Source: Buddleja alternifolia
Lineage: Eukaryota > Streptophyta > Magnoliopsida > Lamiales > Scrophulariaceae
DNA: 64,000 nt
Reading direction: 5' to 3'
Assembly: GCA_019426215.1 (NCBI GenBank)
Contig: CM033397.1
Coordinates: forward strand, 29,700,480-29,764,479
Positions 1 through 64,000 of this stretch are shown here, in pieces. The translations under genes were made by a program, and so were the position numbers. How positions within the stretch are numbered: position 1 is the first letter of the stretch; each line of letters begins with the position of its first letter. The notes beneath the pieces were generated by a model. That model ran no database searches, was not told the DNA's origin, and saw nothing but the letters and a program-made list of their open reading frames with translations.

Positions 1-837
1 CATCCACCCATCGAGGTACGCCTCCCCTTTCCCAATGGATATAAAAAGAAACAGAAGGAGATGGATCCGAGTTTCCCTCGAATCTTACCTATATTGCTCA
101 ACACATTGCCAACAAAGCTTCAAGATCCCGGGAGTCTTACGATTCCTTGCACTATTGGGCCCTTATCATTCGACAAGGTTATTTGTGATTCGGGAGCTAG
201 CATCAACCTCCTTCCGTATTCTCTTTTCAGGAAGTTGGGCCTTGGCAATCCTAAACCAACTGCAATGAGCCTCCAACTCGCGGATAGATCAATCAAGAGG
301 CCAAAGGGGATAATTGAAGATGTTATTGTCCAAGTTGACAAATTCTATTTCCCGGTCGATTTTGTGGTTCTTGAGATGGATAACGACATTGATGTTCCCT
401 TGATCCTAGGAAGACCTTTCCTAGCCACTAGCAATGCCAAGATTGACGTGGGAAAAGGTAAGTTGACATTGAGGGTAAGAGATGAAAAGGTGATATTCGA
501 TGCTAATACAAACATGAAACCATCCATGGATGATCTTACTTGTTTAAATGTCAATGCTATTAACACTTTACTTGATGAAAAATGTGCAAGTGGCAAAACT
601 AAGGGCACTCTTGAGTTGGAGAATGAGGTCCCCAATGAGAACCAAGAAAAGGTGAGAGAGGAGGATTTATGCATGAAGTACATTCCACCACATAAACGTG
701 TTCATGAGATCGATAAGACAAATCCGGCACGGAGGGCTAATCTCAAAACACCGAGTTATGAGTGGACGCGAGTGAAACATGAGAAAGAAAGGAGAAATGA
801 CAAGGATATTGTCATTTTAAATGGCCCACCTATTTGA
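1..837 (+). CDS. Retrotransposon protease (partial, gag-pro polyprotein C-terminus)
   Basis: The frame is open from the window edge, so the true start lies to the left; the ATG at 61 is internal. The protein carries the retropepsin active-site motif DSGASINLLP (about base 187) followed by the flap and dimer region ending in 'PLILGRPFLAT'. It ends in a basic, Glu/Lys-rich tail at base 837. This is the family of aspartic proteases that cleave the gypsy polyprotein in the virus-like particle. No reverse transcriptase follows. The copy at 5827-6708 is nearly identical. Confidence 0.8.
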   Translation, partial: HPPIEVRLPFPNGYKKKQKEMDPSFPRILPILLNTLPTKLQDPGSLTIPCTIGPLSFDKVICDSGASINLLPYSLFRKLGLGNPKPTAMSLQLADRSIKRPKGIIEDVIVQVDKFYFPVDFVVLEMDNDIDVPLILGRPFLATSNAKIDVGKGKLTLRVRDEKVIFDANTNMKPSMDDLTCLNVNAINTLLDEKCASGKTKGTLELENEVPNENQEKVREEDLCMKYIPPHKRVHEIDKTNPARRANLKTPSYEWTRVKHEKERRNDKDIVILNGPPI

Positions 838-2509
838 ACCTCAAGGAGCGTAAAGTCAAGCTAATGACTATAAACAAGCGCTTCTTGGGAGGCAACCCAA
901 GTTTGTAAGTTTTCTTTTCTTCTTGCTTTCATTTTTGTCTTGTTTAGTTTGTTTCTTTTTGTTATGTTCAAGTATGCACTTTTGGCATACTTCTCTTTGA
1001 ATCTTGATAGTTTGTATTGTGAGTACATGACATGTAGTAGCCGAGTTTTGCTTTGGAAGATCTTTTGTTACGAATTTGAGCTTGGAAATGGATTCCACGT
1101 GAGTAAGGTTTGCTTTTTAGCACCCTTGTTGTAAGTACTCTCGGTTACCCCATTTTGAGTATGTATGATTGAGTCAACATCGAGGGCAATGTTGATTTTA
1201 AGTTTGGGGGTGGTATGAGCAGTGCTTATTGATTTTATTTGTCATGTGATCTTGTTTTTAGCTCAATTTTGGGGGAATCGTTGCTATTGCATGTGTTTTG
1301 TGCTAACGTTTTGAGAAAAATCAAGCATATGTATATAAAAAAAAATTATATGTATTTTCTTTCCAATTGATGCATTGAAATTGATTAACTTGGAAAAATG
1401 GCATGAATTCTTGAAATAATTTGAATTTAATGGAATATATATATATATCTTTGAAATTGCTCGTGGAAACACTAGACTAGGATTGATTCTTTAGATGATT
1501 CACATTGCACAATGAATCGAGGGTAGAGGAGTTGAGAGGATAACCATCTTGAGACACTTAAGGAGTTTTTCCCGGAAATATTAACTTAGATTTCTCATAA
1601 GGTTATAAGTTAAGTAGTAATTTTATATGCTAAACAATGAATTGAAAAGGACGAATTTTGGTATGACCAAAAGTGGTCAGGCTAAGACGTACCGGAGGTG
1701 AAACGTTTCATGCCTACATACTGTACTATTATGCCAATTTGAGCTTTGCTCAAGCCAAAAAGAAGTGAATTGGTTAAAAGATCTAGTTTTATTTCGTGGT
1801 CTTTGACACTCAAGTGATTAAACCCTTAGGAGTGTCTCTACACTTAATGCCCCAAAACTATCTAGTTTGGGAGTCATTGGTCTAAAGCTTGCTACATGGG
1901 TGTCTTAGAAAGCCTAATGGAATAAAACATTGCACATGATCTAGCCTTAATGAAGTTTAAATGGAAATTTCATATGAATTGAAAGTTGAATGTTTGAGAT
2001 AATGAAATTTAAATGGCTATGAGATTTTCTATAATTCTTATGCTTTGCGTTTGATCGAAAGTTGATAGATATGGGATTAATGTCCAAAATTTGGTAAGGA
2101 TGCCTCTTGACTATAATACCCTAGATTTATTTTTCACTACACCCTAGGGAGTCGTTTCAAGTATTGGTGTCACATGAGCAAAAATAGTTGATATGTATAT
2201 ATATATTTGTGAACTTTAAAAGGTTGATTTTATGTCATTCATTCTTGTTGATCATATTGAGATGTGTTGATTTGGTTGGGATTGAAAATTTGTTAGATTT
2301 TGTGGGTATATCGTATGCAAACCCTCACGAGACTATAACTCGTCCTTTGAGGTAACTCAAGGGTTTAAAGGCTTGTTGCACCCGCTAAGTGCAATCGTTT
2401 ACTCCACGAAAGTGAGTTAGTTAGTTGTTTTGTTTTCTCCCTTTGAATGATGTTGATCTTGTCTTATAGCTCTCATTGCTCGAGGACGATCAATGGGTAA
2501 GTTTGGGGG
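838..2509 (+). other. 3' untranslated tail of the gypsy element, up to the polypurine tract
   Basis: No open frame of note. It begins with the conserved post-pol motif (TTGGGAGGCAACCCAAG, about 885-901). It contains 'AAGTTTGGGGGTGG' at about 1200 and again immediately before the LTR at about 2499-2509, where 'AAGTTTGGGGG' acts as the polypurine tract. The short (TA)n run near 1435-1448 differs in length from the second copy. Confidence 0.65.
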
Positions 2510-4296
2510 TGTTGATAGGGTGTGAATTTACATGTTTTAGAGCCTCATATTTATTGGATTTATATTGGTTTATGCATGATTTATACCACATTTGCGTTTA
2601 ATTTGTGTGCTTATCGAGTAAAGGTGGAAAATCACTACAATAGAGGAATAACGCACGCAAATACAGAATTTATGCATATTTCGAGTTCGAATTTGAGGAC
2701 GTCTCCTTCAACAAAGTTGTTTATCTCTGTGTTAGCTTCACTTGGCAACTTGAATCATCCAAATCGGAGGTCTGTGGAGAGAGTTATGAAGGAAATACAA
2801 TTGTTGCGCCGAACAGAGAAGTACATGTGCCAGGATACGCCCCAGCGCCCTCCTAGTCATGCCTAGGCGTGGATAGTCCAAATGTTACTCCTTTTCAGCC
2901 TAAATTCCAGCATTATATGATGGGTAAGAATCACTTTTGGCCATAATTCAGCACATGTGTTGAGGGGTTGTCATAAGTGTGTTTCTTGGTAGATTTACTT
3001 TATGGGCGCCAAATCAGAAACAACCTCCATGTTGAAACGTAATTTAGGTATACTTAGCGACCGAATTGGACAAAATGTCCTTCTGGAAAGTTGTAGATCT
3101 ATGTTTTATCTGCACATGGGGACTTGAATCATCCAATTTGGAGATCTGTGGAGAAGTTTATGAGGAAAATACTAAGACTGCGCTGGAAAGCAAGAAAATG
3201 GCAGCATGCATGTGTTTTGTTGAAGTTTTCACATGGTTATGCTTGATGGAATTCTTAAGGGCCGAAAGTTCAGCATTTTTTAGCTGGTTGGAATCTTAAA
3301 AGCCAAACTTTAAGCATCACCTTAGGTGGAATTCTCATTGGGGAACTTTAATGGGAATTCTTAATGCATACTTTAGTGGAATTTTGGCTATAAAAGGAGG
3401 GGGAACCCATACTCTTCATCATTCACTATCAATTTCAGATTCTTGGAGGAGAGGGGGGGCAGCCCCTAATCTGATTTCTCCACCATTCATCACCATTCTT
3501 CATCACTCTTGGAGGGGAAAACTAGAGGAAGGAAAAGAGCTTGGGGATTGAAGGCTCAACTTCAAGATCCATCATCATTCACCATTTAGGGAGTTTTTAA
3601 GAGCTTTTCATTTCATTTATGTCTATGAATATTTCTCTTATGTCTTTTATGCTTTCAATTATGAACTAAATTCGTAAGACTAGGGCCATGTAAGGCCAAA
3701 TTGTGATATATGCTTACAATAGATGATTGTTGAGGTTGTTCTTATATTGTTATGTGATGTGAATTGTGTTTTTGTCTATCTTGCATATACTTGATCACTA
3801 TATGTTAGAATCTTATGCCTAGGTTAATATTTCGGGAGAAAATTGACTTAGGGTGCAAGAAATTCACATCATGACCCGCAACTAATGAGGAATTGCCCTA
3901 GACATAGGTAAAGATTCCCGGGTGAAGTCGTTCGATTCAAATCGAGTGAACTCTAGTACATTAATGCATGTTTAGTGGTTAGATTTTCGGATAGGGATAT
4001 TTGGGAAATCACGATCTAAGTATAGGAGTTTATACGCGAGACATCGGTTATTCTCTACCTTAGGAGTTTTCACCATAACAATATAAGAGTAATTCTACAA
4101 CAAGAGCCTTTATAAGTATATTTGATCAATTTGGACCTAGCATGTGCCTTAGTCTCGCTTTATAATTGGTTTTAATTCATTTGCGTAACCTTGTTCTTAT
4201 TGTACACGTTTTTACATTTAAGTTACTTTTATTGTAGTTGTTTTTTGTATAAAATCATAAACTAGAATTCAAGTCTCCGTGGTTCGACAACCCGGG
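2510..4296 (+). repeat. Middle LTR of the gypsy array, 3' end and primer-binding site deleted
   Basis: It starts TGTTGATAGG just after the polypurine tract, as the LTR at 8383 does. It runs parallel to that LTR until 'GACAACCCGG' (about 4288-4297), then switches to 'GGACTTTTT'. The intact copy has about 75 more bases ending GTGTCAACA. The switch is at a shared CCGG, and the sequence after it resembles the leader that follows the 'GGCGCCGTTGCCGGGGA' primer-binding site in related elements. I infer a microhomology deletion removing the LTR end plus the PBS. Confidence 0.75.
3389..3397 (+). promoter_or_regulatory. TATA box of the gypsy LTR
   Basis: TATAAAAGG lies inside the LTR. The same motif is at 9261-9269 in the second LTR. 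The position in the second half of the LTR fits the U3/R boundary of plant LTR promoters. Confidence 0.55.
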
Positions 4297-4437
4297 GACT
4301 TTTTCATTTTAGTTTTTGATTTTTTTTGTTTAAATTTTTATAATTCTTAGTTTTTCGTTTATTTCTAACCTTTCTTTTATTTTATTATTCTAAATTTTTT
4401 TTTCTTGTGTTTATTTGTTAGGTGTAATTTGTGGTGC

Positions 4438-5830
4438 ATGACCCGCTCTTCTAACGAGCCCCTATACAATTTTGAGCTGGAGATAGAGCGTGTTTTTCGA
4501 TCTAGTAGACAAGCTCGAGAAATGGCCGACAATCTAAATCCAAATGGGAATTTTCCCGACATAAATCTTCCGGAAAATAGGGAATGGCTGCAAAATCTTT
4601 TCCAAGCTATGCAACCGGCACCTCCTCAAAGACTTCCATCGGTCCGGGAAAGTCTACCTCCAAGGGTCCACACCATACCGGGACCCGTGATTTTCCAAAT
4701 TTCTATGCACCAAATTATCACATTTCGTCACACATCTTTAGCATGGTGCAAAGCGAACCCTTCTATGGAGAGCCCCATGAATCACCTCATGAGCATTTGG
4801 AGACTTTAGACGACACTCTCATGACTACCCAATTTCATCCACGGGATCTTGATGCAATTCGTCTAAGAGTCTTCCACTTCTCATTAAAGGAAAGGGCGAC
4901 CATGTGGTACAAGTCTCTACCACCCCAATCCATCACAACATGGGGACAATTGGTTGATGTCTTTTTGAGCAAATTCTTTCCACCCTCCAAAATCAACGAG
5001 CTAAGGAGCAATATTAAAGAGTTTAAGCAAGGGAATCATGAGTCCTTAGCCGAGGCATGGGCTAGATATAAAAACATGCTCCGAAAATGCCCGGATCACA
5101 ACCTAAAGTTGAGCGAGCAAGTACTACGATTCCATGATGGAGTCCGACGCGCATCCGAAATAGGCTCAATGCCGGCGCCGGTGGTGATCTCCTTGGGCTC
5201 GATTGCCAAAGTGTGTGGGACAAGATTGAGCAATTAGCCCGGGAAGATGAACTCTATCTCGATGATGATGAAGTCACACCCACCAGAAAAATTGCTTGTG
5301 TTCAAGAAGAAGTTGCTTTGGAAACAATGGTTGGCAATGTTAACTATGTTGGAAATGCCAATCGACCTCAATTGAATTTTCATATGCCCAAAAATTTTCC
5401 AGGAAGGCCAAATCCGGCACAAAACGCTCATACCGGTATCTATCAAGCACCAAGGCCTTCATTCAACAACAATCAAGCTCAAAGGCAAGGCAATCCTCAT
5501 GTACAAAGGCAAGTTAGGCCTCCCACAACCGATGAACGTCTCGATGAGGAAATAAAGAAATCGGATACAGCAATCAACGAACTCCGTAGTATGATGAAGG
5601 ATTTGATGATGGAGATGAAGGATATGAAGACACAAATGGGTCAAATGGCAAGGGCGATCAGCGAGAGAGCCCCGGGAACTTTACCAAGTGACACGGAAAA
5701 GAACCCGAAAGAGCAATGCTATGCAATTACCTTGAGAAGTGGCAAACATGTAGCAAATGATGTTGTTCGCACATCGGCGCCCGAGCGCCCAGACAGCCAC
5801 GCCCAGGCGCCAATTGCTGCGCCCAGGTGC
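4438..5830 (+). pseudogene. Gypsy gag, broken by frameshifts
   Basis: The ATG at 4438 (MTRSSNEP) begins a Retrotrans_gag protein. Frame 1 runs to about 4680. Frame 2 (about 4660-5235) carries the gag core 'LKERATMWYKSLPPQSITTW' and 'FPPSKINELRSNIKEFKQ'. Frame 3 (5213-5830) carries the C-terminal part, with a Met-rich coiled segment (about 5590-5650) and 'CYAITLRSGK'. The frame then shifts again into the protease at 5827. These three shifts mean that no continuous gag-pro can be made. No CCHC zinc knuckle is visible. Confidence 0.8.
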
Positions 5831-6708
5831 CACGTCCTGGTTCTTCCGAATTCGGCTCTTCGACTCCAACGCATCCACCCATCGAGGTACGCCTCCCCTT
5901 TCCCAATGGATATAAAAAGAAACAGAAGGAGATGGATCCGAGTTTCCCCCGAATCTTGCCTATATTGCTCAACACATTGCCAACAAAGCTTCAAGATCCC
6001 GGGAGTCTTACGATTCCTTGCACTATTGGGCCCTTATCATTCGACAAGGTTATTTGTGATTCGGGAGCTAGCATCAACCTCCTTCCGTATTCTCTTTTCA
6101 GGAAGTTGGGCCTTGGCAATCCTAAACCAACTGCAATGAGCCTCCAACTCGCGGATAGATCAATCAAGAGGCCAAAGGGGATAATTGAAGATGTTATTGT
6201 CCAAGTTGACAAATTCTATTTCCCGGTCGATTTTGTGGTTCTTGAGATGGATAACGACATTGATGTTCCCTTGATCCTAGGAAGACCTTTCCTAGCCACT
6301 AGCAATGCCAAGATTGACGTGGGAAAAGGTAAGTTGACATTGAGGGTAAGAGATGAAAAGGTGATATTCGATGCTAATACAAACATGAAACCATCCATGG
6401 ATGATCTTACTTGTTTAAATGTCAATGCTATTAACACTTTACTTGATGAAAAATGTGCAAGTGGCAAAACTAAGGGCACTCTTGAGTTGGAGAATGAGGT
6501 CCCCAATGAGAACCAAGAAAAGGTGAGAGAGGAGGATTTATGCATGAAGTACATTCCACCACATAAACGTGTTCATGAGATCGATAAGACAAATCCGGCA
6601 CGGAGGGCTAATCTCAAAACACCGAGTTATGAGTGGACGCGAGTGAAACATGAGAAAGAAAGGAGAAATGACAAGGATATTGTCATTTTAAATGGCCCAC
6701 CTATTTGA
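5827..6708 (+). CDS. Retrotransposon protease, second tandem copy
   Basis: It has the same retropepsin domain as the copy at the left edge, with active site DSGASINLLP near base 6060. From base 5872 the two copies differ at only about two positions within the coding part. The frame opens in a Pro/Ala-rich linker (5761-5880) that joins gag to protease. It is followed at 6709 by the post-pol tail, not by reverse transcriptase. Confidence 0.75.
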   Translation: MPRPGSSEFGSSTPTHPPIEVRLPFPNGYKKKQKEMDPSFPRILPILLNTLPTKLQDPGSLTIPCTIGPLSFDKVICDSGASINLLPYSLFRKLGLGNPKPTAMSLQLADRSIKRPKGIIEDVIVQVDKFYFPVDFVVLEMDNDIDVPLILGRPFLATSNAKIDVGKGKLTLRVRDEKVIFDANTNMKPSMDDLTCLNVNAINTLLDEKCASGKTKGTLELENEVPNENQEKVREEDLCMKYIPPHKRVHEIDKTNPARRANLKTPSYEWTRVKHEKERRNDKDIVILNGPPI

Positions 6709-8382
6709 ACCTCAAGGAGCGTAAAGTCAAGCTAATGACTATAAACAAGCGTTTCTTGGGAGGCAACCCAAGTTTGTAAGTTTTCTTTTCTTCTTGCTTT
6801 CATTTTTGTCTTGTTTAGTTTGTTTCTTTTTGTTATGTTCAAGTATGCACTTTTGGCATACTTCTCTTTGAATCTTGATAGTTTGTATTGTGAGTACATG
6901 ACATGTAGTAGCCGAGTTTTGCTTTGGAAGATCTTTTGTTACGAATTTGAGCTTGGAAATGGATTCCACGTGAGTAAGGTTTGCTTTTTAGCACCCTTGT
7001 TGTAAGTACTCTCGGTTACCCCATTTTGAGTATGTATGATTGAGTCAACATCGAGGGCAATGTTGATTTTAAGTTTGGGGGTGGTATGAGCAGTGCTTAT
7101 TGATTTTATTTGTCATGTGATCTTGTTTTTAGCTCAATTTTGGGGGAATCGTTGCTATTGCATGTGTTTTGTGCTAACGTTTTGAGAAAAATCAAGCATA
7201 TGTATATAAAAAAAAATTATATGTATTTTCTTTCCAATTGATGCATTGAAATTGATTAACTTGGAAAAATGGCATGAATTCTTGAAATAATTTGAATTTA
7301 ATGGAATATATATATATATATCTTTGAAATTGCTCGTGGAAACACTAGACTAGGATTGATTCTTTAGATGATTCACATTGCACAATGAATCGAGGGTAGA
7401 GGAGTTGAGAGGATAACCATCTTGAGACACTTAAGGAGTTTTTCCCGGAAATATTAACTTAGATTTCTCATAAGGTTATAAGTTAAGTAGTAATTTTATA
7501 TGCTAAACAATGAATTGAAAAGGACGAATTTTGGTATGACCAAAAGTGGTCAGGCTAAGACGTACCGGAGGTGAAACGTTTCATGCCTACATACTGTACT
7601 ATTATGCCAATTTGAGCTTTGCTCAAGCCAAAAAGAAGTGAATTGGTTAAAAGATCTAGTTTTATTTCGTGGCCTTTGACACTCGAGTGATTAAACCCTT
7701 AGGAGTGTCTCTACACTTAATGCCCCAAAACTATCTAGTTTGGGAGTCATTGGTCTAAAGCTTGCTACATGGGTGTCATAGAAAGCCTAATGGAATAAAA
7801 CATTGCACATGATCTAGCCTTAATGAAGTTTAAATGGAAATTTCATATGAATTGAAAGTTGAATGTTTGAGATAATGAAATTTAAATGGCTATGAGATTT
7901 TCTATAATTCTTATGCTTTGCGTTTGATCGAAAGTTGATAGATATGGGATTAATGTCCAAAATTTGGTAAGGATGCCTCTTGACTATAATACCCTAGATT
8001 TATTTTTCACTACACCCTAGGGAGTCGTTTCAAGTATTGGTGTCACATGAGCAAAAATAGTTGATATGTATATATATATTTGTGAACTTTAAAAGGTTGA
8101 TTTTATGTCATTCATTCTTGTTGATCATATTGAGATGTGTTGATTTGGTTGGGATTGAAAATTTGTTAGATTTTGTGGGTATATCGTATGCAAACCCTCA
8201 CGAGACTATAACTCGTCCTTTGAGGTAACTCAAGGGTTTAAAGGCTTGTTGCACCCGCTAAGTGCAATCGTTTACTCCACGAAAGTGAGTTAGTTAGTTG
8301 TTTTGTTTTCTCCCTTTGAATGATGTTGATCTTGTCTTATAGCTCTCATTGCTCGAGGACGATCAATGGGTAAGTTTGGGGG
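6709..8382 (+). other. 3' untranslated tail of the gypsy element, second copy
   Basis: It matches 838-2509 apart from a few substitutions and a longer (TA)n run near 7306-7320. It ends in the 'AAGTTTGGGGG' polypurine tract at about 8372-8382. No gene is seen. Confidence 0.65.
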
Positions 8383-10244
8383 TGTTGATAGGGTGTGAAT
8401 TTACATGTTTTAGAGCCTCATATTTATTGGATTTATATTGGTTTATGCATGATTTATACCACATTTGCGTTTAATTTGTGTGCTTATCGAGTAAAGGTGG
8501 AAAATCACTACAATAGAGGACTAACGCACGCAAATATAGAATTTATGCATATTTCGAGTTCGAATTTGAGGACGTCTCCTTCCACAAAGTTGTTTATCTC
8601 TGTATTAGCTTCACTTGTCAACTTGAATCATCCAAATCGAAGGTCTGTGGAAAGAGTTATGAAGGAAATACAATTATTGCGCTGAACAGAGAAGTACATG
8701 TGCCAGGATACGCCCCAGCGCCCTCCTAGTCATGCCTAGGCGTGGATAGTCCAAATGTTACTCCTTTTCAGCCTAAATTCCAGCATTATATGATGGGTAA
8801 GAATCACTTTTGGCCATAATTCAGCACATGTGTTGAGGGGTTGTCATAAGTGTGTTTCTTGGTAGATTTACTTTATGGGCGCCAAATCAGAAACAACCTC
8901 CATGTTGAAACGTAATTTAGTTATACTTAGCGACCGAATTGGACAAATGTCCTTCTGAAACGTTGTAGATCTATGTTTCATCTGCACATGGGGACTTGAA
9001 TCATCCAATTTGGAGATCTGTGGAGAAGTTTATGAGGAAACTACTAAGACTGCGCTGGAAAGCAAGAAAATGGCAGCATGCATGTGTTTTGTTGAAGTTT
9101 TCACATGGTTATGCTTGGTGGAATTCTTAAGGGCCGAAAGTTCAGCATTTTTTAGCTGGTTGGAATCTTAAAAGCCAAACTTTAAGCATCACCTCAGGTG
9201 GAATTCTCATTGGGGAACTTTAATGGGAATTCTTCATGCATACTTTAGTGGAATTTTGGCTATAAAAGGAGGGGGAACCCATACTTTTCATCATTCACTA
9301 TCAATTTCAGATTCTTGGAGGAGAGGGGGGGCAGCCCCTAATCTGATTTCTCCACCATTCATCACCATTCTTCATCACTCTTGGAGGGGAAAACTAGAGG
9401 AAGGAAAAGAGCTTGGGGATTGAAGGCTCAACTTCAAGATCCATCATCATTCACCATTTAGGCAGTTTTGAAGAGCTTTTCATTTCATTTATGTCTATGA
9501 ATATTTCTCTTATGTCTTTTATGCTTTCAATTATGAACTAAATTCGTAAGACTAGGGCCATGTAAGGCCAAATTGTAATATATGCTTACAATAGATGATT
9601 GTTGAGGTTGTTCTTATATTGTTATGTGATGTGAATTGTGTTTTTGTCTATCTTGCATATACTTGATCACTATATGTTAGAATCTTATGCCTAGGTTAAT
9701 ATTTCGGGAGAAAATTGACTTAGGGTGCAAGAAATTCACATCATGACCCGCAACTAATGAGGAATTGCCCTAAACATAGGTAAAGATTCCCGGGTGAAGT
9801 CGTTCGATTCAAATCGAGTGAACTCTAGTACATTAATGCATGTTTAGTGGTTAGATTTTCGGATAGGGATATTTGGGAAATCACGATCTAAGTATAGGAG
9901 TTTATACGCGAGACATCGGTTATTCTCTACCTTAGGAGTTTTCACCATAACAATATAAGAGTAATTCTACAACAAGAGCCTTTATAAGTATATTTGATCA
10001 ATTTGGACCTAGAATGTGCCTTAGTCTCCCTTTATAATTGGTTTTAATTCATTTGCATAACCTTGTTCTTATTGTACACGTTTTTACATTTAAGTTACTT
10101 TTATTGTAGTTGTTTTTTGTATAAAATCATAAACTAGAATTCAAGTCTCCGTGGTTCGACAACCCGGACTTTTCGTCCACACTTATTACTACACACGACT
10201 AGTGTACTTGCTATCATAGCACGTTAGCTTTTAGCGTGTCAACA
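8383..10244 (+). repeat. Complete right-hand LTR of the gypsy array
   Basis: It is 1862 bases, starting TGTTGA and ending TCAACA, the short inverted termini of an LTR. It is preceded by a polypurine tract and carries a TATA box at 9261. The base after the end is already inside another element's integrase frame, so this is the outer boundary of the array. By eye it differs from the middle LTR at roughly 25 positions over 1.79 kb. Confidence 0.8.
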
Positions 10245-10720
10245 ATCAAGAAAGACAGTCTAGGAACATCCCCTTTCCAATTAGTATATGGCCACGAGGC
10301 AGTAATTCCTTTGGAAATCAATATTAAATCTAGACGAATACTCAAACAAGCACAACTTTCAACTGAAGAATACATGGAAAATATGAATATCGAAAAACTA
10401 AACCATGAAATATTGCAAGTTCAAGCATTGCAACAAATAGAACTTCAAAAGAATAGAATCGAAAGAAGTTATAATAAAAAAATTAAAGGTAAGATCTTTC
10501 GAAGTAGGGGACCTAGTTTGGAAAATGATTTTACCTTAAGGTTCAAAAGATAATTTTTATGGGAAATGGTCATCTAAATGGGAAGGACCATTTTTAATTT
10601 CGAATAAATTATCTGGGAATGCTTTCGAACTCCAATGGATGAATGGGGACAAGTATGGTAAAGCATTAAATGCAAGATATCTAAAGAAATACACACCAAG
10701 TATATGGAAAGAAAACGAAA
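10245..10720 (+). pseudogene. Ty3/gypsy integrase C-terminus, interrupted by the array to its left
   Basis: The frame enters directly from the LTR end and reads 'SLGTSPFQLVYGHEAVIPLE', the conserved end of the gypsy integrase catalytic core. After a frameshift near 10555 it continues as 'KWEGPFLIS' and ends near 'LNARYLKKYTPSIW', the C-terminal DNA-binding region. The N-terminal integrase and the rest of pol lie left of the window, beyond the inserted array. This is therefore the host element of the tandem array. Confidence 0.75.
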
Positions 10721-10807
10721 CCATTATATTCAAAAGGTTACCCGCAACGGGCAAAAACTTCTTGAAAATCAAAGCGAAAACATTAAAGAAGCATTACTCA
10801 ACCTTGT

Positions 10808-13800
10808 TTAAGATTTAAGAAAATACAAGGAACTAGCTAATATATCTAAAGCAGAATCGAAGGTGTCTCTCTCGAGCAGAGCAGGTTTAACTACTTCTTC
10901 GAGTTTGTGAGTTAACTCTGCTATTTGATCATTCAAAGCTGACAGGTTATCTTCAACTTGATCAACCGAATGAGCCAAACGATCCCGCTCAAGTTGGAGG
11001 TCGGCAATCTGGGAATCAAGAGCAGCAATTCGAGCTAAACAGTTAGCTCGAGAATCCTCTAGCACAGTAATCTGACTATGAAGCTGGCCCATTCGTTGAG
11101 AGTGGCTGGAAGAAGCTTCTTCCTCGAAAGGGTTGATGCCTTGATCTATGAAAGAATGAAGATTAGCTAGGCTACTCTCGAAAGTTTCACGTGCTGTTTA
11201 GAACATTGGTAGCCATATTTCGGCCATCTTCGAGGCTGCTTCATTGAGGAGAAAATGAAGTTCTTTCAGCAAATTGAGGTCATTGAGCCTATGCCTTATA
11301 TCATGGAGAGCTTCATTTAGAGCAACTCGGGAAAACATGACGGGTGTTGTATTGCCTAAAAAGTGAAATTCTGAAATTAAAACACAAGGCATTTAAAGTT
11401 AGCGAAAAACCATACATGTAGTAAAACAGGCACGTACCTTCATACGGGGTAGCGAGGGCCATGGTAGAACTCGAAGGGCCAGGGTCCAGGACCGGCCCGA
11501 AAAGATTAGTCGAATGAGGGATATCCTCAATTTCTTCTATTCGAACTGAGGAGGAAATAAGAGAAGGGTCAAGAGCAGGCCGAACTTGGGGCCCCAGGAT
11601 GAAATTCGGGCCAATATTGTGAAAAATGGATGAGTCCACAATGATAGTGGATACTCTTGCCGCAGTGACGAAAGAAAACCGCACTGAAGATGGCCAGCTA
11701 GGTATTCCAAAATTTTCGAGCAAAGAGGGGCCTGAAAGGGGTTGTTCACGAATATATACATATAAAACATGGAAATCCTCCTAAAAGTATAGTCATACAA
11801 ATGATGCAAAAAACTTACTGATAAAGAGAATCTCGAAAGATCAGGTGCAGTGCCGACAATAATTTCTGAAACATTATCTACTCGAACTTCCTTGAATGGG
11901 AGAAAAAGACGAAAGACCAGGAGTAACTACAGCAAAGATATACCAATCTCTATATTACACAGAGATCTCGAAGTGATTATCCTAAAAGGACGATAAAAAT
12001 AAAGGGATACCTGCGAGGTTGCTCGTGGCAAGGTCTTCTTCCATCAAAATCGGCCGAGTCTCAAGTTCAGGCAAAGTCTCCTTAGGGATGGTCTCTAGAT
12101 CATTCACGGTATCAGCTTCGGTGGCTGATGTTCCAATTTTGAAAGCAACGGCCCCACTTGAGGAGCCTGTATAGAGCACATAAATATGAATAAGTCTCGA
12201 GTGATAGAGCAACTCTCGAAGAAAAATTGTAATTCAATAAAATAGAAATGATCAAACACTTACTCGAGGCTCCGATAAATCCTTGCGTACGAAAGTGTTT
12301 CCTGGATCTTGGCTGAAGAGCATATTGGGCTGCATCGACTTCATCATTCTCTGCTTCAACAAGTGCTCGAGGGGGCTTTCTCGAGGAATCAAGGCCGGGG
12401 GCTCCCGGATGGTAATCGCACTTCGTTTTCAAGTAAAACGAGCAGGGATAGAAGATAACTCAGTTGGAGCAAATGAATCTCGAAGGGCTTGAGACAGTGC
12501 CACAGCTTCTCGAACTTGGGGGTCATCTCGCTCGAATCTCCACCCCAAGGTTAAATCATACGGAAGGATGTAATCATCATCCTGTAAAAAAAAAGAAAAT
12601 AAAGTTGAGTCTTAAAAAACATTTTGATTAAAGTTACACTAACATGCGAAAGTTACCTCGGTCGATAAAAGACTCAAAAGTTGAGCCATATTCACCGTGC
12701 CAGCACACAGCCTAGTAATGTCTGTGATTTGCTTGCGGATAATCTGTCTTGAATAACTACGTCTCAAGACTTTATTCCAGAAATCCACGAAACATCTCTC
12801 GACTCGGAGAATTCTGCAAAAAATAGGAATAAAGCAAGGGGGAATCTGGCGGGAAGCTTGGTTCCGGATAAAAGCTTCGGCTTTGGCCCTTTGATGGTTC
12901 GCAATATGAAATTGCCTACTCGACCAAGGGCGGTTCATGGTACCCAAAAATGGCAAAGAGAAGCACTGGTTTATGCCAAATTATCGCGAACAGAGCTACA
13001 AAATAAAGACGAGGATAAGTCAACGAAACTCGAAACAAGACACACTCGAAATACAATGTGTTCGAAACAAGGCACATTCGAAATGCTACATGCTCGAAAT
13101 GAGGCACATTCGAAATGATTATGCGCTCGAAAAGCATCACATGCTCGAAAATATAACTATTCGAAGTCTATAAGCTCAAAGTTTATCATACTCAAAAGAA
13201 ACAAATCTACACACTTAAAACATGCTAGAATTACCTGTGGATTGTAAACTTAGACTCCGGGGATATTGTCAGCAAATAGAAGGTCTCGAGATGATAGAAT
13301 AGACCTCCAGTATGGGTGGTCATTTATGGAGGAGTCAAACGAATTAATTACTCGCATCCAGTTGGGTAAAGCAGTATGAGACCAATGAGTTCGTGCTTGA
13401 TCATGCCTTGTTTCAAAAAAGGGACACCAGGTGGAAACATAGAGCGGATTATAAATAGCGCCCAAGACCACGAGGTGCGATTTCTTCTCGAGGGGAATCA
13501 ACAGATTTATACTAGCTTTCCCGTAACAAACCCAATTCGAAACAGGCTCGAATCGAAAATTGGAGGACTTTTTCGTGGACCGTCGTTCCTCATTTCAAAT
13601 CGAGGCTTCGAGGGATTGGATAGTCCTAATATTTAATAATTCGGGGTAATATAGAAAGGACCAACATGTCAATAACCACAGGGAACCAGCCAGTTTATGA
13701 GCATTCAAAGGATCACTATGCAAGTTAAACATCATACGATAGAAATGAGCCAACACTAGTGGAGCCAACTCGATGGGTCCCACGATAAACAGCAATGTTG

Positions 13801-14800
13801 GCAGACAGAGTAAGAAAAGTTTTATTCACGACACAACCGGCGTTCATAAATAGCCGGGAAAAGATAAAATTTTAAAACAAAACCTCTTCGAAGGGAGTAG
13901 GCGGGTCATCGCAACTGATAAAGAATTTGACCAAAGCAGTGTAAGCAATATTCGCACCTTTATTTTTGCCATGATGCTTTAACCAAGTTTCGGTGGATAA
14001 TAAGAGAGCTCGAGCATTAGGTAACGGCTCACCAGTAGGAAGGGGTACACCCGTCAGAGAAAGACCAGTAATCAGAGAGACATTTTCCAACGTGATTATC
14101 TAAAAATCCCGAGGCAATAAAAAGCAATTGTACGAAGGGTGCCAGGAATACGCAAGAGCATCTGTTGTTACCTGCTCAAAGGGAAGAACTGGATAACAGG
14201 CTATTCGAATAAGCCCTTGAAGCCGATTGCCTTCCCATTTGCTATGAAGATGATGCAACCTTTCGAACCAAGGGTATGCATCAATGACCCCAATCCAACC
14301 ATTGATGGGTTTGGTTCTGCTCGTCCAACCATATTTATTTTCCACCCTAGACTAAAAACGAGGAGCATCACCCTCCAAGGCAGGCCAAGTACCCAATAAA
14401 TCGGGATTACTAGCCTCATAGGGTTCGAATGCCTCGGATCAAAATCGAGGCCCGAGACAGACGTGATTGATCGATTAACTACGGTGATCAAGAACCCATG
14501 GAGGAATTATGTGGGTAGAACCAAGAGGGGATATTTTGGTATCACAATAATAGGTTTCGAAATTCTTGATAACCTGGAACAAATCTTGGGCATCTTCACA
14601 ATCCAAGATACTCGCTCGAGCAACTAGATGAGAAAGATCGTGAGAGTTTTCCATTGAAGACCAGACGAAGATGATGATAAATCTCGAGAATGAGGGGTGT
14701 TTGAGGACAGGAGAAGGAAGCGAAGTCTTCGAAAGGAAGATGGGTCGCTCGAAGAATAGGAGAGAGAAAGAAAGTGATGAATAGTACGGCTAAGAAGAAG
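10808..14800 (-). pseudogene. Antisense plant-mobile-domain-like gene in the 3' region of the gypsy element
   Basis: Several minus-strand frames read in order. 14491-14100 has Trp-rich pieces such as 'DAYPWFERLHHLH'. 14090-13872 begins 'ENVSLITGLSLTGVPL', which resembles the plant mobile (aminotransferase-like) domain signature. 11723-11313 is an acidic/Ser-rich linker, and 11092-10808 is a Leu-heptad coiled coil. Tat-lineage gypsy elements are known to carry extra, often antisense, ORFs between integrase and 3' LTR, and this position fits. Intron borders cannot be fixed by eye and frames are broken in places, so I treat it as decayed. Confidence 0.5.
12985..13170. repeat. Degenerate (C/T)TCGAAA-spaced repeat
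   Basis: The motif TCGAAA recurs about every 15-20 bases, embedded in GCACA/GACACA contexts. It lies inside the antisense-gene region. 'CTCGA' is also common over the whole 10.9-15.1 kb stretch. Origin unknown; it may be an expanded intron. Confidence 0.5.
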
Positions 14801-15119
14801 TGATGATTATTTATAGGGTTCAAGTGTCCAATCATGAAAAGACGCTTCTGTCACTTAATAGGGAAGACGAAGAACTTCAGGCGTTTTCTACTAGCCAAAA
14901 AATATGAAAAGTCTCTTGTAAAGGGACATGTTATTAAGGGACTTGAATGTCTAATAAAGACACACCTGCTAATCCCTAAGGGATACAAAAAGTCTCAGGA
15001 GTCTTTTAACAGAAAACACGACCTTCCATACCCTCTGGAATATAAAACGATGGTTAACCAGGAGACGTGTATCTTAATATACATGAACTCGAAACGTTCA
15101 CGTATATTAAGGGGGCATT

Positions 15120-16002
15120 TGTTTACACTAAAAATGAAAATGGGTTTTATGAATTAAAAAACTCAAGTGGCCCAACACTGGTCAATGGGCCCAGAAATAC
15201 AAGATTAAGCCCATTATAACAATAACAATGCATAGAATGATTTAAAATGGAATGGGCCCAATGAGAGTCTAAATTGGGCAGGATAACAAGGCGGGATCAA
15301 AGATGTCAATTCCAAGGCAGGATCAGAGATTCGGGAATTCCATAAGAAAAGTAACCCACCAAGACGAAAGAATTTTGAAAAAGAAGTTAGAGGCAATTCC
15401 CGACGGTTGAGAACGTGGGATCACGAATTGGAGATAAAAACGAAAGAGGAAAGAGAAAGAAGAAAAGGAGAATCATCAACAACTTATTTACTCTTTTCTT
15501 AGGAGTAGGCGTAATTAGGAGTAGTCTATAGCATAGATTAGCAGTAGTTGTAAGTAGTAATAGTTTATTGAGAATCGCTGGATCCGGCCTTCAGGGTTTG
15601 TACTGGCATTCGATCAATTGTAATCTTCCTGAATTGAAGACTTTCATGGAGGTATAAATTATCTTTTTTCAGATTTAGTATTTGATAGGTGATTTGTATC
15701 TTGACTTAAGTTTTCCGTTCATTACGATCGTATTCAAAAGAAAAGATTCTCACGTAGGTATAAGATTATCTTTTGTCAGATTTAAATATCTGAGAGATAA
15801 TTTTTATCTGGACTTGAATCTTATCTTTCATCTTATTATTGCATTCGAAGACAATAAATAACTTCTAAATTAAGGCTTGAACCATCGAAATAGTGTGTCG
15901 AACGCAGGGGTTGAAAGACAATCTCAAGATATAGATTATGGCGGGGCTCGAAACACGAGATTGGATCCACCCTAGTCTAGTTTGTTTTTTTTAAACGAAA
16001 CA
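15120..16002 (+). repeat. Probable 3' LTR of the outer Ty3/gypsy element
   Basis: A purine-rich tract 'TTAAGGGGGCA' (15107-15117) precedes TGTTTACACT. The candidate end is AAACGAAACA at 16002. Two diverged copies of a 'GTATAA(A)TTATCTTTT(T/G)TCAGATTTA' segment (about 15650 and 15760) lie inside. The second LTR is outside the window, so the boundaries rest on the tract and the TG/CA ends only. Confidence 0.45.
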
Positions 16003-17218
16003 CTATTTGCAGCATCTTTTATTTTCTTTGCCTGCTTGGTTGACAGATTTAATTTTCAAGAAGCGGCGGCCGAAGAAAAGGCGACGGTGACGTCTAAAAT
16101 ACAAAAAAATATAAAGAGCGCCGGTGTCCAAGATAGATGGCGACGGAGGCCAAAACACAGAAAATCAAAAAAGACAGGCGGCGACGGTGACCTTTAGCTG
16201 ATGGCGGTGGCTTAAAAAGGGAAAGGATAAAGAGCAGGTGGCTAAATCCAAACAAAGTTACGAAAGATTCACAATACTGAAAAAAGAACCAAAAGAAAAA
16301 AAAATATAGGGAGCCGGATGGGGACGGTGATGGTAGAGACTAGTAGAAGCGAGAGATCATGAGGATTGGAAAAAAAAACCCTTTAGCCCTATACCATGTT
16401 GGAATAGAGAAAACTCCATAGGGAACTTGTATTGCTATGTAACATATATATATTTACATATATTTGGTAAACAAGTAAACCCTAAGCTATAAATAGGGAA
16501 AGATAAATATAAGGAAATATAACCTAAGCTATAAAGATAAATACAAGAAAATATAAGATAAGAAAATAGCATATGCTAATCTAGAAGATATATTCTAACA
16601 CTCCCCCGCGGTCGAAACGGGAGATTTCCAATGTTGAGACTGGAAAAAAAATTCTTGAAGAGTAGAGACAACAACGTTTGAACGTTGGAATCGCGATGTT
16701 CGGACGTCTCGAGCAGGAAAAAAAAGGAAGTATTCATCCGTGCAACAATGTTCAAACGTGGTGTGTTAAACGTTCGAGCATCTAGGGCCTAGAGAAGCAG
16801 CGATGGCTGCAGCGGGGACAAGTCCTTGTGTGTTAAAGGTGACAATGGTGACATAATAAAAAAACAGGCGGTGGCTCCAAGTCCTCGTTTTCCAAGGGTG
16901 AGCCACAGCAGCATAAAATAAAAAGAAAAAAGATTAACTAAACTAGATAAGGGGCATCGGACGGGAACGGGGATGGCAACTTGAGGACGGCATAAGCAAG
17001 AGATCGAGATACTGTGGCTCTAATACCATGTTATAGAGAAAACCACTTAGGGAATTTGTATAAATGGGTAACATATATATAGTTACAAGAAAGAGAATAC
17101 AAGGAAACCCTAAACTATACAGAAGGTAAAAGATAAACAGGATAATAAGAATACTAGTCTAACTAGGAAAGCAATAATAATACTAATCTAACAAGGAAAG
17201 AAATAATAATATCCAACA
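16003..17218 (-). mobile_element. TRIM-type miniature LTR retrotransposons in tandem
   Basis: Two short LTRs, 16397-16600 (204 bases, TGTTGG...CTAACA) and 17029-17218 (190 bases, TGTTAT...CCAACA), flank a 428-base non-coding interior. Read on the minus strand, the interior starts with TGGTATTAGAGCCA (17028-17015), an initiator-Met tRNA primer site, and ends in a polypurine tract (16612-16601). A second interior-like segment (about 16060-16396) follows the left LTR, with a decayed primer site at 16396-16386 and the same 'GGGGACGG...GAGATC' composition, so the array had at least two units. No coding capacity. Confidence 0.75.
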
Positions 17219-17280
17219 CTCTTGTTATTTGGAGAAAGTATGTGGAGGCGTTTTTCACTTGACTTTTTAGTTTATTCTGA

Positions 17281-17869
17281 GGGGTGTAAATGAGCCGAGC
17301 CTGACGATTTTGCCAAGCTCGAGCTCGAGGTGTTTTGAGCTCGTCGGCTGGAAAAACACCTCGAGCTCGAGTCAAGCCTGGGCTCACGAGAATGAGCCTT
17401 CTTCATCCCAGGCTTGAAAATTTCTGGAATTCACTTGCAAGGTAGCAAACAGAGGAAAATGAAAAAATTCGCATATTTATATCACAATCAAACTCATTAC
17501 ATACATGGGTAGTCAAAAAAATTAAAAAGAAAAAAACAAATAACAGTAAGAAGGCAGTGTTGGTAGCTTCACGGCGGCAGTGACATACGATGCGAGCTCA
17601 GGCGGTGCGAGTTTTGGGTGGAGAGGTGGGTGGTGGGGGTAGGGTTCAAATTTTGAAGATTTTTTTTGGCCCTAATGTTCAATTTTCACGCTGGGACTTA
17701 TGCGAGGAAAGTGAAAAGCATTGTAATATTCAATTGTTGAATTATTTAAAATATTTTTGTCATTTTTACTATTAATTAATAATATAATATATAATACATT
17801 AAAATAGAAAAGCTCGCAAGCCTCGAGTTCGAACTTGATTCGAGCCGGTTCGACTTGAGTTACACCTCT
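17281..17869. mobile_element. hAT-type MITE
   Basis: The termini are GGGGTGTAAATGAGCC on the left and the reverse complement of AGAGGTGTAACTCAAG on the right, followed inward by matching GAGCTCGAG-rich arms. They are flanked by TATTCTGA and AATTCTGA, an 8-base duplication with one mismatch. 'GGGGTGTAAA' ends with 8-base duplications are typical of hAT elements. The interior has no transposase. Confidence 0.65.
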
Positions 17870-17877
17870 AATTCTGA

Positions 17878-19942
17878 TTTGGTTTCATTCGGTTGACTGG
17901 GACTAATAACTTCCCTAAAACAAGAAGAGTATCACGAGTTCGTAGTCAATGCTACCTCTTACATTTGAAAGGTGTGTTGATTCCTCAATTTTTACTTCCG
18001 GTAGAACTGAAGTCCCGATTGGATAGTATATCCATCCGATTTTCTTGTTTTTCAGAGGAAATGCAGGAATTACATATATTTTTAGTGAGTAGAGAAACGG
18101 CTAAAGATGTAATTGGTTGAGTTATTTTTATAGGAAAAGTATAATGATTAGGTATTGTGTCGCGTGAAAAACAGACTAGAATGAGGAGGGATTTCGAGTA
18201 AACGGTCTCCGCCTCGTGATAACCTTAACTTAGGATTATCTACCGACCCCTGCCCAAATAGGCTAATGGTGGTCCAACGCCTTTTTATTTACTTACTTTA
18301 CGGTATATGCGGCAAATATGATCGTAATACGTAAACAACCAAAATACATTAAATTGAGAAAAATGAGCACACCTCCATCGATTCTTGATTCGAAGTACAA
18401 GCTATGGATTCAGCCTCTCACTACGTCTATTACTATGCTACCAGATTACTCTATACTAAAAATTATAAGTGATTGAACAGAATCTAAATTCTAAGCTAAA
18501 AGAGAAACTACGAAAAACTGAACTACACTGCGTAAACTGCTTTAATGAAAAATCTGAAAAGATAAGTTTTTTCTCTGAGATGATGTCTGTTTTCTTCCTT
18601 CTTCTTCTCACCTTTTATATTCGCGGACGCCCCACGTTCCCCATTTTAGCTAACCGTCCTCAACTCCCTGTTTCAAAATCTCAGAGTTTGGCGCGTCCAT
18701 TTCTCTTTTGGATAAACTTCCTCGTTAAATGTGCCTCATTTTCTTGCCTCTTTATATTCGCTCAAGTGGCCCATATCATTTCGTTTCCCTACTTGGGCCT
18801 ATCCCCATTCAGTCTCTTTTTCATGGTATTTTTCGAATGGTCCACTTGTCATTTATTATTTATTATAAACAGGTATGCTTTTTATTTGTAAGATAAGTAA
18901 TTTTTTTATGAGAAATTAGTATGAATGATCATTTTTTAATTTATAAAGAAATTTAGATATATTTAAGTTAAATTAATTGATTAAACCATTTAAGAACAGG
19001 CAAAGTGAATCTTATTTCGCACATTGTATCATTTCAAAACGAAAAATGTGATTATTAATAATAATATTCATGTTGAGATATTGGCAAATAAATATCTTTT
19101 AATTGTTTGATGAATTGTCTAATCATGAATAGTAAAAATTCTTATTTTTTTGTTTTGATAGAAATACCAATCAAATCCACTTTTCAACAAAATTTGAGAA
19201 CTATTTTAGAAAATATTTACTGTAGCATATTGTTTTTTCCATATTTTTAGAAGGTGACAAATAAATACATTTTTTATGGAAAAAATTTCATAAAAATTAG
19301 AAAACAGGATAACATGTCATCCCAGCCGAATTTTATGTTCCTCGTGTTAAGCATCTTTTAACTTTTGATCTCAATATCTCGGAGCATTATTGCAATGTTA
19401 ATCCTTTTGTCAAATAATGTTGCCTTTATACTCTGTTACAAACTAACGTAATGATTAATAGAAAAAGCAATTTATCCCTTATGCCACATATTTAGTGCCA
19501 AATCCCTTAAGGAAAGAATAGTGGTTGAGTAGATAGTAGAGACTATTAGAAACGTGGGTTAAGTTTTGTGGTCGGTTTTCAAGTGAAAAAATTAATGAGT
19601 TTGTGAACCCGAATTATGAAGCAAATGAAATAGACAAGAAAAGAATCACATTGATGAGTGATGACGAAAGAGTGGTGCCACGACGCTATATGCGGCGCGA
19701 GAAGTCTAGAAAGCTTTTGAATCGGTGAGAATTCATCTTGTAATAATAATTAAATCTTTCTTACTATTCAGAAAAGTCGTCTCTTTCCTTTTCTTCAACT
19801 CTCAAATCCTAATTTTTTTTTATCTTTATCTCCGGCAACAATGGTTTGGTGAGGCGGTTACTTCCATCACCATTATAGTCAACATCATCATCACCGGGTT
19901 GGGTTGAAACACCCTCCTCCAAATTATTATCCCAATCTCTAA
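17878..19942. other. Intergenic, nothing identified
   Basis: Mostly AT-rich. A less AT-rich stretch at 18150-18470, with pieces like 'TCTCCGCCTCGTGATAACC', looks like old repeat sequence I cannot assign. Frames here (for example 18469-18891) are Phe/Leu-rich and match nothing I know. Confidence 0.4.
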
Positions 19943-20271
19943 ATATTCAAGAGCTGTTCTTGTTCGTTTGTGATTCTGAATTGGAAGTGGTTCGCAATTC
20001 AGAATTTGTAATCGTTGTATCTTGGGACACTATTGTTGTTGTACAAATTTCTACCAAACTATGAACGAACTTGAATACTAACGAACAAACTGAAAACTGA
20101 AGAATGATAATCGAGGCGAGAGAACACTCTCTTTCCTTAACGCAAAATTGCCCCGCTACTGGTGGTACGAGTTTATGCAATAGCGTCCCAAGATACAACG
20201 ATTACAAATTTTGAATTGCGAACCACTTCCAATTCAAAATCACAAAAGAACAAGAACAGCTTCTTGAATAT
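19943..20271. repeat. Inverted repeat of 86-87 bases around a 156-base spacer
   Basis: The left arm 19943-20028 and right arm 20185-20271 are near-perfect reverse complements (ATATTCAAG...CTTGGGAC). The right arm lies in the presumed U5 region of the minus-strand copia LTR; the left arm lies at or just outside that LTR's presumed end. This is either a foldback structure or an inverted copy of U5 made during integration. Confidence 0.7.
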
Positions 20272-20340
20272 CTAGAGAGAAGATTTTAGAGTGTATGAAA
20301 TGCTTTTGATTTCGGTGTTAATTTCAGTCTGATGGAGGAG

Positions 20341-20350
20341 CCTATTTATA
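20341..20350 (-). promoter_or_regulatory. TATA box of the copia LTR
   Basis: On the minus strand it reads TATAAATAGG, a strong plant TATA motif, within the LTR and followed by an AT-poor presumed transcript start region. Confidence 0.5.
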
Positions 20351-20821
20351 GGCTTGAAATTCAGACAAGGCAATAAAACGAATGAATCTGCCATTGAAAA
20401 GAATCTGTAACAGCATAAATAAATCTGCCTGTTACAGATTCCTTCTAGAAGCAGGTTCAAAAAAAAAAAAAAAGTGGCCAGTTTTTTATTTAAAAAACGT
20501 TTTATCAAACCTTTCAGCAATTTCAATAGTTGGATTTTTGTTAGGGGAAATTTTTGGAGCCCAAATTAATTAAATAAATTTGGCCCAAAAAGATAATACA
20601 TTTGAGCCCACAAGCCCAAACCACACAGCCCAAGCCCAGGCCCACGACCCACGACCCACAACCCATGACCCACGGACCTCGAACCCGGACCCAGTCCCAG
20701 TCACAATCGTGGTCCGGTCCCGGCGGGCGAACGGACGGCGGCGGAGGCGCGCGCGCACACGTGTGTGGTGAACCGGACCATGGCTATATCCTTCCCCCTC
20801 ACAAAGCCCACAAAAATCTTA

Positions 20822-21178
20822 CTCCCTCCGTCCCAAAATGGATGTCCACTATTCCACTTTTGTCTGTCCTAAAATGATTGTCCCTTACTATTTATATGTG
20901 TATTTATTGTCTAATCTGACTATATTACCCTTCATTTTAATTGAGAAATGTATAATTAATCTATTTTTACTATAAAACTGCAATCGTATTTAAGGAATAT
21001 AGTTCTATACATGGATAATAGACAAAGAGTCATAAATTAAATTGAAATCATGCATGTTTTAGAAGGTAATAGTATTAATTGTCATTTGTTTTAAGGAAAG
21101 GGTATTTTAGGGAAACAATGGACTTTTGATAAATATTAAGAAAAGTCAAAGGGGACAACCTTTTTGGGACGGAGGGAG
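20822..21178. mobile_element. Stowaway/mariner-type MITE
   Basis: The termini are perfect inverted repeats starting CTCCCTCCGTCCCAAAA, the well-known Stowaway end, and the element is flanked by TA at 20820-20821 and 21179-21180. It is 357 bases, AT-rich and non-coding. It sits in the U3 of the copia LTR, so it is younger than that LTR. Confidence 0.9.
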
Positions 21179-21455
21179 TATAACTCAAAGGGTCAACCCA
21201 ATTGTATATAAACTCATTCAACTTATGGTTTATATCCTATATGGGATATCCACATTCACACCTCACTTTAACACTTAATTTCTCATTCGTTACTAGTCCG
21301 AATCGAGAAATTCGAAATGCTAAACTTATCTACTTACAGATTAGATTAATATTATCCAATAATATTACGTATCCCGAATATGGTGTTCGAATTTTGTACT
21401 TAAAAGTGGTGTTCACACACTTTTCATACACACAATATCACACACTTATCCAACA

Positions 21456-22019
21456 ATCTCCCACACGAATGAAATTAATGCAATGCATGATTCTCTATAA
21501 TTCGGTCGGAAATTTATCACATCAGAAGAGGTAGCTTTTGGCTTTGAACCTTTGTTAGTGAAATATCATCGGATTTACTAGGCTACCCAATGAACGCGAT
21601 GTCTTGAATTGGTTAGCCGTTCGTGCAAAACTAGACAATGATACTCACATGATAAACTCTCTGAGCTGTTCTTAGTTCTCACTGTTAGGTCCATTTTGGC
21701 CGTGGCACCCCATCTTGGATTCATAAATGTTTATATTTTACTCAGTGTTGAGGCGGCCTGCACCTCATACTTACATAGGTGACTTCCTAATTACGAGTAT
21801 CCTGCCATACTCCACTTCATTTTGACAGTATAGGAATCATTAAAAGTCCGGCTTAACCTTTGCTACACTTTGCAGGTTGCACTTCTTTATCCTAGGCAAT
21901 GGGTTTAGAGTTTGTTAAACTCTTAAGTGCCTTACTGAATTTTCACAACTTAGTTGTCCCATTGAATCATGATCTTGGGATCTCCAATCAACAAGGTTGG
22001 GTTTCCGCTGTGTCCATTC
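21456..22019 (-). other. Copia 3' untranslated region
   Basis: It lies between the RNase H end and the polypurine tract. No frame of note. Confidence 0.5.
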
Positions 22020-24714
22020 TTAATTTGTATACTTTAACCTCATTCCTCTTGATAGGCAATATATTTGATCTCTAGGCAATTCTTTTGTCAAAGGATCTGC
22101 AATATTGTCCTTTGATTTCACATAATCAATGGATATAATCCTGTTAGAGATCAACTTCTTAATGGTATTGTGCCTACGAAGAATATGTCTAGACTTACCA
22201 TTATACATACTACTCTGTGCCCTTCCAATTGCCAACATATTGTCGCAGTGAATTAAAATTGGAGGCACAGGTTTTTTCCAACAGGGAATATCTTCTAAGA
22301 AATTTCATAGTCATTCAGCTTCTTCACCAGCTTTATCTAAAGCTATGAATTCTGATTCCATTGTGGAACGGACTGTGCAAGATTTCTTAGAAGACTTCCA
22401 TGACACCGCTCCTCCACCGACGGTAAATACATACCCACTCGTGGACTTAGAGTCGTTAGTGTCCGATATCTAATTAGCGTCGCTGTGTCCCTCTTTTATA
22501 GCTGGATATCTTAAGTAATGTAATCCATATTCTTTAGTATACTTTAAATACTTAAGAACTCTAGTTAAAGCATTCCAATGCTCTACACTAGGATTACTTG
22601 TAAACGTACTCAACTTGCTCATAGAATAAGCTAGATCAGGGCGAGTACAGTTCATTATGTACATCAGACTCCCAATGACCCTAGCATATTATAACTGTGA
22701 TACGGGTTTGCCATGGTTCTTGCGTAGATGAATGCTCAAGTCCACTGGTGTCTTGACTGGTGCACTATCGCTCGGAAGGAACTTTTCCAAAATCGTCTCA
22801 ACGTAATGAGATTGCGATAAACAAGTCCTTCAGAAGTCCTCAGGATTTTAATCCCTAAGATGACGTCTGCAAGTCCCATATCTTTCATGTCAAAGTTCTT
22901 CTTTAATATTCCTTTAGTATTCATGATAATTTCGTGATTACTACCCATTATCAACATGTCTATATATAGACACACTATGACGTATGCGTTATGTGTTTGT
23001 CTAACATACACGCATTTATCACACTCATTGATATTGAAACCATTTGATAACATCGTGCTATCAAATTTTTTATGCCACTGCTTTGGCGCTTAATTGAGTC
23101 CATACAATGACTTTACAAGTTTACAGACTTTCTTCTCCTGTCCAGGAGCAACATACCCCTCGGGTTGTTCCATGTATATTTCTTCATCTAATTCACCGTT
23201 CAGAAACGCAATCTTAACATCCATTTGATGTATCTCAAGGTTATGCAGAGTTGCTATAGCAATGAGTAATCTTATAGATGTTATTCTCGTTACCGTAGAA
23301 TAAGTATCGAAGAAATCAAGACCTTCCATTTGTCGGTATCCTTTGACTACCAAATGAACCTTGTACTTATCAACAGTTCCATCAGTCTTATACTTTCTTT
23401 TCAAAATCTATTTACAGCCTAAAGGCTTACTTCCCTTTGGAAGATCAACCAACTCCCAGGTGTGGTTGTGGATAATAGACTCAATTTCACTATTGAAAGC
23501 TTCTTTCCAGAGTTGAGCATCTGGACCAGACATAGCTTCCTTAATTGTTCTTGGTTCCCCTTTTAATGTGTATGACACAAAATCGGGATCAAATGATTTT
23601 GGAACTTTTGTCCTTTTGCTACGAAGAGGTTCTTCGTCCCCTGGATTAGAACTACTCATAGATGCATCATGTGTTCTTTTAAGAGGACTTTGCTCATTTC
23701 TTTCTTTACTTAGAAAGATATCCTCAAAAAACGAAGCATTACTAGATTTCATGATAGTACCTTCAGGAATCTCCGAGATTTCTGACTTATGTACCAAAAA
23801 TCGATAGGCGCTACTGTTAAGTGCATAACCAATTAATATGCAATCAACAGTTTTAGGCCTTATTTTCACTTGTTTGGGTTTGGGTACTTCTACCTTAGCC
23901 AAACACCCCCACACTTTGAGGCACTTGTATGAAGGCTTGTAACCTTTCCAAAGTTCGTATGAAGTCTCACTCCTACTTTTGTGGGGAATCTTATTAAGGA
24001 TATAATTGGCAGAGAGTATCGCCTCCCCCCACAAATTCTGAGGTAACCCAGAATTAATCAACAACGCATTCATCATCTCCTTAAGAGTACGATTCTTGTG
24101 TTCCGCTATTCCATTTGATTGTGGAATATGGGGCCGTTGTTTGATGTATAATGTCTGAATTTGCACAAAATTCATCAAACGGTGCTCCGTATTCGCCACC
24201 TCTATCACTACGGATAGCCTTTTATCCTTTTCCCAAGTTGATTTTCAACTTCTGTTTTGTAATGTGTGAAAGCCTCAAGAGCTTCGTCTTTACTTTTAAG
24301 TAATACACATAACAATACTTTGTGCAATCATCTATGAATGTAATGAAATACTTTTTTCCCACCTCTAGTTTGTACAACTTCAAATCACAAATGTCACTGT
24401 GAATAATTCTAGAGGCGGAGTTTCTTTCCACTGAAGGAAACGTTGTTTGACTAGTTTAGCTTCAACACATATTCGCATTTGTGTTCATTTTCAACTTTAA
24501 AGTTGGTAAAGTTCAAGTTAAATAATCTCGAATAGTATTATAATCACATGTCCTATTCTAACATGCCACAAATTAGAATACTCAAGCAAATAACAGAATT
24601 ATCAATACTTTTATTGTCACTATTTTCAATTACAAAGAGGGAATTACATTCATTACATTCATTTTGAAAGGCCCTGCTCTAGGTAACCTTTTCCTACACA
24701 AATTACTCTCTTAG
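22020..24714 (-). pseudogene. Ty1/copia pol (integrase, reverse transcriptase, RNase H), truncated
   Basis: In minus-strand order there is a pre-integrase motif (LWHVRIGHV-like, about 24575-24545), integrase (24431-23900, 'PHIPQSNGIAEHKNRTLKEM'), and reverse transcriptase (23404-22700, 'IHQMDVKIAFLNGELDEEIY'). RNase H follows (22664-22020), ending 'IDYVKSKDNIADPLTKELPR'. The set resembles tobacco Tnt1-94-type polyproteins. Frameshifts and stops separate the pieces near 24215, 23405, 23060, 22700 and 22470. The YVDD polymerase box reads YID-ML with one aspartate codon missing, so the enzyme would be dead in any case. Gag, protease and 5' LTR are absent: the element ends abruptly at about 24714. 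Confidence 0.85.
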
Positions 24715-25650
24715 TCAAAGAAAACTATCCGCTTCGAATACGGTAGATGTTGACCCCATCTGGACCAAAGTTTGAACCAGAACCAATTCTTGCGATCTCC
24801 GGAACATTAATAACTTCAGTAACGTCAGCTCTTGCCTGAAGTCCTCTTCAGAACAACTTCCCATTCCGACCACCGGAGAAGTGGCCGAGTGCCCCATAAC
24901 AGTTCCTTCATCCGTCTCCAAACGTTGGTCCATTGATGCAAATTCACCTAATGCACCCCTTTTGTACAGTATCTTGTGAGTGCTGAATTGTTGGGTGTTG
25001 GCAGCCATGTTGGAGATCAAATTTCTTGCTTCTGTGGGAGTTTTGTGTACCAATGCACCTCCACTCGCAGCATCTATCATATTTCTCTCCATTGTTGACA
25101 ACCCTCAGAAATACTGATTAGGAGTTGTTCAGGAATTTGGTGTTGTGGACAGCTGGCTACTAGTTGTTTAAACCGCTCCCAGTACTCATACAATGACTCT
25201 CCACTGATTTGCCTAATTCCTATCTCCTTTCTTATGTTGGCAACTCGTGAGGCGGAAAGAATTTCTCCAAGAATTCTTTCTTCATTTCGTTCCATGTCTG
25301 GATCGAACCAGAGGGTAGATAATAGAGCCAATCCTTAGCTCTGTCAGCTAGTGAAAATGGAAAAGTTCTCAGTTGATTTGGTCTTCAGTGACATTCCTTG
25401 GTTTCATCGTTGAACAGACCACATGAAATTCTTTCAAGTGTTTGTGGGGATCTTCTCCTGCAAGACCACGAAAAGTAGGAAGTAAGTGAATAGACTAGAT
25501 TTTAATTCAAAATCTACCTCAAGGGTGGGATATTGAATGCAAAGAGGTTGTTGGTTCATATTGGCATGGCTAACTCCCTTAAGTTCTCTCGTTGGCGTTG
25601 GCCATGTCTTCAAGTTCCTCTTCTGAATCACTAGACGTATCACTCAAATC
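24715..25650 (-). pseudogene. Ty3/gypsy gag fragment
   Basis: Minus-strand pieces give a Retrotrans_gag domain: 'GDPHKHLKEFHVVCS' (about 25450), 'LADRAKDWLYYLPSGSIQTW' (about 25350-25300), 'GESLYEYWERFKQLVASCP' (25215-25150) and 'MIDAASGGALVHKTPTEARN' (25080-25020). Frames change at least twice, and a stop follows 'EQLLI'. It belongs with the primer-binding site and LTR to its right. The downstream part of the element is missing, and copia sequence begins at 24714. Confidence 0.8.
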
Positions 25651-25847
25651 CAAAGTTAAGTTGAGTCCGGGAGATGAAGTAGAAGCGGAATCCTTGAGCA
25701 CGTTGCTTGGCTTCTTTTCGTAGTCGGCGAGCTATTTTCTCAATTCAGGATCGTATTGAAGTTCACCTGTACGAAGGGATCGAGGCATAAAACTGACCAA
25801 GCAACAAAAATGTATTCTATAATGAGAAATAAATCAAAAAGCACCAA

Positions 25848-25865
25848 TCCCCGGCAACGGCGCCA
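25848..25865 (-). other. Gypsy primer-binding site (tRNA-Asp type)
   Basis: On the minus strand it reads TGGCGCCGTTGCCGGGGA, the standard plant gypsy primer site, five bases inside the LTR end. Confidence 0.85.
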
Positions 25866-25870
25866 AAATT

Positions 25871-27065
25871 TGTTGGGTGTCGAACCTACAAAAATATTTC
25901 CTACTCCTAAATTTGCAGATAGCGATAAGTAGGGTCGAATCCACAGGGATTGGTTCAGATTATTTCTCAAATTGCTAATATTAAAATAAAGGGGGGAATT
26001 TTAATAATCGATTAAACTAAACTTAAAATAAATAACAAAAATTATTAAAATCAAGAGATGCAAAATTAACAAGTAGATAAATCAATATGTAGTGAGATTC
26101 TAGCCTAAGGAATTTTACCCCGTTTTAATTCTATAATTTGATCATCGATGCAAAGATAATTAATATTCTTGAATAAATTGGCTATAGTTGTTAACAAACT
26201 CTAACAACCTCGTTTCTCCTTATTTTATCGATAATCAAAACAAGCTCTTTGATTATTTCCCTTATTAATTGAATAACCCTAAACATGCTCTTAAGATTTA
26301 ATTCAATAATATTTTAAGAATTAGAGAAACACAATTCTAATTAACAAACTCATAAGCTCGGTTCATTTAAATTAGATTACATATCCCTTAATAAGAATTG
26401 AAAACTTGTCCATAATCAATGTTATTAATTGCTACCAATATTAGAACTGACCAAACAATTACGGATTTGGGATTCTAACTAGCTATATATTATTCCAACA
26501 ATTAAATACCGGCCGAATTACTCAATTATTGAACAATAAGTTCAACAAGCATAAAGAATATGTAATATTCAAGAATAAAGAAAGAATAAGAATAAATTAG
26601 ATCTCACAAATTTTTGTAGAATTAAACTTCAATATCCTCGGCTAGAATTTGAGTTTTTAGCAAGACATCTTCAATGGAACAAACGCAGAATTTTCTTCTT
26701 CTCTTCTTGTAAAAACGTGTAGAATGATCAAAGTGTGGAAGAGAGAATAAAATTCCAGCAATAACTAATTATCTAAGCCTAGCCCAAAGACTTCTAACTA
26801 AAAAAACTCTAATTCTAATGGAATAAGGAAATACTAATAAAACTCCTAAATGAAATAGGAAAGCTCCTACAAATAGGAAGACTCCTACAACTTCATGTGT
26901 CTTCTTCTCTTTCTTTCTTTTCTTCATCTTTTTTTCTTCATTTTCCTTCTTCTTTAAAGTTTCACCTATCAAAAATAAAAACCATAACAAAATCTATTAT
27001 GTAAACTCATATACCAATAAAGAATAAAGAAATATATGAAAATATGCATAAAATGTACACTAACA
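25871..27065 (-). repeat. 5' LTR of the minus-strand Ty3/gypsy element
   Basis: On the minus strand it begins TGTTAGTGTAC (27065) and ends ACACCCAACA (25871), with the primer-binding site immediately inside. It is 1195 bases and AT-rich. The matching 3' LTR is not in the window. Confidence 0.75.
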
Positions 27066-27472
27066 ATTTGTAATATTTTAAAGTTATATTATACAATTTA
27101 TTGGCCATACGTCATTGATGTGTACCTACACGTCATTTCAATAGTCACTTATATGTAAAATACTTCAATTTTATATTAAAATACGCCTATTGTAACTATA
27201 ATACGTCGTTCTAAAGGTAAACATATGTTAGTTGAAGTAAGTCAGGTTTCGCTGTATTATAATAAGTCAATTTACATGTAAACATATGTCAATTGACGTA
27301 AACCATGGACCCTAAACCGTAAAACCCTAAACCCTAAACCATAACCCTAAACCCTAAACCATGAACCATAACCATAAATCCTAAATCCAAAACCCTAAAC
27401 GCATTATTTTTTTTAAGGAATGATTGTATATATTTGTAATATTTTAAAGTTATATTGTACAATTTATTGGAG
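27066..27472. repeat. 40-base direct repeat flanking telomere-like CCCTAAA tracts
   Basis: 'ATTTGTAATATTTTAAAG...ATTTATTGG' occurs at 27066-27104 and again at 27434-27472. Between them, 27308-27400 holds degenerate CCCTAAA/CCATAAC units, similar to the plant telomere repeat but too short and imperfect to be a telomere. Confidence 0.55.
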
Positions 27473-27519
27473 AATAATAGCAGCTGAATCGATAAAGGTA
27501 CATATCTTTCACAAACATA

Positions 27520-27922
27520 GGCTATGTTTGGTTATGTTTTGGGATGATATTTTGGTCAGAATTTTTGGTGAGAAATTTATGGGGACACGTGCGTGTTTGA
27601 TGAGATTGTGTTTGGTTTTATTTGGGAGTTGGTTTTTGGGTGGTTTTTTTTGTGAGATAATGTTGGTTTTGTTTTCAGAGGGAATTAAAGTTACTGTAAC
27701 AGTCAAATCATGAAACTTTTGTTTGTTAGAGAGGAGAGAGAAGAGAGAGAGCACATAGAGAGGAGTGTAGGGACAAAGTAGGTGTAGAAAAATGGAAAAT
27801 AATTATTATGTTTTTTTTGGACAAAAAAGTAGTGTATTTTTTACCAAATATTTTGTGAACCAAACATGGTTTGGTGAGAATTTTGAACCAAATATGGTAC
27901 GAAAACATAACCAAACATTGCC
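27520..27922. mobile_element. MITE with GGCTATGTTTGGTT ends
   Basis: The left end GGCTATGTTTGGTTATGTTTT matches the reverse complement of the right end (GGCAATGTTTGGTTATGTTTT), flanked by ATA on both sides. It is 403 bases with no transposase. A 3-base duplication and this type of end would fit PIF/Harbinger-derived MITEs, but the superfamily is uncertain. Related copies are at 58492-58883 and 60937-61290. Confidence 0.65.
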
Positions 27923-28089
27923 ATAATGTGTGTAAACACTACTATTAGTGATCACAAGTGTAAATTGTTTGAGTTTGTAGTTTTGAAATACTCATTCACA
28001 TGCTTATACTTGGGCTGTTATATATATTTATAATGTCACGTAGGTTGCATTAAACAACATACTTGGAGCAAAATACGCAATATACGAAT

Positions 28090-28620
28090 CAATTGATGTA
28101 CGTATGTGTCAATTGATGTATGTATACACATCCATTGACTGTGTATAATATCAATTGGCATATGTCTACACATCAATTGATGTATGTCTACAAATCATTT
28201 GACGTATGTATGCATATCAATTGACGTATGGCTACACATCATTTGACGTATGTATACATATCTATTGACGTATGTATACCTATCAATCGACGTATGCCTA
28301 CAAGACAAATGATGTATTTATAGTCGTTAATGACGTATGCATACATATCATTTGATGTAAGAATATATATCAATAGACGTAAGGATTATATCAATTAACG
28401 TATGTATTCAAATCAATTGACGTATGTCTACACATCAATTGACGTATGTATTCAAATCATTGATGTATGTCTACACATCAATTGACGTATGTTTACACAT
28501 CATTTGACGTATGTATACAATTTATTGATGTATGGCTGCATATAATTGACGTATGATTATATTTTAAGTGACGTATAGATTATATTAAATGAGGTATAGA
28601 TACAATAAAAAATGATGTAT
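28090..28620. repeat. Degenerate 21-22-base minisatellite (ATCAATTGACGTATGTATACAC)
   Basis: About 20 tandem units with variable sequence, each containing a near-palindromic TCAATTGA core followed by CGTATGT(A/C)TACA. Diverged single units also occur at 27080-27300 and 55560-55640. It lies downstream of the catalytic exon of the split Ulp1 pseudogene. Confidence 0.75.
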
Positions 28621-28989
28621 TGTTCATATAATAAAAATGTACCATACAACATCATCTAATACATCATTAATTGCGTTGTCAACTATGCCCTCTGTCTCAG
28701 AATAACTGCGGCCATACATGCCCGGAAAGAATCTAACCCAACGCTCTGGTGATACAACCAAAATGACTCAAAATCTACGGCAAAACACTTTGCCCGCATG
28801 CACACAAAAACCCCCACAATCCGCCCCCCTCTTGTTGGCGGCAATCCTTATTTTTTTCCACGGTTCTCTCGCCAATATCATAACCCAACTTGTTTTTCAG
28901 ATAACCGATGGAAAAACTAGCTGCAAAAAGGAATTTAATATTTTATTATTTTTTTAAATACTCATTTCATACACAGAAATCCTCTATGA

Positions 28990-29420
28990 GGACACAGAAA
29001 AGCGCCCCAATATGGTGCTTGTGGGACACTTTCAGTTTTTAGGGCACTTAAGATAAGTGTTCGCGTAGTTTGGCGTCGCATAAAGCTTTGGGGCATTTAA
29101 AGCGCCCCAACATCAGGATATAACGGGACATATATATGTGTCCCAATATGGCTTCTTGAGGCACTTAATTGTGTCCCTATGTTAAATTCAAATTCATGTA
29201 ATAAATCCTTGTGAAGGCACTTATATGTGTCTTAAGATTACTTATTTGTGTCGTTTAAATGTTTACAGCAAACTGTAATGGGACACTTAAAAGTGTTGTT
29301 TGTAGCTTGAGACACATTTATGTGCCCCATAACAATTAGAAAACAAACCACATATTCTTTTTGGAGACACTTTTTATGCACTAACAGGTTTTTAGGACAC
29401 TTAAAATTGCTATAACAAAC
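28990..29420. repeat. Subterminal repeats of CACTA element 1
   Basis: Irregular copies of (G)GGACAC(T)T and of GCGCCCCAA(T/C)AT in both orientations. Equivalent motifs are near the right end at 54500-54620. In CACTA elements such motifs bind the element's DNA-binding protein. Confidence 0.65.
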
Positions 29421-32400
29421 GTCCTCTAGATGATAATTCCCAACCTTCCAATACTCATACATTTAAAAATCAATATATCCCAAAGTCATATTGTGGAACA
29501 CCATTTAACTAAAAGCATATAAATACTTAAAAGTAATATAGATCAAAAGCAACAAAAATATTTACTGGATGGAATTCTATGAATACAATATCCATTTATC
29601 AATTCATATTCCACAACAAAAGTAAGACCCTGTATCAATAATAAAAAAAAAAACGACAATTCTTCTTAGGACAACAAAAATATCAAAGAAATCCATCATC
29701 AGAAGTTCTATATAACAAGAGTTGATGTTTCATTTGAATAAAACATGCCCAAACACATACTCAAGTTTCACAAAATAATCATCTAAGATTGCATCAATCT
29801 CATTTTCATCAAAACCAACCTGCCATAAAAATACATCACATTCAAAAATGAAATCCAAGAGACAGATGGTCCAAAAGAAATGGTTTCTGTAAATAGTAAA
29901 CATTTGTTACACAATAACTTATATCGAATCTTGAATACAATATTCATATGAATAGGAAAAGATTATCAACATTTTCCCTTATGAACAAAGCAGCTGTGCT
30001 CATTTAGTAAAAAAAATTAGTTGATACTAGATAAGCTCTTCTATCTCTCCCTTTGTCTTCAACCAAAAGGCTAAACTTTTAACTAAAAAGATAAGAAAAT
30101 ATCGCAAATATATCAATAGAAAGATCCACGAATATGCTCAAATTCCCACATATTAATTAGACAAGCTAACGAGTTTTTTGTAACACGAGTTTATACATAC
30201 CAAAGATAAAGGCCAAGCAACGGGTGCTCCAAGTGCATCTCAATTGTCCGTATATGGTCATAAGGTTTGAACAAGCATGCATCCCTTTTTTTGAGATTAA
30301 ACTATTATCTCGCACCACTCAGGCCTCAAATCTTCACCATTTACTCTAATAGAGTTCATTCTCATAGCCACTTGCGACCGTCATTATATTCCCCAGGCTT
30401 TTTAAACAACATAAGAACGAACCTGAAATTTAAAGATTGTTTATGGATTCATTAATTAAATACGTTTCACATTATTAAAAAATAGGTCAATTAGACCAAT
30501 CAAAAGAAGAAGAAAGTTAAGAGGAATTACTTGGAGTAACAGAATGTAATTACCTTGAGCTAATGAGTCTAAACACTAAAAGTGTACTTGGTGCACAATA
30601 TGGCTACAAACAAAATAAATGTATAAATGCTTAACACGGTGAACCCATAAATAAATAAAATATGTTTAACCAAAAAAATAAAAAAAAAAGTTTTTGTAGG
30701 AGCAAACTAGAGACCTAGATGATATCCTCTGTTTCTTTTTTTAACTACTCTCTCTCAAGTTTCTAAAGAGATTTCATGTGAAAAAATTACCCAAGTGTAA
30801 AATGCCCCACTTAGAAAAAGATAAAGCAACTTTCATTTTTCTCAATTTGTGTTAAAGTGCTTATAAAGTTATTGTCACTGATAAAATCTAGAATCCTTCT
30901 CGTAAAGTTACTCCACTTCTCCCAAAAAAATTAGAAATACCAAACTCACATAAGTTAACTGTAAGCATTTGATTGGGATAACATGCATATCAAAAGAAAA
31001 TTCAAACTCCAGAAGAATATTGAATATCACAGGAAAAAAAACACGAACTGACATCCACCATAACAAAGTTTCTAAGAAAATGACTTATTTATCAAGTCCT
31101 ATCAGTTCTTAATTATCAATACCTAGCAAGTATACACCCAAGTTCTGTCAATTAATAATATTGTGATTTAGCAACTTAAGAAGGTGGAGAAGTTTAATGA
31201 GTGAATCATGCATATATTAGTCACTCTAGTATCATTTCCAGGCTCCTTCCCTTTTAATTTCACCATTTCATATACTAATTAGCTGTTTTTCTTTCCCCGA
31301 CTTAGATTAAGGAAATTATACAAGTAATGACTTAAGAATTGACCAATACTAAGCAAAAAACCAGTAGCAGAACATATATCCCTGATATATCTATAAGTTC
31401 ACAACACAAATTCTTTTCTTGTATGACTTGATAAGTATGATGACAACGTCGGGTATTCTGAAGCTTACCGACTACCAGATGTTAGATCCTCACAAGGTTT
31501 CTCAAAATTAGCTAATCAATATTTTTTAGTGTAAGAATTAAAGCATATATAGATACATATATTATTACGAGTATACTACGCAAAAAAGTAATTCATACAC
31601 AGATGAACTATCAATAAGAAATGCACACTCAACGCACTCTACAAGTAATCTAACATACAATATGCACTCTACATAAACGCGAGAACTATGAATAGCTATG
31701 CACTCTACAAGTAATCTAACATACAATATGTTTTTCAAAAGCTCACCTCTTGCGCACATTCCAATTTCAGAAAATGAAGATGGACCATTGCTCATGGGTG
31801 CTGTTTTCATTTTGAAAAGGTTAAATTTTCAGATCAAGTTCTGCAAAATAATTAGTATACAGTAAGCACTCTCATGAGACAACACAAACACGTTGAGTTA
31901 CCAGAAATACAAACTTAGATTGTTTATCATAAATCGAAAAACAAAAACCACACAATAATACATAAATCATTAGTTAAAAGGTCAAACAAGAAGAATATAT
32001 AAAGCGGCAGTAACATACCTAAAATTGTATTTGAATCACTTCAAGAAAATTTTTAGAAATAAGAGAATTAACATTTTTAAATTTTTCTAAGTGCACTTAA
32101 AGTAACTAAGCAATATAGATTGAAAATCCAATGGATATCAATTTTATACAAAATTACTACTTTATCAATCGGTGTATGGACTTTTAAAGAAACCTACAGG
32201 TGGAGTAAAAAAATCTTACCCATGAAATCTATGACCGACAAGCAGCTATGTCAGGAGGTAGAGCAAATTTCAGTAAAAAACTCGATACACATGTTATTTG
32301 TAACTAATAAAGCATTAAACCACAAAAATTTTGAGATTGAAAGGTACAAGAGGCTAGTAGAGATAGATGCAGAAGGATTTTCAAACATTTAATAAACCCT

Positions 32401-32558
32401 AGGATTCAACTAAAAATGAAATTGGGAAAAAGAAGATAGATAGAGAGAGAGAGATTCGAAGAGAGAGGGAATGAAAGAGAAAGAGAGAAAGGGGGATGTA
32501 CTGATTAAATCTAAGATGAAAATTGTCTTGGCTTCCTTGAGGAAGAGGGTCCCCGTGC
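29421..32558. other. AT-rich interior of CACTA element 1, no clear gene
   Basis: No long frame. On the minus strand a CT-rich leader (32550-32400) and a short exon-like piece (about 31810-31750, ending in an AG|GTGAGC donor) hint at remains of a gene, but I cannot link them into a product. A 37-base segment 'ATGCACTCTAC...ACATACAATATG' is repeated near 31635 and 31700. Confidence 0.4.
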
Positions 32559-32620
32559 GGAAGTTAGCAATTTTAGACCCTAATTGCATGTGTGTTGCAA
32601 TATTAGACCCTTTATGTTTG
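32559..32620 (+). repeat. Left terminal inverted repeat of the MULE
   Basis: It pairs with 54312-54372 (diverged). The clearest shared blocks are GGAAGTTA, TAGACCC, AATTGCAT and ATTAGACC. Confidence 0.65.
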
Positions 32621-33149
32621 GGATTTTCTTTATTATTTTTTTAATAGTGAGAATGCTATTTGGTGTGAAGTGCCCAGGATACCCTCCAGTAAAAATCCCC
32701 TCCAATTGAAGAAACGTTGAAGCGTTTCTTGTTTGCCTTTTATTTTTTTTTTTGATTTAATGTATTATCTAATTACATTTAAGCCCTTTGAGCCAAAATA
32801 ATTGTAAAAGTGTGTGACAACTTTAGAAAGCGTACTTCTAAAACCTTCCAATTTAACATTTGGCTGGGAAGTTGAAAGTCTGAACGGGCAAAAATCAAGG
32901 GGGGGAGAGACGAGAAAGGGAAAAAGCACAAGAACCATACCGGCCGATATTTATACAGTATATCGGAGGAAAGAAGCCAAGTAAATCTTGTATAATTGTT
33001 CATAAACATCCTCCTCCTACCTCTTCTTCATTTCCCCAAGGTAATTTGAATTTTGAAGCCACATTCGCAATTCTAGGGTTTTTGTGAAACTATTTTAATT
33101 TTGTAATTTTGATTGTTAAATCATTATTGTTTAGTCCCATTATCGATCA

Positions 33150-36100
33150 ATGGCTGCTTCCTCCTCATCGGGTACCAAACACCAACGTGAAGTGGCTTCA
33201 GCCGGCCCTGGAACTTCCTCTACACCCCTGTAAGTGAACTAGCTTCGAAGTATTTATATTTTTAGCACAATTTATAAATGTAGTTTTTTTGGGTTGTGTG
33301 TGATGTATTATTGACTGTGTTTTAGGTTTTATGGTTGGTAATTGTTGATTTTTGTTGGATAACCTGATTTTTTGTATGGTATATAAGTTTAGTCGTTAAA
33401 TTTGACAAATGTTTTTGTTGAAGCGTGTTGTTTCAGGGCAATTAGGAAGTATATCTTGATATAGGGTTATATCAGTTTGTGTTTATAAGTAATTTAATTG
33501 AATTTTGTCTTAGGTTTCTGACCCAAACGACATCCCTCGACCCACTTTTACATTGAGTCCCGATAAATTTAACTTGAAGTGTAAAGTTGGCAGCAAATGC
33601 AAATTGAAAGAGGATCTTAAGTATATTGAAGAGTGTTTAAGTGACCATCCTGATGGTATAATGTGGTTTCAAAACTCTCAATTTGCCCCATTATTCGACG
33701 TTGCTTCGGACATGGACATGGTGTTAACTCCTCTGTGGATGCTTCTAACACGAATAGTGGATTCTCCAGACCATTCTGAAATTTGGTTTGTTGTAAATGG
33801 CATTCCTATTCGTTACTCTTTGTTGGAGCATGCAATTATGAGCGGGTTGAATTGCTCCCGGTATCCTGCAGCTTCAAAGGTTGTGGAGGATGATAATTTT
33901 AGTCGTAGATACCTTAGCCCTAAAGCCACCGTTAAAATTCTTGGGGAACAACTTAAGAAGCGTGTGATTTGTGGAGAAGTAGACCGTTCTAGAACTCGTC
34001 GAAAGTCTTCGAAGAAGGCTGTGAAGAAGGTGGCGAGTAGTTCCAGTGACAAAGCATTAGAGATCCTTCCATCCGACAAGTTAAAGCTTGCGTTATTGTA
34101 TTTGTTGGTTTCTGTTTTTTTTATCCCGCCACATGATGATTCACCAATTGATTCCCGTCTTCTTGCAATTGTTGATGACCTTGAGTTTGCAAAAACTTAT
34201 CCATGGGGTAGGCTTTCTTATTCTGTTATGATGGACCAATTGAAAACCTTGGACTTGAAGAAAAAATTGGTTGCAGAAAATCCACAGTGCAACTTTCGTT
34301 GTTTTGTTCTCCCACTTATGGTAAATTTGGTTTTTATCTTTCATTGTTAATTGTCGACTTACTGTTATGTGAATATTTGATAATATCTTTTTTGTTCCGA
34401 TGCTAGCTTCTTTCTTTTGAGTGTATACCCGTACTCTCACCAATGATTGGACGGTTGAGGGAGAATATGCCCGGACAATTGCCGAGAATGTGCAAGTGGA
34501 CCACTAAACTTCTTCACAAGAGACAATATCCCACCTTGTCTCAAATTCTTATGTTGGTTGGAAACACCCAGGTTAGTATTTTCATTGCCAATTTGAAATG
34601 TTAAAATCTCAAACCTTATTTGCGTATCAATCTTCGCCTTTTATAATGAATTGTATTAATTCTATTATATTTATTTGTTTATTTGTTTGATAGGATATTA
34701 AAAGCCTACTTCAAGCCACGCCGGAGGAACTGGAAACAGACCACATGCAAAGCTTTGCTCCTTTTGATCATGCCAACAGCAAGGTCCATGACCCCACCAC
34801 CAAATTATGGACTGAAATACTCGAGAAAGGAGGTAGAATTGTATTTGATGACATTTTCCGAATAGATTTGGAATCTCGACATTCCATTCTTCCAGTGAGT
34901 AAAATTGCAACCATAATCGACGATGAAGGTAGAAGACGTGAAAAGGAAAATGTTGAATGTGAGGCAGGCAAAGTTGCACAGGACAGTGTTCCTGGTGTTT
35001 CATCCATTCCCATGAATACCAATGATATGGCTATGAAAGTCCTTCGTGAGTTAATAGCAAAGGGTGATTTGTTATCACAAAAGATTGATTTGTTATCACA
35101 AAACAGTATTGGTATGAGTGAAAGGTTAGAAAAGGTTGAAAGTGTGTTAAAAGACCTTTCAACAAAGGTTGGAGGTGATGAGGATGATGATGATGGGGTT
35201 CTTGGTGAGGATGAAGGGGTCGGCGGTGATAAGGATGATTTTGTTGTTGAGGATGTGGATGAAGGAATTGGTGGGGATGCAGGTGAAGGATTTGGTGAGG
35301 ATAAAGTTGATGGTTTAGCCATGGTCCTTTTTAATCATGGTGGAGTGGTTGTAGGTCCTGATCCCATGGTAGATGTAGTTGTACAAGAAGAATCTGAGTT
35401 TTATTTGAAGAGGATGCCAAAGAAATCCAAGTACCAAAAATCTCCATTTACCAATCCAAATGCAAGGAAGAAGAAGAAGAAGAAAGTACGTAAGACGTAA
35501 TATGGCATTATGTGTAATGGTTTTATTAGTTAGTTTGGTTTGATGACTGTGTTTGTTTGTAGTACTACGGGTACTGTGTTGGTATACAATATTAGTAATG
35601 TTATTCAGTATTTTTATTTTTGTTAGTACTAGTACTTGTATTAGTTTTAGTATTAGTATTTGTAATATTGTATTTGCTGCACTGTGTTTGTTTATAGTAT
35701 TATGTGTACTGTATTTGTATACAATATTAGTATTAGTAATTTTATTCAGTATTAGTATTTCTGTCAGTACTAGTACTTGTATTAGTATTAGTATTTGTTT
35801 TTGATAATATTCCACTGTGTGACTTCATCTTTTTTTTCGAACCCCAGGTGGAGTCGGGCCCAAATATTGGTACAGAACCGGTGGAGAATGATTTGGCTGG
35901 GGATTTTTTTGTGCCTCTTACTCCAGAAGAAAAAGATGTTGTTTCTGAAGCCTTGACCCGTTCAAGTTCTGAAAAAGTGTTGGTGACTCACTCTAATATT
36001 CAGATTACCGGCGAACAGTTACGGTGTTTTCTGGCAAGAGGTTGGCTCAACTCTGATGTGATTAATGTGTATTTTCACTTGTTGAAAGAAAAAAAGAGGA

Positions 36101-36612
36101 GGGAGCCAACCAAATTTTTAAAGTGCCACTATTTTAACATTTTCTTTTACACCGCTTTGGTTCGTAATGGCGTATATGATTTCAAAACTGTCGAGGATTG
36201 GACCACCCCGACCAATCTGGGATATCACCTCCTTGATTGTGAAAAAATTTTTGTGCCTATTCACAAACCCGATCATTGGTGTTTAGCTATTATCAACAAA
36301 AAGGAACAAAAGCTCCAATATCTTGATTCTGATGGTGGACAAGATGAAGAAGTTTTGAAATTTCTTGCTATGTATTTTGTTGATGAGGTGAAGCAGAAGA
36401 GTGGAGAAACCATTGATCTGAGTTTGTGGAATCACGAGTACACCAAGAACCTTCCTCGACAAGAAAATAACTACGACTGTGGAATGTTCATGATCAAGTA
36501 CGCCGACTTTTGTAGTAGTTCGGCTGACATTGGTCTTTGTTTTGGACAGGCTGACATGTCATATTTTAGGCAGAGGGTAGTTAAGGAGATTTTGAACTTG
36601 AGAGTAGATTGA
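33150..36612 (+). CDS. DUF1985-Ulp1 (C48) cysteine protease-like gene of the MULE
   Basis: Exons, with consensus borders and matching phase, are 33514-34320, 34407-34571, 34694-35485 and 35848-36612, together 843 open codons. The N-terminal part is a DUF1985 domain (about 33560-34320, ending 'DDLEFAKTYPWGRLSY'), and an acidic Gly/Asp-rich linker lies at 35170-35320. The C-terminal Ulp1 fold has His in 'DHWCLAI' (about 36273), Asp in 'YLDSDGG' (about 36322), Gln in 'RQENNYDC' and Cys in 'YDCGMF' (36478). All catalytic residues are thus present. Ulp1 enzymes remove SUMO; the substrate of TE-borne copies is unknown. A possible first exon, ATG 33150 to 33229 with a GTAAGT donor, does not join exon 33514 in phase, so the real start is unresolved. 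Confidence 0.8.
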
Positions 36613-37389
36613 TGAACAATGAAATTGCTATTAACTTGTAGATACTTTTAATGTATTGTATCAGATTGGCATGCAGTATAACTAGTATTATCCGTATACT
36701 GGCCAGATTGGTACCAAGTATAACTAGTATATTCCTTAAAATTTATTGCTTTGTACTATATTTTTGTTAACTTGTAATTCACATTTAGCATTAGTGTGAT
36801 AGATTTTTTTGGACGGTATTTAAAAACTTATTGGCCATTAGTGGATAGATTTTTTTGTTTGGTAAAAAAGTAAGATGAAATTTATTGCATTATTGAAGTG
36901 GGTTGTTCTCAATCCCATCCATCCCATCTATTTATTCAATACATGGTAGTATAATAGTTATACTAGCTATACTAGTGGTCATTCAAAACAGTATAATAAA
37001 TGTGGGGAAGTTATCACAATGGTTTGGGTGAGAGGAAGTTTGAACACCTCACACCACACGTTCACCCTCCCACCATATTAGTGTATGCTTCAGTTTTTGA
37101 CAGCTGTTAGAGGAGAGGTTAATTTATTAAACTCCTTCCCCCCACTTCCCCTGCCGTTTCCCCTTCCTCTCCTCACTTATGAAATCTGCGTAGCTCTAAA
37201 AAAACATTTTCACCATCTCTCTTCTCTATGAACTCATCCGAAGCTTCACTCTCTCTCACTTTCTACCTTTCTTCCTTCCTCACTTATTTTACCCATCATT
37301 TTTCACTCATCCAAAGCTTCATTCACTCTCAGTCATCCGAAGCTTCACTCACTATCACTTTCTACCTTTATTTATTTAGGAAATCTACC
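36613..37389 (+). other. Ulp1 3' region and F-box leader
   Basis: The first 400 bases are AT-rich with GTATAACTAGTAT repeats. From about 37140 a CT-rich leader holds three imperfect copies of 'CATCCGAAGCTTCACTC' (37231, 37307, 37335), and 'TTATTTAG' at 37373-37380 could be a splice acceptor just before the F-box ATG. The F-box promoter is probably here. Confidence 0.45.
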
Positions 37390-37974
37390 ATGGATATTGA
37401 AGATAGATTAAGTGTGCTTCCCCCTGATGTGATTTTTCACATTATGGATCAGTTATCAAAACTATCAGTGGTGGAGGCATCAAGGTTGGGATTTATATCA
37501 AAACATTTCCAACATCTTTGGTACTCAATCCCTAAACTAGAGTTCAATCATGGCGCTTTTTTACATCATAATATGTTTTTGTATAGTGGGTTACATTTTT
37601 CAGATTTTGTTAATCGCACGGTTGAACAACATAACAATAGTGTTGTTCATACTTTGATACTTGATTTTGGTAGGGGGGAGGGAGGTGGAGACCGTATTAG
37701 GGAAGATTGGGTATTATTTGGTGTTGATCACCATGTTCGAAAACTCAAAGTAGTTGGTCGTTTATTAAACTCTCTCCCTAGCACCCTATTTTACTCACAC
37801 ACTTTTGTTGATCTTAAACTATCTCTGCCTAAGTATGTTATTATGTGGGAGGATGGAATCTTACTGCCAAATTTGAAAAAATTAGTATTGAAGCGTGTAG
37901 TAATGATTGACAATAGGTTTGGCCTTAAGAATTCAAAATGGTTTCCCACATTAGAGGAGTTCACTACCACAAAA

Positions 37975-38235
37975 AAGTCCTATTACAGCGCACCTATGAC
38001 AGCGGTTTTGAAAACTGCTGTAATAGGTGGCATTCGGTTCGGACCTATGACAGCGGTTCGAGCCAAAACGCTGTCATAGGTTTCAGAAAAAAAAAAAAAA
38101 TTTTGAATGTGGCAGCGGTTCGGCCAGAACCGCTGCCAAAAAGCGCACGTATGGCAGCGGTTCGGCCGAACCGCTGCCAGAAGTGTACTTTGTGGCAGCG
38201 GTTCTAGCCGAACCGTTGGCACAAGGGCCAGGTTT
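37975..38235. repeat. Left subterminal palindromes of CACTA element 2
   Basis: Repeated units CCTAT(T/G)ACAGCGG and GGCAGCGGTTC(G/T)G occur in both orientations, so that each pair can fold (for example 'GCAGCGGTTCGGCC...GAACCGCTGCC'). Confidence 0.8.
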
Positions 38236-38280
38236 TCTACAACCCGGCCCTCCTCACTCTCACTCTCACTATCACTAGAT

Positions 38281-38660
38281 CTCACCCACTCACTCTCTCT
38301 CTCTCTCTCTCTCTCAACTCTCTCACCACCACCACCACCACCACCACCATCACCACCACCACCACCATCGCGACCACCACCGTCCGCCGCCCCCCTCTCT
38401 TTTTCTCTCTCTATCTCTAGATATCTACCCCTCTCTCTCGGTTTTTCTCTCTCTCTCTCTCTCTCGCAACTCTCTCACCACCACCACCACCACCACCACC
38501 ACCATCACCACCACCACCACCACCACCATCGCGACCACCACCGTCCGCCGCCCCCCTCCCTTTTTCTCTCTCTATCTCTAGATATCTACCTCTCTCTCTC
38601 GGTTTTTCTCTCTCTCTCTTTCTCTTTCTACCACCGTCCGCCGCCGTCACTCCGGTAATT
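38281..38660. repeat. (CT)n-(CCA)n block duplicated with a 161-base period
   Basis: A unit of (CT)n, CAACTCTCTCA, (CCA)n, then CGACCACCACCGTCCGCCG and TCTAGATATCTACC appears twice in tandem (the CGACCACCAC marker at 38371 and 38532), plus a partial third. The frame through it encodes a His run that is an artefact of the CCA repeat. Confidence 0.8.
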
Positions 38661-38679
38661 TCTCTCTCTCTCTTTCTCT

Positions 38680-39110
38680 TTCTAGATATATATATATATA
38701 TGTGCATATATATGTATATATTCTCTATATATATAAAATTAACTCTATATATATATATAGATAGATAGTGCCGACCTCCGCCGACCGCCGCCGACGCCGA
38801 CCTCCGCTGCCCCTGCCGCCCACCTCCGCTTCCGCCGCCGTGGTCCATTTAGTTTTGGTATTTTCTTTTAGATAAATATAAATATATATATATACACACA
38901 CACACACATAGAGTATGTATAGATGTATGTATATGTGGGTGTATGCATATATGAGTGTATGTATATATATTTGTGTATGTGTGCGTGTATTTGTGTATAT
39001 GTGGGTGTATGCATATATGAGTGTATGTATATATATTTGTGTATGTGTGCGTGTATTTGTGTATATATGGGTGTATGTATATATATTTGTGTATGTGTGG
39101 GTGTATAAAA
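38680..39110. repeat. TA/GTATGT microsatellites, with a GC-rich CCGCCGAC segment between
   Basis: (TA)n runs at 38685-38760 and 38878-38900. A 66-base unit (GTATATGTGGGTGTATGCAT...) is repeated from 38928 to 39060. No function is suggested. Confidence 0.7.
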
Positions 39111-39567
39111 AATTTAAGGGAACTAGGAATTTGACTGAATTTAGTATTAATTTTAGTTAGTCGGGTGTTAATTCCGTTTGATTTGAGATTAAATTGTGGT
39201 TATTTGGTGGTTTAGGGTACATTGATCCAACTGGTGATCTATATTTATACTTAGTTGCTGAAAATATAATGTTTTATTTATAGTTTTATGTGATTTATGT
39301 GATCCGACTGGTGATCAATATTTGTAGTTGCTGAAAATATAATTAATTAAGATTGAAATTGGATTTTAGCGGATCGTCAGATCCAATTTTGTTGGATTCA
39401 ACCTACCCGGGTGAAGATTAAGTCGAGAACTTGGTAGTAATTTTTGCGTTGTTACTCTGCTGAATTTTTTCTAGAATAATGGGAAATAAATTAAAATACA
39501 AATTATTTAATTAATTTAACTATCAACTGATGATAAAATTGTTTAATTTGATTAATTCAAAATCAAA

Positions 39568-42500
39568 ATGGATCGAAGTTGGATTTTAGCAGATCGTATG
39601 TCGGAACAGTATGAGAAAGGTGTGAAAGAGTTCATAAAGTTTGCGGTTGACCATGCACCAGATCGAATTAGGATCACTTGCCCGTGTTTACATTGTTGTT
39701 TTGGAAAGAGAATTAGTCCACGTGAGTTGGAAGATCATTTGGTGTGTAATGGAATTGATAAAAGCTACAAACGTTGGACAAGACACGGTGAAAGCAGTGT
39801 CCCGTTGGATGATTTGGGTGGTACATCATATCCATCACATGATTTCAACATGAATGATTATGAGCCTGATCGTTTGGAGGAGATGACAAATGTGATTGAG
39901 GAGGATTTGCGAAATTGTCCTAAAATGTTTGACAATTTGACAAGTGATTCAAAGACACCACTGTATAGTGGTAGTAAATTCACGAGATTGAAAACAGTTC
40001 TTAACCTATACAAATTAAAAGCCAACAATGGGTGGAGTGATAAGAGTTTCACAGACTTGCTTGGTTTATTAAAAAGCATGCTACCTGAGGATAATGTGTT
40101 ACCTAATCGTATTTATGAGGCTAAACGGATGTTAACCTCAATTGGCATGGGATATGAGAGGATACATGCCTCAATGATTGCGTATTATTTAGAATTGACT
40201 ATGCATCATTGAAGGCCTGTCCAAAATATGGCGCCTCACGGTACAAGAAGAATGGATCTACGCCTGTCAAAACCATGTGGTATTTGCCTATAATACCACG
40301 ATTTAAACGCATGTACAGTAGTAAAGAGTTAGCCAAGGACTTGACATGGCATGCTGATAGAAGGTTTGAAGAAAGGATTGAAGATGACAAGATTCGACAT
40401 CCCTCAGATTCTCCTCAATGGAAAAAGATTGATGATGATTTCCCTGAATTTGGTGAAGAATCAAGAAACCTGCGCCTTGTATTGGCTACAGATGGCATGA
40501 ACCCTCATGGCTTGCAAAGCAGCTCACATAGTACATAGCCGGTGATTTTGATGATCTACAACCTTCCCCCATCGCGATGCATGAAGCGAGAGCATATAAT
40601 GATGCCTATACTCATTTCTGGGCCGAAACAACCTGGAAATGATATAGATGTCTACTTGACCCCTTTAATTGAGGATTTGAAGGTGTTGTGGGACACCGGT
40701 GTTCAAGTATATGACGGGTTGAGAGAAGAAAATTTTAATCTCAGAGTCATGTTATTTGGAACAATCAATGATTTTCCGGCAAGAGCAAACCTCGAGGGAT
40801 ATGGTGTACATGGCCAATGTGGATGCCCCATATGTGTCAAGAGTACAGATCAATATCGATTGACACACTCCCAGAAATATGCATTCCAAGGGCATCGGAG
40901 ATGGCTAAATCGGAACCATCGATATCGTCGGTGGAAGAAAGCTTTCAATGGGAATATAGAAGAAGGTCGAGCTCCTAAGTGCTTAACTGGTGAAGAAGTG
41001 TTTGAAAATGTAAGAGACTTGGAGGTTAAATTTGGAAAGACTTTTGCATGTGGCCTTGCAAAAACTGGGTGGAAAAAAAAGTCAATTTTCTTTGAGTTGC
41101 CGTATTGGACGTCTTTACATGTTAGACATTTTCTCGATATAATGCATATTGAGAAAAATGTATTTGATAGCGTCATTGGAACACTTCTAAATGTGCCCGG
41201 AAAGACAAAAGATGGCGTAAAGGCACGGTTAGACTTGGTTGAAATGAAGATAAGAGGAAAATTGACACCAACAAATAAGGGGAAACGTACTTATTTGCCT
41301 CCAGCAGCTCACACTCTAGCCAGGAAAGAAAAAATTGCATTATGTGAGTTTCTTAATGGAGTGAAAGTTCCAGAAGGGTATTCTTCAAACATTAGCAGTC
41401 TTGTATCAATGAAGGATTTGAAGCTAAAACACTTGAAGACTCACGATTGTCATGTAATCATGGATCATTTGCTACCAATTGCTATACGGGCCATTTTGCC
41501 AAAAAAGGTGAGAGACACGATAACTAAATTTTGTTTCTTCTTCAAAGCAATGTGGAGCAAGGTGTTTGATCCTGAGCAATTTCCTGCACTTCAAAAACAA
41601 ATTGTCATCACTTTGTGTGAGCTTGAAATGTATTTTCCACCTGCTTTTTTTGATATAATGACTCATCTACCCATTCACTTGGTTAGAGAGACTCAACTAT
41701 GTGGACCGGCTTTTATGAGATCTATGTATCCGGCTGAGCGTTATATGAAGGTATTGAAAGGCTACGTGAAAAATCGTAGTCGACCGGAAGGTTGCATTGT
41801 TGAACGGTACATAGTTGATGAAGCCATTACATTTTGCACAGAGTATCTGACAGATTCTAATGTTGCAGAGCTCCCAAAGTCTCATGTTGTGGGAGGGGGA
41901 ACAGAAGGAGTCGGATTAATGGGAAAACAATTAGCTAGTGTTCATATTACATAAAGGGATCAGGCACACCTATATGTGCTCCACAACACCGATGAGGTTG
42001 ACCCATATGTTGAAGAGCATAAGAACCAACTTAGGAGATTCAATCCAATTGAAAATGAGAGTTGGATTTCAAGAGAGCATAATAAGAGTTTCATCGATTG
42101 GTTCCGAAAGCATTTTGAAAAAAAACAGAAAGAGAATCCACAACTTTCAGTTTCAGATAAATTGACACGGCTGTCGATGGGTCCGGACAGACTAGTATTT
42201 TGTTATTCAGGTTATCGTATAAATGGTCGCACATTCTATACAAAAGACCAAGACGAACGAAGTACAATGCAGAATAGTGGTGTGAGTCTTGTAGCTCAAG
42301 CAATGCATATCTCAAGTGCGAAAGATAATAATCCTATCTATGCCGATTTATCATATTACGGGGTGATTGAACGTATATGGGAGCTTGATTATAGTTGGTT
42401 TCGGGTGCCTGTATTTGGGTGTAGGTGGGTTGACAATAAACATGGTGTCGATAATAGTGAAATAGGCTTCACTCGAGTAGACCTTGAAAGGGTGGGATAC

Positions 42501-42845
42501 AAAGATGAACCTTTCATTTTAGCGTCACAAGCTAAACAAGTATTTTTTGTTACCGATCCTATTGATAAGAGGTGGTCCATTGTTTTATCGGCAAACAAAA
42601 ATACATGTATTGAAGGTGATTATGAAGAAAGTGAAGATGATGGAGAAAACCCTATCTCATTAGGTGATTCACAATCAATTGATAGTGACGATGACTTGGA
42701 TATAAGTGATGATGAATTGTATATGCGTCAAGATCACCAAGAGGGGATATGGATTAATCCGTCAGTTCGTCGCCGTACTAAAAAAAATGGTCGTACCGAT
42801 GGGAAGCAAAAGACTGCTAAGCCAACGACCAAAAGAAAACGATGA
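39568..42845 (+). pseudogene. TNP2-like CACTA transposase, inactivated
   Basis: The ATG at 39568 begins a transposase-associated zinc-binding domain ('CPCLHCCFGK'). The Transposase_21 catalytic region ('LRLVLATDGMNPHG', 'LISGPKQPGNDIDVYL') follows at 40209-41954, and DUF4216-type sequence ('YADLSYYGVIERIWELDY') at 42000-42845. Three lesions are visible. There is a frameshift near 40170, where loss of four bases from an apparent TGCC repeat turns the usual 'HACxNDC' motif out of frame. A TAG lies at 40536-40538, where related proteins have Trp, and a TAA at 41952-41954. The family normally cuts and joins CACTA ends; this copy cannot make it. Confidence 0.85.
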
Positions 42846-43039
42846 AAGGTATTTGAATTTATTTCATAATTGTATGATAGGCTTCTTTCAATATTTATAC
42901 TTAGTTGCTAGAAAATTTATATTCTTGAGATTTGCCAATTTTTGTGGAAATTTAAGGGAAATAGGGTTGATTGATTTTAAGGTTAATTTGGTTTAGCTGG
43001 GGGTTAATTATGTTTAATTGAGGATTAAATTTTGTTTAT

Positions 43040-43355
43040 TTTGTGGTTTAGGATAATTTTGTTTATTTGTGATTTATTACTTCTATTTGAAATTTATTAT
43101 TGCCAAATGAATCTGCCAAATTTATATGAAGATAACTTCTGTATTTATTACGTCTATTTGAAAATTATTATTGCCAAATGAATCTGCCAAATTTATATGA
43201 AGATAACTTCTGTATTTATTACGTCTATTTGAAAATTATTATTGCCAAATGAATCTGCCAAATTTATATGAAGATAACTTCTGTATTTATTACGTCTATT
43301 TGAAAATTATTATTGCCAAATGAATCAGCCAAATTTATATGAATCTAACTTCTGT
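43040..43355. repeat. 71-base tandem repeat, about four copies
   Basis: GAAGATAACTTCTGTATTTA and its surroundings recur at 43128, 43199 and 43270, with diverged copies at the edges. It lies between the two CACTA genes, just before the second gene's ATG. Confidence 0.85.
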
Positions 43356-43377
43356 ATTATTTGTCTTTTGTAGGTCG

Positions 43378-46300
43378 ATGGCTTCAAATCCTGATGGTAG
43401 TTTTCCCGACGATGATGTATATGGATCAGATAGCGGTCATGAGAAGGACATACGGAGAGGTGTCTCTGCTATGAAAAAAGTTGTCAATGCCAGAAGTAAA
43501 GGCATAAGGCTACCTGTCGGCTGGAATGACAGAGGTCAGCCAATTAACCCCAACAAATCAATATTTGTTGGGTATATAGGCGTGCAGGTTCGGCAGAAGG
43601 TGTCGATTGCCATTAGTACTTGGCGCAAAGTCCCGTCAGCAACAAAAAAAACATTTGGGATGAGATGAAGGTAATTTGGATATTATCTTATTTGTAAGTG
43701 TTAATGTATTATCATATTCTCTAAATTATAATTTTATATATACTTTATTGTTTGTTTTTTGTAATTGGCGTTTGATATTGACGAAAGTCGACAAAAGTAC
43801 GTACTAGCAGAAGCTGGGAGGCTAGCACGTAACTTCAGGAGCTACATAAGCAGAAAGTATGTGCGAGATGATGATGGAAACGTTAATGTCAACCCACCTC
43901 CACAATATGAGATATCCCAAGCCGATTGGGCGGCATTTTTAGAGGTTCGTTTAGGTGAACTTTGGCAGGTAGCTAGTCATTTTAATTTACAGTTTCATTT
44001 GTTGGTTATTGCGTTTATATTTAGCTAATAATTTGATAATGCAATAAACAGAAAATAAGCATGGACAATCAGGAAAGAGCAAAGAACCCTGAATATCCTT
44101 ACCGGAAAGGGAGTTTTGGAGATGCTGTTGTGGAGCAAATGGAGGTATGTAGTTCATTTAGCAGTGAATCCTTACAATTTTTTTAATAATAATTCTATGT
44201 TAATGCATACATATATTTTTTAATGAAAATATAGATAAATAAAAGAAGGGATGCGGGATCCGATTGTACAAATGTGACACGAGCACTCGTGTGGAGGGTT
44301 TCGCGTTCCGATCCGACAAATCAAATTGATAACGAAAATGTTAGAAGAGTGGTGAATGAAATGGTGAGTTATTGGCAAATTTAGCTCTATTAATTGTTTT
44401 ATTGAAATACTATTAAAAGCACAAGGTTCACTATTTTTTTTAATTTTTAAAAATATATCATTACAGGAGAGCATTTCACAAGAGAGCACTAGCCATAGTG
44501 GAACTTACACGAGTCGAGATGACCTATTGGCTAAAGCTATTAAAAGGAAAGAGCATCCGGGTCGCGTTAGGGGTGTTGGCTTTGGGGTCTCACAAAGAGA
44601 CTATTTTAAGGATCCAAAGCCTGCTTCAGAAAAGGAGATGGAAAACTTGAGAAACATAGTGAAAAACCTCTCCGAAACTATGGTTGCCATGCAACAACGA
44701 ATTGATGTTTTGGAAGCCCCTAACTCGCGTCAGCCACATGAAGATGACGTCATTTCTTTGAAAGATAGCAGCCCAGAACCAGGTTATAAGATGCTTCCTG
44801 AGGTAAAAATTTGAACTTGTTTATTAATCATACAACTTGCGACTCTCTATTTTCTGTAAATCATACAAAACTTTCTAATATAATGTTGTATATATATATA
44901 TATATACGTGTGTGTGTAGGGTATCACTCCATGTCAATTAGCACTTTCATCTCCATCATATCGTGTGGTGGCTAAAGGACAGCTATACAATCGATCAGAG
45001 ACTGATAGAACACTTCACAACTGTCAATTAGCCACCAACAATGTGAAAGTGCGCATTGACACTGCAGTTGAGGCTAATACACTCCTGCCCGTCCCTCTCA
45101 ATGATGAAATATTCTCCATTTCTCATGCTCTGGGTACCTTTGTTGCTTGGCCAGCGAGTCTTGTCATTGTCACTGCTGCACCGGTATGTAATTAATAGCT
45201 AGTCATTAATAAATTATAACAATTTGTTTGAGGTTACTAAATATACTTTGGTGTGTAACATTTATATTTTATTTTCTTGCTTAAACAGTCCAAATCATCT
45301 GCAAACCGTAAGTCAGGGACGTCAAAGCGGTCAGCTGTCAAAGGAAAATCTCAAGTGGCCAAGCCTGCAGGTGAAGTAGACATATGTGCAGATCTTCAAC
45401 TAGATGGACTCCCTAATGACCTTGTATTTCTGGGAAAGTACACGAAGATGATGAAGATTGATGCCCTCATCAATATATATATGGACGAAGCCATTATGAA
45501 TCTTTCATTTCCAGAGTTCATTGGGAAGGAGGAGATCTATCACCTTCTGTGTAGAAAATAAATAGGAGCCTCTATCATTACAGCGTACATAAAGTAAGTT
45601 TTTTAATTATTTTATTACATCTAAACTACGATTATTTTCGTCACTCGAAATTCATTTTTTAGGCTCAATTTAGGTGTTTGTGGTTTAACTACGTGATCCC
45701 CGAAGGAAAAGAAGCAAGTTTCGGGTTCCTTAGCCCACATTCCATAGCTGCTCAAACAGACCCGTCAGTTCAACAAGTGCAGTACATAGCACGTGCTATG
45801 ATGCAGAGTACACAACAAAATAAGTTATTTCTTGCACCTTACAACACCGGGTGAGCTACTAAAGACTCGACTTTAATTTGTAAAACTAGCTACGCAAAAC
45901 AAATTTTCAACTTATCTTTTGAATGCTTTGTAGGGGTCATTGGTTGTTGCTTGCAATTAATCCATTTAAAGAGATTGTTTACTATCTGGATTCTGTGCAT
46001 GGTGAGCCGCAATACCGAGATGATATGATACTAAAATTCAATCAGTAAGTTTTTCATTCAATCAATGTATCCATTATATTTAATATTTTTTAAAATTGTA
46101 TTTATTTCACATAATTTCTTGTTTTAACATATTTTCTTGTTTTTTATATTTTTTTATAGAGCTGTATACATATTTCGTGCAAACTGCAACAACCAATCCA
46201 ACAAATCCAAAAACTCGGACTGTAAATGGTTTACTCTAAAGGTTAGCGTTTTCTAGGTTCATGAGATTATATATTCGTATAGAAGTTCGTCTTCTAATAC

Positions 46301-46647
46301 AACGTAAGTTTGATTGCTTTTGTAGTGCCCCCGGCAGACCAACGAGGTGGATTGTGGCTATTTCGTTATGAGATTCATGAAAGAGATTATTAGCCACTGA
46401 CTATCTATAATCCCAACATCGGTATACATAATCCTTATATATATATATATACTTAATTCTATTACTTTTGAAATTATTAAACCTTAATTGGTAGGTAATT
46501 GAAATGTTATTTCACTTTGCAATTAATCTCTATATATATACATATATCTTGCAGTACTTTAAGGATTGTCAATCCTTCTATACTGATGAGCAAATTGATG
46601 AAGTACGCTGCGAAGTTGCACGTTACATTTTCTTAGCAGCTCCTTAG
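43378..46647 (+). pseudogene. CACTA second gene: Transposase_24 plus Ulp1-like protease, decayed
   Basis: Exon-like segments with good borders include 43378-43670, 43765-43968, 44052-44144, 44235-44364, 44467-44802, 44920-45183, 45289-45593, 45674-45850, 45934-46044, 46160-46241, 46326-46400 and 46555-46647. The first ones give a Transposase_24/En-Spm region ('IKRKEHPGRVRGVGFGV', a coiled segment near 44640-44715). The last ones give a C48 protease with His in 'GHWLLLAI', Asp in 'YYLDSVHG', and Gln and Cys in 'CPRQTNEVDCGYF'. Lesions are an extra or missing A in the run at 43644-43651, AG to AA at the acceptor near 43764, TAA at 45559-45561 and TGA at 46398-46400. Only the decay is certain; the original protein's role (DNA binding, protease) is inferred from the family. 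Confidence 0.8.
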
Positions 46648-46904
46648 AAATTAGGTAATTTAGTTTTTGTACATTGTGACTTGTTATAAATTGAGATTTG
46701 ATTTATTGTATTTCGTAAGGTCATTAGTAATTTAATTAGTTAATTGTACATTTTGTTGGAGATTAAAGATGGTAATATTGAAGTTTGGGGTGATGTTTGT
46801 TTATGTTGAATATGTTTTGTTGTTAGTTGAAATTTGTTGATTGGATCATTGCATATTATTGTACAGGCACTCTCATGACAGTGCAATAAATAATTAAAAA
46901 AAAA

Positions 46905-47205
46905 ACAGGAAAAAAAAACAGCGGTTCTGCAGAACCGCTGCCACAGTTCTCACCTGTGGCAGCGGTTCTGGAAAACCGCTGCCACAGTTCTCACCTGTGG
47001 CAGCGGTTTTGGGAGAACCGCTGCCACAGGTCCGTTATTTATTTTTATTTTTTTGGTTTTTTCACAGCGGTGTTCAGGGAACCGCTGTCATAGGTAGACC
47101 TATTACAGCGGTTTTGTAACCGCTGTCATAGGTCCACCCCTATAACAGCGGTTAAAACCGCTGCCATAGGCCCAAAAAAACCGCTGTCATAGGTCATTTT
47201 TGTAG
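46905..47205. repeat. Right subterminal palindromes of CACTA element 2
   Basis: Units CTGTGGCAGCGGTT and AACCGCTG(C/T)CA(C/T)AG alternate in both orientations up to the terminus, mirroring the left end. Confidence 0.8.
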
Positions 47206-48284
47206 TAGTGGTTACAACTACTTAGTTGTGATTTTGAAAATATTCATGAATTTTTGGGTAATTTCCCCTGTTTGAAAATAATAAAAATGGCTTTCAACCA
47301 AGGCCAGAGCAATATCAACACTCGGCTATCGATCCCAAATTTAGATTGGTTGGTTATTTTAATGACCCAAAATCAGGGAGTGTCGGGGCATATGCAACTG
47401 TCCAGAGCTCGTACCTTGAAATGGATATTACGTGGTGATGCCATGGACTTTGAAAGCAATTGCACTGATAACCTTTTCCATCGAGAGGCTGTTAAAATGG
47501 TTAAAGAATTATTCCTCACCGATGACGCTCATGTGTCGATGGTTTTCGGACAGGTATACCTCTCATTGGTTTTGATATCTGTGTGCATTAAATCTATGAA
47601 ATTGTTGTTGATTTTACGTTTTTGGTACTTTGGTAGGTTTTGGCCAGCGTGGCTGGTCTACATCGTCATGTGTCGTCTTGTTATTTTGTCGACATGTTCA
47701 GCTTAAATATGACATGTTTGAACAAGATCGATCATCTCGCAATGACACTGGTGATGATTAGTAGATGTCCAAACTTGGAAACATTTTCAATTAATTTGGT
47801 GGTAATATTCTACATTTTATGATTTGTTGATTATAACATGGTTAATTAACACTTTGATATCGGATATTCCATCAATAAAATGGTTTCTGTTTTTTACTTG
47901 TTTTGTAGCCGAGTGACATGTTGGTAAACAATCCCACAACGGTTGGTCAATATGTAGAAGAGTGGAATTTGGGTGAGTTGAGATTGGACAATTTGGACGT
48001 GGTGAGCGTAACAAATTTCACGGGCACTGAATCCGAGATGAGCTACGTTATGCACGTGTTATTGCACGCATCTCAGTTGCAGAGGGTAAATATTGTGTGC
48101 AACGACGTTTTTGCTGCTGACCGACATATATGTCAGCAAAAAATTAGGACGATAAGGTTGTTTCCAAGATTATCGGAAAATGTACGGCTTTGTTTCTCGT
48201 TTATGTAATATATATACTGAAAATATTGCTATTGTATACCCAATTTGACATTCATTTGATGGTAGAATATTGCTATCCAGTATC

Positions 48285-48500
48285 CAGAATGGTAGTTATA
48301 CCGTACGAATATTGACCCGGTATATGCCGTATACTTGGCAGAATGATAGATATACCGGACGAATGGTTATCCGGTATAGTCAGTATACCATGCTGAATGA
48401 TAGGTATACCGGACGAATATTGATCCGGTATATTCAGTATACTAGGCAGATTAGAATAGGTATACCGGACGAATATTGATCCGGTATATGCAGTATACTT
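48285..48500. repeat. About 60-base minisatellite with ATACCGGACGAAT...ATCCGGTAT
   Basis: About 3.5 units, each with a GTATACCGG / CCGGTATA inverted pair and a GCAGTATAC(T/C) spacer. Single units recur at 49011 and 49565. It lies between the F-box and GRF genes. Confidence 0.8.
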
Positions 48501-49563
48501 GGCAAATTGGAAAAACAATTGGAAATGAATCCATCGCCAATTCACATATGATTGGTTGAAATAGAACAGTGCTAAAACATTTAAATTGCTTCAAATAATA
48601 ATATGTGAATGGATTACACCACAATTGGCGGCAGCAATACACATGGTTTAGGGTATCGAGTTTTAGGGTTTAGGGTATCGATCAGAGGTAATGTGAACCT
48701 AAATTTTGTGATGTTTTAATAAAATATACCGTGTGCAACAATGCATATTTGAATGTGGAACAATTGATGTATTTCATATATGCTTCTACAACTAATTAAT
48801 GTTAATAGTTTCCCATACCTAGTAATAACATGTTTATATGTTGTACTTAGTATACTAGGCAGATTGGAAAAACAATTGGAAGTGAATCCATCGCCAAATG
48901 ACATATGATTGGTTGAAATAGAACAGAGCTAAAACATTTGAATTAATGTTTAGGATATATTTATAGATTAAGCTGCAATAAGAATTTAATTTAATAGGTC
49001 CAAAAAAAATAGGTATACCGGACGAATATTGACCCGGTATATGCAGTATACTTGGCAAATTGGAAAAACAATTGGAAATGAATCCATCGCCAATTCACAT
49101 ATGATTGGTTGAAATAGAACAGTGCTAAAACATTTAAATTGCTTCAAATAATAATATGTGAATGGATTACACCACAATTGGCGGCAGCAATACACATGGT
49201 TTAGGGTATCGAGTTTTAGGGTATAGGGTATCCATCAGAGGTAATGTGAACCTAAATTTTGTGATGTTTTAATAAAATATACCGTGTGCAACAATGCATA
49301 TTTGAATGTGGAACAATTGATGTATTTCATATATGCTTCTACAACTAATTAATGTTAATAGTTTCCCATACCTAGTAATAACATGTTTATATGTTGTACT
49401 TAGTATACTAGGCAGATTCGAAAAACAATTGGAAGTGAATCCATCGCCAAATGACATATGATTGGTTGAAATAGAACAGAGCTAAAACATTTGAATTAAT
49501 GTTTAGGATATATTTATAGATTAAGCTGCAATAAGAATTTAATTTAATAGGTCCAAAAAGAAT
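48458..49563. repeat. 553-base tandem duplication
   Basis: 48458-49010 and 49011-49563 are near-identical, joined at copies of the GTATACCGG unit. A third unit starts at 49564 but is cut short. No gene in it. Confidence 0.85.
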
Positions 49564-49930
49564 AGGTATAGCGGACGAATATTGACCCGGTATATGCAGT
49601 ATACTTGGCAGAATGATAGATATACCGGACGAATGGTTATCCGGTGTAGTCAGTATACTAGGCAGAATGGTGAAGGCGGGAAATCCGAAAAAGTTTGAAT
49701 AAAAAAGCGAGAAAAGAAGAAAAGCAGGTTTCTTATATTGTTCCCAGCATCTAGATTATTCCTATTATTCATTATCCAATATCCACATCCAACATTCCAT
49801 TTTCCACAATATCCCTCTCTCTCCACTTCCCCCCTCTCTCTCTCTCTTCTCTTCGCTCTTCACTATTTACTGTCTCTCTCGTCTCTCTCCCTCTCCTACC
49901 TACCTCGTCTCGGTATCAAATTACTGAATC

Positions 49931-50410
49931 ATGGAGGGATTTTGGTCACCTACTTGTAAGTGCGGGCGAGGCAGAATGATTATTCACTGTGCCGGACCGG
50001 ATACAAAAAATCCAGGCCGCTACTTTTATCGATGTCCCGGCTGGAAAAGACATACAGATTGTTATCTTTGGTGCGATGAATACCATGACGAAAATCCTCA
50101 TATACCACAGCCAAGTTTTATGGACAATAACGTCCGCCCAACGCAGACAGAGCAAGGTGCTTCGTCTAGTAAGGACAAGGGTTCCGCCACTGCTTGCCCG
50201 AGCTTTGATTCAGCCATTGACCGGTCAACGGAAAAGAATATATGTATGACTGTTAGATTTGGCAAGCCGCTGCAAACTGAATTGAGCCTAACTAGTAGGG
50301 GGTTCTCCCTAATGTGTTGTTTCATAATCGTTGCCTTGATTCTGCTTGCAATTTTCATATTTGTGGCTGGTCTATCAGTTGGACTGATCATTCATCAGTC
50401 CAGTATTTGA
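49931..50410 (+). CDS. GRF zinc-finger protein with a C-terminal membrane segment
   Basis: 159 residues. The N-terminus carries a GRF-type zinc finger, with 'CKCGRG', then 'GRYFYRCP' and 'CYLWCDEY' (residues about 10-50). A Ser/Thr-rich stretch (60-110) follows, then a hydrophobic helix (about residues 126-152). The ATG at 49931 follows a CT-rich leader. GRF fingers bind single-stranded DNA or RNA in other proteins; short plant proteins with this finger plus a membrane tail are often linked to transposons. The role here is unknown. Confidence 0.75.
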   Translation: MEGFWSPTCKCGRGRMIIHCAGPDTKNPGRYFYRCPGWKRHTDCYLWCDEYHDENPHIPQPSFMDNNVRPTQTEQGASSSKDKGSATACPSFDSAIDRSTEKNICMTVRFGKPLQTELSLTSRGFSLMCCFIIVALILLAIFIFVAGLSVGLIIHQSSI

Positions 50411-50837
50411 GTGTAAAACCAGTATTTTATATGTATGTATATTGTTCAGATTATTCAGATTCGCCTGCCTAATTCTGCCACATGCTTCCCCGCATAACCA
50501 TAACTTGCAAAAAATCTCCAATTTAACAGTTCAACATCAAGACACATGCAAACGAGCATTTACAGCACAAAAATGAATAGCCAGAAATTATGCACACAAA
50601 AAAAAAAGCAAAACTAATTTAAAGCAAGCTTGCTATTTTATTCAGTACAACCTTATATGATTGAAAAAACACAACATTATATGATTGAAAAAATACAACA
50701 TTATAGTTCCCACCAGTTGGATTGGAGAAACAATCATTGATTAATCCATCCTAGTTTTATACCAACTATTAATCAAATTATTAAAAAATAAGGAAATAAA
50801 AAATCATACATCTCTATCTCTCCATAGCTCAGTTTAT
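50411..50837. other. Shared 3' region of the GRF and transposase genes
   Basis: Convergent genes. AT-rich, no frame of note. A 24-base 'ACA(A/C)(C)TTATATGATTGAAAAA' unit is doubled near 50660-50690. Confidence 0.45.
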
Positions 50838-53405
50838 TTAGAACTTTCTTGGATCTTTTTGTCTCTTTGACTTCTTCCGAACCTTCTGTCCACCTGCCTC
50901 CATTCTAACAGACTGAGGCACTCCAGGCCTTTTCGTGTAGTCCGGAGGTACCACTCGAATGGCCTTTACTTCATCAGGTATGATCCAAGTGGATTGATTA
51001 GGAACGGGGTATATGGTTCGGGAATACGCCAATGCCCATAATTCCTTCAAGTAGTACTTCGAGCATAAAGAGACCAATTCTGCGTCATCACCAGAAAATG
51101 CAGCAAGCGCGTGCTCACAAGGGAGATGGTCAATGTCGAAAACTCGGAAACTACATTTTTTCTTCTGGAGGTCAACAAAGAAAATTTCTTCCTGATCCAA
51201 AGCCCCCGTGCGATTGACCATATACTCACCAGCAAACTTATTAAGTTCTTTAGCTATATAGAACTGGCACTCGCGTTTCCTTGCATGCAATGTGCTTTCC
51301 GCTTCTGGAGTTAGGAATTGTGACGATCCACCCTCACAAGATTCCATGCGGTGCTTATTGAACCACCGACATATCAAGTTCACAATCTCATCCATCAAAA
51401 GAATCAACGGAAATGATCGAGCACCAACCAAGGCAGCATTAATGGACTCAACTCCGTTGGAAGTCAAAATGTTGTATCGTGAACATTCAAAGTAGCACCT
51501 GGCCCAACGCTCCTTTATAAGGAGTAGATCTTGCATATACTCGTGAAACTTGATGCATGTACGAGGTTGCCTTCTTGTTAGGTCATCAAAACATTTTTCG
51601 AACTCTTGAACAGTGTATGCTTCAGCATAAGCCGTGAACTTCCCCAACACGCTTTTGCGATGTTCATTTTTCTGTTTACCCCTGTCGGTATTAACGCGAG
51701 TCCTAATATTTTGAGAAATATGATAAGCACAAAATCCATGTGAAGCCTTGGGATACACTATCGGAACTGTATTTATGATGCTTCCGTTTCTATCTGAAAT
51801 GATGACCAAATCTTCAGAATCGGGTATCACCTCGCTAAGCTTGTCCAAGAACCAAGACCATGATGCATCGCATTCACTTTTAACTACACCAAAAGCAAGA
51901 GGATATTGATGTTTGTTGCCGTCTTGTGCAGTACAAACTAATAATACACCTTTATACTTGGTCTTTAAATGTGTGCCGTCAATAACGATTACCTTCCTCA
52001 TGGCCTTAAATCCTTCGATGCATGCTCCCAATGCAAAGAATAAAGACACAAACTTGCCATCCACATCTGTACATATGTCAGTAACTGTACCGGGATTCAC
52101 CACCTTCAGCATATACAAATAACTCGGAAGAAAAGCATAACTTTCCTCCGGGTCACCCCTGATAGTACTTCTCGCTAGATGTTTACCCCGCAGCGCTTTG
52201 GAGTAAGAAATATGAAGGCCCTGATTTACCATCATTTGAACTATTGTCTTTGGCGACGGTGTATCATACTGACATGGGAAAGTCTTTAACAACATGTTAC
52301 AAACCTGCGATGCGCTACTTTTTTCTGCTTTAAACCGCACTGAAGGTGAGCATGTATGGATCTTACTATGAATGCGCAAGGAGAAAACATCTAACCCTCC
52401 GGTCTTTCCAGCACGCAATCTCCACTTGCATTCCGGATCCCTACACTTAAAAGAGAATATCTTTGTGTTTGACTTAGATCTTTTAAAATTGAAAGTTGTT
52501 TTCAACGAAGCATTCAAAACCACGTCGAACACCTCATCTTTGCTTCTGAATTCATGTCCAATAGGCAGATCTATACCATCCTCAAAACTATAGGTCTCAA
52601 CAACCTCACCAGGAATAGGTTCACTAACCGTAGCTCGAAGAATTGGAATTGAGTCTTCCCTTGAGAAACAGAGAGGTGTACTGGAAGCATGTATTGGACT
52701 TGAGTCATCCCTTGAGAAATAGAAAGGTGAACTGGAAGCATGTATTGGACTTGAGGGAGCGGCAGGAGTAGATTGGAGATTTTCAACATTTGGAGTCGAA
52801 ATGGGAGTTGATTCTAAATTTTCATTGCTTGGAGGATTTTGTTTGATAGGAGTTGGGGAAGAGGCCATAGATATGGGCGGAGACATCGGCTTATCTAAAA
52901 CAAAAGCCGGCCTACCTGGGGCAGATGTATAGTCGTTAACCACATTCACATCCACATCCACATAAGAACCTGAGTCCTCACTATCAGAATCCACTCCATC
53001 TATATCAACACCATTACCATCATCAAACCAATTGTGTTCAACGGGAACCCTCTTTTTAACAAGCTCAACATGGAGAATGCTTCTACACTTGGATACACGA
53101 CATTGGTCCATAAGATAACATTTTACATCAAAATCGGTCAAAATATATTTAGGGTTTAAACCTTTACAGGACAAAGGCGTATAACTCAATTTGATTTCAA
53201 AGTCATTCCGGTTAAAAGGAGCCTTTTCAAATATGAAATCCTGAAGCTTTGAAAATGTAATCGCGTTAAGATCATCTCCCTCTTCTCCGATTATTGCATT
53301 GTGCATTTCATAATTATTCCTTGAAATCCATTCATATGCTCCTAATTCTCCGTCTTTCTTCTGCCACTCTCCATCGTATCGGTAGTACAACAAATAGTCT
53401 GACAT
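50838..53405 (-). CDS. MULE transposase (MuDR-like), open over 855 residues
   Basis: A single uninterrupted minus-strand frame. The N-terminal 120 residues are uncharacterised, followed by a Ser/Pro-rich linker (about 180-260). A MuDR DNA-binding domain follows (about 275-360, 'CRDPECKWRLRAGK'), then the MULE catalytic domain. Its D is in 'VIDGTHLK' (about residue 475), its D in 'IISDRN' (about 537) and its E in 'SNGVESINAAL' (about 652). A SWIM zinc-finger-like segment lies near residues 745-770 ('PCEHALAAF'), though its first half has only one clear Cys. It ends in a basic tail. It sits next to the right terminal repeat with its start facing that end. The intact frame suggests recent activity. 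Confidence 0.9.
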   Translation of the reverse strand: MSDYLLYYRYDGEWQKKDGELGAYEWISRNNYEMHNAIIGEEGDDLNAITFSKLQDFIFEKAPFNRNDFEIKLSYTPLSCKGLNPKYILTDFDVKCYLMDQCRVSKCRSILHVELVKKRVPVEHNWFDDGNGVDIDGVDSDSEDSGSYVDVDVNVVNDYTSAPGRPAFVLDKPMSPPISMASSPTPIKQNPPSNENLESTPISTPNVENLQSTPAAPSSPIHASSSPFYFSRDDSSPIHASSTPLCFSREDSIPILRATVSEPIPGEVVETYSFEDGIDLPIGHEFRSKDEVFDVVLNASLKTTFNFKRSKSNTKIFSFKCRDPECKWRLRAGKTGGLDVFSLRIHSKIHTCSPSVRFKAEKSSASQVCNMLLKTFPCQYDTPSPKTIVQMMVNQGLHISYSKALRGKHLARSTIRGDPEESYAFLPSYLYMLKVVNPGTVTDICTDVDGKFVSLFFALGACIEGFKAMRKVIVIDGTHLKTKYKGVLLVCTAQDGNKHQYPLAFGVVKSECDASWSWFLDKLSEVIPDSEDLVIISDRNGSIINTVPIVYPKASHGFCAYHISQNIRTRVNTDRGKQKNEHRKSVLGKFTAYAEAYTVQEFEKCFDDLTRRQPRTCIKFHEYMQDLLLIKERWARCYFECSRYNILTSNGVESINAALVGARSFPLILLMDEIVNLICRWFNKHRMESCEGGSSQFLTPEAESTLHARKRECQFYIAKELNKFAGEYMVNRTGALDQEEIFFVDLQKKKCSFRVFDIDHLPCEHALAAFSGDDAELVSLCSKYYLKELWALAYSRTIYPVPNQSTWIIPDEVKAIRVVPPDYTKRPGVPQSVRMEAGGQKVRKKSKRQKDPRKF

Positions 53406-54311
53406 TTTCCTAAAATGAACAACAACAAAAAAATTACTGCTATTAAACTATTTATGATCGAACTATGCACCACCAGTATACAGAAGGATATTCCTTTTAA
53501 CGAGTAAACACATTATTCTTCAACCTGCCTACATGGGATTGCCTACTGCACAACAACAAACAACACAAATAATTTTCAAAACTATTTATGATTCAATTAT
53601 ACACCACTACCATTATACAGAGAGGGCTATTCCTATTATTTAACGAGGATTCTTCAACCTCTCTACATTGCCCACATGACAATTACATTGCCTACCGCAC
53701 AACAGTAGAATTATTCTTCGAAATCAACCACAAAATACAATCCTACACACACATTCACAATCATGAACAAGAAGAAGCCGAAATTGGTTCAAAAAACTCA
53801 TGAAAAACGAAATTGAAATAATTACCAAGAATTCGGGTGGATTAAACTCCAAATGCACCTCGAACAACTACAAACAATCGTCTTCCGAAGTCGATGAAAA
53901 CAATGTCGCAAGTTTTCTTTGGTTAATACCAATCAGGGAACAATTGTACATGATTTCGAATCAATTGGGAAAAAAGATTTGGGCCAAGCAAGAACCCTAA
54001 ATTTGGACTGAATTGGGGGAAATATGCTTCAGCAGAAACTCAGCACTTCAGCCCTCAGCAGCGCGGCGGGAATGGGAGGGAAATAGATGATTTTTCTTTT
54101 ATTTTTATTAATTTAATTGAATGTAAGGATATTTTAGACATTTCATAAATCACTAATTTATCTTTTCTTTTGATACAATTTTGTTAGTAAGGGCAATTTA
54201 GAACATTCACTTGAATGAATATTCTTTTAATTTAAAACAAATGAGTTAGTTAGGGTATTTTAGAACTTTCAATTGAGTGGGTCCCACAGGGGTCTAAAAT
54301 TGAGGTGGTTT
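53406..54311 (-). promoter_or_regulatory. Upstream region of the transposase, adjoining the right MULE end
   Basis: About 0.9 kb without a gene. Two copies of an 'ACTATTTATGAT(C/T)...TATACAGA(A/G)(A/G)G' segment occur near 53450 and 53590. The transposase promoter should lie here, since MULE promoters often adjoin or overlap the terminal repeat. No unambiguous TATA box could be assigned. Confidence 0.4.
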
Positions 54312-54372
54312 TTTAAAAAGGTCTAATTTTGTAGTGTGATATGCAATTGGGGTCTATTTTTGTTAACTTCCC
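54312..54372 (-). repeat. Right terminal inverted repeat of the MULE
   Basis: It pairs with 32559-32620, reading GGAAGTTAACAAAAATAGACC on the minus strand. Confidence 0.65.
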
Positions 54373-55439
54373 CTGTCTGTGAGAGAGAGATGAATCCGCC
54401 CTAGTCCAACTAGTAAAGGAACAAAAAAAATTGAGGGAGAGGGAATAAAATAAAAGTGCCAAGAGCAAAATATTCAGAAATTTTCAGTGCTCCTGGTGCG
54501 CTAAATTTCTATTTGAGACAAGTGCCTCGAGAAGTTTAATTATTAGGGCAGAAATTAATAAGTGTCCCAATAATTTATAATTGAGGCACTTGTGCAAAAG
54601 CATCTCTTAAAAAATGTCCTATAATATGTATTTTATTGTAGTGTTTAAAATAAAATGTAAACGAACTCACAATGAGTATTGCTACTATAGAATTCTTTGG
54701 GGTCCAGACAGAATTCATGTGTATGAACTTTTTCTTCTTCGTATCAATAACCAGGAGTGTCCAATGAAATTCGTCAACAATTGGAATCATGATATATCGG
54801 CACGTGTTCATGACGTCCAGTGTCAACTTATGTATTGATTTGGCTTAATGTACAATCAAGTTATCAGCAACATCTACATACTGATCTTGACGGACGAAAG
54901 TGCTTAGTTTGTGAAGTTTCAGAAGGACTTCAGTCTATCAAGTGTTAATTTGTTAGTATTTACAATCTAACAAAACCCCAACATGTATGATTATTTTTTT
55001 AGATTTTTCTACATTGAAACCTGAAAATAAGAGAGAGAGAGTAGAAAAAGCGGTGGCCAACAGTTGTTGAAACGACATTGTTACACAGAATGTCCACGTA
55101 GCAATTCACCAAAGACGAGGATAGTGCCTCCCGAACAATAGATCACAAAACTCTTTGTGACAAAGATCAAGTACAAGTGCATCCCAAACAGGCACACTGC
55201 AAATTGAGATTTATCATTATTAGTAGATAGATCAATTAACATAAAAAAAGATAAGTAATATATTTAGTATTTGTACTCCAGCATGTCTCCACAAATATAA
55301 GCATCAATGATCCAACGATCATTGTCACTTAGGTCGGCCCGCCCTTTGTAGTCCATCCTCCCTTTGTACTGCTCAAGGGTATTTTTACTGTCAACTTCAT
55401 GAAATGATATATAATTGTCGTTGACTTCAATTGAAATCT

Positions 55440-55740
55440 GTACATACATGTCGTAGTCTTAGATGTAGTATGTTTTCGTGTTAAATGCAGTAAATATTTG
55501 CATATGAGTTCCTAATGAATGCAGTATACAAAGTCATGTTTAATTTAGTATGGCTCCCTTATAAATGACGTACGAAATCGGACTAACCGAAGTATGATTT
55601 CTTACTCATTGACGTATGGAATACTTTAATTGCAGTATGTAAATTCATGTTTTACTACGGTAGTGATTTGTCACAAATAAGCAAGCATAATACAGAAAGT
55701 ATTAATTCTTACTTCTTAGTAATAACAATTTGTTTAATAA
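55440..55740. other. Intron-like spacer with diverged GACGTATG units
   Basis: It lies between pieces of the split Ulp1 pseudogene. It contains 'ATTGACGTATGG', 'AATGACGTACGA' and 'GCAGTATGTAAATTCATG', similar to the minisatellite at 28090-28620 on the other side of CACTA element 1. Confidence 0.5.
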
Positions 55741-57615
55741 TGCATGCAGTATATCAATGGTTCACCTCTTCACACCCGGTACGTTGATGTGTCTTCAAGT
55801 CACCAACATCTTCTTCACATTTCTTTTCCTCTTTCTATATCTCTTTCCCTTCAGCCATCTTTTTCTCTTCCTCTCTCTCTCTCTCTGTGTCTCTCTCTCT
55901 GCGTCTTCATATTTCTTTTTTTTCCCTCTCTCTCTTTCCCTTCCTCTCTCTCTGCCTCTTCTTTCTCGTCTTCATTCTCTTTCATCACACCAGATTTGCC
56001 AACATTCTCCTCATCTGTTTTTCTTTTCTTCAACTGAATAAGGGTGTCAATTAGGGCATCATCATCTAAGTCATTGTCCTCAGTCATGATTTTTCTTGCC
56101 TTACGTAAAAGAACCCTTTTGCCCAGTCGTTCAATTACCTTTTTTCTTTCCTCTTGTTTCAAAGCCGAAATATGATCAACATCAATCCGTGTTTCAATTG
56201 GCATTATAAATTTTTTCTCATCTTTGAAAGTATACATCTCAATAATCTGGTAAGAACATAAAAGTTCAAACTTGCAATGGATTTTTAAGGAAGATTAAAC
56301 ATGGTAAACACGCCAATTACCTCATCTGGAGTAAGTGCTCTAAATTGTCGCGCGACAGGATCAATGTCGTTGGAGATGATTGTCCTCCCCCACTTAAAAA
56401 GTCGTGGGACGGAGCGCACCACGTGTTGAGTCCCCATGGAGCGCACATGCTCAATAACCCAAGCCTAGAATGAAGCAAAATCAAAACGAGTATTTAGATT
56501 TATGCAATTTAATACGATTTCCAAAAAACATACTATATTTAACTGCAATACAGAACTAATACAACTAACCATAAGCCCAATTGTACATCCATTGATGTAT
56601 TTCATTTGCCCCAGTTTCGTAGTATACTCGCAAATTTGCTTCATCAAGAACGAGTGAATGGCGCACCCCCAAGCATACTCCCAGAGGTATTCCCAATCAT
56701 CCACGTAAGCAAGCAAAAATCCCGGAGTACGAAAGTTATTGCAAGAAAATAATATAGTATTACAACAAAAAGAACATACATCCTAACAAAATCCTCTATA
56801 TCCGCCTTCGATTTTCTAGAGACTAACTCATACAATTTCATAACAATATTATCCCGCACCACTTCACTCAATTTCCGTTAAAATGTTTACTTAATGTTTT
56901 GGACTCCACCAAATTCAGTTCCAAGTCAACATACTGAACTAACTCGTGGAGCCCCATCACAATGGAGAATTCGGACACGAGGAATGGAACTTCAATGCCG
57001 TTACCAAAAACAAATGCCTTACTCTCCCAACGGAATGTCCGCAATAGTGCCCCAACTCGAGCTAAGTTATGGGACATATTTGAAATTTTCATGTATAAGA
57101 AGAACGGAGTCTTCTTTATTACTTCTCGGTGCTTTTCCGACATCAATCGAACTAATTCTTCCATTACTTTACGGAATGTATTCGGGTGGCACCGTGACAA
57201 AACATCGTACTCCTTCCTATGATGTTTTTCCGCCATTTAGACCCTGCAAGGATCAACTAACATAAATGACTAGGGTAAATAAATAGATAAAGCTGAAATT
57301 CATAAATAGACAAAACTGAAATTAACTAAATTCGATTCACCTACACTCACAAATCCAAAATTAGAAGTGGAAATCGAATACCCAGGTGGTGGTGGTGTGA
57401 GCGACGACAGTGGTATGAGGCTTCCAAGTGAAAAATTAAAAATTTAGGGAACAAACTTCGGAGGAAATTGAATACCCAGGCGACGACGGCAAGGTGGAAA
57501 TCGATTTTGGGAGAAATTTTCGGCAGAAATTTGAGAAGACAGTAAAGAAGGACACACCGTGTTGAGAAGAAGAGAACACACAGGTTGAAGGCGGGAAAAT
57601 ACTGATACACTTATG

Positions 57616-57735
57616 GGATCATGTAATTTTTTGTTTAAGTTAAGGGCAATTTTGTCTTTTCACAGGGGTTAGGGAGGATCATGTAATTTTTTGTTCAAAT
57701 TAAGGGCAATTTTGTCTTTTCAAAGGGCTAGGACA
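57616..57735. repeat. 60-base tandem duplication
   Basis: GGATCATGTAATTTTTTGTT and what follows occur at 57616 and 57676. They lie between the pseudogene start and a MULE-like end at about 57834 (minus strand GGGAAAATTGGTGG). Confidence 0.8.
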
Positions 57736-57834
57736 AATTTTAATTATGAATTAGGGAGTGTAGAGTTATAAATTAGAAATAGGGACTGATTTTGAACTTT
57801 GAATAGGATTTGAAGATTTTCCACCAATTTTCCC

Positions 57835-58491
57835 TTAGTATATTTGTATTTTTTGAATTTTCAATTATCTACAAATAGCATCTTATCTACAAATTAGAAA
57901 GATACTTATATGAAAAATAAAAACTGATAAATCACAAGTACTGAAAATGATTCATGGCTTGTTAATGTTTTGACACAATCTAAGAACAATTCTCTGAACG
58001 GTGCGATTATCGAGGAATTAATTTAAATTAGAAGCTGTCAGAATAAACGAGAATGGTACATATATATATATATTGCATGGAATAATGTGATCATATATGT
58101 ATATATATTATTTATATGAGTAGGTGATGGGACCGCCACAAGAGAAGATCAAATGAGATCAGAAATTCAGAAGGTGGAGCAGCTGCTTGCATGACACGCG
58201 TCTAAATTGTAGAATTTTTCTTCAGGCACGCGCAAGCTTTAAGCCACCACACCAGGTTGGAATCAGTCTGGGTCTCCAACTTAGTACAGTATTGCATTGA
58301 ATTGAATGATATATAAATTTGACTGCAGCCTTAGAGTCTCTGTGCCTTTGTTATGTCTCTTTCACTTCTTATTCTAAATTCTAATCTAACTTAGTCTATT
58401 TACTTTTTATATTTTCTCTATTTAGAGTACTATTGTATTTTATTAAAATTTTATTTTGGTTTAATTAGGTCATAAGATTTAGGAAAAATCA
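57835..58491. other. Intergenic, nothing identified
   Basis: AT-rich with (TA)n near 58058-58110. No frame or repeat boundary recognised. Confidence 0.4.
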
Positions 58492-58883
58492 GGACTGTGT
58501 TTGCTTTTGTTATGGGATTTTTTTTTTTGAAAATTTTGGTGAAAAAGTTTATTGGAAGCAGTGTATTTTGATGAAAATGTGTTTAGTTTTGTGTTTGATT
58601 TTATTTCCAGAAGAGACAAAAGTTACTGTAGCAGTCAAACCATATAAGTTTTTGTCTGAAAAGTTATGTTTATAATTAGTTAATGATTGAAAAATATAAT
58701 ATAATATAAGTTTTAAATAATAATATTGTAGTTGATGTAATTAGTAGGCACCCTAAAGTAGAGACAAATAGAGAGACAATAGCTGACAATTTTTTTGACC
58801 AAAAAAATTCTCTTTGGTCAAAAAATCATAAAACAAACAAGTTTTGGCCAAAATTGGTTTGAAAACAAAAGCAAACACAACCC
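58492..58883. mobile_element. MITE related to the one at 27520
   Basis: The ends GGACTGTGTTTGCTTTTGTT and reverse-complement GGGTTGTGTTTGCTTTTGTT match. The interior shares 'AAAGTTACTGTA(G/A)CAGTCAAA' and 'TTTTGGTGA' with the 27520 element. It is 392 bases, and no clear target duplication is seen. Confidence 0.55.
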
Positions 58884-60900
58884 ATATTTTTGGTAGCATA
58901 ATTGAACACATGTACATTTTTTATACAAAATATTCTTAAAATCTCACTTTTCATGCGAAACTTGTCATTTGTACCGCTTTTGGCACCACTATATTAAGTA
59001 GGAGACGGAAAAAGTCATGTGACTTCCATGTGGTCGTTAAGTTTGCATGTGTTATGCACGTGTGGAGATTAATGGGAAAATTTCATTTTTGGTACCAAAC
59101 ATCGTCTATTTATCTCATTTTTGGTACCACCTTTGTCCCATAGAAGGAAAAAGTCATGTGAGGTGCACGTGGTTGTTAATTTCTCATGTATAGCGCACGT
59201 GTCTATCAAAATGAACACTTAGCAAAAATAAATAATTAACCAGACATTAAAAAAAAATCTTAAAATTCCTTCAACAATTTTCATATCTCCCAAAATTCGC
59301 ACAAATTCAACATAATCAAACGATCAGAATCATAAAAAATAACCAAGAAAATAACAAAGGAGATGCAAGTGCAAGGAAAAATAAGTCTAAGCGGCCCAAA
59401 ATTCAATGACTATGAGCACCCAAGTTAGAGTAAGTTTGTTTTGTAATTTTTTGTAAAAAAATTTGATTTTGTTGGATAATGTTTGAATCATGTGTTGCAT
59501 GAAGAAGACGTAGACATATCTTTACCAAGAATAGGAGAGTCTCTTTCACCAAGAATTGAAGAATGAAAAGAAAATTGGGAAAATTTCATAATCGTCCCTG
59601 AGGTTCCATGAATTGTCAAAATCATCCCTGAGATTTTTAATTTTGTCAATATTGTCCTTTTGAGGAAGTTTAATTAAAATTTTTATCAAATAAATGTATT
59701 TTTTTTCTTAGATTACTGAAATGCCCTTCTATAAGGTTACTTGATTTCACTACCCTTTTTTTTTCTCTTACATTTTTAATGAATTGAAAAAATTAACTCA
59801 TTAAAAAAATGATTGTTCTATTATATATTATTCCATCTTTAACATCTGTCCTTTTCAATTTTCTTTTTTCTTCAATTATATCATCTAATCTCTATTTTTT
59901 TCTTCACATATCATAAGTTCCAATAAATACATTATATTCATTAATACAATTGCAGTATCATAAATAATAAATAAATAAATTTACTTTCTACTTTAAAACT
60001 TAACCATATAAGGATAAATGTGTCAGCCCCTCTAATGTATGTGTTGTTTTGAAAATATATTAAGTAATGTATTGTAATATTTTATCATTACAATTGATTT
60101 TTTTTTGTCTTCAATTATTGTCAATAACATAAAAATTCTTTTTAGATGTATCACATCTTTTTTGCAGGTAAGAAAATGTGATTTCTAAGTAAATATTGTC
60201 TTAAAAAGGTTGTTAATTTTATCATGAAAAAAAGGAAAACGGAAATGAAAATATTAGAGAAGGAAAAATATATATAATAGAGCAATCATATTTTTAAGGG
60301 TGATTAATGAGTTGATTTTATCAATTCATTAAAAATGTAAAGGGAAAAGAGAAGTTAGTGACAACAAGTAATCTTATATAAGGATATTTTAGTAATCTAA
60401 GAAAAAAAAAATATTTGTTAGAATTTGTTAATTAAATATGGTCAAAATGACAATATCGACAAAATTAAAAATCTCAGGGATGATTTTAAGAATTTTTTGA
60501 AACCTCATGGACTACTTTGAATTTTTCCTGAAGAAAATCCCTGAAATTTCTTCCTTTTAAAAACCCCTAAATTTTGGTTGCTCCCCAATCTGAATGTTTC
60601 CCTTGTTTATTTTTCTCCCGATTGAGAAATTAACAACCACGTGAATGTCATGTAACTTTTTCTATCTATGAGATAATGAGGTATCAAAGTGAGATAGGGC
60701 AAAGTTTGGTACTAAAAAAAAAAAATTAGATTTCCCTATTAATTTGCACATGCACACTTAACGGCCACGGGGAAGTCACCTGACTTTTTCCGTCTCTTAC
60801 TTAACGGTGGTACTAGAAGTGGTACAAATGAACAAATTTTGTATGAAAAGTGAGATTAAAAAAATAATGTATATACAGTCTATTATGCTACCAAAAATGA
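58884..60900. mobile_element. Long-TIR non-autonomous element (MULE-like), holding a second one
   Basis: 58884-59200 and the reverse complement of 60605-60900 align over about 300 bases. Shared blocks include TTTTTGGTAGCATAAT, GAGACGGAAAAAGTCA, GTGACTTCC and GTGGTTGTTAATTTCTCA. No coding capacity. Long terminal repeats without a gene suggest a MULE-derived MITE. Confidence 0.65.
59576..60530. mobile_element. Second long-TIR MITE nested in the first
   Basis: The ends (TGGGAAAATTTC on the left, CAGGAAAAATTC on the minus strand at the right) continue into about 250-base inverted arms. Shared blocks are ATCATCCCTGAGATTTTTAA and CTTAGATTACT(G/A)AAAT. AAGAAAAT flanks both sides (59568-59575 and 60531-60538), an 8-base duplication. 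955 bases, non-coding. Confidence 0.75.
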
Positions 60901-61290
60901 GATTTTTACTAAAATTTACTATATTTGCAAATTCTATGGCTATGTTTGGTTATGTTTTGGGATGTTATTTTGGTGAGAATTATTGGTGAGAAATTTATGG
61001 GGACACGTGCAATTTTGATGGGATTATGTTTGGTAATGTATATACAGTCTATTATGGTACCAAAAATGAGATTTTTACTAAAATTTACTATATTTGCAAA
61101 TTCTATGGCTATGTTTGGTTATGTTTTGGGATGGTATTATTGGTGAGAATTATTGTTGAGAAATTTATGGGGACACGTGCAATTTTGATGGGATTATGTT
61201 TGGTTATGTTTTGCGAGTTGGTTTTTGAGTGATTTTTTGGTGAGATAGTGTTTGTTTTTGTTTTCAGAGGGAACATAAATTACTGTAGCT
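60875..61290. repeat. 169-base tandem duplication across a MITE boundary
   Basis: ACAGTCTATTATG(C/G)TACC starts at 60875 and 61044. Each copy joins the end of the long-TIR MITE to the start (GGCTATGTTTGG) of a 27520-type MITE. The second MITE copy runs on to about 61290 and lacks its right end. Confidence 0.7.
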
Positions 61291-62665
61291 GTCAAATCAA
61301 GTAAGTTTTTGTCTGTCAATAATTAAAAGTTATAATATAATATTGAGATTGTAATAATTATTATATAGATAAATATATATATATATATGTAAGTAATAGT
61401 AGTGGTGTGTATATATATAATATTAAGAAACATATTTAAAAGATTAATTTATATAAAAATTTATTAATTGAAGTAATAGTAGTATATATATATATATTTT
61501 AGTAATAAAACTAATAACAATGAATATATACTTAAAATTTTTTTGAAAACTCTCTACGGCTTAAATATGTTTATATATTTTAATATTATATGTATTTATA
61601 TTATATATATTTTCTATATGATTTTTTTAATATATAATATTACAATATCTTAGAAATTGCTTAATGTGTGTGTGAAACATTGTCATGGTTGAAGTAATGT
61701 GTATAAGTACATAAACTAAAGGTAAATAATCAAGTGTGTGGTATATGGTGTAGTGCGCGCGCGTGGAAATGTGGGGATAGTTTTAGCTCAAGGTCAACAG
61801 GTTCAAACCTCCCAATAGCAAAAATTTTAAAGTTTGTCCAATTGGCCACCATCTCATTAATTCATTGTTCACTTGGCGGCCACGTCATCAATTTTTCCTC
61901 CATTTAAAATTCCCAATTTTGACATTTCTCGACGGATGTGTCAGCAATTTCCGGCGCCACGTCAGCAATTTCCGGCAATATGTACTGAAATTGCCAATTT
62001 TTTAACTATTATATTAATGTACCCAAATTGCTACCCCCATATTAGCGCACTAAGACAATGTGCAGCCACATTAGTGTACCAAAAATGCAATTTTCCAATC
62101 ATCACACCTCACCTCATATGCATAAACTATGTAATAGTTTTTGATTCATATGTATGCAGCTTCATCAAGAGTCCAAGCACATTCTAAATCGTCCAAGACG
62201 CGAATTCTGCTCGTAGATTTTATTGACAGTTAAAACCCTCTATGATACCAGTTCAGAACATTTAATGTCAATAATATAGGGCAATATTTCATTATTGGAA
62301 ATGTGTTAGTTTGTAATAGACACCAATTCATGATTAAATGTATGATGTCACTTGTATAATCTTTTTCTTAACACCAAACCCCCCAAATTCAAGTAATAAA
62401 TGAAAAACTCAAGTACTTTGAAAAATTTATATATTGGGATAATTACACTAGGGTTCTGAAGTATTGCCTAATTACAAAAGCATCCCCTAATTTAGTAAAT
62501 TACATCTAACACCCTCTTGTTTAGATAAATGATGTAAAATTGGACGGAATTGATAAAATGACATGTATGCCCTTACAGAAAAAAATATAAAAAAAGGAAA
62601 AAGGAACTAAATCAAAAAAGACTATTTTGCCGCTTTACACCTATCAAATTTGTTCAAAATACCTA
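61291..62665. other. Intergenic, no gene seen
   Basis: AT-rich, with several (TA)n runs between 61370 and 61620. 'GGGATAATTACACTAGGG' at about 62457 looks like a MULE-type terminus, but no partner end was found. Confidence 0.4.
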
Positions 62666-62770
62666 AACTCTTAAGTACATATATACATACATACATAGGC
62701 GGGAAATTGGAAACCCTTAAGTACATATATACATACATACATAGGCGGGAAACTGGAAACTCTTAAGTAC
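62666..62770. repeat. 46-base tandem repeat
   Basis: TTAAGTACATATATACATAC...GGCGGGAAA(T/C)TGGAAAC occurs at 62671 and 62717, with a partial third at 62763. Confidence 0.8.
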
Positions 62771-63097
62771 CGATGATGGTAAAAATAGTCAGAATATGAA
62801 TATCACGTGTTCAACCACATGGAGTGGAGGAACCGATCCAACTCACGACAGACTAGGTTGAAGGTTGGTTTTTGTATAGACTGCACTCGATTTCGAGCTG
62901 TCCTACGTACCCAAACGATGTGGGATCAAGTCAATTCGTAGTTCGTTACTGGGTTACTTTCTATCGCCAGTGTATTTTAACTAGGGGATTAGATAATGAG
63001 CCACCCCCAGCTCATTTTAGGTATTTATAAGGAGCTGACTATAGTTATGGGCTATGGGCTCTTGGGCCTTATATTGTCATCAGCCCAATAGGCTTGA

Positions 63098-63146
63098 TTT
63101 AATAATTATTATTATTATTATTGTTATTATTATTATTATTATTATT
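63098..63146. repeat. (ATT)n microsatellite
   Basis: About 15 ATT units with one GTT interruption. Confidence 0.85.
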
Positions 63147-63149
63147 AGG

Positions 63150-64000
63150 CTAGAGAAATAACCTTTACTACGCTTAATGGGTTGCCAGCCTTTCTTGGGC
63201 TTGGCTAATGGGTGAATTACTAAAATACCCCTAGACGCTTTTGACCTATATCATATGCCCCCCGCTCCCGGGTTCGAAAGACACTCGGGAGCAGAAGTGA
63301 TCCCGCTTAGGCAGGGTCAATTAACTTTAATTTATGATGGGTAGTGGGTCATAAAGGCCCCTCACCTACTTCTTACTTAAGTGAGGGAAGGAGGTAGGTC
63401 TCACCCTCACCTCTCATTCCTACTCTCACTCATTCAACTCCTCTTCTCAAGAATTTCTCTCTCTAGGAGCCTCCTTTCCTCAACCATGGGCAAGACTCAA
63501 GGTGATCAAGGTAATGACAATATTTGTAATTTTGCTTTCCCCGTTTTGTCTAAGCTGTCGCGATCATAGCTTGGGAGATAGCTTATCTTTCTGACCTTAT
63601 CTTAGATGGTCGAGTGTGAAACCTCCCCACTCTTGAGAATCCATTCGTCCAGGGTATTGCGCGATTCTTCTGGGGGGCGTTGGCGAGGCCAGACCTACCC
63701 CCGAAGGTGTCGCGTCTAGGCATGGCACCTCGCGGCTTCACCGCGAGGTACCGTGCCTCGCGGTCACCTTACCGCGAGGCGATAACGCCGTGAGGCATTT
63801 GGGTCTCGCGATATCACCACGAGGTCTTTTTATTATGCAGCTTAGCAGCTAGATGTTTAGTTTGCTCTTGACTTAGATCGCCTCAATATATGTGCTATCA
63901 CTTTAGATAACTTCTAGTAGGGACTTGTTATTGATAGAGCCTATTTATGTTCATAGGGTGATGGGGCCAACCTTCCCCAGATAAAGAGGATCCGACCTCT
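63150..64000. other. Mixed-composition region, probably part of an unrecognised LTR or leader
   Basis: Less AT-rich than its surroundings. It contains a CT-rich leader (63380-63480), a short frame from ATG 63486 ending at a GGTAATG splice-like site, a GCTCCCG/CGGGAGC hairpin (63264-63292) and the GC-rich stem-loops at 63727-63780. It may be the edge of an element that continues beyond the window. Confidence 0.35.
63727..63780. repeat. Two adjacent perfect GC-rich stem-loops
   Basis: ACCTCGCGG-CTTCA-CCGCGAGGT (63727-63749), then GCCTCGCGG-TCACCTTA-CCGCGAGGC (63755-63780), each a perfect 9-base stem. A weaker related copy follows at about 63807-63830. Confidence 0.75.

Follow-up and report, generated by a model that had tools for sequence, protein, structure and literature searches.

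ULP1-bearing MULEs are represented, in the available portions of two papers, by the KAONASHI or KI-MULEs of Arabidopsis and by families of melon, rice and grapevine (PMC2528002, PMC13317346). Coding MULEs of maize and rice are reported, in the part of the source at hand, to bear nested insertions of other transposons (PMC3903597). Here we describe a nest of transposons within transposons on a plant chromosome, C8 of Buddleja alternifolia (29725-29760 kb), contained in a 64,000 bp stretch of DNA that was analysed as a whole (the window). The nest is real; it is a clean case of a phenomenon common in plant genomes and no new kind of system.

Organization of the nest

The features of the nest are listed in Table 1. 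In brief, CACTA 2 lies in MULE B, MULE B lies in CACTA 1, and CACTA 1 lies in an intron of the Ulp1-type gene of MULE A. Edges were read both directly and by script, and only the top candidates from each search were scored. The edges themselves, the target duplications, the empty sites and the family membership are direct observations. Unfilled insertion sites for CACTA 2, MULE B and CACTA 1 were all found within the same genome, and they back the order and the edges given in the original prediction. An F-box exon had been counted there as a further level. The levels of CACTA 1, MULE B and CACTA 2 stand, and the exon is not a separate level because it has a match in 15 of the 17 other MULE B copies.

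Table 1. Features of the nest and its surroundings (window positions)
Feature	Position	Strand	Evidence
LTR retrotransposon end, inserted in MULE A	24917..27065	-	..CTAACA / ATTTG; L022 reads through
MULE A left arm, cut at left by LTR	27066..28967	-	3' exon side of Ulp1-type gene; repeated in genome
MITE (GGCTATGTTTGG..), inserted in MULE A	27520..27922		ATA on either side
CACTA 1, short, holds MULE B	28968..54643		target TTT; ends CATACACAG..TTGTAGTG; empty sites
MULE B, Ulp1-bearing MULE with transposase, holds CACTA 2	32558..54372		shared ends, empty sites, Pfam MULE
DUF1985 + Peptidase_C48 (Ulp1) gene, in exons	33514..36612	+	Pfam DUF1985 1.9e-21, Peptidase_C48 1.8e-32
F-box/FBD-like gene, split by CACTA 2	37390-37961 + 47214-47553, 47637-47801, 47909-48208	+	458 codons
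CACTA 2	37962..47210	+	target GTT; tnp2-type frames spread over four open frames
GRF zinc-finger protein gene	49931..50410	+	Pfam Zn_ribbon_GRF 27.4 bits (cut-off 25.9)
MURA-type transposase gene, open	50838..53405	-	Pfam MULE 2.7e-21
MULE A right arm, other exons of Ulp1-type gene	54644..57834	-	right terminus 57834 (..CCAATTTTCCC); shared right ends

The best explanation, which we consider very probable, is that ordinary transposon insertions were stacked in the order MULE A, CACTA 1, MULE B, CACTA 2. MULE A, a Ulp1-bearing MULE-like element, would have taken in a MITE, an LTR retrotransposon and the short CACTA 1, with no order implied among the three, and the point of entry of CACTA 1 would have been an intron of the Ulp1-type gene. 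MULE B, Ulp1-bearing and with its own transposase, would have followed into CACTA 1, and CACTA 2, from a very young CACTA family, would have come last, into an exon of the F-box-like gene of MULE B. Each element was presumably moved by the transposase of its own superfamily.

Family identities are 85-94% for MULE A, 82-90% for the CACTA 1 relatives, 94-99% for MULE B and 99% for CACTA 2, a ranking that broadly parallels the nesting. The CACTA 1 relatives are no more identical than the MULE A copies, and thus these two levels are ordered by the nesting only. Any dating past the nesting order would be deduced rather than read. In the nest, the relative ages of DNA transposons within one genome form a well-resolved ladder.

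The outermost element, MULE A

The Ulp1-type gene of MULE A is encoded on the minus strand. As predicted, it is broken in an intron with the splice signals on the two sides of CACTA 1, the donor GTGAGT at 54670 and the acceptor TTTTTGCAG ending at 28921. The intron measures approximately 71 bp once CACTA 1 is removed. The right arm gives a Pfam match to Peptidase_C48 (1.1e-6) at 54578-54844, and in the MULE A frames tested against Pfam C48 was the only domain, with no transposase among them.

This outermost unit had been taken for an ordinary Ulp1-like gene, a view that does not hold since its right part is found again in 45 further listed matches and inverted ends are present in the one copy examined. 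The assignment of MULE A as MULE-like depends on that single copy, with a 137 bp inverted end at 69% and a target duplication of 7/9, which is a point against the stack of insertions. The Ulp1-type gene is cargo of this repeated element and not a host gene. That the Ulp1-type unit and the F-box exon are instead host genes struck by transposons is extremely improbable: splice signals are present in both, as are domains found in host gene families, but both recur genome-wide within the boundaries of MULE A and MULE B, a copy pattern that already contradicts the idea.

Two further insertions in MULE A, the MITE and the LTR ending at 27065, were missed in the original prediction. The MITE is absent from six places (L004-L008 and L023) and present in L022 (= L003), and fragments of it are found elsewhere in the genome at approximately 94%. 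Position 27066 is the junction of the LTR with MULE A and not the terminus of MULE A; the local copy L022 continues past it. The retrotransposon, which is probably of the Ty3/gypsy type judging by reading frames at a locus on chromosome C2, has its left part swapped for other sequence at 24916.

CACTA 1 and CACTA 2

The TTT and GTT target duplications predicted for CACTA 1 and CACTA 2 were both read at the edges. For CACTA 1, TTT is found at 28965-28967 and 54644-54646, and this agrees with the empty sites. Its 3' end is CACTA-type, its 5' end is altered, and we found no transposase in it. All 11 distinct host (MULE A) places read lack CACTA 1, with the surroundings intact in 10, so that the Ulp1 intron without CACTA 1, proposed as a check, does occur. 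Among the 45 other listed matches to the right part of MULE A, 28 start exactly at 54644.

CACTA 2 has the ends CACTACCAC..GTAGTAGTG, flanked by GTT at 37959-37961 and 47211-47213, and these edges also agree with the empty sites. It encodes a transposase matching Transposase_21 (Pfam, 206 bits) and has TGGCAGCGGTT arrays, i.e. subterminal repeats, at both ends. With its ends, 3-bp duplication, tnp2-type transposase and subterminal repeats, CACTA 2 belongs to the CACTA superfamily. The second check, MULE B without CACTA 2, came out in the same way: CACTA 2 is missing from all 39 other scored MULE B copies, whose matches stop at 37961, and 14 match rows resume at 47211. Identity within the CACTA 2 family is 99% in 39/39, and CACTA 2, the youngest level, is apparently part of a very recent burst.

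MULE B and its genes

MULE B is 12,563 bp long without CACTA 2. The diverged inverted termini noted in the original prediction are approximately 55 bp long. On the left, 27 of 35 other ends begin at 32559; on the right, the matches of all 17 other copies end 0-7 bases from 54372, 11 of them exactly there. Two of the CACTA 1 relatives run uninterrupted through the MULE B site, which is thus empty in them. Among 11 family copies, the 9-bp duplication is 9/9 in five and 8/9 in one, and partial or absent in five. Based on the MURA-type transposase and these duplications, MULE B is a Mutator-like element, and the C48 gene beside the transposase within shared ends makes it KI-type in the sense of a Ulp1-bearing MULE.

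The 9-bp flanks of MULE B in the window, GTCCCCGTG and CTGTCTGTG, agree at five of nine positions and differ at four. Given a young element, this mismatch is a point against the stack of insertions.

The transposase has Pfam matches to MULE (50841-53447, minus strand), DBD_Tnp_Mut and SWIM, and its gene is free of stops and frameshifts in 8 of 11 other loci. Its best named relatives come from Brassicaceae (40-49%). The Peptidase_C48 match of MULE B lies at 35740-36609 on the plus strand.

The F-box-like gene re-joins in frame across CACTA 2, as predicted, and together with two further introns this gives 458 codons. The profile scores are 22.2 bits for FBD (cut-off 22) and 15.9 for F-box, below the cut-off of 20.5. 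Among 5267 candidates, the 458-aa protein had no homolog at E <= 1e-3. Selection was assessed on exon 3 (300 bp), for which 6 of the 13 copies tried were usable; the differences are few and nearly all non-synonymous, with a pooled pN/pS of 1.7, and purifying selection is unsupported there.

It is possible, if rather doubtful, that MULE B represents a Ulp1-bearing MULE family with recent activity, and that a divergent F-box/FBD-like gene is one of its constant parts, next to the C48 and GRF genes. If so, MULE B would encode both a ubiquitin-ligase adaptor and an Ulp1-type protease, with a possible role in countering host silencing or controlling its own transposase. The F-box-like gene aboard an Ulp1-bearing MULE is a lead that a specialist may wish to take up; among the top literature matches listed, no title or abstract start names an F-box gene in MULEs.

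Assembly and the C2 locus

An assembly break inside the region was named beforehand as a finding that would speak against the nest. The window has no N and the inner junctions match empty sites, but a suspicious junction, 24916/24917, is found 2.1 kb beyond the interval. At this junction the retrotransposon frame on C2 continues over the base equivalent to 24917, where the window turns to unrelated sequence, and part of the window nest could accordingly be an assembly artefact. We regard this as very improbable: the junction sits beyond the nest and is accounted for equally well by an allelic difference, and the inner junctions are exact element ends.

The C2 locus (C2:21852-21896 kb) could itself be read as a 39.9-kb macrotransposon. 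In that case the left half of the nest would also have moved there as one unit, bounded by a MULE B left end on one side and by the right end of a second MULE B copy on the other, with a 9-bp duplication. The outer boundaries are formed by proper MULE B termini and carry ATCCAGTCC (9/9), the inner flanks match at 3/9 only, and the family is known here to make 9-bp duplications. The two MULE B copies are, however, separated by a run of 100 N. Furthermore, from 24917 to approximately 33 kb most differences between the C2 stretch and the window are insertions of a single base in C2, of the kind seen in raw reads, and these nearly cease afterwards; blastn gave 7 mismatches and 115 gap openings in 7746 columns, and MAFFT, in eight 1-kb bins (24917-32916), 56 mismatches with 86 insertion and 14 deletion openings. 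There is also a copy switch within MULE B. Over 32558-33745 the second C2 copy is close to the window, with a difference of 0.25% against 2.0% for the first; over 33746-48194 the two C2 copies agree (0.23%) and the window differs by 0.9%; from 49160 all three differ mutually by 1.1-1.9%. The test of the switch gave 12/5175 against 94/5162 (p 2.3e-17, for a tract picked after the data were seen). Because of the N run, the indel signature and the copy switch, we set macrotransposition aside as improbable, and the contiguity of such a unit on C2 is not credible. Most likely, the C2 structure is an assembly chimera, the pattern being the one expected if there is a single real MULE B at C2 and the contig over it is chimeric. 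A chimeric contig over a 12-13-kb repeat can thus mimic macrotransposition, perfect target duplication included.

A further reading of the C2 stretch, as a form of the nest particular to that locus and lacking CACTA 2, was also considered. At the site of CACTA 2 the stretch agrees instead with the other MULE B copy on C2, and it is therefore only one more empty paralog.

Comparison with known systems

MULE B resembles the ULP1-bearing MULEs, as far as described in the available text, in being multi-copy and in having a MURA-type transposase gene with an oppositely oriented C48 gene; its ends are short, diverged and inverted, whereas KI-MULEs are described there as non-TIR (PMC2528002, PMC13317346). 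Unlike these elements, MULE B has a GRF gene and an F-box/FBD-like gene, and the term F-box occurs 0 times in the available portions of PMC2528002 and PMC13317346.

With CACTA (En/Spm) elements, CACTA 2 shares CACTA-type ends, a 3-bp duplication and a tnp2 transposase; CACTA 1 shares the 3' end and the 3-bp duplication but differs in its altered 5' end (CATACACAG) and in that no transposase was found.

No macrotransposon of MULEs is named by title or abstract start among the literature matches listed. As assembled, the C2 locus shares the outline of the Ac macrotransposons of maize, as far as these are covered by the text at hand (PMC9910405), with two elements, the DNA between them and an outer duplication, but differs in most likely being an assembly chimera. 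Compared with the coding MULEs of maize and rice, within the part of that source available (PMC3903597), the nest has several levels whose unfilled sites are each present elsewhere in this genome.

Order of the insertions

CACTA 2 lies in MULE B (an Ulp1-bearing MULE with a transposase), MULE B in CACTA 1, and CACTA 1 in MULE A, the outermost, MULE-like element, which carries an Ulp1-type (C48) gene. The window covers C8:29700480-29764479 and is plant DNA, judged from its content and protein relatives. Positions 26000-60000 were inspected by direct reading and termini were placed by script. Other copies of each unit were taken from the same 854-Mb assembly, where L numbers denote other loci; copy counts are lower bounds, since only the best candidates were scored per search (18 with the 47150-54500 query, 40 in each other search). 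The original prediction, an Ulp1-like gene holding in turn CACTA 1, a MULE, an F-box exon and CACTA 2, was right and unusually exact as an observation. Its interpretation has to be revised at the outermost level and at the F-box exon.

Features of the nest
Feature	Position	Target, both sides	Remarks
LTR end (..CTAACA)	junction 27066		truncates MULE A left arm; L022 continuous across
MITE, 403 bp	27520-27922	ATA	in MULE A
CACTA 1	28968-54643	TTT	script-located ends
CACTA 2	37962-47210	GTT	script-located ends
DUF1985-C48			MULE B gene
F-box/FBD-like			MULE B gene
GRF protein			MULE B gene
MURA-type transposase			MULE B gene; strand opposite to other MULE B genes

CACTA 1 interrupts an intron of approximately 71 bp in the minus-strand Ulp1-type gene of MULE A. 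At all 11 distinct places that were read, the intron is found without it; in one of them, L018, a few bases next to the site are deleted. Among the right-arm matches listed, 28 of 45 others start exactly at 54644. The C48 domain is on the 54578-54844 side. Across the insertion, the presumed cysteine-box motif is not preserved in any one frame, and the gene is thus read as decayed.

The left end of MULE B, at 32559, is common to 27 of 35 other copies. With the 47150-54500 query, matches finish 0-7 bases from 54372 in all 17 other scored copies and exactly there in 11. Two CACTA 1 relatives, on C11 and C4, are continuous from the left to the right MULE B flank, both flanks aligning to one place in each. 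These empty sites and the shared ends support a MULE inside CACTA 1. Its transposase is open in the window, and at 8 of 11 other loci it contains neither a stop nor a frameshift; pooled pN/pS is 0.55 (91 pairs). The 9-bp flanks of the window copy mismatch at four of nine positions, which is odd for so young an element. Among 11 family members the target duplication is 9/9 in five, 8/9 in one, and partial or missing in five. Of 14 right flanks (12 including the window, plus two on C2), three (L031, L036 and C2 at L025) have the end of a related MULE beginning no more than 20 bp away, as though insertion next to MULE ends were frequent for MULE B.

Matches stop at 37961 in all 39 other scored copies in the same genome (36600-38100 query), and 14 begin at 47211 (47150-54500 query, best 18 candidates scored); the scored copies therefore all lack CACTA 2, in agreement with the predicted edges. 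The broken exon does re-join in frame past the insert, giving a gene of 458 codons once two introns are removed. In the CACTA 2 family, each of the 39 others scored shows 99% identity to the window copy, and their scores are nearly level (5853-5865 bits), the pattern that a very recent burst should leave. Within the family the window copy stands slightly apart, and its tnp2-type frame is broken into four open frames.

The F-box-like gene

The 36600-38100 search is no test of the F-box exon's membership, because the query contained the exon itself. The 3' side of the gene is matched at least partly in 15 of 17 other MULE B copies found via the transposase side, so the exon is not a nesting level of its own. 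Profile scores are weak (FBD 22.2 bits, cut-off 22; F-box 15.9, cut-off 20.5). No homologs of the protein were found at E <= 1e-3, and exon 3 gave no sign of purifying selection. Directly behind the gene, 48293-49669 holds tandem repeats, some with a unit of 553 bp (99% identity) and others with shorter units of GGTATA type; their number differs among MULE B copies.

The outermost element

What had been read as an ordinary Ulp1-like gene is a repeated element, the right part of MULE A recurring in the genome at 85-94% identity. Alignment of 11 other loci gives the same right end in 10, the exception being L018, which is shorter. One copy (~C2:10907371-10912655) has an inverted left end, 137 bp at 69%, and a 7/9 target duplication; from this copy we call the unit MULE-like. 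The MITE is missing from six MULE A copies and present in L022 (C8:29.795-29.800 Mb). L022 also matches the right flank, 57835-60565, at 93.7%, which points to a probable local duplication of MULE A ahead of the arrival of CACTA 1. MULE A has 22-bp satellite-like repeats (CAATTGACGTATG) at 28081-28620; in L022 and L023 these also occur in inverted orientation, over ~2 kb.

Left side of the window and an apparent composite on C2

Outside the nest, at 24916/24917, unrelated sequence adjoins a retrotransposon in the window, whereas on chromosome C2 the reading frame runs on across the same base. The window junction is suspect because C2 continues the frame that it breaks off; the difference is either allelic or a misjoin. 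Further left, 1-10173 and L027 form an LTR-type array in tandem, in which 7.7 kb recurs at 99% identity with a period of ~5.9 kb; it reaches 3.4 kb past the window's left end.

As assembled, C2:21855343-21895218 comprises two MULE B copies, between which lie a partial retrotransposon and the left portions of both MULE A and CACTA 1. The same ATCCAGTCC stands at both outer ends, and the whole would be a 39.9-kb macrotransposon. However, a 100-N run lies inside (L026, C2:21869455-21869554), and from 24917 to ~33 kb the differences from the window are mostly one-base insertions: over 7746 columns blastn gives 7 mismatches against 115 gap openings, and MAFFT, which places more mismatches (56), gives 86 insertion and 14 deletion openings. 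Past ~34 kb insertions nearly cease and substitutions appear. The one-base insertions in the nest-derived stretch near the 100-N run are of raw-read type. Only 3 bp separate the end of the first MULE B copy from the terminus of a different element (L026:6931-7454), which is multi-copy with short inverted ends.

The MULE B copies also change partners along their length, which argues against a macrotransposon. The second agrees with the window over 32558-33745 (3/1187 differences), with the first over 33746-48194 (12/5175), and from 49160 with neither (94/5162 and 59/5204). A real duplication followed by gene conversion is conceivable. The simplest reading is one real MULE B on C2 between copies of ATCCAGTCC, doubled by an assembly that switched copies inside the repeat.
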